Source: Cephalotus follicularis (lineage: Eukaryota > Streptophyta > Magnoliopsida > Oxalidales > Cephalotaceae). From it: DNA of 64,000 nucleotides. Shown here piece by piece: positions 1-64,000 of the stretch. Each line of letters begins with the position of its first letter. Within the stretch, counting starts at the first letter, position 1. The stretch lies in contig BDDD01002373.1 in assembly GCA_001972305.1 (NCBI GenBank), positions 62,001-126,000 of the forward strand, given 5' to 3'. The notes beneath the pieces are model-generated. The model was not told the origin of the DNA. It was given only the letters and a program-made list of their open reading frames with translations, and searched no databases. The position numbers were made by a program, and so were the translations under genes.

Positions 1-602
1 TGAACGTCAAAGATTCATTAACCCATATGACTAGGACACATCCTTCCTAATTGAAATAAAACACTCTTGCAATATACAAGAGGGGCGGTGAATTGAATAT
101 TGAGGAATATGCGGAAATTTAAAAACTTTAAATGTAAATAGATAAGGAAAGAAAAACTTCTCCGATATTTAGAGTGGTTCGGCTAACTCTTGCCTACGTC
201 CACTTTTCCCAAGGGAGCTCCTTGAGTTTCCACTATCTCGATTTGATTAAGGCAGCAAATCGTTACACCTCACAACTTTGTGATTGACCTCAATCACAAG
301 ACTTTGACCTCAAAGCCTTAGAGGATTCTCCTCTTTTACAAGTAATATGAAAAGTGTTTACAATAACCTCTTGAATAGGTTGATGTGAATAAATATAGCT
401 CAAAAAAAGAAACACTCAAATACACTCAAAGAAAGAAGCTTAGAAGCTTGGTTGAACAATGTGGAGCACTTTGAGTTTTTGCACACTAGATAGCTTGAAT
501 TTGATTTCTCTTGATATTGTGTGATTGATGTAGTTGATTCTGAATTGTAGTAGTTCTCTTGTTGTTCAAGTTGTTCAGTGCATCATCTGAGGTTTCATGC
601 TT

Positions 603-614
603 CCTTTTATAGCC
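603..614 (-). promoter_or_regulatory. TATA box of LTR A
   Basis: On the minus strand this reads GGCTATAAAAGG. The identical element occurs at 62350-62361 in the K LTR, where it lies downstream of the palindrome array. It therefore marks the U3/R boundary region of this LTR family. Basis: seen in the sequence, with function by family knowledge. Confidence 0.7.
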
Positions 615-689
615 TAAAAAGGTTTAGAGCCGTTGCTTAAATTGTGGAAGCTTTTGATTAAAGAAAGTGAGTTGCATTTGTTGAATTTA

Positions 690-1335
690 TCTCTGCTGAC
701 ACAAAGACGTCGACCTCTTTCTGAAAGGCATCGATGTCTTTTAGTTGATAGCCGTTATGGTGGTTAAACTAGCCGTTCCAGCTTTCCCGGTTCTTGTTCT
801 CTTAAAAAGGCGTCGACTTCTTTTCTAAAGGATTCGATGTCTTTTACTTGGTAGCCGTTGGAAGTGGTTGAACTAGCCGTTCCAGCTTTCCCGGGTGTTG
901 TCTATTTGAAAAGGCGTCGACTTCTTTTTCAAAGGCGTCGATGTCTTTTCTGGGAAATATCCAGGTGCAGAGTCTTTGAGTGTCACGTCGATGTCTTCCA
1001 TGTAGTCGATGCTTTTTCTGGGGATGATGAAAATGTCATCGATCTCTATTTAAAGGCGTCGATGTCTTTCACTTGGACGTCGATGTCTTTTGGTTGAGGA
1101 TCGATGTCTTTGGGTGCATTTTCATACAGTAGCTTCTGTCTTGAAAATCACTGAATGCGTCGATGTTTTCCTGGAAGTAGTCGATGTCTTCTTGAATGTA
1201 GTCGACGTCTTTGGGAAGTGGTCGACTTCTTTTGGTACGGACGTCGATGCTATAACTGGGAGGTAGATGCTTTCCTTTCAGTTAATTCTGTTACAAAAGG
1301 CGTCGATGCTATTGTAAAGGAGTCGACTTCTTTTT
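690..1335. repeat. GTCGAC-centred palindrome array in U3 of LTR A
   Basis: About twenty copies of a degenerate palindrome, consensus AAAGACGTCGACGTCTTT, spaced roughly 20-40 bases. Variants have ATCGAC or GTCGATG centres. The array fills U3 upstream of the TATA box. Forward reading frames across it are repeat translations, not genes. Its relation to arrays elsewhere in the window is treated in the findings. Confidence 0.85.
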
Positions 1336-1450
1336 CTGCAGAATGGTTTTAGACTTTGATATTCAACTTGTAATTCCTTGCACATCAAGTAACTTAGTTA
1401 GATGCAAATATGTTATCATCAAAACAAGGATTGAGACTTAATCGTCAACA

Positions 1451-2631
1451 CTAATCACTACTCAACACATCACTAAAATCATTTACCATTAGAATCATAG
1501 AGATAATACCATCTTTAGACCTTAACAAAATTACATTCTCTTCTTCACAATATTGAACCCGAAATTTATGAAGTAGAATGGAGACTAAACCACACTTTTC
1601 ATACTTCAATTTACTATCACATAAACATCACTAACCAAAAAAATCAGCCTTCCTTATTCCTTAAAGAACCCGAATTTTCCAGAAATTAAGAATGAAGATT
1701 AATTCATGCTATCACGCTTTTATTATATCATTTCCATCATCTTATCTCCTACCAAAAATCAATCTTCTTTCATAAACAATAGACTCAAAAATTAAAGGAA
1801 GATAGAGGAGAGTTCAAATCATGAAATGAAGCTTCCATTCCCACTCAAATATAACCATACATTATGAGGAATTCATCCTCTCTTTAACAACCATAAAAAT
1901 TTGAATTTTTAAAGAAGAAAAAGGATGATGAATCCTTATACAAAATGCTTCAATTCTTATCAATTATCATCTATTATGCTAAATACAATCCATCCTCTTA
2001 ACCAATTCTTCCTCAAACCCAAAATTAGAAGTTAACATGCGATATATAACTAATCTTAGAAAGGAAATAGCTAGAGCTTACCTTAAAACACAAGAAGAGT
2101 ATAGGTGAATCACTTGTGACTTGTTTTCTTAAAGAATATTTGAAGAAATTGGAGAGCTAACAAGGAGAGGTGGTTCGGCTATAAGGAACTAGAATGTCGT
2201 CTCTCTTTTTTTATCTTCCTTAGGAAGCTTTAGAAAATTTGGGTAGCATGGAGAATGGTCTAGAATGTTGGAGAAATAAGGGGGAGAGAAGAATTGAAAA
2301 CGTTTTGGGAACAAGTGAAATTTCGACTGCATAAGAAAGTAAAGAAGACTTGACATGTTGGGCCAAATTTTTATACATAAATTTCATAGTTTTTGGGCCT
2401 TAACATCATGTAAAATTCAGGCCACTCTTAAAAGAATTTGAAATTTTGGGCTTTTACCATAAGTTTAACACTCAATCAACTTACTCCATTATAGCTCCAA
2501 TTAGTAGTCCATAATAAACTAATGCATGCCTTAATTAAGTCATCAAATGTCTGTAATTATTATACAAGGTATGCACACATAAAATGAACTCTTATAGGAC
2601 TATACTCTAATTTATAATGCGGGGTGTTACA
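1451..2631 (-). mobile_element. Gypsy-type LTR fragment (LTR J) inserted in Sirevirus integrase
   Basis: On the minus strand it starts TGTAACACCCCGC at 2631, typical of plant gypsy LTRs. It has a TATA-like TGTATAAAAA at 2368-2377 (minus) and a splice-donor-like AAGGTAAGC near 2078-2086. Its right edge interrupts a copia integrase reading frame exactly at 2632. The other end is lost where LTR A begins at 1451, so no target duplication can be read. No coding capacity is visible; the rest is AT-rich LTR sequence. Confidence 0.6.
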
Positions 2632-3858
2632 GTTCTAGCCATTTCTTCTAGAGTACGATTTTTCCTTTCAACAACCCCATTTTGTTGAGGAGTTCTAAGA
2701 GTTACAAAATTATGGCTAAAACTATTTTCCTCACAAGATTTTTCAAACAAATGATTTTCAAATTCCTTTCCATGATCACTTATAATGCTAACAATAGAAG
2801 AGTTTTCTCATTTTGAACCTTTTTACAAAAAACTGAAAATTCACGGAGGCTTCATTTTTATGGGCAAGAAAAATAGTCCATGTATACCTAGAGTAATCAT
2901 CAACAATGACTAAGGCATAATATTTAGCACCAATACTTCTAGTTCTAGTTGGTCCAAATAAATCTATACGCAATAGTTGAAGTGGCATAGTTGTGGAGAC
3001 AACATATTTACTTTTAAAGCTTGATCTAGTTTGCTTCCCTTTTTGACAAACATCACAAATTTGATCTTTTTGAAATCTTATTTTTGGAAGACCTTTAACT
3101 AGATCATGTTTAACAATTTTTGAGAGTGTTGTCATGTTAACATGACCAAGTCTCCTATGCCACAACCAACTACCTTCATTGTTTATAGACATAAGGCATT
3201 TCACATTTTGAATTTGTAAATCCAATAAATCAACTATATAAACATTGTCTTGTCTATAACCAGTGAACCTAGTTTGATCATTGTTAAGGTCTACAACATT
3301 GCAATGAGATTTTTAAAAAACAACTCTATAACCCTTGTCACATAATTGAATAATGCTCAAGAGGTTATGCTTGAGTCCATTAATATATAATACGTTATTT
3401 ATTTGGGTAAAGTCATTACCTATGGAACCAATTCCTTCAATTTTTCCATTTGCGTTATCTCCAAAGGTAACTTCTCCTCCATTATTTGGCTTCAAGGTGA
3501 TAAATTGATCTTTATCACCAGTCATGTGCTTTGAGCATCCACTATCCAAGTACCATTAAGTTTTTGTTGATTTGTCCTTCAAGCACACCTACACCAAGAG
3601 CCAATTCAAAATTTGTTCTTTGGTACGCAAATGAACTTTGTTACCTTGAATGTTAGTCACAATGGTTCCTTTTGGAACCCAAATCTTCCTAGTTTTATCA
3701 AGGTCAATTTTCTTTTTATGTAAACAAGATATGGAAGTATGTCCTTGCTTTCCACAATAATTAGAAGTGATTTTAGGCACACTGCTCTTAACAAAGAAAT
3801 TGTTAAAGTGTTTGACATTATTCATTTTGTCATACCCCAAACCGGCCTTATGAAACAC
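2632..3858 (-). pseudogene. pol: Sirevirus protease and N-terminal integrase (broken)
   Basis: In order there is a second knuckle-like motif (YCGKQGHTSISC, near 3730-3765), then the aspartic protease active site LDSGCSKHMTG (about 3520-3550), with the retropepsin core running to LLSIIQLCDKGY. After that come the integrase HHCC zinc domain (WHRRLGHVN ... CDVCQKGKQ, about 3030-3165) and the catalytic core with RIDLFGPT and VIVDDYSRYTW. The segments 3858-3589, 3549-3313 and 3225-2788 share one frame and are separated by stops. A further shift near 2788 precedes the SDHGKEFE and NGVVERKNR motifs, after which the gene ends abruptly at 2632. Confidence 0.82.
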
Positions 3859-5188
3859 ATCTTTGAATTCCTATGAGTTTATCCAATTTATCACTACTAT
3901 TGGAGAATTTTGAAAAATTCTTTTTCAAAGCATCAATTTCTAATTTTAGTGATTCATTTTCTTTTTCTAAAGAATTAGCCCTTTCTTTATCTTTTTCTAA
4001 TTCAAGAACATTAGTCTTTAATTCCTCTAGTTTGTAAGTGAGAACTTTGTTCAATTTATTTGGAGAGGAATGTTTTAAACTCAAATTCTTAGTGTATTCA
4101 ACTAGTTCATCATAAGCATCTTGAAGTTCATCATAAGAGAAAGAAGTAGAAAGATGTACCTCATTTTCATCTTCATTTTCAATTGCCATAAAGGCAATGT
4201 TTGCAACTTCTCCATCACTTTCTTCATCAGAGCTTGAATCGTCACTGTCACTCCATGTAGCCATCATTGCTTTCTTCTTCTTAGGATGCTCTTTGTTCTT
4301 CTTCAACTTAGGACAATCACTCTTGTAGTGTCCCGACTTGTTGCACTCATAGCAAATCACTTCTTCCTTCTTGCTTGATTCACCCTTTTGAAAATGCTTC
4401 TTGAAAGGCCTCTTTCCTTGTTGTCTCTTGTTTGGAAGAAACCTCTTGAACTTTCTTATTATTAGGGCCATCTCTTCATATTCATCATTGTCATCTTCAT
4501 TCTCCACTTTAGAGGCTGGAAATGCATCAATTTTCTTCTTTTTGGTCTCCTCACTTTCATGATTCTTCATTGTCCATCTCTTTGGAAAACATCTTAAAAT
4601 CTTCCTAACAAGTTCTTGGTTAGGATAGCATTTTCCAAGATTTTTAAGAGAGTTAATGATAGTAGTAAAACAAGGAAACATATCACTAATACTCTCATCA
4701 TCATGCATCATAAATAGTTCATATTGATGTACAAGCATGCTTATTTTTTACTCATTAACTTGGTTGGTACGTTCATAGGTAACCTCTAACAAGTTTCACA
4801 TTTCTTTTGCGGAGTCACATGAGAAAATACAATTCAATTCAACCGCATAAACAGCACAAAATAGAACATGTTTGGCATTTGAATTGAGTTGAAGCAATTT
4901 GACATCATTGTCATCAAACTCGTTTTCAGATTTAGGGGTAACCACCCCTTCTACAATTTTAGAGGGAGCTTTGGGACCATTAACTATAATGTTCCATAAT
5001 TGGTAGTCTAGTGATTGAATGAATATAGTCATTTTGGTTTTCCAAAATCTATAATGTTTCCCATCAAAGTAGGGAGGTCTAGTTATTGAAGAACCTTCAA
5101 CCCCATGTTGAGATTCCTTGAGGTTGTCATGGATCTTTATATCTCTAACAATTAAGAATAATAAGATAACTTCTCCCCGGAATTTCAT
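3848..5188 (-). pseudogene. gag: Sirevirus gag (broken)
   Basis: Gag is the RNA-binding capsid protein. The N-terminal part contains RPPYFDGKHYRFWKTKM, the conserved start of copia gag. The middle carries a CCHC zinc knuckle CYECNKSGHYKSDC (about 4310-4355), followed by a Lys-rich stretch, an acidic Ser/Asp/Glu tract and a Glu/Lys/Leu coiled coil. The two long pieces (5188-4796 and 4738-3848) are in one frame, separated by in-frame stops near 4794 and 4747. The true start is uncertain because the upstream leader is replaced by LTR sequence. A frameshift near 3850 separates it from the protease frame; whether that is natural gag/pol frameshifting or decay cannot be told. Confidence 0.8.
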
Positions 5189-5488
5189 AAATAATTATTG
5201 TGATATTGGTATAGTGTATGGCCGTGATAAAGCCGATAGAGGCCCGGAGCAATAAAAGGCATTGCGCGTTGAAGCTGTAATTATAAGGCCCAAAACGGCT
5301 AATAAATCCCATTTTTAATGCGCGGATGTAAAGCCCAGTGTTCACATTATTATTGTTATTTTAGTGGGTGGCTGGATTAATTAATATCCCAATGCACGGA
5401 ATAATCGGGACCCAGGCCTTAATATTTGCTGGTAAAATACCAAGAAGGAAGGGGGAAGTCAAATGAAAAAGAAAAAAAAAGAAGGAGA

Positions 5489-5511
5489 CACGGGCGCACA
5501 ACGCGCCCGTG
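5489..5511. other. GC-rich hairpin in LTR I
   Basis: Perfect 9-bp stem CACGGGCGC / GCGCCCGTG with loop ACAAC. The same stem with a different loop is present at 55838-55859 and, with one end mismatch, at 58311-58332 in the related LTRs. It lies in the presumed transcribed leader of the LTR. Confidence 0.75.
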
Positions 5512-6526
5512 TGAAAAAAAAGAAGAAATGAGACAGAAGGAGAGAGGGCGTGAGAGAGCGAGAGAGAGCGCGAGACAGAGGGAGAGAGAGTTCGCAGGAG
5601 AAGGCGCCGGAGCAAGCTGCCAGACCAGGAAAGGATGGCGAGCAACCCAGGCTCTCAACCCGACGGTAACTTCTTCCTTCTTCTTTCTTTTCTCTCTTTT
5701 CTTCTCTTCTATTCCCCGACACTGTGCGACTTGGATGTGCAATTCCGAAACCGTTAGCGTCGCAGATAGAGTGGGTCTTCGTCTAGAAGGCCAGCTCTGC
5801 TCATTTTGACCACTGTTGAGGCATATCTCGGCCTGAATCGATTGGAATCAGTCGATTGAGTCAACTCAACCATTTCAACTCATTGCCGCCTGAGACCGTG
5901 CGATTTGTGCTGAGTCTCGATGAGTCTTGAACAGTGGTATGTAGAATTGATGGTTGTGTGGAGTTTTTGGGTGATGATCGGACTTGTTGAAGTCTGGCGA
6001 GTCAACTCAGTGAGTTGAACTCACTGCCCCCTGTAACACGGTGTTCGGCGCTGAGTCCCAGCGAGTCTTGAGTGGTTTTGAGTAGATCGTTCAATGTGGA
6101 ACATGTTTATGGGTGTTTCACAAGCTGAGTGAGTCGGCCAGAATCTGGCCAGTGCTCCGGTGACGGCAGTGTTGGTTTCTGTGTGTTAAGGGTAATGGAA
6201 ATGTGTTGTATGTGCAGTGAGCGAGTTGGTAATTTTGTTCGGCAGTGAAGGGAAGTGATAATCGATAGTTGGCAGCAATTTGGGAATGTTCGGCAATTAA
6301 ACCTACAGCTCGACTGTACTATTGCTACTGCTTTAACTGGTATGGATTATGTAGTTGTGTTCATGAGTTCAATTGTAATAGATGTTCATTTGATGAAATG
6401 CAAGTAATAGACCATGGTTTTGAGCATGAATGTGTGTACTGTTAGTAATGCTCTATTTTGGATTTATTGCATTGGAAATTGCACGTGTTGATCTGTTGTA
6501 TCGTGTGTACTGCCCGCAGAACCAGT

Positions 6527-6885
6527 CGACTGTTCAAAAAGAACAGCCGACTGTCAAGGGAAATAGTCGACTATTAAAACAGAGTAGCAGACTGTTAAAG
6601 GAAACAACCAACTGTTGAATGGAACACTCGACTGTCCACGTGTCTCCCCGCCCGGATTCACTGATGTGGTGATGCTGTGGTGTGTGGCAATGAAGAAAAC
6701 ATGCACTGTTCACACAACAGCCGATTGTCAAAAGAGAACAGCCAACTATTGAAGGAGAACATTCGACTATCAAAAGAGAACAGCCGACTGTTGAAGGAGA
6801 ACAACCGACTATCAAAAGAGAACATACGGCTGTTGAAGGAGAACAGCCGACTCTCAAGAGAGGACAACCGACTGTTAAAGGATTT
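6527..6885 (+). repeat. 20-21-bp tandem array in LTR I
   Basis: Two blocks of a unit of the form GAACAGCCGACTGTTGAAGGA. In the second block the CGACT core recurs at 6722, 6743, 6764, 6785, 6806, 6827, 6848 and 6869, an exact 21-base spacing. The first block has cores at 6527, 6548, 6568, 6589, 6609 and 6629. Many units contain CAGTCGACTG or CAGCCGACTG palindromes. Because 21 is a multiple of three, one frame reads as seven-residue repeats (6677-6898), which I regard as incidental. Confidence 0.9.
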
Positions 6886-8927
6886 GTCTGCGTTTTGAGC
6901 ATATGTTTGCATTGCATAGTATTATGGATTCAACTGTGGATTGTTATTGCTAATTCTAAAGTGTTTGTCATTTTCGAAAACTGCATCATGATTTATTACA
7001 ATCATTATTTTACATGAAAATGTTATATTTCAAAGATTGAATTACTGTTTCAAACTGATTTCTTCCATTTTAACGAATGGGACTACTGCAAGTATTTTAT
7101 AACTTATACACTACTTGAAAACGAATTCACTGTTGGATTGTGTTTTGGATTGATGCCGTACTAGTTGCGGTGGCGGAGGTTGCCACTGATGGCTAATGGC
7201 GGGATGGGCTCTAGGCGCCAGTATGTCTAGGACCACCCAAAAATACTGGTTATTTAGCCTTCGTGCAAGTAACATTGGATTGACTGTTATCCTGCTTTGA
7301 GTCGGCCAGAGACGGGGCTGGAGTAGGAATTAAGACATCTGAGCCAGGAGATGGCGATGACCTTCGTACGTACTGATTGGATGGACTGGTCCTTTGTGAC
7401 ATGACTGATGGATTGTATTGGTGTAGCCACTTGGCATGGTTGCTTATATATTGACCGATATATATATATATATACACGTACTGTTTCATATTACGTATTG
7501 CATCACGATGCATTCATTTCATTGCATTTGTCATCATTGCCCCCAAAGCACCTTTATATCTTTCCTACTTAGACAGTGGTTTGGCTATCAAATGACAGAT
7601 TAATGTAGTGGGATTGATCTCGCATACGCTTGGAGGATCGAAGAGAAAACTAAGTTGTTCTTCTTTGATGTATTGTTAATTGGATAATGTATTTTGTACT
7701 GACTGATTTTAGTTCACGCTCCATTTGAGGGCAATTAACGATGATTATGTAGTATTGTTGTTAAACAGTTAGTAACATGTAGTATGGGACACATGTTATA
7801 TTTATTTATTTGTCTTATTAAATGCTTCCGCAAGAGTTTTATACGGTTTGGAAAGTTTTAATTTTCCCATAAAATTGTATAAGCTGAATTTTATGTTAAA
7901 TTTCCATGACCTATGTAACGGCCCGCATTAATTTTGGGTAAATTGATGTTTGGGCTTGGGGGGAAAACTTTTTTTTTCCTTTCTTTCCTCCTTCTTGGTT
8001 AAGTGTTTGTTGGCTTGGGCTTCACTTCTTGGGTAGTGAAGGTTTGGTGTGGTCTTAGTGGAGGCCCAATGCTTGTGTGTGATGGGTTAAGAGGTAAGTT
8101 TGGTTTAGTTGGTGTTGGGATATGTACAAAGCTTGTTTAGGAAGCTTAATAGTTGACTTCGACAGATATCATGTCCATCTATCACGTCTGAAGAAGTGTT
8201 GGGAGAGAGAGCTTCATCTTTCTTCTTCTTTGTCTTTCTTCTAAAGCTTTGAGCGCTGTTTGAGGTTGGAACTTTCTTTCACCCGTCTACACGTCTAGCA
8301 GGTGAGTGTTCTACCCTGTATGTTTTGGTGCGTCGCATGGTTGGTGCAGGCACGACCTTTGAGGCCGAGGAAGAGCTTTGCCTGGGTTTTCATGGTTGTA
8401 TGTGGTTCTTGCATAGCTTCAGAGATGTTGTTCTTGGTAGCAGAGCGTTGTTGTGTGTTGGTCTTGCAGAGGAAGATCTAGGCACGGAGTCCGCACAACA
8501 ACGGAACTAGCTAAGAAAGCTGTTGATACTAGTGAGTGAGATGTTTTTCTTTCTATCAATTGATAACTGAGAGTTGTTGTCTATATGCCTTCCATGATAT
8601 TATCTTCACTAAGATTTCTTCTCCTGTCATCTTGTTGATATTGCATGTGAATACTGCTTCACCGGGTTGAACTTGTTGTTTCCCCTTTCTTGTTGACTAT
8701 TCATGCTTTATCTGATATCATGTGTTGTTATTCTCGGATACTGGTTACTGGGTGCTGGTTACTTGGTTATGTATGAGATTGCCAGCAGGAGATGGTCTAA
8801 GTGGTGATACACTTACCTCTGAGCCGAGGTTCTCCTCTATCTTTCTCGTCAAGGGTGGAGCTGAGCGGTGATTCGCGGGCCCCTTGGATGATACTAACGC
8901 TATGTGATTCCTGAGGAGGTAGCGCCT

Positions 8928-9065
8928 CGATCGAGGTTCACATAGTGTAGTGCTGAGCTCGTGATTGCCGATGGGGGTGGGCTTGCGTAGCCCTTCGATC
9001 GAGGTTCATGTAGTGAGGTGCGCTAACGTATGATTGCCGAGGGAGGAGTGCTTGCGTAGCCCTTC
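8928..9065 (+). repeat. Direct repeat of about 68 bp in LTR M
   Basis: Two copies of a unit beginning CGATCGAGGTTCA (8928 and 8996) and ending in 'cttgcgtagcccttc' (near 8982-8996 and 9050-9064), each containing 'gattgccga'. A third degenerate copy precedes them. Confidence 0.7.
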
Positions 9066-10568
9066 TACCAATGTGCGGTGCTTTGGAAGTGGGTATCTAT
9101 ATTGAGTATATGAGGGATGTGTTCAATCCTGTAGCCCATGACCACGTTGATAGAATGTCAACGAAGTTTGTTATGTATGCTGCCGAGGTGGTTCCGGCTA
9201 TGGAAGTGTGTGAGTCGTTTGTGCATGTGCGTGTGTGGAATGTACTTGTGATATATACAGTACCTTGGATCCTTGGCATGTTCTGATATATATAAACTAT
9301 TGTTTATCTTCTTTCCTTGAGGTCAGTCATTGAGTTGGTAGCTCTGACGTCTCCTCGGACTTTTCCTTGTTATCGATATCCTTGTATACTTTCACCTCAG
9401 CCTTGTTTTGTTGAGTATGGGAGATGGGTTGTTCTCGGCCCAGTTGGGGCAGGGCACGTTCACCTTGACTCTTGGTACCACGATGGAAGTGGGTCACCCA
9501 GGATACTCCTTGATCTTACTCACTAGTCATTTGGACTAATCCCCTCTCAGTTTTGTGTGCAGAGGGAGCGAGGCAGCAGTGTTCTTGAGATCCATTAAGG
9601 ACAGCTTGTTGGAAGGGGTAGACGCTGGACGCAGCACCTTAGGATGGCTCCTAGGCCACAGACACCTTCATGCATTTGGGGACATTCATTGGGTTTTTGT
9701 ATAGTTTTTGTTTAATATCTAGACCTTGAAAAATCTTTCTTTATAACCATGTGTTTAAACTTTTGGATGTTGTGCCCTCGGCAGTTTGCCCGGGACCGTG
9801 TATAAAATTCTTTTCTTGTTTTATATGCTTGTTGTTTGTGCTGTTCTCTCAGCCCTGGCGCTGTTTTTACTTAGTGTTTGGGGTGTGCAGGTACGATGTA
9901 TAAGTTCAGGGGTTTTGGGACCCTGGGCAGGGGAGCAGCTCTTCCCAGCCCTGGCCTTGGTGAAACTGCAGTGTTTCTTCTCGGGCCTTTCGTGCGTGGC
10001 ACCTCTGTTGAGATGTTGGGGTAAAAAGTGGTGGCTTGATCTCGGTTTGTCAAACCTTTAGGTTGACCTTGCAGCTCAGGTTGGTTGACCCTAAGCTGAG
10101 GTCTGGTGGCATCCCCGGGCATTATCCCCAGGCATGCCGTTAACGTTTGGTGGAGGTAAGTAGTTTTCTTTAGTTTTGCCCGACCTCCCGACCTCGGACC
10201 AGCTTAGTCCCTGGAGACGTTTTGGTGGGTGAGCCCTGGTGGATCCCCTGGGCACCTGGTCGGGATGAGATGTTATCTCCTTGGTCTACTTTGAGTGTTG
10301 GTGGGACCTCGGGTGGTTGTCCCATGCGCTTGGCGTTGTCCCCGGGCCCTTGTGTTGATCCCAGGCTTAGATTTTTGTTAAGTTTTGTCGTCCAATGAGG
10401 ACATGCCCGAGGATGGTTCATCCTGGGAAGGCATGTCTTAGGATGGGGCGCAGGCCTAGTTTGCGTTACGTTATGTTATGTTGGCCTCCTTGCCCGGGAC
10501 CCCAAGCAAGACATAGTGTTGCGTTCTCTGCCCTGGCTCCCTTCCCTGGCATGTTCCCTTAGTGGAAC

Positions 10569-10675
10569 GGTGCGTTTGGGCAGCGGGTGTGGTGCACGTT
10601 CCGTTTAGTTAAATGGTGCGTTTGCTAAGTGGGTGTTGTGCACGTTTCTTTTAGTGAAACGGTGAGCTTTGGGGA
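10569..10675 (+). repeat. 46-bp tandem repeat in LTR M
   Basis: GGTGCGTTTG occurs at 10569 and 10615 and GGTGAGCTTTG at 10661, an exact 46-base spacing. Each unit includes GTGCACGTT, whose core GTGCAC is palindromic. About 2.3 copies. Confidence 0.75.
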
Positions 10676-10962
10676 TAGTTTAAGTAAGGGTTCTTTTGTG
10701 GTTTTACCCTCCCTTGTTTTCTCTTCCCTGCTGGGGCATTTCTCATTTTATGCCCTGGGTACGTTTGGCCTGGGGAGCGTGGTTCTCCTCGGCAGTGTGT
10801 TTTAATGCCTGCCCTGGCCTTAGCGCTAGCCTTGGTGTTTGTTGGGTTTTGGTTAGGGATCTAGGTGAGGGATCCTTCCACCTGGCACGGCCGTCCTCGG
10901 GCGGGGGTGCCCGTGGACGGGGTGTGTCAACCTAAATGTTGTTATAGAAGCGGGGTGTGACA

Positions 10963-10970
10963 GATACCAA
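10963..10970 (-). other. Stub of primer binding site next to LTR B
   Basis: On the minus strand TTGGTATC follows the LTR B end after one A, as expected for the start of an initiator-Met tRNA primer site (TTGGTATCAGAGC). The rest is replaced at 10962 by LTR M. This indicates that LTR B is a 5' LTR in minus orientation whose internal region was cut by LTR M. Confidence 0.55.
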
Positions 10971-10971
10971 T

Positions 10972-12246
10972 TGTAGGTCCAATAGGGCAACCCAAGATGG
11001 GGGTGAATTGGGTTCTTAGGCAAAATTATACTTTTTCAATTTATGCCAACAATATAAAACTTACAGCAAAAATTCAATATAAAATAACTAAGCAAAGATA
11101 TAAGTAAAGAGAGAGAGTAAGAAATTCCAAACATAGTTTTAGAGTGGTTCGACCAAACTCTTGCCTACGTCCACTTTTCTCTAGGTCCTCATTGATTTTC
11201 CACAAGACTTTTTCTAGTACACTTGATTTGGGTTCCGGGTGCAAAACAAACACCTTACAAATTCAGTGGTTGACCTCAATCACTAGTAAGTAATTTTGCC
11301 TTGAATTCTTACTCTCTCACTCTAGGGTATGACTAACCCTTTTCAATATTCCTTACTGAATTGAGAAAGGGTTTATTATTATAAAGGATAACCTCTACAA
11401 GGTTTGATTTTGCAAATTGTAATTCATTGAATATAGCTCTATAAAGATTTCAAATAAAAGCAAAGCTTTTTTAGTATGAAGGATTGAAATCTTGTGTATA
11501 TGGGAGTTTTGCTTTTTGCTCTTTCCAAAAGTCTTCTTCAGCTTCAAATGGGTCTTCTATTTATACTTGAAGCCTCAATTTCACCATTGCAAGAAATTGT
11601 AGGCATGATTTGCTTTTTGGAGCGTGCTCAAAACTAGCCGTTATGCGTGTCATATGGGTTTGGACGTCAACGATTATGACTGGCATTGACGATTATGTCC
11701 TTGGTATTGACACCTTTCTTGTTGCGCGTTAATGACTATAGCTTTTGATTGAGTTGAGCAGTTTTTGGCATTGACGACTAAGCATGGTGTTGACGCAAAT
11801 GTCCTCGGTGTTGACACATTTCTTGTTACGCGTTGACAATTATAGCTTCTATTTGAATTGAGAAACTTTTGACATTGACGACTACGAATAGCGTTGACAC
11901 AAATGTCATTGGTGTTGACACATTTCTTGTTTCGCCTTAACAATTATAGCTTCTGTTTGAATTGAGAAACTTTTGGCGTTGACGACTTAAAGATGGCGTT
12001 GACGCATATATATTCAATTTCCAGCACGTTAACGTAAATGATCATGGCATTGACGAAAATCATCTTGAAGCCCAGAAGTCATGCCCAAGCCCAGTGCGTT
12101 AACGCCAATAGTCCTAATATGCATTATTTGGTCTATTTTAACTGCAACTTGACTTGTTTGATTTATTTAATCAATCCTTCACATCAATAAACAAGTTAGG
12201 TGCATTGTTATCATCAAAACCATAATTGTAAACACAAGTGTCAACA
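10972..12246 (-). mobile_element. Copia LTR (LTR B), 5' LTR in minus orientation
   Basis: On the minus strand it starts TGTTGACACTTGTG at 12246 and ends at 10972 in TACA. Its layout parallels LTR A: a start containing 'tgatgataacaatgc', a repeat-filled U3, then an R/U5 with 'agagtggttcg' and 'cttgcctacgtccac' (11140-11175, compare 168-208 in LTR A). The two are related copia LTRs of about 1.3-1.45 kb. A primer-site stub follows at 10963-10970. Confidence 0.75.
11700..12010 (-). repeat. 104-bp tandem repeat in U3 of LTR B
   Basis: The phrase TTGACACMTTTCTTGTT recurs with its first CAC at 11711, 11815 and 11919, an exact 104-base spacing, giving nearly three copies. Each unit carries several GTTGACGC or GTCAACG motifs, which are variants of the GTCGAC motif of other LTRs with an A/T centre. 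A minus reading frame at 11674-11943 is only a translation of this repeat. Confidence 0.85.
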
Positions 12247-13817
12247 CCACGAATGACGGGGATACACTGCACGTAAACCGATGACAAGATAAAGTATCGG
12301 TTAACTAGATATCGACTGATAGCCGTGGTTATAAGTTCCACGAATCCGGGGAATGATTAGGATCATACCGATGCTATTTTAATAGTCCGGAACTATTAAG
12401 ATGGACGTACCATAATCATGGGATGTTCTGGGAAATTTATCGTCGTATCGGATTCCAACCGGGCTTTCCCGTCCCAACTGATTTTGGAACAGGTTAACAT
12501 GTGGGGGACACGTGTCATTTAGTGAGATGTTAGCATCTGGGAGATGTTGCTTTACAAGAGAATATTTTATTTACTGGACACATGCCACCTATATGAAGGT
12601 GAGTTGAAGCATCACCATAATAAAATATTCCAGTCAAAGGGTTGAGTGTTGTACTAGTAAGCACATTGTGTGTTTATTGAGAGAGAGCACATTTGGGGCG
12701 GCAAGGGTTTTCAAAAACCCTAGCCATTGTGGGCCGAACCCTAGCCATTCAAATGGTAAGGTGCAGTCTCCACATAGTCCAAGTGATAGCCCATTTTTTA
12801 ATTCAGTTAGGTCAAACTGTGGAGTAACCTACATTCCACATATGACAAATGGCATGGGCTTCACAAGACAAATGGATGGCTTCCCATGTCTTGCTCAAAG
12901 GTGCTGGGTTTGTTGTCAAGAGAAAGGAGAGATAAGAGACAAATGTCTCATGACTCATCTCACCATTAGAGAATAAGAGACACATGTCTCATGAGTCATC
13001 ACACACATCTTCAAGAATTGTCTAGCATACTTATTCTCTCCTAAGTTTCACCTGTGCGCAAGCTCTCTCTGAATCTTCTCTTCTACCCGTCTCTCACAAG
13101 TCACCATTAGAGGACTAAAAATAGCTTCAAGCTCTGAGAAGGAAGACACCATCTCAACCTCCTCTCACCATCCATAATCATAATAGGCAGAGATAGCTTA
13201 CACAATGTATTCTATCTTTACTTATTGTAATTATTAGTTTAGGTTTACAAACACTGTAAGCCTCCATCATTCAAAGCTTTTGTAGCCATGGGTCTTGAAT
13301 CATTATTGGAGGAATTTTAAGCTAGGATTTAAAGTGTTGAGGGAGCACATCAAGGAAGGAGTAGAAGACTTGGGTAATGGCTTCTATACCTCCTTCTTTC
13401 TTTCTCTCTTTTGATTGTTATTGCTTCGGGTTCAAGCTAGGGTTTCTAACCCTAGCCGAACCCTTGAGGTTCCATGAGGGAACCATTGTAAACCCTAAGG
13501 GTTTGAGCTTGATGAGGTCACAGGTTTATGGTACTAAACTAGGGTTTTGGTGTGCAAACCCTAGTCTAATTTGTGTGTGGGCTGAAGCTAGGGTTAAGGA
13601 AACCCTAGCTCAACCTGTGCCCTTTTGTGTGCTTGGATGAATAAATGGTTCAGTTGATTGTTCAATTAGTGATCCTTGGCCTTAATTGGGACAATTATGG
13701 ACATAGCTTTTAGGGTGTTCCTATGGTTTGGAAACAATTGGACTAAAATTTTAAAATCGATACCCTAAAGTCCCTATGACCCTAATTGGACCAATCCGTT
13801 TTTTAGCCTTATAAAAG
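12247..13817 (+). mobile_element. 5' LTR region of copia element F
   Basis: Sequence upstream of a plus-strand primer binding site (13818) and therefore the 5' LTR of element F, whose gag lies at 41045 after element D. The exact LTR start is hidden by the junction with LTR B at 12246. The right part has many telomere-like AAACCCTA motifs (see findings). No open gene is supported; the frames at 12668-12976 and 13377-13640 have no recognisable motif. Confidence 0.55.
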
Positions 13818-13830
13818 TGGTATCAGAGCC
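13818..13830 (+). other. Primer binding site of element F
   Basis: TGGTATCAGAGCC, complementary to the 3' end of initiator Met-tRNA, in plus orientation. It fixes the orientation of element F and the end of its 5' LTR. The LTR end is not a clean CA, so a short spacer or decay is likely. Confidence 0.8.
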
Positions 13831-15422
13831 ATCTAATTAACACCAATTGGACCTCAATTTGATATTTGGTGGCTTGCTTGATTGTGCTTGTGTTTGGCCG
13901 AGACATTGTAGCTCAAAACCCTAAGTGAAATTGATTGTTGGAATTAATTGGATTGTTAGAAATTCAATTGATTAAACCAATTAGGTGAACTAGTGTAATT
14001 GACTGATTAATTGGATTGTTTGTTGATCCAAAGATTTGTACACTGGGTGTTTAAGGTGCAAGGGGCATTCAAACATTCCTATGTATAATTTAGGATCACA
14101 AATGAGCCTTAAAAAGTGAATAAACATGTGTTTTAAAGTGTCGGGAATTTCTGCAGAAAAACTGGTTATGTGCATAAATTTCTATGCAGATTCTCTACAC
14201 TGTTTAGTGCAGATTTTCTGGCAATTAGTTAAGAAAAAAATTGGACTTGTTAGTGGCAGCTTGAGTGCAGGAGTTTACTGCAAAGTTTCTGCTAAGATTC
14301 TGGCAGTTTCTGCACTCTTACTGACAGTTTCCAGCACAATTCCTGCAAGTTACTAGCAAGTTTCCTACAAGCTTCCAATAAGCTTTTCAATGTAGTTTTG
14401 GCGCAGTTTTCGCGTAGTTATTGGCATGAATACTGTATGGATTGGACAGGCACATACCAAGATGTTTAGGCATAAATTTAATACACTTATGCACTTAGTT
14501 CACTTATATAATGCAATTTATTCTAAGAGAGAAAAATAATATTAGTGGGAACTAATATATATTGCATTATTTTTCACTTAATTAATTTCAGTGGTGGGAC
14601 TATAAAATTAATATAGTTGGGAACTATAATTAGGGTTCATAGATTTTAATTTATCAATTGGAGTTGCATTTTATTTTGGCCATTAATTAAAGCACAAGCC
14701 ATTAAATATTAAATATTTATGTGTTTATTTAATTTAATATATGGGATGTATTATTTTGAATTTATTGTGCAAGGTGGTAGGCTTGGGACTAGACCTAGAT
14801 TTTTTATTTCTGTTGTGGATGTTATTTGATTGCTTTATTGTCATGGTATTTATTTGGTTTGTAATAAGGCCACCTACCCGCGCCATTAATTTCTTATCCT
14901 TTTAATTCTTAAGGTTAGAATTCTATTATCCCTCAAAATTATATTTTTTTTTCTTTTAAATACTAAGGATGTAAATTTAAGGAGTATAATGGAGCTTGAA
15001 GAGGAGGATAAAAAAGATTGCAAGACCAAGTGAAGGCCATGTATGCGTGGTGAAATGTTGTAATCAAGTAGTTATTAAATAAGTTAACCTAGGAGACCAA
15101 GTGATCATGTTTGGCTCACGTGATCACTAATAGTTTATGTCCCAAGGCATTCCATTTTTAGGTTGCATGAGATGGATGATTTTTATTCTCCAAACACGTC
15201 CAAGCATGCTTAGCCTTTTCAAATGGGATTTGGAAGATAAAATCTATATTAATAACGGGTTGGTAATTTAAAAATTGAATGAGACCTAAAATTCCTCCAA
15301 GCACAGTAATAAGGCCATAAGCGGTGGGGCATAAGGGTGTCCCATCGTTGGCCTTCCACGATTCTTGCTTAATGGTATGGACATATTGGGGATAGCACAG
15401 TCTCCGTTGAGGTCCTCCATAT
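13831..15422 (+). other. Untranslated leader of element F, left part
   Basis: Non-coding stretch between the F primer site and the point where element D inserted (target CATAT, 15418-15422). It continues at 40627-41044, giving a leader of about 2 kb, similar to the 1.8 kb leader of D. It contains a degenerate repeat of 'gcaagtttctgca' type (14140-14400). A minus-strand open frame covers 15158-15420 but has no recognisable domain and runs on into the LTR of D. Confidence 0.55.
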
Positions 15423-16849
15423 TGATGGAAACGGATAAACCGAATCCGGAGCCATAAATGGACTATGGTGAGAAGGGTGTAGAACAAAACAAAACGTACA
15501 AAACATGGCAGCGGAAGAACACCCAAAAAAAAAAACATAACCAGTCCATAATGGCACGTCCACAGACCACGTGGATCACCACAACATCAACAGAATTGAA
15601 TTAGTGTCACCATAGCATACAATGGTGATACACAAGCATGGCATGAAGAGAAGGACCAAGAGGTATACCAGTGGGTGAAGGCTCCTTCTTTCTCTACCGC
15701 TACATGCTTGGGAAGACACCAAACACGTTGCTCCCAAAATCCCTGGTACAGAAGCTACTCCAACCAGCAAGGACCAAGAAGAAATTGTAAAAACTCTCTC
15801 TCTCTCTCACTAAGCTTAGAAAAGGTAAATTGATATTGACCAATGAAGTCAATAATCAATCCACCCTGGATAAGCCCTTGCTTAGTGTATCACAGATGAA
15901 AGGAACACACTCTGCAGAGAGAAAAACGAAGTCACTTGCCCAGCAAAAAACTAAAACTTCACCCTCTCACTTTCTGCAGAAAAAGCTTATTACTAGCCCT
16001 CTACTTCTCTCTCCCACTCTCCCATTCACTTAAGATCATGGTCCTTACTCCTCGGGAGTCTGTGACCATGATCTCCACGTTTCCATAACATGCAAGAATG
16101 GGAGATGGTTGCTAGAGATGAGAGAGAAAACGTGCCCACGAAGTGAGCTCGTCCACAGGTTGCACGTTCTGCTCAAAGACGTCGACGCATTCCAAAGGAC
16201 ATCGACGCTTATACAATGTGGTACCAAGAACATCGGCTCTTTCTAAAAGACATCGACGCCTATAAAAACGTTAAGCATCGACGTCTTTCTAAAAGACGTC
16301 GACGCTTTGTCTGGCCAGTGAAGTAATAAGAGTCTAACTCCTTTAGTGATCTCATGTACCCTTCGAATATTGGTTAAGTAAGATCAAACATATGTGTTTC
16401 CACAAAATGCAAAATCCACATAACCGATATTTGGCACCAAGACTTAATATGTCCAACATATCAAAGAACTAATCATTGTAAGGCAGGGACGCTTTAAAAT
16501 CTTGGTTAAAACAAGCGGTGTTCATAAATTATCGAAATACCCCTAGGGTCCGGTTTAGCCATTCTAAATGGTCCTTGACCAATTTAAATGCTACCGGAAT
16601 AATATCTAATATTATCCAGATGGAAAATTAATCTAATTAATTTTTCCACACCTTCCAACCTTATGTCAGGGCATCACAAGTGTAAGCAGGTAAATAATAA
16701 GCTACTTCAATTAAGTGATAAAACACAAGTGATATAGCCATAACAAAAATTAGCACGAATCATATATATAAGGAATAAGATTGTTTCATTCAAGATAAGA
16801 TATAATGTGACAACCCATCTAATGGCTTGTCGGGTCACTATATCTAACA
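15423..16849 (-). repeat. 3' LTR of element D
   Basis: In plus text it runs from TGATGGAAACGG to ATATCTAACA (1427 bp) and aligns with the 5' LTR pieces 22731-23282, 31486-32100 and 40425-40621 with few differences. Compared with the 5' LTR it lacks about 0.7 kb between 'ttttccacacc' and 'ttccaacctt' (near 16655), so this copy has an internal deletion. A CT-rich (TC)n stretch lies at 15796-15810. U3 carries GTCGAC motifs. Confidence 0.9.
16162..16310. repeat. GTCGAC palindrome array in D 3' LTR
   Basis: Six or so copies of variants of AAAGACGTCGACGTCTTT between the TATA-proximal region and the LTR start. The matching part of the 5' LTR is at 31690-31755, where fewer copies remain. Confidence 0.8.
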
Positions 16850-16860
16850 ATCTCCCACTT
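16850..16860 (-). other. Polypurine tract of element D
   Basis: On the minus strand AAGTGGGAGAT directly precedes the 3' LTR start TGTTAGATATAG. This is the plus-strand DNA priming site of copia elements. Confidence 0.85.
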
Positions 16861-18871
16861 GACCCTCAAGCCATGAACTCCTATAGCGTAGACCCATCAT
16901 CCCACGATGATGCTCCAGAGCCTTGGTGCCTATTGCCTTGGTCAGTGGATTTGCTGTGTTCTCCTCTGAGGAGTCCCTCTTTAGCTGTATATCTCCGCTA
17001 CCAATAATCTCCCGGATTAAATGATAGCGTCGCTCAATGTGTTTGGATCGCTGGTGAGACCACGGTTCCTTGGCTTGTGCTACATCCCCATTATTATCAC
17101 AGTATATTACAAATGGACTATTAATAGATGGAACAACTCCTAGTTCAGTAATGAACTTGCGCATCCATACACCCTCCTTGGCAGCATCTGAGGCTACTAT
17201 GTACTCGGCTTCTGTGGTAGAATCTGCAATAGTTCCTTGCTTTGAACTGCGCAAGCTCACAACTCCACCATTAATTACAAAAACGTACCCAGAGACAGAT
17301 TTGTGATCATCCGGATCACTATCAAAACTGGAGTCTGTAAAACCCTCCAGTTTTAGCTCACTATCTTTTCCATAGATCAAGAACATATCCTGAGTCCTCC
17401 TAAGGTACTTCAGGATTCCCTTGACCACTTCCCAGTGCTTCTCACTGGAATCAGACTGAAAACGACTTGCCATACCCAGGGCAAGTGCGACATCAGGCCT
17501 AGTACATAACATGGCATACATGATCGACCCTACTGCCGAAGCATAAGGTATCTGACTCATGCGTGCTCTCTCTTCAGATGTCTGAGGAGACATCTTTCCA
17601 GAAAGATGAATTCCTTAGCCTATTGGCAATAGGCCTCTTTTGGAATTCTCCATGCTAAACCTCTTCAGTACCTTGCTGATGTACTGGCTTTGGGAAAGCC
17701 AAAGCAACCTATTGGATCTATCCTTGAAGATCCTAATACCCAGTATATAGGAGGCTTCTCCCAAATCTTTCATGGAAAAATTCTTAGTTAGCCATATTTT
17801 TGCAGACTGCAACATCCCTACATCATTACCAATGAGTAGGATGTCATCTACATATAGCACTAAGAAAGTGATACTAGGCCCCTCTTGCTTTCGATAAACA
17901 CAGGGCTCATCTACATTTTTAACGAAGTCAGAAGCTTTGACTGCTTCATCAAAATGTAGATTCCAGCTACGAGATGCTTGCTTTAGTCCATAGATGGACC
18001 GATCGAGCTTGCATACCATGTGCGGGTGCTCGGAAGTTGTAAACCCCTCAGGATGGCGCATATAAATATCCTTTTCAAGACGCCCATTTAAGAATGCCGT
18101 CTTGACATCCATTTGCCATATCCCATAATCATAATGAGCGACAATAGCAAGCAAAATCCTAATGGATTTAAGCATGGCGACAGGTGAGAAAGTCTCAGTA
18201 TAGTCGACTCCATGTCGTTGCCTATACCCTTTCGCCACTAATCGAGCTTTATAAGTCTCGATTTTTCCATCTGCATCCATCTTCTTTTTGAAGATACATT
18301 TGCAGCCAGTAGGCACTATGCCTTCGGGTGCTTCAACGAAATTCCATACTTGGTTGGAGTACATGGAATCCATTTCGGATCTCATGGCTTCTAGCCATGC
18401 TTCAGATTCAGTGCCTTGCACTGCCTCTAAATAGCTGGAAGGCTCATCATCTTCAATGACGTTTATCTCATCAGTACCATCAATGAGGAAACCATACCTC
18501 TCAGGTGCTAATGGGATTCTGCCTGATCTCCTCAAAGGAGCTCTGCCTAATTGAGAAGTATTCTCAGTCTGAGATCCAATCTCGGCTGTGTCTATTGAAG
18601 GTCTAACCTCCAACCCCTCCATTTCCTGTGTGGTTTCTACCTGTGGCACCTCCTTGAGTTCCACCTTACTCCCACTGTTTCCTTCAAGAAGGTATTCCTT
18701 CTCTAGGAACACAGCATTTCGTGAAACAAATATCTTTTGTTCGCTAGGATGATAGAAGTAGTATCCTTTTGTTTCTTTAGGATACCCCACAAACCTGCAA
18801 CGGTCCGACCGCGCTTCCAGCTTATCTGCTTCAAGCCTCTTGACATAAGTAGAACAACCCCAAACCTTCAA
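16861..18871 (-). pseudogene. pol: Copia reverse transcriptase-RNase H of element D (broken)
   Basis: Integrase C-terminal part (KVWGCSTYVKRLEADKLEARS) is followed by a Glu/Pro/Ser linker. The RT begins with NQVWNFVEAPEGIVPTGCKC and holds [31 protein letters not shown] and the catalytic LYVDDILLIGND (about 17840-17870). RNase H/connection contains SVSGYVFVINGGVVSLRSSK, TTEAEYIVASDAAKEGVW and the end signature NPLTKAI. The two long pieces, 18871-17615 and 17593-16844, share a frame and are divided by one stop at 17615. The upstream link to integrase is lost through a frameshift near 19070 and further damage at 18872-19016. Confidence 0.9.
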
Positions 18872-19016
18872 ATGGCTCAGGCTGGGTTTCCTCCCTGACG
18901 AGTAGAAGTCACAGATTTTGAAGGAATCTGATTCAAGATATAAGCAGCTGTATATAGGGCATAACCCCAGAGATAGGTAGGAAGGTCAGTAAAAGACATC
19001 ATCGATCAAACCATGT

Positions 19017-20903
19017 CTAACAAAGTCCGACTCCTCCTTTCGGATACATCATTATGCTGTGGTGTTCCAGGAGGAGTCCACTGAGATAAGTTCCGTTATC
19101 TCTAAGATAACCTAGGAATTCAGCTGACAGGTATTCTCCACCTCGGTCCGACCGAAGTATTTTAATGGATTTACCTGTTTGTTTTTCTACTTCAAGTCTG
19201 AACTCCTTAAATTTCTCAAAGTATTCTGACTTGTGTTTCATCAGATACACATAACCATACCTAGATAAATCGTCGGTAAAGGTTATGAAGTAGATATAAC
19301 CACCTCGCGCACTGACTGACATAGGACCACATACGTCAGTATGGACTAAGCCCAGTAAGTCCATAACCCTTTCTCCTTGACCAAAGAAGGGTGATTTGGT
19401 CATCTTTCCCAATAAACAGGATTCACAAGTTGGATAGGACTCGAAGTCCTGGATATCAAGAAGATCATCCTTAACCAACTGTGATAGTCTAGCATCACTA
19501 ACATGACCAAGTTTACAATGCCAAGTATAGGTTTTATTTAACTCGGTTTCTCTTTGTCTTTTCTTATTATTACTTTGCTCAATGGACAAGATATTTGATT
19601 GTGAAGTATTTAAGACATATAATCCATTGTCGATAACACCATTACCAACATAAACATTGTTTGAATATATAAGACATCCAATGTCTTGGAACCTAAGCTC
19701 CAAGCCCAAACTACATAAGTGAGAAACACTCACAATGTTCCGAACAATATTCATAACATAATAACAAGGATCCAATGTCAAAATAAAATTATTACACAAA
19801 CTAATATCATAAACACCAACAGCTTGAGCAATGATCCTAGATCCATCGCCAAGGCTCAAGTCTAGGTCTCCAGCTCCAAGCTTTCTAACTTTTCTTAGTC
19901 CCTGCAATGAATTGCAAATGTTAGTTCCACATCCAGTATCTAATACCCATGAAGAACTACTATTCAAAGCTAGATTAAGTTCAATCATGAACATACCTGA
20001 TGTACTCGGACCATGCGGGTTATCAGCAGAGACAGCAGCAATAGCAACACGACAATCCTTTTTCCAGTGTCCGGTCTTACCACACTGGAAACTAGCACCT
20101 TCAACAGCTAACTTCTTCATCCGATCTTTGGAAAAATTCCCACTAGCTCCAAGCTTCCCCTTATTCTTCTTTTGCTTCTTCTTACCCTTGCCTTTTGTAT
20201 TGACAGGCATGAGCACGCCCTTCCCTTTACAGGAAGACGAGCCACTGCCCTTTCCTTGGCCAGACCTAGAAGAAGGAAGAAGTAGGGAGTGGGTCTTTGA
20301 CTTCCCAGAGTCAAAATCAGCCTCAGCCGTCCTCAACATAGCAACCAGCTCAGATAGAGTTACCCCTATCTTGTTCATGTGAAAGTTCACCAAAAACTAT
20401 GAGAACGACTTAGGAAGGGACGTCAAGAAAAGATCTACATATAGATCATGGTCCATGACAAACTCTAATTGAGCCAATTGCTCAATCATGTCTATCATCT
20501 TCAATCCATGCTCATGGACTGAAGCTCCCTCTTGCATTTGAGCCTTAAAGTGTTTGCGAGATAGATTAAATCTTTGAGTCCTAGACTCAGCTCCATACAT
20601 CTCCTGAAGATGGAGTAGTATAGTAGATAAGGTCTCAATCTTTTCATTCTGACGCTGAAGCTCAGGTGTCATCCCGAGAAGGGCAAGACATCTGGCCTAC
20701 TCATCATCCTCTAGCCACTTGGCTAGTCGCTCACTCTCTTCGAGCGTCGGATCTTCACCCAGTGAAGGAGGCCCCCCAGTCATCACATAGGCCATTTTAT
20801 TGGCTGTAAGGACGGTCTTGTGGTTGCGGTGCCAATCGTTGAAGTTGGGCCCCTTAAGTTTGTTTGTCTCAAGTATACGGGACATTGCATGTGATAAAGC
20901 CAT
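19017..20903 (-). pseudogene. gag-pol: Copia gag-protease-integrase of element D (broken)
   Basis: One frame covers 20903-19017 with in-frame stops at about 20697 and 20397. Gag begins MALSHAMSRILETNKLKGPN (20903) and includes the UBN2-like core. The knuckle reads SFQCGKTGHWKKDC, so the first Cys of CCHC is replaced by Ser. The protease active site is VLDTGCGTNIC. The integrase zinc domain is WHCKLGHVS ... CESCLLGK, and catalytic residues are in HTDVCGPM, TFTDDLSRYGYV and LRSDRGGEYLS. The frame fails after LRDNGTYL through a shift near 19080. The large LTRs and leader suggest a Tork/Angela-like lineage, but I cannot assign it firmly. Confidence 0.9.
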
Positions 20904-22717
20904 TCTAGCAATCTAGATAAGGAAATATAAGCATGAGTTAGCATTTATTCCAATTTTAATATGTGATAACCATAATACTTGGTCTTTAGTGCTTATGGTT
21001 CCTCCCACTATTCTAATCGTATCCCATACCCCTATATGGAACTCGAGAAATCTAACTTCCTAGTGGGGATTCGAATCCATCGCAATCATATTATAGCCTC
21101 AGCTAGGGCATCACAAACTATAATATATCCAATGGGTAGGCTATCTTGCCAATTTGTATCCAATACAAGATCCAATCATAGTATTCGGCCTTAGATTCAA
21201 TATGGCCTCAGCTAGGGCATGACAAACCATCAGAATCTTGATAAGTCAAGTACCCACAATTTTCATTGGAATGTACTAGTTTTAACACCCACACGTAGGT
21301 GTGTCCAAGTGCTAAAACATAGCCACCCTTTGCGGTGCCCAACACCGACATTGACATAATATTCCCAAGCCATCAGCCTCAGCTAGGGCATGACAAACCA
21401 ACAACCTAGGAACACTACTCAACGAAAATTGTGGAAGGTCACGGGGAACCACTCCATGGGTTCCTACGTTAAGACTTATTATTAAAGTGAGGGAATTTGC
21501 GGTCTCATGTTTTAATTACCGAGCCATTAATTAATTCATTGGTTGTATTAGCCAATTCAAATTAATTACGGCTTAGCATGCAAGATGTGTATCTTATGCA
21601 CCTTGGACATATTTCTAAAATATGTTAATGGATTGGCCAGGACATTATTAGTAGTGACTTGAGCCCAAAGTCACTACTAGGTCTTCCTAGATGTAACGAT
21701 TTAAATCTATTTGTTACAACAAATAACCATGCATACATGGCCTTCAAAAGTCTTATACTCCATTTCTCCTTTCCTCCATCTCTCCTTGTAAGGTCTTCTT
21801 TTACATAAAGAACTTTACATTTTTGAAAGAAAAAATACATTTAAAAATACAAGGAAAAATTACAAAAGAAAGGAAAAATAAATGGTGCACACAGGCACCT
21901 TATTACAAACCTTTAAAGTAATAAATAAATAAATAGATCCATCCACACAAGAAAAACCACAAACTAGGTCTATGTCCTTATAGGGCCATCCATTGTGCAT
22001 AAGACTTATATAATATCCAATATTATAAAAGACAAATAAAACAAATGCCATAAATAATAACCAATTATACAATTTAATTTAAGGATTGTTAACTGATCAA
22101 ACTCACACTAAATCAAGCAATGATTTTTGATTTTCTAAGTGCCAAAATGTATAAAATCCTATTTTATAAAATAACAGTTTTTTTTATAAAGACGTCGACG
22201 CACCCCAGAAGGCGTCGACGCATTTGATGAAAACTACTGAAAAAGGCGTCGATGCATAATACGAGCATCAATGCGTTTCTCAAGAACTGTTGGAAATAGG
22301 CGTCGACGTTTATCAATAACATCGACACTTTTCCTGGAAACGATGAACAAGGCATCGACGTCTATCAAGAACGTCGACGCGTTTCCTGGAAAGATGAACA
22401 AGACATCGACGTCTATCAAGAACGTCGATGTCTATAGCCCCTTGGACAGTTTCTGCATTTCAAAAAATGCAGAAAATAATGGTCTAGACTTTGGCATTCC
22501 AATCTGGCAATCCAAACTGCACTATGCATGTTCCAAACATAATTCTAAACACATTATATCAAATTCACTAGTTCAAAAACACAATGAAATCCAATTTCAA
22601 GCAATTTTCACAAATGGCACTTTGAAAATCTAGTTTGATCATAAAACACATCCATTAATTAAACCATTAGTCAGTACATCATCTAAGGCATAAATTCAAT
22701 CAAGGATGATGTGGGAC
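20904..22717 (-). other. Untranslated leader of element D
   Basis: Non-coding 1.8 kb between the primer site and gag. It carries three copies of a 23-nt phrase (minus strand GTTTGTSATGCCCTAGCTGAG) at 21096-21118, 21205-21227 and 21376-21398. A related phrase occurs twice in the leader of F. A GTCGAC palindrome array lies at 22185-22435. No gene is supported; open frames here are short and match nothing. Confidence 0.75.
22185..22435. repeat. GTCGAC palindrome array in leader of D
   Basis: About eleven copies of variants such as AAGACGTCGACGCA, GGCGTCGACG and ACATCGACGTCTAT, spaced 20-35 bases. Part is a direct duplication, with TTTCCTGGAAA followed by 'gatgaacaag' and an ATCGACGTCTATCAAGAACG unit appearing at 22332-22378 and 22383-22430. 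It lies 3' of the primer site, so it would be part of the genomic RNA rather than U3. Confidence 0.85.
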
Positions 22718-22729
22718 GCTCTGATACCA
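22718..22729 (-). other. Primer binding site of element D
   Basis: On the minus strand TGGTATCAGAGC, one base after the 5' LTR end (TTTCCATCA). Complementary to initiator Met-tRNA. Confidence 0.9.
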
Positions 22730-23282
22730 CTGATGGAAATGGATAAACCGAATCCAGAGCCATAAATGGACTATGGTGAGAAGGGTATAGAACAAAACAA
22801 AATGTACAAAACATGGCAGCGGAAGAACACCCAAAAAAAACCTTAACCAGTCCATAATGGCATGTCCACAGACCACATGGATCACCACAACATCAACAAA
22901 ATTGAATTAGTGTCACCGTAGCATACAATGGTGACACACAAGCATGGCATGAAGAGAAGGGCCAAGGGGTATACCAGTGGGTGAAGGCTCCTTCTTTCTC
23001 TGCCGCTACACGCTTGGGAAGACACCAAACACGTTGCTCCAAAAATCCCTGGTACAGAAGCTACTCCAACTAGCAAGGACCGAGAAGAAATTGTAAAAAC
23101 TGTCTCTCTCTCTCTCACTAAGCATAGAAAAGGTAAATTGATATTGACCAATGAAGTCAATAATCAATCAACCGTAGATAAGCCCTTGCTTGGTGTATCA
23201 CAAATGAAAGGAACACACTCTGCAGAGAGAAAAACGAAGTCACTTGCCCAGCAAAAAACTAAAACTTCACCCTCTCACTTTC

Positions 23283-23959
23283 TGTCACACCCCGTATTTC
23301 CATTTAAGTTAAGACAAGCATATCAGGTGATATCAGAAATAAGCATAAGAATAATAATCCAGCATTCTCATACCATTCAAATACATAAGCGAAAGCAGTT
23401 AAAACTGGATTATAGCATAAGCCATCTGCACGCATCCCATACTACGTGCGGGTACAATTCAAACAAATTATCCTTACAAGCGGAAGTACAACATTAACGA
23501 GGTATGAACCGTTCAATACAAAACAGTACAATATCACGAAAATAACAACCTTAAAACGAAAGTAGAAGCTCTCCAAGCTTCAGCAGCAAGCTTCAAACGT
23601 CTTCGCTTAATCTGAAATTGTAGGGGTTAGCCGTTGTCCTCACTTGGCTAAGTAGGAAGATAATGCATGCTAATGAATATATGACTGTCCATAACACGCA
23701 TTAGGCAGTCGATTGCTCCCCTGTGACAATCGGCTGTCCCTTCATAAACCAGGAAGTCGACTGCCCCCCCCCCTGTGGCAGTCGGCTGTCTATGGCTGTT
23801 TTAGGGTTTCTTAGCTTGTTACTTCAACAATTGTACATCCATTCATCCCAAGAGATTACCAATCACAATTTTTATAATAATTGGAAATTAAATTCAGATG
23901 AGTGCACATTTTATTAATCATTATTACAACGTACACGAATTGAATTTGCGGTTATTACA
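23283..23959 (-). repeat. 3' LTR of element C with a large internal deletion
   Basis: 677 bp compared with 2789 bp in the 5' copy. The two match up to about 23683, then the copy jumps to sequence equivalent to 31210 onward. The junction falls inside a CAGTCGACTG palindrome of the array. The end retains CAGTCGGCTG-type motifs (23705-23790) and a C homopolymer near 23764. Confidence 0.9.
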
Positions 23960-23972
23960 TTCCCCCCTCCTT
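23960..23972 (-). other. Polypurine tract of element C
   Basis: On the minus strand AAGGAGGGGGGAA directly before the LTR start TGTAATAACCG, the usual gypsy plus-strand primer site. Confidence 0.85.
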
Positions 23973-24004
23973 AAAGAAAATTCGTCCTCGACTTTAGCCC
24001 TTCA

Positions 24005-27000
24005 TTAAATTCTGAACAAGTGGGGAAATGTCTCCCTCATTTTGTCCTCACGCTCCCACGCAGCTTCCTCCGCTCTGTGAAAACGCCACAACACTTTGAC
24101 CATAGGGATGCTCTTGTTCCTCAGAACCTTTTCCATTCGATCCACAATCCTCGTCGGCCTTTCTTCATAAGTCAATCTAGGGCTAATGAATCCTGGGTCG
24201 TAGCTCAAAATGTGAGATGGGTCGGGTACGTATTCCCGTAACATGGAGACATGAAATACGTTATGCACGTCTGACAAACTAGGCGGTAGTGCAATCTGGT
24301 ATGCTACCTCCCCAACTCTCTCCAGTATCTCGTAAGGTCCAATATACCTTGGAGCTAACTTCCCTTTGAGGCCAAAACGGTGTATCCCCTTCGAAGGCGA
24401 GATCTTCAGGAAAACATGATCTCCCTTTTTGAACTCCAGCTTCCTTCTCTTGCTATCGGCGTAACTCTTTTGCCGACTCTGTGCAGCTAGCAGTCTCTTC
24501 TTGATCATCTCCACTTTATCGGTGGTCTCTTGTACCAAGTCCGGTCCAAGCACTTGCCTCTCACCTACTTCGTCCCAGCAAATAGGTGATCTGCATTTTC
24601 TCCCGTACAAAGCTTCATAGGGAGCCATTCCAATGCTGGTGTGGAAACTGTTGTTGTAAGAGAACTCAATCAATGCCAGATGATCCTCCCAACTCCCAGC
24701 AAAGTCAATCATACAAGCCCGTAGCATATCCTCCAGAGTCTGGATAGTATGCTCGGACTGTCCGTCAGTCTGTGGGTGAAATGCAGTGCTGAAGTTCAAG
24801 GTCGTTCCCATCACTGCTTGGAACTTCTTCCAGAACCTTGAAGTAAATCTTGCATCTCAGTCACAGACAATACTGACCGACACCCCATGCAATCTCACTA
24901 TCTCCCGAATATACAATCGAGCAACCTTCTCGATAGAATATGTCATGTTCATCGGAAGGAAGTGAGCAGACTTGGTGAGTCTGTCCATTACTACCCACAC
25001 TGCCTCATGCTGATTCCGTGACCTCGGTAATCCTGACACAAAGTCCATGGTCACGTGCTCCCCTTTCCATTCAACCACTGGTAGCGATTGTAGCAGTCCC
25101 GCAGGTTTCTGATGTTCAGCCTTCACTCTCTGACAGGTCAAACATCCTGCTACATATTCAGCAATTTCTCTCTTCATACCGCTCCACCAGTAGTTGTTCT
25201 TCAGTCGTGCCACATCTTCGAACTTCCTGGGTGAACACTATACTTCGATTTGTGAGCTTGTTGCAATAGCTCACTCTTGATGCTCTCATAATTCGGAACA
25301 CAAATACTCCCTCGGAACCTCAATATGCCATCAGTATGAATGGAGAACTGAGAATCAGCGTCTAGGTTCTCACGAATACTCCACAATTCAGAATCACTAT
25401 ACTGAGTAGTCAGAATACGTTCCAGAAGTTCCGATTGTGCTCTCATACTTGCCATAACAACTCCCCGGGAAACCATGAACGGATTCCATCTCTGAAATTC
25501 CTCCACTAGCTTCCACTGCGAAACCATTGCTCCAGCAATCATCGCCTTGCGACTCAGCGCATCAGCCACTACATTCGCCTTTCCCGGGTGGTGTTGAATA
25601 TTGCAGTTATAATCGTTGAAGAATTCCACCCATCGCTTTTGTCTCATGTTGAGCTCCTTCTGGGAAAACAGATATTTCAAACTCTTATGGTCAGTAAAGA
25701 TCTCAAACTGAACTCCATAGAGGTAGTGCCTCCATTTCTGCAAAGCAAACACTATGGCTGCCAACTCAAGATCGTGTACGGGATAATTCTCCTTGTACGG
25801 CTTTAACTTCCTCGATGCGTATGCAATCACCCTACCATGTTGCATAAGTACGCATCTCAATCCTTTCCCAGAAGCATCAGTATAGACAGTAAATCCCTCA
25901 TTACCCTCCGGTAATGCTAACACTGGAGCCGAAATCAACCGACTCTTCAATTCTTGGAAACTTGCCTCACAAGAATCATCCCACACAAAACTGGACTTCT
26001 TCTGAGTCAACTGTGTCAGTGGTGTAGCAAGCTTCAAAAATCCCTTTACGAATCTCCGGTAGTAGCTAGCCAATCCCAAGAAACTATGAACCTCCGTAAC
26101 GTTCATAGGTTGGGGCCAATCCACAATGCTCTCAATCTTCGAAGGATCCACAGACAGTCCTTCACACGACACAATGTGACCTAGGAAAGTCACATGATCC
26201 AGCCAAAATTCGCACTTGCTGAATTTGGCGTATAGTTGTTCCTTCTGTAGTGTCTGCAGTACAATTCTCAAATGCTGCATGTGTTCCTCAATGCTCTTTG
26301 AATAGATCAGGATGTCGTCCAGGAATATAACGACAAACTGGTCCAGGTAAGGTTGGAACACTCTATTCATCAGACACATAAAGGCTGCAGGAGCATTTGT
26401 CAAACCAAATGGCATTATCAGAAATTCGTAGGGCCCATATCTGGTTCGAAATGCAGTCTTCTTCACATCAACTTCTCGGATCCTCAACTGATGATAGCCT
26501 GTTATTAGGTCAAGCTTGGAGAACACAGTTGAGCCTTGCAATTGATAGAACAATTCCTCAATATGTGGCAGAGGATACTTGTTCTTTACCGTCACCTGAT
26601 TCAGTAGCCTGTAATCAATGCATAGCCACATCGATCCATCCTTCTTTTTCACAAACAGAACCGGTGCTCCCGACGGTGATACACTCGGTCTGATAAAGCC
26701 CTTATCAAGATAATCCTGCAATTGAACCTTCAACTCCTTCAGTACGGCAGGAGCCATTCGGTACGGTGCTCGGGATATAGGAGCAGTTCCAGGCAACAAC
26801 TCAATACTGAACTCTATGTCTCTCTCCGGTGGCAACGAAGTGAGTTCATCTGGAAACACATCAGGAAATTCACATACAACAGGTACTTGTTCAATACTAG
26901 GTGTACCTTTCGTATGATCAATCACATACGCCAAATAGACTTCACATCCTTGCTTGAGATATTTCTGTGCTCGAGTATAGGAGATGATCAGAGCAGTAAC

Positions 27001-27660
27001 ATTCTTCTCTCTGATAAACTTGTACTCGGTCCCATCTTGCAGATAAAATGTCATCATCTTGTTGTAGCAATCAACACAAGCATGATGAGCATATAGCCAG
27101 TCCATCCCCAAGATTACATCAAAATCCCGGATAGGTAACACTATTAGGTCAGCAGACAATTCGATCCCAGCTACTATGATCTCACAATCTTTCAGAACAG
27201 TATCAGATAGAAGACAAGTACCCGCAGGAGTACTCACTTCCAATACATAAGGTAGTCTAGAAGTAATGCCATGCAATTTGCGAGCAAATTCGGATGCAAT
27301 GAATGAATGTGTCGCACCAGGGTCAATCAATACATGAGCTAATATGCCAGATATGTAAATAGTACCTCCCACAACAGTAGTAGATTCTGGCACATCATCT
27401 TTAGATAAGGTATAGACCCTACCTTTCACAATCCCCTTTCCGGTGTCTCTCCGCGGTTGAGCTGCCGCAACACTACCACTAGCACCAGCACTTCCCTGTT
27501 GGCCGCGTGCTTGCTCCCTCATCATCGAACAACTATTCATGATATGATCCTGTGAACCACACCTCAAGCATTTCCCCATCTTCTTCCAGCATTCGGTCTC
27601 ATTATGATTCTAACGATCGCAAAAAGTACATCCACCCACATTCTGTTGACTATTTCGGCT
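24005..27660 (-). pseudogene. pol: Chromovirus pol of element C (protease-RT-RNase H-integrase-chromodomain), broken
   Basis: The frame 27579-25201 begins with the gag knuckle region ([14 protein letters not shown]). It then has the protease [14 protein letters not shown] with [26 protein letters not shown] and catalytic [13 protein letters not shown], and RNase H with [19 protein letters not shown] one-base frameshift near 25205 moves into integrase: zinc-finger end CLTCQRVKAEHQ, catalytic VTMDF, SIVCD and FHPQTDGQSE. A stop replaces Arg directly after SIVCD at about 24857. The C-terminus has GPYEILERVGEVAY and ends with a chromodomain-like VLWRFHRAEEAAWEREDKM, which in this group may target insertion to marked chromatin. 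The catalytic residues look intact; the frame does not. Confidence 0.92.
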
Positions 27661-28591
27661 CGGAGTCCTTGACCGTGAATTTCTGTGTCGAGAACCTCCT
27701 TGACCTCTGTTGTTAAACTTTTTTACTTAGCAGGATTATTACTTCCCTGCCCTTGCGACTGTATGGCCCTCGATTTATTAGTACGAGTCCATTCTGCCCT
27801 TCTCTCTTTGCGTCAGCCTCTAGAATCATCGCTCTCTCAGCAACATCAACAAAAGTGGTCAGCTGCAACATCAACAATTTATATCTAATGTCAGGTCGAA
27901 GGCCTTTCAGGAACCTCCGTATGATCCGTGACTCGCCCTCCACTAGATAAGGTGTATGCCTCACTAACTCCACGAATCTAGTCTGGTACTGAGCAACCGT
28001 CATCTCTCCTTGACGTAACTCCATCAATTCAGTCTCCCATCGGTCACGCTCAATCTGTGGTACATAAGTCTCAAGAAACTCGGACATAAATCTGTCCCAA
28101 GTCCGGTCAAGTCCATGGGCATCCCATTTTTCTTCAGTCCTTTCCCACCAGTAAATCGCCTCGCCCCATAAGCGGTACACAGCAAAATTAAGTTTTTGAT
28201 CATCAGTGCATTCCAAGACAGCAAATATTTTCTGCAGGTCCTTCATCCATCGTTCGACTACAGAAGCATTTAGTTCACCATTGAAAGTCGGAGGATTCTG
28301 CCTCATGAACCGCTCCAAATCTCTGCCAAAACCACTAACATGACAAGCATCGGGTGCTTGCTGATATGCCCGGTTAGCCTCGCACATTTGCCGAATCTGT
28401 TCAATATTTGTTGCATTCGCTTGCATCTGCTGCCGGAAAAGATCAGCCAGGTGGTCAAAATTACTCCTCTCATCATGCGCTGGAGGAACATTCACTCCTT
28501 CATTCATTGGCGGAACATTTTCAGGTACTGGCAGAGCATTGATCCCCTCGTCGGCTCTACGCCTTCCCCTTCGTCCCCTTCGTAGGTCCAT
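27600..28591 (-). pseudogene. gag: Chromovirus gag of element C (broken)
   Basis: Likely start MDLRRGRRGRR at 28591. An Arg-rich N-terminus is followed by a capsid core with NPPTFNGELNASVVERWMKD, WWERTEEKWDAHGLDRTWDR and FLKGLRPDIRYKLLMLQLTTF, as in plant gypsy gag. A frameshift near 27720, at a run of A, separates the capsid from the basic region and the zinc knuckles. The first knuckle contains a stop near 27611. An earlier in-frame ATG at 28636 is possible. Confidence 0.85.
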
Positions 28592-28681
28592 TATGTTTCC
28601 AATATGGAATGACAAAATCATTAGGAAACATTTCACTTAATTTTTCGAGAAACTTATCCCAGCTTAGCATATATGGAATAT

Positions 28682-28693
28682 GCTCTGATACCA
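28682..28693 (-). other. Primer binding site of element C
   Basis: Minus-strand TGGTATCAGAGC, three bases inside the 5' LTR end (GGTGTGACA). Initiator Met-tRNA type. Confidence 0.9.
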
Positions 28694-30007
28694 TGCTGTC
28701 ACACCCCGTATTTCCATTTAATTTAAGACAAGCATATCAGGTGATATCAGAAATAAGCATAAGAATAATAATCCAGCATTCTCATACCATTCAAATACAT
28801 ATCCACACGTATTATAGCATAAGCCATCCACACGTATCCCATACTACATGCGGGTACAATTCAAATAAATTATCCTTACAAGCGGAAGTACAACATTAAC
28901 GAGGTATGAACCGTTCAATACAAAACAGTACAATATCACGAAAATAACAACCTTAAAACGAAAGTTGAAGCTCTCCAAGCTTCAGCAGCAAGCTTCAAAC
29001 GTTTTCGCTTAATCTGAAATTGTAGGGGTTAGCCGTTGTCCTCATTTGGCTAAGTAGGAAGATAATGTAGGCTAAGGAATATATGAATGCAACATGTATG
29101 ACAGTTTATATCAAAATAACATTTAAATGAGCCAATATATAAGCAATCATGCCAAGTGGCCATAAACAATACATATGCAAGAATACCGCACAAGGGTACA
29201 ATCAATTCATCCATCAATTGGGTGTCACATGCCACTATCTCCTAGCTCCGACTGTGCACACCTAACTATCTCCTGCGCTCCGAGGATGATAGAACAGGTA
29301 ACATTTAATACCGGCATTGGCGGGTAGTTTAACAAATAAGAACTACAATGTAGATAAGTTTAGGGGATCTCCTGGCCAACTCCTGGCACCCAGGATCCCT
29401 ACCGTAGTCGGTGACCACAGCCATCACTCGACCACCGGCAACAAGCACAATCAATACAAGCATTCAATAATAATATTACATATATCAGCAATATGCAATA
29501 TAAAAGTGGTTTTCTTTAGAAACATATAACAAGTCATTTATCATACATCTCTTCGGAGGAAAACGATATCAATATAACAATGGTCCTCGCTTTGGAGAAC
29601 AAAACAGATGATACCTCTCATAGGAGGAAAATCAATAATTTCTTTTAAACTATAGGTTTTCATTTGAAAATGATAGTTGATATCATAAGTTGGGTACATA
29701 GCCCATAGTTGGTTTCAATTATCAAAATACAAGTGGTAGTGGTGTTAATGACACCAAAACAGTATATAGTAATATGACAGTGGCATATTCATTAACAATA
29801 ACACAAATCAGTGGCAATGCAAGGATTCACAATAATAGCATTTCAAAGTCATTCATATGCAACTCTCACAATGAGTCCGTACGTTGTCTAGTTTTGGAAT
29901 GTAATTGTATATGAGGCCAGGATTAACTGTTCTAGTCATCCAAATGGAGACCAAGTTGATTACATTCAAAATTGAGGTCCAAACAGACCTATACTAGCAA
30001 TTTTTAC

Positions 30008-30130
30008 CCAGGGCAGTCGGGTGCCTTCAAGAGTAGCCGGCTGCTTTGGTTTAGTAGTCGACTGCTTTGCCTTAGCAGTCCACTGGATAGGGTTGAGTAG
30101 TCGACTGCCACGAAGAACAGTCGACTGCTT
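30008..30130. repeat. CAGTCGACTG motif cluster 1 in LTR C
   Basis: Seven related motifs: GCAGTCGGGTGC, GTAGCCGGCTGC, GTAGTCGACTGC, GCAGTCCACTGG, GTAGTCGACTGC and ACAGTCGACTGC, spaced about 17-25 bases. The 10-bp consensus CAGTCGACTG is a perfect palindrome. Confidence 0.85.
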
Positions 30131-31184
30131 CTGCCCAGAAAATGCAGGCAGTAGCAGTTTGTATATTTCACAATCCAAATTCAATACAATCAAAGCATGC
30201 AACAATGCAGAAAAAGAACATACATGATATGCATTATCATATCTTCCAAAACATATCGTTACCCCTACCTTAAAACCCTATCCCGAAATCAATGGAACTT
30301 GATTTCTCTCTTTGAGTTCCAACTTTTAGTTCAACCTTCCAACTCCAGTAAATTCAGTCTATACATTTACATGTTTAAGGACATGTATTAGTATCAGAAG
30401 GTTCCAGTAATTACTTATAACAACTACAATTCCCACGGTGGCTAATCATTAGTTCATTAAGTCTTAAACATCACTCTTTCCATTCCGTTTCAACTCTTTG
30501 TCAAATACCTTTCAATTTCGAATTCTTTGATCTTAATGTTGACAGAAGATGTATGTGTATACTTAGGGAAATCAGTAGTTATAACAACTAACAACAACAA
30601 CAATAATCCAAATTAGAGTTATTTAAACTCTCTAAGCTTCATATCCATTTCTTACTTCTTTCCCTTACCATTTTAAATCAATTCTAAAGTTGTTAACCTT
30701 AACCATGTTTGACAGAAGGTATTCAACATTCCTCCTAGTTACATTATCATATCATGGCAGCAGTAAGTTCGAATTTAGAAACATACCAAGAGTCCAAAGC
30801 TTCAATCCTCCTTCTTTGAGCTCTCTAACCCTTCCAATGCAAGCTCTCAATAATCTCCAGCAATTTCCTCTTCTCTCAACATTTTCTAACCCACATTCAC
30901 CTCCTGGACAGCTGATATAAAGGTCTGGAGCTTTAAAATTTTCCAGGCTCCATTACTCATTCTCCCATTTCCTTCTCTCTCTCACATGCACTCTTCATTC
31001 TCACCTTTCTCTCTTTTGCTTTTGCAGGTTACAGGTCTGCAACTTGCAGATGGAATAGAGGGCATGCAAGCACTCTAATTTGCATGCTCTGGCAGCTCCT
31101 GTCACGCATGACACCTGCCCACCATGCAATCCTCCTTTGATTCAGTCACACAGGCATGCACAGACACCTGTTTTGTACCGATCC

Positions 31185-31315
31185 AGTCGACTGTCTTGAA
31201 CTGGCAGTCGACTGTCCATAACACGCATTAGGCAGTCGACTGCTCGCCTGTGACAGTCGGCTGTCCCTTCATAAACCAGGAAGTCGACTGCCCCCCCCTT
31301 TGTGGCAGTCGGCTG
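31185..31315. repeat. CAGTCGACTG motif cluster 2 in LTR C
   Basis: Six motifs near the LTR end: CCAGTCGACTGT, GCAGTCGACTGT, GCAGTCGACTGC, ACAGTCGGCTGT, GAAGTCGACTGC and GCAGTCGGCTGT. The last four recur in the shortened 3' LTR at 23706-23790. Two C homopolymer runs differ in length between the copies. Confidence 0.85.
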
Positions 31316-32608
31316 TCTATGGTTGTTTTGGGTTTCTTAGCTTGTTACTTCACCAATTGTACAACCATTCATCCCAAGCGATTACCAATCACAATTTTTA
31401 TAACAATTGGACATTAAATTCAAATGAGTGCACATTTTATTAATCATTATTACAATGTACACGAATTGAATTTACGGTTATTACACTTTCTGCAGAAAAG
31501 GCTTATCACTAGCCCTCTACTTCTCTCTCCCACTCTCCCATTCACTTAAGATCATGGTCCTTGCTCCTCGAGAGTCTGTGACCATGACCCCCACGTTGCC
31601 ATAACATGCAAGAATGGGAGATGATTGCTAGAGATGAGAGAGTAAATGTGCCCACGAAGTGAGCTCGTGCAAAGGTTGCACGTTCTGCTAAAAGACATCG
31701 CCGCCTATAAAAACGTTAAGCATCGACATCTTTCTAAAAGACGTCGACGCTTTGTCTGGCCTGTGAAGTAATAAGAGTCTAACTCCTTTAGTGATCTCGT
31801 GTACCCTTCGAATATTGGTTAAGTAAGATAAAACATATGTGTTTCCACAAAATGCAAAATCCACATAACCGATATTTGACACCAAGACTTAATATGTCTA
31901 ACATGTCAAAGAACTAATCATTGTAAGGCAGGGACCTTTTAAAATCTTGGTTAAAACAAGAGGTGTTCATAAAATACCGAAATACCCCTAGGATCCGGTT
32001 TAGCAATTCTAAATGGTCCTTGACCAATTTAAATGCTATCAGAATAATATCTAATATTATCCAGATGGAAAATTAATCTAATTAATTTTCCCATACCTCA
32101 TGAACCCTGGATTTTCTAAGTCGTCGGTTCACGTGTACTATAATCCCTTGTCATGCTTGACCCCGATTGAGGTCTAGGGTAAGGATATGTGTCAACCCTA
32201 GATAATACCTCAATGACTAAAATATCTGATCATTACTAGGACCTTTGGTAGACTCTCCAGAAATCTAATTTCTAGTCTACCTCAACCTTGGCCAAGGATT
32301 TCATAAGTCCAAAGTATAATCAGACCATAATAGGGTCGATCACCTTCTCTCAGGTGTGACGATCCCATATTGCGCACTCACTTATATCCGTATAGATTTG
32401 ATCATACCCAAAGACCACCCGATTGCCAGCCCTGCGCAAGGACTGGGTAAGGTGGAGATCAAAGCATAACCGTCTCCATACAATATATAGCAGTCGCTCA
32501 GGTCTAAGGATCAGACGGGTTTGAGAACCCGCTAAGTGATCATCACTTATACACAACCGCAACAAGTAGGAGTCACTACTGACCAAAGCAACGACTATCC
32601 AAACAGTG

Positions 32609-32964
32609 TCATCGCATAAAAGGACAAAGCGTCGAGCAAAGAGTCGACTGACCAAAGCACAAAATGGTACAAAGCGGTGACGCTCAGAACGAAAGCGTCG
32701 ACGGTTTGCGTTAGACACAGAATATCAATTGCAGAAAATAGTTTCAAATCCATGGCTACATCCGATTTTCTTAAACTCAAGCATAATTATTGACATGCAG
32801 GCTCTTACAACGTTATTTCATAAGTTTGAAAAGCCAGATATACATACGATTACCTACAGAGAGTAAAACTCATTTTGAAACCTAATTTTCTTGTACATAA
32901 ATAGTTTATGCAACCATAACAAAATTTCGAATTTTTCTGTATATAAATCCTAAAATCAGTGACA
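32609..32964 (-). repeat. Remnant of 3' LTR of element E
   Basis: Matches 39072-39423 of the 5' LTR almost base for base. About 1.45 kb of the outer end and about 0.77 kb of the inner end are missing. An AT microsatellite follows (32963-32980), where the 5' LTR has a CA run followed by a TA run (39422-39461). Carries GTCGAC motifs at 32633-32702. Confidence 0.85.
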
Positions 32965-33005
32965 TATATATATATATATGTCTTGCTACGCGTAACCCGT
33001 TCCTG

Positions 33006-36000
33006 TCAATCCAGAATAGCCTCCGCCTCCTCATCATAAGATAAATCCTCCCAAATGTTGTCCAAAGGATAGTGGACCACGTGTAGGGGATGGTACTGAT
33101 AACCCCTTAACAAGGACACATGGAACACATTATGAACATGTGCTAACTGTGGAGGCAAAGCTAACCGATACGCAACTGCGCCAACCCTCTCCAGAATCTC
33201 AAACGGTCCTATAAACGGAGGACTCAACTTTCCCCTCAGTCCAAATCGTCGGACGCCTTTCCATGGCGAAACTTTTATGAACACATGTTCACCCACCTTG
33301 AACTCCAAATCCTTTCGATGTTTGTCTGCTTAACTTTTCTGTCGATATTGAGCTGTCTTCAACCTCTGCCTTGTGATAACCACTTTCTCAGTAGTAATTC
33401 ACACTAACTCTGGCCCCTCGATAACTGTTTCTCTGTCTTCATCCCAGCATGTCGGAGCTCGACATTTCCTCCCATAAAGAGCTTCAAACGGAGCCATACG
33501 AATACTAGTATGCCAACTGTTACTGTAGGCGAACTCCACTAGGCTCAGATACTCGTCCCAGCTCCCAGTCCACTCCAAAGCACAAGACCTCAACATATCT
33601 TCTAAGGTCTGAATGGTCCTCTCGGTCTGCCCATCTGTCTGTGGATGGAAAGCTGTACTGAAATTTAGCCTCGTACCCCAAGCTTTCTGAAATCCCTTCC
33701 AAAACCGTGAAGTGAAACGGGGATCCCTATCCGAAACAATAGATACGGGAGTCCCATGTAGTCTCACAATCTCTCGCTGGAAAACCTCCGCCAAGCGGTC
33801 CACAGAAAAGTCCTCTCGGATTGCCAAGAAGTGAGCTGATTTGGTCAACCGATCCACCACAACCCAAATAACATCGTTTCTCCTGTAAGTTCTCAGCAAA
33901 CCAGTAACAAAATCCATCGCAATACTCTCCCATTTCCACACTGGAACTTCCAAGGGCTGTAACAAACCACTAGCACGTTGGTGTTCGATCTTGACCTACT
34001 GACAGACCAAACACTTCTCGACAAATTCTGCTACACCCCTCTTCATTCCGCTCCACCAGAAATTCTCCTTTAAGTCTCCGTACATTTTTGTAGAACCCGG
34101 ATGAATAGAGAACGGAGAGCTATGCGCTTCAGACAAGACAGTAACTCTGATAGAAGTATCTGCCGGAACACACAACCGACTACCCAACCAGATCACTCCA
34201 TACTCATCCACACAAAACTCTGACTGTTTACCCTTTTCAACATTCTGAACCAAGGCCCAAAGCTCACCGTCATCACTCTGAGGTGCCTTAATTCAAGATA
34301 TAAGGGTAGGCACCATACACATGCCAGCTATATATCCATCTGAACCCCGAACAAGTAGATTCAAATCCAATCGCTCCATATCTGCTATCAAATGCGACTG
34401 AGTAACCAAAGCCGCCACACTCCCAGAACTCTTCCTACTCAGAGCATCAGCTACCACGTTTGCTTTACCAGGGTGGTACTGAATATTTATATCGCAATCC
34501 TTCAAAAGCTCTAACCAACGTCTCTGACGCATATTCAACTCCTTTTGCGTGAAGATGTACTTGAGACTCTTATGATCGGTAAAGACGTCACAAGTTTCTC
34601 CATACAAGTAGTGCCTCCAAATCTTTAATGCAAACACAACTGCCGCCAACTCGAGATCATGTGTAGGTTAATTCAATTCGTAAGGCTTCAACTGTCTCGA
34701 AGCATATGGTATCACATGACCGTGCTGCATCAGAACACAACCCAAACCCTTTTTAGAAGCATCACTGTAAATCTGGTATCCTCCTGACCCCGATGGTAAG
34801 CGGAGAATCGGTGCAGACACAAGTCCGTTCTTCAGTTTCTCGAAGCTTGCTTCCCGTTCATCATTCCACACAAACTTCGCTCCCTTCCTCATAAGCTGAG
34901 TTATTGGCAAGGCTATAGAGGAGAAGCCTTCCATGAACCGCCTATAGTAACCAGCTAAACCCAAAAAGCTCATAACCTCCGATACTGTAGTAGGTCTCGG
35001 CCATTTAGTAATAGCTTCAACCTTAGCAGGATCCACAGTAATCCCTTCCGCTGTAACCACATGGCCTAAAAATGCCACCTGTTCCAGCCAGAACTCACAT
35101 TTCGAAAACTTTGCATATAGCTGATTCTTCCTCAGAATACCAAGCACTATACGACGTTGATCTTCATGTTCTTCCTTCGATTTCGAATACACAAGGATAT
35201 CATCGATGAACACAGTCACAAACCAATCCAGAAACTCATGAAAAACCCGATTCATAAGGTCCATGAAAACTGCCGGTGCATTCGTAAGCCCAAATGGCAT
35301 CACTAGAAATTCATAATGCCCATACCGTGTACGGAAAGTGGTCTTAGGCACATCCTCATCTTTTATCCGCAACTGATGATATCCAGACCTCAAATCGATC
35401 TTAGAAAAATACCGTGCACCTTGGAGTTGATCAAATAGGTCATCAATCCTAGGCAAAGGGTATTTATTACGAACAGTGATCCGATTTAGTTCTCTGTAGT
35501 CAATACACAGTCTCATAGATCCGTCTTTCTTCTTCACAAACAAAACCGGAGCTCCCCACGGCGAAACACTCGGCCGGATAAAACCCCGATCTAACAACTC
35601 TTGGAACTGTTCTTTCAGCTCTTGCAACTCAAGCGGTGCCATCCTATAAGGTGCTTTAGATATAGGTGCCACCCCGGGAATGAGTTCGATGGTAAACTCC
35701 ACTTCCTGTTACGGTGGCAAACCCGGTAACTCCTCCGGAAACACATCAGAAAACTCTCTAACCACAGGATAATCTTCAAGGCGAGGCTCGACCCTTGAGA
35801 CATCCTTTACAACAGCTAGAAATCCTTCGGTGCCCTTAGCTACTAACTTCTGAGCTTTCATAACGGTTATAATCTTAACACCTTTCATAGGCCGTGAACC
35901 CTGATAAACAAAATCAGGTCGATCCACTTCTCCGAACAAAATCCTCCGAGCATGACAATCAATCGTAGCCCGATGGCGCTCCAACCAATCCATCCCCAGA

Positions 36001-37451
36001 AAAACATCGAAATCATACATATCCATAGGAAAAAGATTCGCATCACGAATCCGATCATCAAAAACAATAGGGCAAGCATGAAAACACTCAGATATCACAA
36101 AAAATGTCCCCATAGGGGTAGAAAGAACCAAAGCTGGATCAAACAATTGCGAAGGCATTCCAAGATACCGAACAAAAAATCTCACTACAACCGAGTGCGT
36201 CGATCCAGTATCATATAACACATAAGCCCTACGATTACCAACCGAAATAAAACCCGAAACCGTACCTGGAGCATTAGCTGCCTGATGAGTCGTAATGGCA
36301 AAGACTCGGCCTCCAATGTTGCGGTGCCCAGCATTCATACCATTACCCTTCCTTTCCTTAGCACGAGGATCCTGACAATCCTTCGCGAAGTGTCCCATCT
36401 GTCCACATACAAAACATGCCCCACTGACTTTATAACAGGTACCGACCGGATGATCCCTACCACGAGCATCACATCTAGCAATCTGAACATCGGGGTTACC
36501 CCCATCAGCTCCCTGTGCATTCATCGGATCATTTCCTTGCTGACGTTGTTGATTACCATCCTTATTCTGCTTGTGATCTCTCTTACGTTGTTTACCTCCT
36601 CTGCCCTTGTTCCATGAACTGCCTTGACCCTTGCCCTGCTGTCCAGAATCTTGTTCACTCCTATACCGCTTCTTATCCCCTTCCTGACGTGCTGCCTGGA
36701 AGTCCAATCTCTCCAACTCAATGTTTTTCGCAGCATTAGCAACTTCAGCTACATCCGCAAACTTGGAGTTTATCAGCTTTCCCCGAAACTGGTAATGCAA
36801 CTTACACTTGAACTTTTCAGCTTGCTCTGATGCCGACCCCGCCACGGATCCAGCAAACCCAGCCAATCTAGTGAAACGGGCCAAGAACTCCGAAACTGTT
36901 TCTCCATCTTTCTGCCTGGTGTTGACGAACACTCTAGCATATGCCTCCTTATCAGCAGTGGGGAAATACTGCTGATAGAAGACATCCCGGAACTCAGACC
37001 ACAACAGAGCATCTGCATAACCTTCACCCTTAGCCAAATTCAGAGTGTTCCACCATTTCTGAGCATCCCCTTCTAGTTTGTAAGCCGCCAGCCTTACCTT
37101 CTGCTGATCATCACACCTCAGTACATTAAAGATCTTCTCCATGTGTGCTACCCAGTGTTCAGCTTCCACAGGTGTCGCAGCCGAACTGAAAGACTGCGGC
37201 CTCTGTTTCTGAAATCGCTCAAGCCAAACATGAGTAGGTGTGCCATGCCTATCTCCAGTTTCCATATCCCTCTGAACCTCTGCCGGAGCATTCTCCTCAA
37301 CAGCTTGTTCCCGATTCCGTTGTTGCATCACACGATTCACTTCCTCAGCAACTGCTTGACGAACCAACTCTTCCACAGAAGGCTCATTTCCAACTTCAAT
37401 TCGAGCCCCAGCTGGTGCAGTTCTCTGAGGAGTGTTTCTTGTACGTACCAT
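33006..37451 (-). pseudogene. gag-pol: Gypsy gag-pol of element E, one frame broken only by stops
   Basis: Starts MVRTRNTPQRTAP (37451). The capsid has TPVEAEHWVAHMEKIF and YADALLWSEFRDVFYQQYF. The zinc knuckle is CFVCGQMGHFAKDC. The protease has VLYDTGSTHSVV and FDVFLGMDWLERHRATIDC. RT carries [13 protein letters not shown] and catalytic [14 protein letters not shown]; RNase H has [19 protein letters not shown]. Integrase carries VEKCLVCQ, SIAMDFVTG, SIVSDRDPRF and FHPQTDGQTERT, followed by GPFEILERVGAVAYRLALPP. No clear chromodomain follows. Six in-frame stops are seen (near 35706, 34665, 34290, 33993, 33396 and 33330), yet all segments keep one frame, with no frameshift across about 1480 codons. 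Gag and pol are fused in one frame. Confidence 0.92.
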
Positions 37452-37604
37452 CTACGAAGGAAACCGAAACACGTGATATCAAACCAAAAACACAAAAAAC
37501 AAAACAGAAAACATATCAAAAAGGCCGAAACATAACAGTCCTAACCCTAGTCTACCCAAGCTCACAGGTCAAACCTAGTTAGGTCTTCTAAGGAACAAAA
37601 CCTG

Positions 37605-37616
37605 TCTCTGATACCA
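37605..37616 (-). other. Primer binding site of element E
   Basis: Minus-strand TGGTATCAGAGA, five bases after the 5' LTR end GGTGTTACA. One position differs from the usual TGGTATCAGAGC. Confidence 0.8.
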
Positions 37617-37621
37617 TAAAC

Positions 37622-39422
37622 TGTAACACCCCCGATCTGTGGGAGTCGCCACAGGTGCATATAACGGAACTTAACATATCATATCATATTAAAAACGTTC
37701 ATCTTCTTTAAAAACGTGATGGTTTAAAGCATAACCAATAACGTATCGAAACTGGTCATAAACAGAAACTTATTCAAAATCCAAAAGTCATAAATCAAAT
37801 TAACATATTGTTTATTAAACGGGTCACACTATGACCACATAAACATAAAGGAATCAACTACTAGACGATCCTCAGACATATGGGAGTCACTCTCATCACA
37901 CATTTCCCCTTTGCTCCTGATAACCTGCCGCATGGAAACAAAAATGCGGCTGAGCAAACCTCGGTACGGATATAGAATATAAAACAGTAAACGATATTTT
38001 AAAGCAGGAAGATTTCCAAAAGTACATTAAAACTGAAATCTTAAGCAATAAAATAGTTTAACCATACTTTATAAATGCCCACGGCAAAACATATAAAACA
38101 AGTTCATAACTTTAAGCCATAAAGTGTACCTTTCAAAAACATAGGTTCCATAACTAAGCACCAAAACCCATAAAATATCAGAAACACATAGTAGCAAGGG
38201 GTTCGCGACACCCACATTGCCAAATGGAATTGCAGTATACGGCACTACACATACAATTCCCATATCCCAAAACATATAACTAGGATCAATCCATACGCCT
38301 CTATCACAAATCCTATCCAAGGATATCCCAGAGAGATGCCGTAAAACAATCACACCGTTACGGAAAGTGTCATGCCCCCGTGCCAGGCTCACAGCATGCC
38401 TATGGTACCCCCATAGGTGGTTATAAAAGCTCAGTATTTCACGATTTCAAAAACTTGATTTCATCAAATCAATTTAAAATACGTAGAAAGATTTCCCAAA
38501 CATAATCATAAATCGTTCTCAAACGATATAAACACATGCTTTCATAATCGGAAAAATCAACTCATTTAATTTCACAATAAAGAGATGATTGCATAACATT
38601 TCGTAGACACATCATAACTAAATTCATAAAGTCAGAAATATTTACCTCATAAAATATCAAGTGAATTTATTTTCAAAATCCAAATATAACGGAGTTCATA
38701 AACCAAAAGGGAACATATTCATAAAACCGAATAATAGCCCAAAACAAAAGAAATCTGTATTTATTCTCGAAACAGAACTGAATTAGTAAGAGTTTTTCGA
38801 GGAACAAAAATCCATACTTTAATCATAAAGGTGAAACGGGACAGTTCCAATAAAATTAGATAGCCAAAGAACAGAAAATCTGTACCTTAGCAGGTTGAAA
38901 ATCTAAACAACTAGAATATCGAACAAAAGCACCCTAGAAGTATCCTAAACTCCACCACTGATGATATCAATACCTAAACATATGAGTCAAAACATCACAT
39001 AACATAAAAAGGAAGAAATATTAAAACTGCCATAAAGCGTCGATAGTTTGTTCTTAGGCGTCGACAGTTTCATCGCATAAAAGGACAAAGCGTCGAGCAA
39101 AGAGTCGACTGACCAAAGCACAAAACGGTACAAAGCGGTGACGCTCAGAACGAAAGCGTCGACGGTTTGCGTCAGACACAGAATACCAATTGCAGAAAAT
39201 AGTTTCAAATCCATGGCTACATCCGATTTTCTTAAACTCAAGCATAATTATTAACATGCAGGCTCTTACAACGTAATTTCATAAGTTCGAAATGCCAGAT
39301 ATACATACGATTACATACAGAGAGTAAAACTCATTTTGAAACCTAATTTTCTTGTATATAAATAGTTTATGCAACCATAACAAAACTTTGAATTTTTCTG
39401 TATATAAATCCTAAAATCAGTG

Positions 39423-39462
<40 letters not shown>

Positions 39463-40197
39463 CTACATACGTCAATAGCATGATTTCTTTGTTTTTAAGG
39501 ATCAACATTACAAGTTATGCATAAAACCCATGAATGAACATACAACAGAAATTTAGTTTCAGCAGGCTTCCAAAATCATGCTCAAAATCAAGTTATAGTC
39601 GATTTTAATAAAAATTAAAGGGTGATACAGAAACTACATAGTACAAACTACAACTTTCATTTAGAAAATACCTTCAGAAAACGTCAAAATAGATGCAGAA
39701 AAATGCGTCCAAAGCTGTTGTTCGGGTTTGTAAAAGTGCAGATAATTTCTTTCAAAATAATTCTTAGCCTTTTAAAATCAGGAAAACGAGTAAAAATTAA
39801 TGGTAAATCGTGCATCTAATATGTTTTCCTTTCTTGCAGATTCGGTTTCAACAAATAAGGAAAATCGGATTAACAAAAATGGCAAAAACTTCTCTTTCCC
39901 TAAACAACCCCCCGTCCAAACTGATATGGAATACCGACTAAAGCGTCGACTGTTTACTTAAAGCATCGACGGTTAAACGCTTAAACACAAAACGCGTCGA
40001 TGCCACACGTTTAGGCGTCAACGTGCCCCACAGCAGACAAAGCGTCGGCGGTTCTAATAAGAGCGTCGGCGCTTTGTGCCCAGAAATCAAAAATAAAAGA
40101 AATTCAAACCAAAAATCAAAGCGTTCACAAACCATAGCATATATCAAAAGATGTCAACCCAACATAAAACACGTAAGCATAGGAACAGGATATTACA
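37622..40197 (-). repeat. 5' LTR of element E (2.6 kb)
   Basis: From TGTAACACCCCC to GATATTACA in plus text. Contains two GTCGAC clusters (39045-39165 and 39939-40076) of the form AAAGCGTCGACGGTTT, and a compound microsatellite (CA)n(TA)n at 39422-39461. No coding sequence is recognised. Confidence 0.88.
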
Positions 40198-40626
40198 GTC
40201 TCCTACGCGGGTCCTGTTCAGTGTACACACTCCCAGCGCCCACCCCGTTTTTGCCATAGTGTCCAACACAGATGGTAGTGAGAGAATCCATCCTCCAATT
40301 CCATGAGGAGGCAACATACGCGCAAGTCTATCCAGTTCACTAATTCCCATAAAGTGAACCTATGACTTGGAACTAATTCGACATAAGGAATAAGGAAACC
40401 AATCTCACAGCCTCCATGCTAGGCATCCAACCTTATGTCAGGGCATCACAAGTGTAAGCAGGTAAATAATAAACTACTTCAATTAAGTTATGAAACACAA
40501 GTGATATAGCCATAACAAAAATTAGCACGTATCATATATATGAGGAATAAGATTGTTTCATACAAGATAAGATATAATGTGACAACCCATCTAATGGCTT
40601 GTCGGGTCACTATATCTAACACATAT

Positions 40627-42665
40627 GACAATTTCTATTCAATTTCAATGTACGGACACTGGAAGGAAATAACCATATTTTGGCACTCTGACACGCACCC
40701 GTGTGAGTATCAAAATGGGTTCATTTATTTGAGGTTTGTGGGTCTTGACTTATACTAACTCTTATGCTTTGTCATGCCCAACGCACGAGACCATATTGAG
40801 TGGGATATGCTTTGTCATGCCCCTGAGGCCATGATATGTGAGATAGATTCCAATCCCCACTAGGAGGTCGATGCTTCCTGAATTCCACATAGAGGTATGG
40901 GATATCATTAGAATAGTGGGACGAGCCATAATTACTCAATACCAAGAATTATAGTAATAACATAATATAGAATGATTTGCTAATATTTCTCTTTTTGTTT
41001 CCTTTTATAGATTGCCAAATTACATACTCTGTAAAATACTCAAATGGTAGTCTGCAGAACCATTGCCAGAATTCTAGAAACAAATAAGCTATAGGGTCCA
41101 AACTTTTTTGGGTTGGTACCACACTTTGCACCTAGTTCTCATGAGCATGAATCTATATCATGTCATGACTGAAAACCCCTCAGCTTTGGGAGCTAACCCA
41201 TTCGAAGAGCATAAGGCCAGTGTGGCCAAATGGTATGACGAGGATGAGCAAGCTCATTACTTAGCAATTACGGGTATGGTCCTGGAATTACAATGATAGC
41301 ATGAGCATCTAGAAACCCTTGGTGCCATACTTTTGAGACTCAAGGAGTCATATGGTGCTCGGTCAAGAACCGAGAGGTTTAACTTATCCTGTCGGCTCTT
41401 TTGGATGAAAATTCCTGAGGGAGCATCAGTTCACCAACATGTGCTGAAGATGATTGATCTAATTGAGCAGTTGGCTCAGTTGGATCTTATCATGTACATA
41501 GTTTCTACATTGACCTAATGCTTGTGTCCCTCTCTCGGACATACTCCCAATTCATCACAAATTTCCACATGAACAATGTGGAGTGTACTGTACCTGAACT
41601 TATGCAGATGCTTCGGACTGCCAAAACAGACATGGACCATGGGATGTCTAAGTCGAATGTGATGCTCCTTCCATCTTCTTCATCTAGGACAGCCCATAAG
41701 AAGGGTGGATCAAAGGGATCCAAGTCCTAGGGCAAGGCACCCATGAAAAAGAAAGGGAAGAAGGGGAATAAACCGTTTACTACGGTGGGGGATGCCATTC
41801 AAAAGAGGATCAAAGAGCTTTCTGAGGAGAAGTCCTGCTTCTACTATGGGAAGCCAGGTCATAGGAAGAAGGATTGTAGAGAGTTCCTAAAGTCCACAAT
41901 TGGTGGTGCCTCAGGGTCAGGTACTTTCATGATTGAATCTTTTCTAGCTTATAACATTAGTTCAACTTGGGGACATAGGTCATGGGACTAACATTTGTAA
42001 CTCTTTGCATGGGCTAAGTGAGGCTAGGCAGCTGGGAGCTGAAGAAGCTTTGGACTTGCGCCTTGGTGATGGATCGAGGATTCACACTAGTTTTATAGGT
42101 GTTTTTGAATTGTCTTTTGTAAATGGCCATGTACTAAAGCTTGATCCTTGTTTCCATGTTAAGAACCTTGTAAGAAACATTATTTCTGTTTCATACTTGT
42201 ATAAGATGGGTTGGGAGGTTGAATTTTCTATAAATTCTTGTAGTGTTGTTATACATGACAAAGTTCATGTTTGTGCGTGGCACATTGATAATGGGATCTA
42301 TGTCTTAGACACTAACCAAAATGTGGCCTTAACAATTCAACAAGGAACCACTAGTAAAAGACCAAGAGAGATTAATGATGTCAATCCTTCATATATTTGG
42401 CATTGTACATTAGGTCATCCTAGCGAGGTTAGATTAACACGCTTGGTTAAGGATGGACCTTTGGACATCCAGGACGTTGAGTCCTTTCCAACGTGTGAAC
42501 TATGTTTCATTGGTAAGATGACCAAATCTTCCTTTTCTGGGCATGGAGAAAGGGCAGTGGACATATTAGGTCTTGTCCGCACCGACGTTTGTGGTCCAAT
42601 GTCGGTCAATGCACGCAGAGGTTTTCCTACCTTCACCGATGATCTATCACGGTTTGGGTATGTGT
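40627..42665 (+). pseudogene. gag-pol: Copia gag-protease-integrase of element F (broken, truncated)
   Basis: The right part of the leader (40627-41044) holds two copies of TTTGTCATGCCC (40768 and 40812). Gag starts ATG at 41045 (MVVCRTIARILETNKL, then a stop), clearly homologous to element D gag. The region ESYGARSRTERFNLS to VLKMIDLIEQLAQLD also parallels D. The knuckle reads CFYYGKPGHRKKDC, with the second Cys changed to Tyr. The protease active site is disrupted by a frameshift near 41970. Integrase retains WHCTLGHPSEVRL ... CELCFIGK and RTDVCGPM and stops after TFTDDLSRFGYVF at 42665, where remnant H begins. RT and RNase H are absent. Confidence 0.85.
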
Positions 42666-43474
42666 TCACGAATTTTGAATGTTTTAAAATTTATACTACA
42701 AGTGCACGATTATGTAGTAACGGGTCGAACACTAGGAAATCAAGATAAATTAATTTTAATGTATACAACCTAAGCATAGCATGCAAAATTGATGTAATGA
42801 CCGGAAATTTTGAATGATAATGTTAAGGAGTATGTTCTTTTACTTGGTATCTTGTTTGCATCATGATTGGTGTGAATGTCATGTTGAAAGCGTCGACGGC
42901 AAAGATTAAGCGTTGACATAATTGTTTAAAGCACCGACGGTGTATGGTAAAGCTGCAACGCTTTAATGTTGTCTAAGGAACCATCGAAACGGATGCTTCA
43001 AACATCGACAGGCCAAGACAAAGTCACCTAATCTCCGACGGTCTATTAAAGTGGCGAAGCTTTGAAGGTAAATTATCGATGCTTAGACCTCTTCTAACGC
43101 CGGTTAAAAACAGGGGGTTTTCAACTTGGAGAAACTACTCCAACCAACGACTCTTGAACGAAAGCGGTAGTGCTTGGATGAAACCGACGATGCTCTAAAT
43201 GTAAACTTCGACGCTTTGAAGTCAAGCATTTCCAGTCAACTTGGACAAAACCCGTGAGCGGCGACGCTTGGAAGTGAAGCGCAGACGCTTTGGCCTGTAC
43301 ACCAGTTGCCAAATCTGAATTTTTATCTTTTAGTGAGTTAATTAATATAAATAATGGACACATGTCAGCCTAGGAGTAAGGAGACCAGATATTTTATGTT
43401 GGAATGATTAAGTAATTCCAAGTGTCAGCAATTGGTTGGTGGAATTAGAGCACATGGCACTACTAGAAAAAGAA

Positions 43475-43800
43475 CATTTCCCGACCGCCAAAGCGGTCGG
43501 AAAACCCTTAAAAGCGGTCGGCGAAAGGTTTCCCCGACCGCCGAGCCGACCACAATGGCGACCGCTTATAACTGGGTCGCCGATTATAACCCGACCGTTT
43601 CCCCGACCGCCTTTATCATTTGCTGACCGTCAAAACGGTCGGGAAGTGAAGCGGTTGCTGTTGATCGGTGTCAGAAAATAAATTTTGTAAGGATTTGCCG
43701 ACCGCCATAGCGGTCGGCGAATATATATAAGTGGCCGGTAATTGATAATAATTTTTAAATTAAATTAATTTCATAAGGATTTACCGACCGCTATAGAATA
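43475..43800. repeat. Left subterminal repeats of CACTA element
   Basis: At least six copies of CCGACCGC or its complement, several paired as short hairpins such as CCGACCGC-CAAA-GCGGTCGG (43478-43497) and CCGACCGC-CATA-GCGGTCGG (43698-43717). In this transposon class such repeats bind the TNPA-type protein. Function by family knowledge. Confidence 0.85.
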
Positions 43801-44099
43801 TTGATGCAAATAGAAAATAAACCTTGAAATGTAGATAGTAAAATCAATTTAAAGACGTACAACAGATGGGAAGCAGGAAAATAAAAGGAGAAGCAGAAGA
43901 AGAATGAAGGAATGCACAATTTGACATAGCCATCTTTACTTCTCACATGATCATTCTTAATTTGAATAGAAAATATTTAAAATGCAATCATTCTCATGCA
44001 AATATTTAGTCTTGCCAACCAGTCCCCACATTCAAATGCTAGACATGTGGGCATTCAAATAAAAAGGTACTTCCTTTTTAAGGGTGACAAAGACAAAAA

Positions 44100-45235
44100 T
44101 TAAGAGTGAAATGAACTCACTTTTAGCATCCATGAAGAAGGAAGAAGTCATCCCTATTTGCCCATCCAACTGAGATTCTGATGCAGCAGTATCATCTGCA
44201 TCTGCTGTTTCAGATCTTACTTGCTCCCCAGTTGGGGTAGCCTTGTCTAAGAGAAGTTAAGAACTACAATAGGATCAACCATTGATCAAATATGAGTAGC
44301 CTGTAATTAAACCAAAACAAAAATATCTTCAATGAATTTTGATTATAAGAACAGATGCCAAAGCTATTTCTCTCCATTCTAGGTATGAAACATGACTAAG
44401 AATAAAGAAACAATTTACTCTTCCAAGGAAAATAATGTGAAATAGAACAAACAAAAATTGAAGTCTTATAACTATGAGAAAAAAAGGATACTAGCATACG
44501 CAGTAAGTGACTTTTTCCTTTCTTTCCTTGGAGGTTTCCAATGCTCCATACCACCATCATGCTCCAATATAGTTCCTTTTGTAGAACTGAATAACCTACA
44601 AAGTTCTAAAAAAATAGAAAAGAAAAAGAAACCAGTTCAGTGAAGCAACGACACCAGCTCGATTGATACTTCTTCTTTGCCTTTTTAGCATTTATAAAAT
44701 TTCCAAGGCCACGAATTAACCCCTTCTTCGGCTTTCCCACTGTCTCCAACCACATGTCCAAGTCAACCACCTTCGCAGGTGGTTGTGATGATGCCCCCGC
44801 CCCCCTTCTCCTCCTCCTCTCATTGCAGCATCCGCCTTCAGCTTTTTGTACGTATTCTGCAATGATACATTAAAAAAAAATTATGTATGTTATTCCTCGA
44901 GATTTGCATCACAAATAAAATCATATTCACTTGATACTAAATTTACTGTAAGTATAACTTACAAAGCAAGCAGCAACTTCTTCACGAGCCTCAGTAGCAC
45001 CTTTGGAAGTGTGAAATTTATTAAAAAGATCTGCCAAGTCTTCATTATTTTTCTCCTAAATACAAAAATAAAAAACAACACAAGTTAATGGACAACAAGT
45101 AAGAAATAAATGGTTAATAAAGATTAAGTTCTCGGTTATGTACCGCCTCCTTCAGCCGTTGGCTCATACTGCGATTTCCTCCAGTGTAGGGAAGATGACT
45201 TGCACTAGACTTATTGTTCTTATGCCTTGAAGAGG
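44100..45235 (-). pseudogene. Exon remnants of CACTA accessory transposase (TNPA/Transposase_24-like)
   Basis: Minus-strand exon-like pieces are separated by intron-like AT-rich sequence. 45230-45142 holds HLPYTGGNRSMSQRLKEA. 45063-44957 holds NEDLADLFNKFHTSKGATEA and ends in a GTAAG donor. 44862-44660 follows a TGCAG acceptor, begins NTYKKLKADAAMRGG and later reads VDLDMWLETVGKPKKGLIRG. 44270-44105 holds LDKATPTGEQVRSETAD. The combination TGG...F/S, HTSK and VG-KG-GLG resembles the plant En/Spm accessory protein. A run of G in the third exon probably shifts the frame. The upstream minus-strand region near 47800-48000 may be its untranslated first exon. Moderately sure; I cannot run a profile search. 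Confidence 0.55.
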
Positions 45236-48057
45236 TAACCTCAATTCAATTAAAATTTTGTCTATAATACATCTACTACTATTCTCCTTCTCCTTCTCGT
45301 CCTTAATTTTTTAACTACAGTTTAGGCTTTTCACTCACACACACTCTTACTATTAACCTCAATTCAATTAAAATTTTGTTTATTTCTCTCTCTCTCTATA
45401 TATATATATATTGCTGCAACCGAAGCCAAATATATAAACACAAGTGTAAAAATCTATGGAGTATTTCGTTATATAATCAAGAATTATAATACAATGTCTT
45501 TCGTACAAACTCTAGCTATATTCTTTTTTTTTCCCTCCCAATACTATTGACCATATACATAAAAAAACAAACAATATATATATCAAAATGAAAAAATCTA
45601 TGTTACCGATTTTTATTTTTTCTCAATTATATTTAAAAAATCACACTTTAAGATCAAAAAACTATCAAACTATGCAATATGTTACCGATTTTCAAAGAAA
45701 TACTGAGGATTTAACGAAAATTATCAATATTAATCTAATAAATGAGTTTTTTTATTATTGTTCCTACTCATATTTTTGTAATATGATACGTGGATCTCAT
45801 TACAAATAATTTTCATTTACAAATTGACACTTAATAAATTTATGTACAAAAAACGACTCAACTTTGTGTTTATCCATTAATTTTAGTTAACGAATGAGCT
45901 AAATTAAAAATAAATGAAAAAAATAAAATTACAATTTGATATAAATGTGATAACATTTAATTCAGCTACTGATATTAGATCATTGCCATCAAAATCTTCA
46001 TTAATCAGAAGATCGTATATATATCAGTTACCAATCATTCCAGTCCTTCCAATGACCCAAATAAAGGAATAGCTAAGCATGACATTGACAGTGGAGGAAT
46101 TTTATTCTAATTACCCACTAATTAAAAAGTTAATGTAGCAAGTAAATACCTTAATGCATAAGTATATAATTTAATATAGACGTAAAATTAACCACATGAT
46201 TTTTTTTCAATACTCTGATAAATTCAGAAATATAAATATAAAGAAACAAAAGAGGAAAAAAAAACTCTTCTTCAATTTATAGTCAAACTCTCAAATCGCA
46301 TATAAACATAATCTAGAATTTTGTGTGTTTCCTTAATTCAATCTGTCAAAATATATTTATATATGTATATATGTAGATCAACTAATTTTAGTTATTGCAA
46401 CCGTTTAATAATTAAAAAATAATAATGATACTCAAAACAAATTAAAACAAACACTTAATTACTTCTAGTTAGTAATTATATTCACATTAGTTTATATTGT
46501 ATTATTAAAAGTTAAACTCTTCTACTATGCAAGTTAAGTATTTCATTAAAATTTCAAATCAGTTGTTATAGATGGGCCTAAAAATCTAATAGTCTAGTTA
46601 TTGTTTATATATTTTAATTTTTTCTATTTTTACATTCAATTAACTCGTAAATATATAAAAATTCCACTTCATCTTAGCTAAACAGGGACAATAAAAATTG
46701 GATTTGGGCATTTTAAAATTAATTTATGTTTTTATTAGATTTGGGCCAGATTGGATAATATCCAAGGCCTGAAGGTTCGGGCTGGATGGAGCCTACCCTA
46801 TGAAAATCAGCCATGACTTTATTTTTTCAAGTTTCCAAATAAAATTTTCATATAATATATAATTGTTTTTAATAGTATTGTGCATTTTATTTGGTCACGT
46901 CTTCCTCTTGTGTCTTGATTGCCTATGACTTTTTAAAACACAGGATTAACATCTTTTAGAAATATTCAATCTTTATATCTCTCATTCAAAGTGATTGAAA
47001 AAAAAAAATACTCCCGTGTTATTAGGTGAATCGTCTATTTTATCTATCCAATAATCTTGGAAACATCAATTTTCCTTTATCATTATTTATGGTTCCTCAG
47101 CTTTTCATTCTACCAATCATATTACAAATAATTTTAAATAATGTTATTAATCTTAATTAAATTGTCATTATGAATGTATTATAACTAAAAATTATTAAAA
47201 TATTTTTATTAATTATTCTATTAAAAATTAAAACTTCAATCAATGTGATAATATCATAATTATGATTTGTAGGATTATTCAATGTTTTTACGTAATGTAG
47301 ATTTAGAGGAGAAACGGGAAAACAAATAAAAAGGAAAAACAACGAAAGAAGAGCAAAAAACAAGACAGAGACTGAAAAAAAAAAACACAAATGCAAATCC
47401 AGAAAAGGAAAGATACGTTATTGACCATTTCAAAGCTGCTAAATTTCTTAAACAAACACTCAAAACACCAAGACACACAACAAATGAACATTTAAATCTC
47501 TCTCTCTCTGTCTCTCTCTCATTGTTACCAAGTTTGTTTTTTTATCCCAAAAATTTCTACATAATCTGCAGTTGCAGGGATATATATGGACACCCAAACA
47601 AAAGCCAACCAAACTAACCAAAGTACCAACATTAACTGACAAACAGTTAGATTCTAAACAAAAACACAACTTCAAAGTTTTCTTCTTTTAAATAAAACAA
47701 ATCATTCCATTTCTCTCTTCAATACATTACCAAAAAAAAAAATGGCATCCCTGATCTTGCCCATAACAAACCCCAAAATTTCCTCATAATTAACCTCTAC
47801 AAAATATAATTATATATGTATATATGCAGATCAGAGACGAACCGGACATATATGGAGCTTCGAGCTTCACCTGATTGACTTGGAGCTGCGAGCTTGGACC
47901 GATCGGAGTTGACGGCAGAGAGATTTGAAGACAGAGAGAGATTTGACTGCTAAAATGGCGATGAAGATGAAAGAGAGAGAGAGCGATGTAGATGTAAAAA
48001 AGTAAAGGAATTGTGTAAAAGGAACTGATCAAAAGCAGCATAAATTCAAATTAAGAC
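45236..48057. other. AT-rich interior of CACTA element without recognisable genes
   Basis: About 2.8 kb dominated by A/T runs, with a TA microsatellite at 45396-45412, a CT run at 47498-47520 and a GA run at 47970-47985. Short open frames here show no motif. On the minus strand 47880-48000 is CT-rich with a possible donor CAG|GTGAAG (near 47865-47872), compatible with a 5' leader and first intron of the transposase gene. Confidence 0.5.
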
Positions 48058-48265
48058 AAATCCCGACCACCATAGCGGTCGGTAAAAAAAAAGGGCGGTT
48101 GCTAAAATGAAATAAGTAATAATATTGGTAAATTTGGAATTGCCGACCGAGGCGGTCGGCAATTACAAAAAGGCGGTCGACAATTCCAAAAAAGCGGTTG
48201 CCAATGGAAAAGCAACACGCGTTCACTTGAGGACATTTGCCGACCGCAAAAGCGGTCGGCTAAAA
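48058..48265. repeat. Right subterminal repeats of CACTA element
   Basis: CCGACCAC-CATA-GCGGTCGG (48063-48082), CCGACCGA-GGCGGTCGG (48143-48159), single GCGGTCGAC and GCGGTTGCC copies, and CCGACCGC-AAAA-GCGGTCGG (48240-48259). Arrangement mirrors the left end. Confidence 0.85.
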
Positions 48266-49994
48266 AGGAGGTCGGGAAATGTCCTTTTTCTAGTAGTGTG
48301 GGCAACTAAGGGGAGTGACTCATAAGAGAGAGAGAGAGAAGCTTCTTCCCCAAGTAACTTAGCTTATATATGCATGCTTGTGACCTGAATTCAGTTAGTT
48401 TAGTTGAAAAGAGAGGGTGGTCTGCTGAGATTGAAGAGGAGAATTCAAAAAGGAGGAGAAAAGGAAATCTAAATCAAAGTAAGCAAATTCAATACCCATT
48501 TTTATCAAAATTCCTCTGTTATTTTCTAAGATTATGCAGCAGATTGTTTTATTCACATATTTCTCATTTCTGGATGAAATTTCAAATGGTTTAATTTTTT
48601 GGAAACTTTAAGACGTCTTCTCCAATTGTTATGTTTTATACTTTTTGAAATTCTGTCGAATCCTTGATGAACATCTCTGTTTCATTTTACTGCTCCTCTG
48701 CTGCTACAATATGGAATCAGTGACTTTAAAAATTCATAGCAGTCTCATTTCTCAACCAAATCTTATGAACTCGAGCTTTGTGTAATCGTTGAGATGTCTA
48801 CTTGAACTTCAATGTTTTATGTTTTCTCTGAAAATGATTACTTCTATATGAAATGCAAATTTTAGAAATGTTATGCAAAACTGTTTTATGAATGCATTTC
48901 AGTTAATTACTCAAATGAAGAGAAATGCTTTATGAATCGTGAAAGGAAATGAAATGAAATGAAATGAACCACTCTTGGATTGTGTTACAAAGAAGAATAA
49001 TCCGAGATGGATTAATGTTAATGGAGCGAGATGCTCACGGACATGCATGTGATGTAACGATAGTAATCGGGGAGTGCACAATGCCCCGGTAAAGCGGAAT
49101 GGAAAGGGTTCATTAAGTTTTTATAACCCCGTGTTTTATGAAATGTTCTGGTTATATGTTATGATCAGAAAATGAGATATGATAATGTATGTTTACTATG
49201 AAAAACCTTACTGGGCTATTTAAAGCTCATTCCTTTCAATGTTTTTGGTTTTCAAATAAAATGTTTTCAGGAAATGATTGAATGGAAAATACGTGCTTTA
49301 GAGGGAGCTCATAAGAAGAAGTTTTGGAAAGAAATGTGCTATGTATTAGTGTTTGCATAAGCTGATTTTGAAATGTAATAGAATCGTGTCTTTTTCCGCT
49401 GTGTAATATTTATGACAAATGATGCCTAAATGTAAGAGTATATGAATGTGATAGTTTATGACATCTTTAGATAAGATGATGATGTTTGAAGCTTGAATTT
49501 AAAGTGAAATAATGTGTTGAAAAGCATGAGGATTCAATGGTATATGTTAGTATTAGGAAAGAATATTAAAAGATGTAATGGTTCAACCCACACGTAACGC
49601 ACCGACTCCTCGAGGATCGCTTTGAGCATTTAGCGAACGCGTATTGGGGGCGTTACAATTGAGGTCCAATTATGAAAACTACTCCTAAACATGAAAAACT
49701 AAACTAATTTATTAAAATAGCAGCTGAAGGCGTCCGCTTAGTCAAGGAGTCAACGTGAATAGCATTAAAGCAGGAAAGCATCGAAGGTTAAGGGCACTGT
49801 TGCAACAATAAACAGAAATTAAAGCAGACAAACAAATAAATATCAAAGAAATAAATAAAACAGAATGAAATACGCAAATTAAAGTTGGTTTTATGGTATA
49901 GAAACTCACCATAGATTATATTGAACAATTCACTTACTTGGACGATCAAACCTTGATAACCAACAGCAGCAAGGTCGTACGGAGTACAGCTATG

Positions 49995-50126
49995 ATGACA
50001 AATCGTATGAGTAGTCATGCTAGGTCTATACGGTGTGTGGCAGCAGCAACAAATCGTATGAGTAGACATGCTAGGTCTATACGGAGTGTGTTCGGCGTGA
50101 CAAACCGTATGAGCAGACTCCATTGA
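49995..50126. repeat. 51-bp tandem repeat in remnant H
   Basis: AATCGTATGAG or AACCGTATGAG recurs at 50001, 50052 and 50103, exactly 51 bases apart. Each unit includes CATGCTAGGTCTATACGG. The plus-strand frame 49938-50126 is a translation of this repeat and not a gene. Confidence 0.85.
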
Positions 50127-50504
50127 TTGCGTTGAAAACCATTTACTCATCAACATTCATCTTCACCGACAAGATGTTTGTGGATTTTAATCAGGCAGAC
50201 AAAGTGTGTGTGAATGTAGAAAATTGAAGAACAAATAAAAACTTCAAGGATTTTATTGATAGATTTTAAGCAATACAATCTAATGGCTTGTTCTTGCACT
50301 AAAAACCTTAAAGGTTTAGCTACTAAACATTGTATAAAGCTTCAAAAACTAATGAAGAAGAAAAAAGAGCAAGAGGGTGGCTACACAAGCTTATGGCCGG
50401 CCTCTCTATGTATTTATATTACAAAACCAATAAAAAACGGAACTAAAATTAACCTAGTTACAAAACTAGAAAAAATATGAAACTTTCCATATTCTGCTGC
50501 TAGT

Positions 50505-50870
50505 CGTAAGCGTCGACGGTTTTGGGCTTTACGTTGACGGTTTGGTACGTTGAAGCGCTAACCGTCGACTTGAATGTTGCGTTATTTAGCTAACTTAGGT
50601 GTTAAGCGTCAAGGCTTACAAGCAAGGCGTCGATGCTTAACTTGGCGTTGACATCTTCCTCATTGCATGTTAACGTTTAAGCTACTGTTTGATTTGTGCA
50701 CTTTTGGCATTGACGTATAAACATTCACGTTGATGCCAAAAGGATTGGTGTTAACGAAAATCATAAAACTGCAAACTTGTTCTAGATGAAGTGTAATGCG
50801 TCGACGCTTTCCTTGAAACTGTCATCACTTTGAGTCTAGGCGTCGATGCTTAAAGTCTAGGCGTTGACAT
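50505..50870. repeat. GTCGAC/GTTGAC motif array in remnant H
   Basis: About twelve motifs such as AAGCGTCGACGGTTTT, TTTACGTTGACGGTTT, GGCGTCGATGCTTAA, GCGTCGACGCTTTCC and GGCGTTGACATTTTG. They have the same centre as the arrays in the LTRs of E and G, but lie next to a Tat/Athila-type 3' region. Confidence 0.8.
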
Positions 50871-51828
50871 TTTGCTCTGTTTTCTACAGATTTTTCACCA
50901 ATTTGACCCATTCTTCATGCACTTTGGTCTTTTTAGCCTTGTACCTGAAAATCAACATAACACAACCAAAGTAGTATATTCTAAGCATAAAAATATCACA
51001 AATAAATCATTAAAAACAACACATTTTTATGCTAAACAAATACCTCCATACTTAGACTTTGCTTGTCCTCAAGCAAACAAAACGGAAAGCTAAAACACGA
51101 ACAAACAAAAGCTAAAACTGAAAACATAAACAAAATGATAACTCACTTTCGTAGGAATCATGATTGCATTTAGCATATGCCATAAGCCGTTAAACTCCTA
51201 GGTGCCCCTAGTGGGCGAGTTTTGTCTCGTGAGTGTTTTCCAGCAAATATACACACAAAATTCAGTTCATTAAAACTTTGACAATAAGCAAAATGTATCT
51301 CCACTTAAAAATTCATAGGCAACCTCCCATACTTGAATTTTATTATCTCGTCTCAAGTTCTAGAATCTAAACACATCTCAATTAAGGAGCTTTACCAAAA
51401 TTTTCTATTTTTCCAGCATATATATATATATACCAATCAAGATATGCATTCGTATCAACATAAAATCTTAATTCGGAGTCGGACATAGAACTTTAGCTCT
51501 TACACACATCTTTTTCTTTCTTTTTCTTTTCTCTATTCATCGAGCTCATTCCTCTACTACCGTTTGTTTGAATCACATGGATGGAGTAAACACTAGACAC
51601 CCAAATTACTAAGTAGCTTCAGATTTTACCAACTTAAATTCGTGCAATGTCTTGATCTCTTAAGCTTTCTATAGGACCCATGTAGCGAGCTTTTAACCAG
51701 TTACTCTCAAACCAGTTGGCTTTAAGGAACTAGGTGTAAAACACCCCTAAGGCTTAATTACACGAATCAAATAGGCTACAAACCAAGACTGAATTCAAAG
51801 AGGTAAAATATACAATATATATCAATTA

Positions 51829-53869
51829 GGCCTATTCTCAAAAAGACTCCATATGAGTTATGGAGGGGGAGAAAGCCTAACATTAGTTATTTCCATACCT
51901 TCGGATGCAAGTGCTTTATCCACAATAATGGTAAAGAGAATCTTGGTAAATTCGACTCAAAAGTCGACGAAGGCATATTTCTTGGTTATTCTTCCACTAG
52001 TAGGGCTTATAGATGTTTTAACAAAAGAACTCTATTAGTTGAAGAATCAATGCATGTTATTTTTGATGAATCTAACCCTAAACGTCCAAAAGAAGTTAAT
52101 GTTAATGTTTGTGTAGATTTCATTGAAAATGGTGTTAGCAAGATTAATATAGATGAAGCTAAAAGGGAGGAATCTACCGAAGGAGATGCACCTTAAGAAG
52201 ACTATCAAGAAGCTCTTCATGACCAAACCTTGAAGGTGGTAAGAGGACATCCCCATGAAGCTATTATAGGTAACCCTAGATTAGGTGTTTCCACTAGAAG
52301 TAGCATAAATCATAATTATATTGCTTTTTTATCTCAAATCGAGCCTAAAAATATAAATGAGGCCGAAAAAGATGTAAATTGGATCAATGCCATGCAAGAG
52401 GAATTGAACCAATTTGAAAGGAGTAAAGTATGGAACCTAGTACCTAGACCAAGCAATCAAAATATAATAGGTACAAAATGGGTTTATAGGAATAAGGTAG
52501 ATGACCAAGGAATTGTTATTAGAAACAAAGCTAGGTTGGTTGCTAAGGGTTACTCTCAAGAAGAGGGAATAGACTTTGATAAATCATATGCACCCGTAGC
52601 AAGATTAGAATCAATTGGCATGTTGCTTGCATATGCATCTTTTAAAGATTTTAATCTTTTTCAAATGGATGTCAAAAGTGCTTTTTTAAATGGGTTAATA
52701 AAGGAGGAAGTGTATGTGGAACAACCTCTCGGGTTTGAAAGCCCTCATTATCCCAACCATGTTTTCAAACTTTCAAAAGCTTTATACGGCTTAAAACAAG
52801 CTCCACGAGCTTGGTATTAAAAGCTTAGTGGCTATTTAATTAAAAATGGTTTTAAAAGAGGAACTATTGACATTACACTTTTTACAAAATCTGTCAATGA
52901 TGAAATTTTGATTGTTCAAGTGTACGTAGATGATATCATATTCGGTTCTACTAACAAAAACTTGTGCAAGAACTTTGCTAAGATTATGTAGGTGGAATTC
53001 GAAATGAGCATGATGGGTGAGCTCAATTATGTCCTCGGACTTCAAGTCAAACAATTGGAGGAAGGCATCGTCATCAATCAATCAAAGTATGTCAAGGACT
53101 TACTTAAGAGATTTGGGATGGAGAGTGCTAAAAAATCAAGACACCCATGAGCACAACAACAAAGCTTGACAAAGATGAGCAAGGTAAGTCAATCGATCAA
53201 AAACTATATAGGAGTATGATAGGATCTTTGCTATATTTAAAGGCAAGTAGGCTGGATATATTGTTTAGTGTTTGTTTGTGTGCTAGATTTCAAGCTTGTC
53301 CCAAAGAATCACATTTGCATGCCGTAAAACGCATTTTCAAATATTTAGCATATACACTGACCTTAGGATTATGGTATCCTAGGAAATCATCATTTGACCT
53401 ACACACTTACTCCGATGCCAATTTCGGAGGATATAAAGTGGATAGAAAGAGCACAAGTGGCACTTGTCAATTCTTAGGCAATATGCTAATTTCTTGGTTT
53501 AGCAAGAAACAAAATTCAGTAGCTCTTCCAACTACCGAAACTCAATACATTACCGCAGGTAGTTGTTGCGCACAAGTAATGTGGATGAAGCAACAACTCC
53601 TTGATTATGGGTTTACTTTTGAAAAAGTACCAATTAGGTGTGATAACACTAGTGCTATTCGCTTAGGGAAAAATCCCGTTCATCACTCAAGAACCAAGCA
53701 CATAGACATTAGATATCACTTCATTAAAGACCATATTGAAAAAGGTGATATAGAATTAGTTTTCATCCCGACCGAAGAACAAGTCGCGGACATTTTCACA
53801 AAACCGTTAGATGAACAAACCTTTTCTAAGTTTAGAAGAGAATTAGGTTTATGTGAGATTGAATGATGT
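51829..53869 (+). pseudogene. pol: Sirevirus RT-RNase H of element K (broken)
   Basis: The post-integrase linker has SMHVIFDESNPKRP and [18 protein letters not shown], typical of Sireviruses. RT contains [64 protein letters not shown] and the catalytic VYVDDIIFGST (about 52922-52954). RNase H contains SDANFGGYKVDRKSTSGTC, CDNTSAIRLGKNPVHHSRTK and ends ADIFTKPLDEQTFSKFRREL. Stops are seen at 52194, 52818 and 52989, and a frameshift in the A-run near 53131 separates RT from RNase H. The C-terminus at 53863 looks natural. The first part (51838-52190) uses several frames. Confidence 0.9.
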
Positions 53870-53964
53870 TTATGATGTCTGAATGATATGTGTCATTAAT
53901 TGCATATTTGATATGATGATTGTTTTAGTTATTGTTCTGTTTTTGGCTTGATTTTTCTGCTCTG

Positions 53965-54245
53965 TTTTACAAAAGAGTCGACTTCTTTTCTGGAAATTTC
54001 ATGCTTTACTAAAACGCGTCGACTTCTTTTCTGGAAAAATTCTGACTTATGAAAATCTCGTCGATTCTTTTTGAAAAACATCGATCTCTTTGAAACACGT
54101 CGACTACTTTTAAATAGCGCCGATGCTTTTAAAAACGCACCGTTTATGCAGCTCTATTTTAAAGAACGCGTCGACCTCTTTTTGAATAACGTCGACGTCT
54201 TTTACTCAGAAATCGACTTCTTCATAAAAAGTCGACCTCATGTTC
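53965..54245. repeat. GTCGAC motif array between pol and the extra ORF of K
   Basis: About eleven motifs such as GAGTCGACTTCTTTTCTGGA (twice), CTCGTCGATTCTTTT, CACGTCGACTAC, ACGTCGACGTCTTTTA and AGTCGACCTC. They resemble the array in the 3' LTR U3 of the same element but lie about 200 bases upstream of the ATG of the extra ORF. Confidence 0.85.
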
Positions 54246-54444
54246 ATTTCTTCACTTTACCTCCATTTCTGAGATTTCAAAAAAATTTCTTCTCTCTCCG
54301 TTTTTCTTCAAAAATCGTTCTATTAGGTCGTAAACCACTCCCTGATTCCTTATCCATCCTCAAAAACCATTTTCGTCTCGTCCAAATCATCTATTTGTAT
54401 CACTCTTTGTGTTTGTGTCTTGTGCACACCATCTGTTGGATAAA

Positions 54445-57400
54445 ATGGTCAGATCAAAACAGGGTGCCAAAAAGAAGGGTGCTTCTTCCTCTCAGCCACT
54501 GAAATCTGCTAAAAAGCAGAGGCTTAAGATTAGAGAACCTTCCCCTGATCCTACTCTCCAATCGGATTCCGAATCCGAAGAGCAAGCCCCTGTCCCATTG
54601 AGAAGTGTTGCCTTTGTTGACAAGAGAGTCATGGGAGGCAGAAATATTGACTTAAATTTCTGTTCCTCCGAATTCTCTTTTGTATCTTGGTTAGAGGACC
54701 TCCATCTCATTCCCCTTGTACAAATTTCTGACCCTTTTTACATCAAATTGGTCAAGGAATTTTATTCCAACCTTAGGATGGTTTCTAGCCAAAATGAGGA
54801 ATTTGCCCTCTCTTCTTCTGTTAAAGGAGAAATAATTTACCTAGATGCTAGGATTCTAGCTTCTATTTTACACATTCCACACACCGGTCTATATGTCTTT
54901 GAACACAAGAAATGGCCGAAGGTTGAGGGTTTTCACCCTAACCAAATTTTGTTGATTTTGTACCCAAATGATCCTAACGTGCATCCAAATATGGCACTGA
55001 CCACCAATAGATTGTCAGTAGACCATAGGCTTCTACACCATCTCATTGTTCATCAAATCTTACCCACCGGTGGAGGGTATGCAAAATTGTCTAGGATCCA
55101 AGTTTTTCTAATGTGGTTCATCCTTTCTAAAATTGAGTTTTGTTTTCCTCTCTTCATGATCAAGACTATGGTTAGAGCATTCTCACAAAAGAAATCAGTT
55201 CTACCTTTTGGCTCTATCCTTACCAAAGTCTTTCTCCATCATCAAATTCGGCTAGAAGGAGAGATAGCAACCAAATTGAAGAAAGAAGATACCTACAACA
55301 AGAGCACCTTGAATCGAATGGGGTGGAAGAAACAGGAAGGAATTTGGACATATTGCCCCAAAGTGGATCAAGCACCAAGGATGGCAAGGGAAGAGCAAGA
55401 AGACAACCCTCCTTGGGAAGCTCAAGAACAAGCTGCCCCTTCTCAAGCTCAAGCTCAAATGTAACACCCGAGTTTTTCGCAAAATGTAAGATTACGATTT
55501 TAATGTAATCTTATTATGGAATTATTGAGAATAGTGAAATTCTTGAATTTGATGATGTTTTCCATTTTATGGGGTTGAGTTTTGAAAGGGGGATGATAAG
55601 GAAATGTTCTAAGGCATTGCGCATTTAAAGTCGCAATTATGATGCTTGAAACGGCTAATAAAGTCTATTTTAATGCGCGACAGTAAGGCCCCATGTTCGC
55701 ATTATTATTACGATTATTTTGGTTCCCGTTTGGATTATTTTGGTCGCAATTTGCGGAATAATCGGGACCCAGGCTTTAGTATTTTGTCCGTAAATACTAC
55801 AGTAGAAGCAAAAAATGATATAAGGGAGAGGGAGAGACACGGGCGCGTGTGCGCCCGTGCAATAGAAAGACGCAGGCGCTCTGTGCGCCTGCACCAGAGA
55901 GAGAGAGAGATTCGGAGAGAGAACGGCAGAGAGCTCGGGAGAGGACGCCGGAGGTAGCTACCGGACCGGGGGAGCGCGGCGGTCAACCCAGGCACGCCAC
56001 CGACCGGTAACCTCTTCTCCTTTCTTCTCTTTTTTTCTCCTTGCCGCCACTGTTCGTGCCTTTTCCGGGCATTTCCCGGCGCCGTTAGCGTCGCGGGTGG
56101 GGTGGGTTATGGTGTAGGAGGTCCGCTCTACCCATTTCCACCACCGGTGAGGCGTGATTCGGCCGGAATCGGCCGGAATCAATGGACTGAGTTGACTCAG
56201 TGAGTCGACTCACGGCCGCCTAAGACCGCGCGTTTGGCGCCGAGTCTTGGCGAGTCAAGGGCAGGGATGTGTTAACCAGGTGATTGTGTGACGTTTTTGG
56301 GTGTTGATCGGACCTGTCGAGGTCCGGCGAGTTGATTTAGTGAGTCACGACTCGCTGCCGACCGTGGCGCGGCGTTCGGCGCCGATTCCCGGCGGGTTCT
56401 GAGCGGTTCTGTGTACGCCGTTCAATGCGGAACCCGTTGATGTGTGTTTCACAACCTGGTTGTGACGGTCGGATTCCGGCCGACGTGTCGACGACGGCAA
56501 TGTCAGTTTTCGTGCGTCGATCGTAATGGAAATATATATTGTGTATGCAGTGAGCGAGTTGGTAAATTGGTTCGACTATGAAGGGAATTGATGATCGATA
56601 ATTGGCAACAACTCGAAAATGTTCGGAAGAGAAACTGCGGCTCAACCGTATAGTTGCTATGGTTAATAGGTGAGTTGCATGACATGTTTAGGAGCATTTC
56701 GCATGCATTTTGTAGTTGATAAATGCTATGCATGTGTATTTTGGACTGAATCGTATATATTGTTGTGTTGGTTTTTACTGTTGGGATTAGTTCTGTTGAG
56801 TATTGGCTAGGATGAATCATGGGAGAGAAGGAGATTAAAACGAGGTAAGGACTCCTATTCTCTTTCTAAAAGTATCTTACATTGTAAGAATTCCTAACAT
56901 GTTCATTGTTTTTGTATGTTGTATGCAGCCATTGGTTGCTGACCTGTTTCATTGAAATGAAGTGGGTCAAGTTCAGGTTCTGGTGGACGCGTCAGTGATT
57001 AGACAGTCCGAGTGCAGGGTAAGAATCAATGTTCTTTCGATTTATGTTTGTATAAGGTAGTTGATGTAGATGAATAGTATATGTACATTATATGACCTGC
57101 CGGCTTGTGGCAGTGCTGAGATATAAATGTGTGTTGATGTATTAGACCTGCCGGCATGTGGCAGTGCATAAGTTGATCGGTGTATGATATATTTAATTTA
57201 GTTGTGATGAAGCCTGGTGCGGGCTGAGCCCCAGCATATAGATTATGATAAGATATGAGGGTTGATCCCCAAAACATATAAACTATGGTTTATCAGGTGG
57301 CATGGAGTCCGATAAATGAATACTTCATGCCGAAATTTCGAGAAATCCTAAGAGGTTGATTTTAATGGATTCATCACTTGAGGTTCTAGAATGATGATTT

Positions 57401-60400
57401 GGATATAAATTGTAGTTTATTAAGGGCGGAGCCCATTTGTGAACTGCTGATTCCTCCTTAGGGAGTGTGAATATATAAAATGTGTTTTCTTTTCATGGGG
57501 CATAGTCCGATAAACGAATACTACATGCCCGATTTTTGGGAGATTATAAGAGTTGAAATGTATTCAATTGAATATTCCGCTGATAGGATATGATTGTCTA
57601 AAGTTTTATAGCACTTTTGGGTATGATTGATATATGATTGTTTGGATTGGACAGAACTGCGCTGAATATAACCGCGTAGAATCTTTACTGCTGGGAGATT
57701 GAAAATGATTAACTGAATAAAGTGTTAATTGGAGTCATTGGAATTGCAGAATAATAATAGGTGTTATGCCGAGTTCTTGGAGACCGAATGATACGGATAT
57801 AGACTGTACGGTTACGGATTGTGCAGACATAACCGTATGGTTATGGATCGTATGATTATGAATGGTTGATGTGGATGAGTTAGATTTCCGAGTAGGGAAT
57901 CTCGGGACGAGATTCTTTTAAGGAGGGGAGAATGTAACACCCGAGTTTTTCGCAAAATGTAAGATTACGATTTTAATGTAATCTTACTATGGAATTATTG
58001 AGAATAGTGAAATTCTTGAATTTGATGATGTTTTCCATTTTATGGGGTTGAGTTTTGAAAGAGGGCTGATAAGGAAATGTTCTAAGGCATTGCGCATTTA
58101 AAGTCGCAATTATGATGCTCGAAACGGCTAATAAAGTCTATTTTAATGCGCGACAGTAAGGCCCCATGTTCGCATTATTATTACGATTATTTTGGTTCCC
58201 GTTTGGATTATTTTGGTCGCAATTTGCGGAATAATCGGGACCTAGGCTTTAGTATTTTGTCCGTAAATACTAAAGTAGAAGCAAAAAATGATATAAGGGA
58301 GAGGGAGAGACACGGGCGCGTGTGCGCCCGTCCAATAGAGAAACGCAGGCGCTCTGTGCGCCTGCACCAGAGAGAGAGAGAGATTGGGAGGGAGAACGGC
58401 AGAGAGCTCGGGAGAGGACGCTGGAGGTAGCTACCGGACCGGGGGAGCGCGGCGGTCAACCCAGGCACGCCACCGACCGGTAACCTCTTCTCCTTTCTTC
58501 TCTTTTTCTTCTCCTTGCCGCCACTGTTCGCGCCTTTTCCCGGCGTTTCCCGGCGCCGTTAGCGTCGCGGGTGGGGTGGGTTATGGTGTAGGAGGTCCGC
58601 TCTACCCATTTCCACCACCGGTGAGGCGTGATTCGGCCAGAATTGGCCGGAATCAATGGACCGAGTCGACTCAGCGAGTCGACTCACGGCCGCCTAAGAC
58701 TGCGCGTTTGGCGCCGAGTCTTGGCGAGTCAAGGGCAGGGATGTGTTAACCAGGTGATTGTGTGACGTTTTTGGGTGTTGATCGGACCTGTCGAGGTCCG
58801 ACGAGTTGAATAAGTGAGTCACAACTCGCTGCCGACAGTGGCGCGGCGTTCGACGCCGATTCCCGGCGGGTTCTGAGCGGTTCTGTGTACGCCGTTCAAT
58901 GCGGAACCCGTTGATGTGTGTTTCACAACCTGGTTGTGTCGGTCGGATTCCGGCCGGCGTGTCGACGACGACAATGTCGGTTTTCGTGCGTCGATCGTAA
59001 TGGAAATATATATTGTGTATGCAGTGAGCGAGTTGGTAAATTGGTTCGACTATGAAGGGAAGTGATGATCGATAATTGGCAACAACTTATATATGCTAAG
59101 TCAGGTTTTATGTGTACGTATCGTAAATAGTTGATGTTTTACGTACGCTTTACGAGGATTTGTACAGTATGTTGAGTGGATAATTGGTATCGTTGATATG
59201 CCAACTCGGCGTCAAAGAGAAGGCTTGTAAAAGCATTAAGTGTTCTGTTTTACTTTCAATAACTACTCAAATGGAGAGAAATGATTTTATGAATGCATTT
59301 GAGTTAACTACTCAAATGAAATGAAAAGAAATGTTTTATGAATGCATTTGAGTTAACTACTCAAATGAAGAGAAATGTTTTATGAATGCTTTGAGCTGGT
59401 CACTCAAAGCATAGAAATGTTTTATAAAATGTTTTATGAAATGAATGAACAACTACTGGATTGCGATCCAGTGAGGATTAATCTCGTAAAGATTAATAAA
59501 TGAACCGCCTTGGATTGCGATCTTCCAAGGAAAATGGAGCGAAATGCTCAATGTTAATAGAGCGCAAGGCTCAAATGTTAATGGAGCGCAAGGCTCAATG
59601 TTAATGGAGCGCAAGGTTCAATGTTAATGGAGCGAGATTGCTCAAAGTTAATGGAGCCGAGCGTGCTCACGGACATGCATGCGATGTAAGGATAGTAATC
59701 GGGGAGTGCACAATGCCCCGGTGAAGCGGTGTAAAGGGTTCACAAGAGGTTCACGACCACCAAGTTTTATGAAATGTTCTGTTTCATGATATATGAACAG
59801 AAAAAGAGTTTTAAAGATGTTTTGCTTATGAATGTGAAGAAAATGATTTTTACCGATGTTTTCAAGTATGGCTGTGATACAAGCCAAAAGAAGGTATGAT
59901 TGGAAAAAGTTTTTGATTGTTTTCAAGTATGCTGGTTATATATATACCAAAAAATGTAAAATTTTAGAAATGCTCTGGTTTTATAACAACTAGAAGATGA
60001 TTTTCAAAGATATTATGAAAAGTATGATGTTGAAAGGTTTTGATATAAATTATCAAAAATAACGGACTTCGATAACATTTTATGACTATGATTCTTACTG
60101 GGCTCTTAAAAGCTCACTCCTTTCAATGTTTTGTTTTCAAATAAACTATTTTCAGGGAACGATCGAATGAAGAATGCGAGCTTTAGAGGAAGCTCATAAG
60201 AAGAAATGTCGGAAAGAAGTATGTTATGCTATGATGTTTTTACATAAGATGATAATGTCTTGAGAGTATGAGAAGTTAATGATAAAGGAGAGTATATGAT
60301 TGTTTATGATGTAATAAGTTATGTTTTTCCGCTGTGAGAGGTTACATGTAAATTGATGTACAAATGTAAAAGTATTAGAAATGATCATGATAATGAGAAT

Positions 60401-60936
60401 ATGATACTTTGAAATTGATGTTTCAAAGATGTAACCATATGTGATCCTGTGAAGTTATTAAGTAATAATGTTAGATTTTAAATCTAAGTCAAGATTATAT
60501 GGTATGAAATGGATCGTTGAATGATTAAATAAATTGACGGTCAAAGGTTACACCCACGTAACGCACCGATCTTCGGAGCTCGCTTTGAGCTTAAAGCGAA
60601 CTCGGGTCGGGGGCGCTACATCAAAGCTCCTCATCCACCACTGATTATGACAGGGTGATGGAGTTCATGCGATCTCAATTTGCTTCCATGCAAGCCTCGC
60701 TTGATGATAAATTTGAGCAAGTCAACACGCGGCTCACTAGATTGGAGAATGATCATAAAATACTTCATTCCGACTTCGAAAATGTTGATGACACCATCTT
60801 CTACGATCTAAAAGTCGCAAAGAGGCGTCTAAAAAGAATGGAACGAAAGCTTGCCGACTCCAAGACTATTGATCGTTGCGAAGAGACTTCGGGCGATGAA
60901 TCCGAGTCCGATGCCCCTCCTCCTGCTGCCTCTTGA
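54445..60936 (+). CDS. Extra ORF of Sirevirus K (putative plant transposon-protein domain), split by a gypsy insertion
   Basis: Starts ATG at 54445 in a good context (AAAATGG), 0.58 kb after pol, with a CT-rich plant-like leader. The first part (54445-55459) has a basic KKKGASSSQ/KKQRLKI start and a Ser/Glu linker. Then comes a globular region with FYIKLVKEFYSNLRM, SSVKGEIIYLDARILASILH and LSVDHRLLHHLIVHQILPTG. This resembles the domain annotated in plants as 'putative plant transposon protein', often found in copia-associated ORFs. The part after the insertion (60626-60936) is a coiled coil (FEQVNTRLTRLENDHKI) and an acidic tail, ending at TGA-free TCT-TGA-type stop at 60934-60936. Frame is preserved across the insert when one TCAAA copy is discounted, giving about 441 residues. 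An upstream ATG (54409) adds 12 residues. The function is unknown. Confidence 0.75.
55838..55892. other. Tandem GC-rich hairpins in nested LTR, copy 1
   Basis: Stem CACGGGCGC / GCGCCCGTG with loop GTGT (55838-55859), then stem GCAGGCGC / GCGCCTGC with loop TCTGT (55872-55892). A TATA-like GATATAAGG lies at 55817-55825, so the hairpins would be at or near the RNA start. Confidence 0.8.
57920..57932 (+). other. Polypurine tract of nested gypsy element
   Basis: AAGGAGGGGAGAA directly before the 3' LTR start TGTAACACCC, preceded by 'gggacgagattcttt', a phrase usual at the 3' end of chromovirus pol regions. Confidence 0.85.
57933..60620 (+). repeat. 3' LTR of nested gypsy element (mosaic)
   Basis: 2688 bp. 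Positions 57933-59083 match copy 1 and LTR I. From about 59090 it changes to sequence related to solo LTR G (48880-49657) and ends like G. It contains a 'tandem hairpin' pair at 58311-58355 and a longer run of hairpins at 59296-59720. Confidence 0.85.
59296..59720. other. Run of consecutive short hairpins in nested 3' LTR
   Basis: Perfect or near-perfect stems: CATTTGAGT/ACTCAAATG (59296-59318 and 59345-59367), ATGCTTTGAG/CTCAAAGCAT (59386-59412), ACTGGAT/ATCCAGT with loop TGCG (59455-59472), ATTAATCT/AGATTAAT (59477-59497) and CCTTGGA/TCCAAGG (59508-59530). Six GAGC...GCTC mini-hairpins start at 59537, 59560, 59584, 59607, 59630 and 59654, and a final CGGGG/CCCCG is at 59700-59720. The related LTR G keeps one GAGC...GCTC unit (49024-49036) and the final hairpin. 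Confidence 0.85.
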
Positions 60937-61269
60937 TTGTTTGTTGCTGTTTTGTTTGTTGTTAGTTATAATGAACCCTGATGTTCATTTGTATTTCCTT
61001 TATGAAATTCTTGTTTGTAATAGACAAAGTTGTTAATGTTTTTTTTTTGTGATATTAATGAAATGTTTATGTGTTCATTATGTGTTTTATGTTTATGAGA
61101 TGATGTTCATACAGATTTATGAATTGATGTTTATGTTTTTTGATATATGATATAATTGTGTTGAATGAATAAGTTTTCTCAATTAATTGCCGATAATTAT
61201 ATTCATTGCCGATACTTTGATATTTTTATGCATAATGCCTATACTCACTCTTTTCACCCTTGCTTGTAT

Positions 61270-61602
61270 TAAGGGGGAGCTAATGTTTTCTGTCTTTTGT
61301 AGTACTTTTTGATGCTATACAAAAAAGGGGGAGAATAAGCTCAAAATATGTTAGTATCAAAGGGGGAGAACAAAGGGGGAAAATAGGGCTTAAGCTCAAA
61401 AGTTAATGTTAATTTGGAGAAAAGGCTCACATATTGGAGAAAGTGTTCAAGGAAGCATAACTTATGATTTATTTGAATATTGCACACTCAATATGATCCT
61501 TGCAAGATATCTCTATTTGATATTCACTTATATTTTTAAATTGGTATTACTTTAATTCTTGCCTTTTGAGTAAATTTTTGTCATCATCAAAAAGGGGGAG
61601 AT
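61270..61602 (+). other. Multiple polypurine tracts upstream of Sirevirus 3' LTR
   Basis: AAGGGGGAG-type tracts occur near 61271, 61325, 61361 and 61373 and directly before the LTR at 61589-61602 (AAAAAGGGGGAGAT). Multiple tracts before the 3' LTR are a known Sirevirus trait. The last one is the likely functional primer site. Confidence 0.85.
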
Positions 61603-61719
61603 TGTTGACGATTTAGTCTCAATCCTTGTTTTGATGATAACATATTTGCATTTGACAAATCTACTTGATGTGCAAGGAATTACAAGTTCAATATCAAAGC
61701 AAAAATACCATCTGCAGAA

Positions 61720-62260
61720 GAAGACATCGACTTTCAAAGAATAACATCGACGTCCATACAGAAAGAAGTCGATCCCTTTCTAAAAGACATCGACGCCTTT
61801 CATGCCAGAAGTTACAGGTCAAATTCACATGAAGACATCGACTTCTACAGGCAAAGACATCGACGTCCGTACAAAAGAAGTCGACCCCTATCTGAAAGAC
61901 ATCGACGTCTTTAGGTGCCAAAGTTACAGGACATTTTCGAGTGATGACATCGACGCTTATCAGTAAAGACATAGACATCCGTACGAAAGACATCGATGCC
62001 TTTCCATAGACATCGACGCCTTTCTAGAGCTACCTGCATTTCCCAGAAAATACATCGACTCCCACAGAAGAAGTCGATGTAATGTTCAAAGCTTCAATAC
62101 CTGGAGATTTCCCAGAAATGACATCGACGCCTTTTAAAAAGACATCGACGTCTTTTTAAATGAACAAGACCCGGGAAACCTGGAACGGCTAGTACAAGCA
62201 CTACCAACTGCTATCAGCTACAAAGACATTGATGCCTTTTGAAAGAAGTCGGCGTCTTTA
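61720..62260. repeat. GTCGAC/ATCGAC palindrome array in U3 of K
   Basis: About eighteen motifs, e.g. AAAGACATCGACGCCTTT and AAAGAAGTCGACCCC. A higher-order unit of 112-113 bp is visible: GACGTCCATAC (61749), GACGTCCGTAC (61862) and GACATCCGTAC (61974), each followed by the same motif order. The array ends upstream of the TATA box. Confidence 0.9.
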
Positions 62261-62351
62261 TACCAGCAGAGACAAAAATCAAAGATTGCAACTACACATT
62301 CTTTAATCAAAAGCTTCCATAATTCATGCAACGGCTACAAACCTTTTATGG

Positions 62352-62360
62352 CTATAAAAG
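62352..62360 (+). promoter_or_regulatory. TATA box of K 3' LTR
   Basis: CTATAAAAG, in the same context as LTR A (603-614 on the opposite strand). Confidence 0.75.
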
Positions 62361-62525
62361 GAAGACTGAAACCTCAGAGAACAAGAAGGAAGAATATCAT
62401 ACATACAAAAGATCAAGCAAAACAAACATACAAAGATCAAATCAAATTCAAAGTTCATTCAAAAAGCTTTCTCTTCACACTTTAAGAAAACCATCAAAGT
62501 TAAATTCCAAGTCATAAGGTGAGAA

Positions 62526-62653
62526 AACAATTTTTACAAAATAAGAATTATCCCACCATGATCTCCACCAATAAAAACCATCAAAAGAACCAAAATTATT
62601 GTGGCCAACCAACTAATCAAACATTTGAGCATTGATAATGCTCACCCTCCATC
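62526..62653 (-). other. Boundary stretch between Sirevirus K LTR and Tat/Athila protease
   Basis: No gene or recognisable signal. The exact junction cannot be placed; the K LTR loses its match to LTR A before this point. Confidence 0.5.
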
Positions 62654-64000
62654 CTATTCGATCTTTAGTAAAAAAAAAGTTCTTTTCGAGGGTGGTGTGA
62701 GGGTGAGACGGTGTGCTAAGTTTGTGAGTGAAATGGGATAGATTGTCCCGTTGACTATCCGAGTAGAATCAATGATACCATCGTCCAACCAACTCAGAAT
62801 TTCTTTTTGCGTAAACTCTAAGTCCTCGAATTCTTTCAAACATTCCATGAAGTTGCGCTCAAAATCTACGTCAAAATATGTTTGGTCGGGCATGGCAATT
62901 TTGTGAGTGTAATGGGATCGATGATCCCATTCACTATCCGAAGTTGGCTCATTGATCTTATTTTCCAGCCATGTTAACGCTTCCTCATTTTCCAACCACG
63001 TTAACATTTCTTTTTGGGTAGCTTCCATTTCCTCGAATTCTCTCATACACTCAATGAAGTCTCTATCAAAATCAATGTCGGCATATGTGTCAATCCTATT
63101 AGGAATCAAGTGTATCACGTAGACTTCATCAAAGTCAGCTTGATGCTTTCCCAAAAGGAAAATGTTAAAGTTCATTGACGACTTTCCAAAACTCAACTTC
63201 ATGAGACCATTTCGGCAATTTATCAAATCATTACTCGTGGCCAAGAATTGTCTACCAAGGATAACTGGGATTTGGTCTTTTATATTTGCAACATGTTGGG
63301 TATCTAAAAGGACAAAGTCGACAGGAAAGAAAAACTCACCAACCTTGATCAAAACATCCTCAATTTTCCCTCTTGGTACTTTCACTGACCTATCAGCTAA
63401 TTGCAAACTCATCGTGGTCGGGTGCAACTCTCCTAAACCAAGTTGCTCAAAAACTGAAGAAGGCAACAAATTCTCACCTGCTCCTAAATCGAGCAAAGCA
63501 TGTTAAATTTTGGTGTTGCCTATGACGCACGAGATTGTTGGGCAACCAGGATCTTTGTACTTTGGTATTTTTGGTTGCGAAATAATCGCAGTGATATTGG
63601 CTGCCAAGAAAGCCTTTTTTGGAGTTTGAACGATCCTCTTTTTCGTGCATAAGTCTTTTAGGACTTTTGCGTAAAAGGGCACCTACTCAGTGGCTTATAG
63701 CAATGGAATATTGATTTGGACTTGCTTAAATGTTTCAATTATCTTTTGCATCGTTAGGGCTTTCTTATTTTGTAATCTCTTTGGAAAAGGAACTGGTGGA
63801 TCGTATGAATGTGCAGGTACCACCACTTGTTGTTCCTTCTTCTCATCCTCTTGCTACTTCCTTGATTCATCTTGCGCGCTTAAATTCACTGGTTGCACAA
63901 AGGAGTCGACCAATGGTTCATGTAATTTTTCTTGCGCTGAGGACTCTTCCAACTGTTCGCTCTCATTTTCGGTTTGATCAGCTGGTTGGTATTCATTTCC
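62654..64000 (-). pseudogene. gag-pol: Tat/Athila-like gag C-terminus and protease (broken, runs off window)
   Basis: Read from 64000 leftward: an acidic linker, then YDPPVPFPKRLQNKK, a conserved gag C-terminal signature of these non-chromovirus gypsy elements, then VPFYAKVLKDLCTKKR. The aspartic protease has active site LLDLGAGENLLPSSVFEQLG (about 63440-63500), then QLADRSVKVPRGKIEDVLI and IPVILGRQFLATSNDLINC. Downstream is a duplicated acidic segment: DFDRDFIECMREFEEME and DFERNFMECLKEFEDLE. In-frame stops interrupt the part between 63500 and 63860. The RT that should follow is absent; Sirevirus LTR sequence begins about 130 bases on. Confidence 0.8.

Follow-up and report, generated by a model that had tools for sequence, protein, structure and literature searches.

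Arrays of GTCGAC-centred palindromes with a recurrent 20–22 bp step in copia and gypsy LTR retrotransposons of Cephalotus follicularis

The control regions of plant retrotransposons are usually viewed as lineage-specific, and palindromic bZIP-type enhancer elements upstream of a TATA box are familiar from plant viruses and T-DNA (ocs/as-1). The closest described system is that of the repeated palindromic motifs (RM) in Sirevirus LTRs, which lie upstream of the TATA box and recur ahead of the ENV gene (Bousios et al., 2010; PMC2829016). In the part of that study consulted here, the RM are reported to be Sirevirus-specific and mostly to carry a CGG-CCG signature, with one exception given, Tnd-1; the copies begin 200–400 bp downstream of the PPT/LTR junction, with 92% of them in the upper half, and a word search of the paper on spacing turned up no RM step. 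According to the consulted parts of two further sources, a maize palindrome, CACCGGACNNNGTCCGGTG, is found in Copia elements and Helitrons (PMC10760457), and the target-motif arrays of VANDAL VANC proteins are short, protein-bound stretches of noncoding TE DNA that evolve via tandem duplication, the VANC21 motif being highly enriched in its own family, in which the reader protein is encoded (PMC5735166).

The arrays of GTCGAC-centred palindromes found in a 64 kb stretch of C. follicularis DNA (the window, meaning the whole stretch that was analysed) extend these known Sirevirus palindrome arrays. The following Sirevirus-type features were located.

690–1335, minus strand: array in the U3 of Sirevirus LTR A-left; arm AAAGAC, 15–18 sites depending on the definition
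11660–12110, minus strand: array in LTR B (Sirevirus-type); GTTGAC in most sites, 4/4 adjacent steps at 19–22 bp
53970–54245, plus strand: array directly ahead of the Sirevirus A ENV-like ORF
54409–55464, plus strand: Sirevirus A ORF, ENV-like (Pfam PF20167)
61603–62378, plus strand: 3' LTR (part) of Sirevirus A-right; TATA near 62353
61715–62262, plus strand: array in the U3 of Sirevirus A-right; 8/9 adjacent steps at 19–22 bp

Element A has both an ENV-like gene and multiple PPT copies before its 3' LTR, two Sirevirus traits; by direct reading of 61270–61600, several polypurine tracts AAGGGGGAG precede the 3' LTR of A-right. Its arrays resemble the RM, as described in the consulted part of PMC2829016, in several respects: A-left and A-right contain 16 sites each, in keeping with a minimum of eight palindromes per element, both arrays lie upstream of a TATA box (by about 79 and 91 bp, respectively; about 95 bp in B) and an extra array, overlooked in the first-pass annotation, precedes the ENV-like ORF (53970–54245). 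The core is identical to that of a Vitis Sirevirus RM, CGGTCGACCG. They differ from that description in that the consensus of A, AAAGACGTCGACGTCTTT, is without the CGG-CCG signature, the Cephalotus arms are AAAGAC, AAAGC or GGCA, the A-right array begins about 117 bp after the LTR start at 61603 rather than 200–400 bp, and arrays also occur in copia D, in gypsy C and E, and in H (probably gypsy). LTR B had been listed apart from the Sirevirus LTRs; it is a Sirevirus-type LTR like A and therefore does not represent an independent lineage.

As far as the consulted parts of the other two sources go, the maize palindrome is similar in that one palindrome occurs in two TE groups and differs in sequence, and the VANC arrays are likewise short motif arrays in noncoding TE DNA, whereas the Cephalotus arrays span superfamilies. 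A self-encoded anti-silencing target of the VANC type was rejected because the motif is common to copia and gypsy and not confined to one family. The ocs/as-1 elements differ in sequence from the Cephalotus arrays, in which ACGT is not the common element.

Further arrays were located in copia D and in gypsy C.

15423–16849, minus strand: 3' LTR of copia D
16170–16315, minus strand: array in the D LTR; arm AAAGAC
22185–22435, minus strand: copia D array situated in the 5' leader
31690–31755, minus strand: part of an array in the 5' LTR of copia D, which is interrupted (direct reading)
23283–23957, minus strand: 3' LTR of gypsy C, shortened by about 2.1 kb, with three sites around 23705–23790
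28695–31486, minus strand: 5' LTR of gypsy C; insertion into the D 5' LTR, TSD CTTTC
31180–31320, minus strand: first gypsy C array, about 166–306 bp from the LTR start; arm GGCA
30000–30135, minus strand: second gypsy C array, about 1351–1486 bp from the LTR start

No TATA-like word was found within 700 bp downstream of the D LTR array. The array at 22185–22435 belongs to the 5' leader of copia D and not to an LTR, with the PBS complement at 22718–22729. The integrase end of gypsy C gave a Pfam Chromo match of 12.5 bits, under the cut-off of 25.1. The intervals 23705–23790 and 31690–31755 were covered by direct reading and contain few sites; the other arrays named in the first-pass annotation were measured.

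The remaining arrays are found in E, G, H and I.

32630–32705, minus strand: part of an array, gypsy E left repeat
39035–39165, minus strand: array in the right repeat of gypsy E
39935–40080, minus strand: gypsy E array, about 116–261 bp from the LTR start, which is likely near 40196
42885–43290, minus strand: degenerate array in G, which is probably grouped with H
50505–50875, minus strand: U3 array of H, probably a gypsy LTR that begins near 51038
6515–6640, plus strand: array I1, arm CA (CAGTCGACTG), adjoining a stretch related to LTR F
6715–6885, plus strand: array I2 with arm CA, most copies altered; overlooked previously

E, formerly labelled simply as gypsy, is probably a gypsy element within an older solo LTR, with uncertain boundaries. 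The left end of G, when reversed, is common to the H-family LTRs, so that G and H, formerly treated as separate, probably belong to a single broad family, with G probably read from the minus strand. A TATA box is situated about 87 bp downstream of the H array and 92 bp downstream in the H copy of locus L024. LTR H is probably gypsy: the L024 copy, an incomplete LTR, favours a link to a gypsy-order pol. Copia integrase pieces lie upstream of the H copy in C3143.

Among palindromic 6-mers, GTCGAC showed the strongest enrichment in the window (50 copies versus 5.5 expected) and again ranked first in 20 unselected 10 kb loci of the genome (97 versus 14). Genome-wide, 224 538 close pairs of GTCGAC were counted versus 3925, a density of roughly one such pair in every 7 kb. 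The observation of GTCGAC arrays is confirmed as real and extends outside the window. Sites (core with at most one mismatch) occurred at 15–43 per kb in the measured arrays versus 2.3 per kb elsewhere in the window, and arm pairs were complementary at 0.28–0.59 of positions versus 0.265 in the rest of the window, with values near background in E_l (0.28), E_r (0.30) and G (0.31). When GTCGAC, RTCGAY and GTYRAC were counted against 1000 dinucleotide shuffles, every array-bearing segment of the window was enriched for at least one of the three, weakly so in the C 3' LTR (p = 0.05), E-left (p = 0.015–0.054) and G (p = 0.017–0.096). Exact GTCGAC alone was not enriched in A-right in the same test (1 versus 0.15, p = 0.14), and LTR B contains zero exact copies. 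LTR F, which is without a ladder, was also somewhat enriched (GTYRAC, p = 0.006).

The earlier claim of one GTCGAC core common to the arrays of unrelated families was thus borne out in both the copia and the gypsy superfamilies. The 18 bp palindrome AAAGACGTCGACGTCTTT, on which one class of arrays had been said to converge, has no copy in the window but 4083 copies genome-wide, whereas its reversed control has 18; both Sirevirus U3 arrays (A-left and A-right) together yield it as their symmetrised consensus.

A recurrent 20–22 bp step between neighbouring GTCGAC sites, overlooked in the first-pass annotation, is new. In the window, loci L005 and L006 and 18 sample loci taken together, 141 of the 275 adjacent pairs 10–45 bp apart showed this step; after removal of similar spacers it was still seen in 68 of 181 pairs versus 15 expected (p about 2 × 10−27). 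The corresponding fraction for 11 control palindromes was 6–13% in ten cases and 14% for GTTAAC. The GTTAAC control also picks up altered cores. Restricting the count to exact matches in 27 loci gave 22/42 GTCGAC pairs at 20–22 bp and at most two for each of the eleven other palindromes listed, and 76/100 among the genome-wide close pairs listed had the step. For the window alone, summed over 13 segments, a spacing of 19–22 bp was seen in 40/64 neighbouring pairs lying 12–45 bp apart. Both main arm types keep the 20–22 bp step (CA–CA 57/79, C–C 35/60; mixed or other 11/38), which is common to Sirevirus, another copia element, one gypsy lineage and probably a second gypsy lineage. Neighbouring sites thus recur at whole helical turns, as in a ladder of cooperating dimers.

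On balance we lean towards the view that these LTR retrotransposons carry the arrays as regulatory ladders to which a dimeric protein binds. A single rung would be a 10–18 bp palindrome with a GTCGAC core, bound by the putative dimer; rungs mostly 20–22 bp apart would be separated by two helical turns, so that neighbouring dimers would sit on the same side of the helix, able to touch and possibly to cooperate. In A, B and H, in which the array ends 79–95 bp upstream of the TATA box, the ladder may serve as an upstream enhancer (or repressor site). Arrays would expand through local duplication and could pass between lineages, as suggested for B and H. Core and step are common to copia and gypsy and the arms are not, and therefore one host protein or protein family is the most likely reader. 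Among the causes proposed in the first-pass annotation, one host factor, itself putative, appears to fit best because the 20–22 bp step recurs. The bZIP/ACGT element did not hold up as the common denominator: ACGT flanks 23/102 cores overall and 0/14 in C and I, unlike copia D with 9/14. Arrays of bZIP ACGT elements are not supported, the ACGT core being present in a minority of sites (23/102).

It is rather unlikely that recombination accounts for the sharing as a whole, i.e. that an array was born once and copied between LTRs of different lineages, with sharing reflecting descent and not convergence. Spacer sequence is nevertheless common to the arrays of B (Sirevirus) and H (gypsy), with a score of 95 versus a null maximum of 71 in 1000, and the B–H matches persist after masking of the motifs (E = 0.001 and 0.004); from these comparisons, common ancestry of one Sirevirus and one gypsy array is supported, and so is recombination, as earlier proposed, for this one cross-superfamily pair. 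Spacer similarity was also raised relative to 60 shuffles for C–I (z = 10.8), the A pre-ENV array and the D LTR (z = 4.8), A-left and the D leader (z = 3.8) and B–I (z = 3.0). Import of Sirevirus fragments is not supported as the general source: the A–D matches are lost on motif masking, although the two A–D comparisons lie above all 60 spacer shuffles, so that import may apply to that pair. Moreover, the arm types are not alike between families, and descent alone is insufficient where spacers diverge while GTCGAC and the step stay.

That the palindromes act as RNA, with array transcripts forming hairpins that are diced into small RNAs and the arrays being hot spots of host recognition, seems improbable. 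The step of about two turns does match a small-RNA length, 21 nt. Folding relative to 60 shuffles gave −4.7 for A-left, −5.7 for A-right, −6.7 for the D LTR, −7.4 for the D leader, −5.7 for C2, −4.6 for I1, −3.4 for I2, −3.2 for the pre-ENV array and −3.0 for both C and H, and CpG transitions make up 48/70 single-mismatch cores, a decay which suggests that the cores are methylated. The same role has been proposed for maize Sirevirus LTRs in the consulted parts of PMC10760457 and PMC5311732. However, B (−1.1), E_r (−1.1), E_r2 (−2.1) and G (−1.2, plus strand folded) hardly folded beyond shuffles, the step is kept in 4/4 pairs of B and 4/7 of E despite weak folding, and hairpins do not need a fixed step between palindromes. 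Since the arrays of A, B and H are upstream of the TATA box, the normal transcript would carry them at its 3' end only. Tandem-repeat dynamics alone, with units of about 21 bp slipping around the palindrome to give functionless arrays, are very improbable: tandem duplication with a 104 bp period is present in B and A-left, but step and core are identical in several lineages despite differing spacers, and the control palindromes reach only 6–14% at 20–22 bp.

Returning to recognition by a dimeric protein, the two-turn step opens the ladder idea to a direct test by changing the spacing in vitro. We regard it as an open but tentative prospect, somewhat short of an even chance, that a single host or TE-derived protein family reads two-turn GTCGAC ladders in both superfamilies in Cephalotus, that the modules have both converged and moved between superfamilies, and that much of the retrotransposon load forms one shared regulon. 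If this is true, control modules would move between superfamilies and one trans-acting protein family could activate or shut down a large part of the repeats.

GTCGAC occurred 50 times in the window against 5.5 expected, the top enrichment among the 64 palindromic 6-mers. Sites (cores with up to one mismatch) numbered 15-43 per kb in the arrays and 2.3 per kb elsewhere in the window, and the arms flanking the core were complementary at 0.28-0.59 of positions in arrays and 0.265 elsewhere. The GTCGAC arrays claimed in the first-pass annotation were thus borne out in core enrichment, but arm pairing was near background (0.28-0.31) in the gypsy E arrays E_l and E_r and in the degenerate array G (42885-43290). 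Comparison with shuffles showed no enrichment of exact GTCGAC in the right LTR of Sirevirus A and no copy in LTR B, the signal there lying in altered cores; the 18-bp palindrome of that annotation has 0 copies in the window. The genome (1.577 Gb, 9,746 contigs; window at C2373:62001-126000) has 4,083 copies of this 18-mer, compared with 18 of the reversed word, an imperfect control in which GpC replaces CpG. GTCGAC was again the top palindromic 6-mer in 20 unselected 10-kb loci (97 vs 14.2), where the 8-mers AGTCGACT (50 vs 1.3) and CGTCGACG (15 vs 0.19) stood out. With five more loci added, 11 of 25 held at least one array (at least four sites, one exact core and one step, the distance between neighbouring sites, of 19-22 bp), and 91 of 117 GTCGAC fell inside arrays.

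Steps of 20-22 bp were far above expectation (141 of 275 adjacent pairs at 10-45 bp) in the window, loci L005 and L006 and 18 of the first 20 sample loci; L019 and L026, in which long self-repeating satellite-like arrays were seen (unit of ~400 bp in L026), were dropped. After removal of similar-spacer pairs, 68 of 181 were at 20-22 bp (15 expected, p ~2e-27) and longer-range helical phasing gave no convincing signal; eleven control palindromes had 6-14% at this step. GTCGAC N4-34 GTCGAC was found at 224,538 places genome-wide against 3,925 reversed, and among 100 places listed, all on contig C1 and some of them repeated copies, 76 had a step of 20-22 bp, which in 48 was exactly 21 bp. The step is kept in both main arm types (CA-CA 57/79, C-C 35/60; mixed or other arms 11/38). 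Over all segments, 40 of 64 adjacent pairs were at 19-22 bp.

Steps of 19-22 bp among all adjacent pairs of 12-45 bp, by segment
Sirevirus A: left LTR 7/8; right LTR 8/9; pre-ENV array 3/6
Sirevirus-type LTR B: 4/4
Copia D: LTR 2/3; leader (22185-22435) 4/7
Gypsy C: 3/7; its 3' LTR 0/1
Gypsy E: 4/7
Array G: 1/1
LTR H (50505-50875): 2/5
Arrays I (6515-6885): 2/2
Element F: 0/4

Element F (55461-59087), with ~1.16-kb repeats 97% identical, is nested in the Sirevirus ENV region; its GAGTCGACTC palindromes, among them pairs with a 13-bp distance, depart from the 21-bp step.

The window consists of nested LTR retrotransposons: Sirevirus A, LTR B, copia D, gypsy C, gypsy E, LTR H and others.

Features of the elements
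61270-61600: Sirevirus A, polypurine tracts AAGGGGGAG, several copies
54409-55464: Sirevirus A, ENV-like ORF (PF20167)
15423-16849: copia D, 3' LTR; PBS complement at 22718-22729
Gypsy C: insertion into the D 5' LTR, TSD CTTTC

A and B are Sirevirus-type. The ENV-like ORF had 420 protein matches; all 120 listed were named Cephalotus follicularis, the top one among them aligned across 92% of the query with 92% identity, and this pitcher plant is therefore very probably the host. The RT of D, a copia element, shares 27.6% identity with the A RT region, the latter read in its best single frame, which contains stops. C and E, whose RTs are 68% identical, belong to a single gypsy group; for C there is only a weak indication of a chromodomain. 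The LTRs of C (23283-23957 and 28695-31486) differ in length by ~2.1 kb, the 3' LTR being without the segment separating two array zones. Counterparts of 32101-32597 and 40197-40425 are almost contiguous in L014 (9873-9465); together the two probably make up an older solo LTR that sits within the D LTR and later received the gypsy E insertion. Adjoining array G, 43460-43720 has CACTACTAGAAAAA..., a signature of CACTA-type DNA transposons, along with repeated CCGACCGC...GCGGTCGG palindromes, and is a likely end of such an element.

LTR H, possibly of Tat/Athila type, is probably gypsy: in L024 its LTR start, its array (4415-4706) and some of the LTR beyond the array precede same-strand ORFs that contain gypsy RT, RNase H and H2C2/rve integrase. 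This copy is not clean; the remaining LTR matches 9343-9471 and 9727-9838, and the coding region therefore splits the LTR. No direct repeat of at least 150 bp was found in L024, an argument against a complete nested element there. Copia integrase pieces lie upstream of the C3143 copy, and L124 has additional matches to Sirevirus LTR starts, interpreted here as a nested Sirevirus. Three H-family array copies had 12, 7 and 3 sites; first-look candidates numbered 3,397 for H and 2,140 for E genome-wide, 40 of each being scored.

A TATA box lies downstream of the array by ~79 bp (A-left), ~91 bp (A-right), ~95 bp (B), ~87 bp (H) and 92 bp (L024). It is at least 232 bp from the array in C, E_r2 (gypsy E) and I2; a TATA-like word lies at 17 bp in the D leader. 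With the same word set, none was found within 700 bp in the D LTR, C2 (second array of gypsy C), E_r, I1 or the pre-ENV array, nor was one found in the L009 LTR. In gypsy C and in L009, one array lies 155-306 bp and another 1.1-1.5 kb from the LTR start; the E arrays lie ~116-261 and ~1031-1161 bp from the likely LTR start, and in copia D the LTR and the 5' leader each carry an array.

Recombination, offered earlier as an explanation, is likely for one pair of arrays. B and H share spacer sequence (score 95 vs a null maximum of 71 in 1,000 shuffles). Shared spacers also connect C with I (z 10.8); the signal is weaker between A pre-ENV and the D LTR (z 4.8), between A-left and the D leader (z 3.8) and between B and I (z 3.0; 60 shuffles in each of these four comparisons). 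With motifs masked, B-H matches remained (E 0.001) whereas A-D matches were gone. Judged by these comparisons, array exchange is likely for B-H and may have occurred for A-D. Independent upkeep probably contributes. The arrays of the window hold 70 single-mismatch cores (family-level variants being counted several times), and 48 of these are CpG transitions, which accounts for most ATCGAC, GTCGAT and GTTGAC forms. In the CGTCGACG-type arrays (690-1335, 16170-16315, 61715-62262) flanking CpGs seem changed oftener than the central one; over all arrays, with copies of shared ancestry counted separately, single changes were 34 flanking and 14 central. RNA folding was strong in some arrays (A, D, C2 and I1), whereas B and E_r showed no strong folding, so it does not account for every array. 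ACGT, a bZIP-type core, flanks only 23 of 102 cores.

In Bousios et al. (2010; PMC2829016) palindromic arrays are described in Sirevirus LTRs and before ENV and termed Sirevirus-specific; a Vitis motif there has the same core as the Cephalotus arrays. For maize, PMC10760457 gives one palindrome common to Copia and Helitrons, and Ty3 elements generally without an obvious structured peak. No report of GTCGAC ladders in gypsy elements was found by title and abstract start, most subscription journals being outside coverage. Because the two-turn step recurs while arms and spacers vary, it points to a putative dimeric DNA-binding protein that would read the arrays, with neighbouring dimers in contact.
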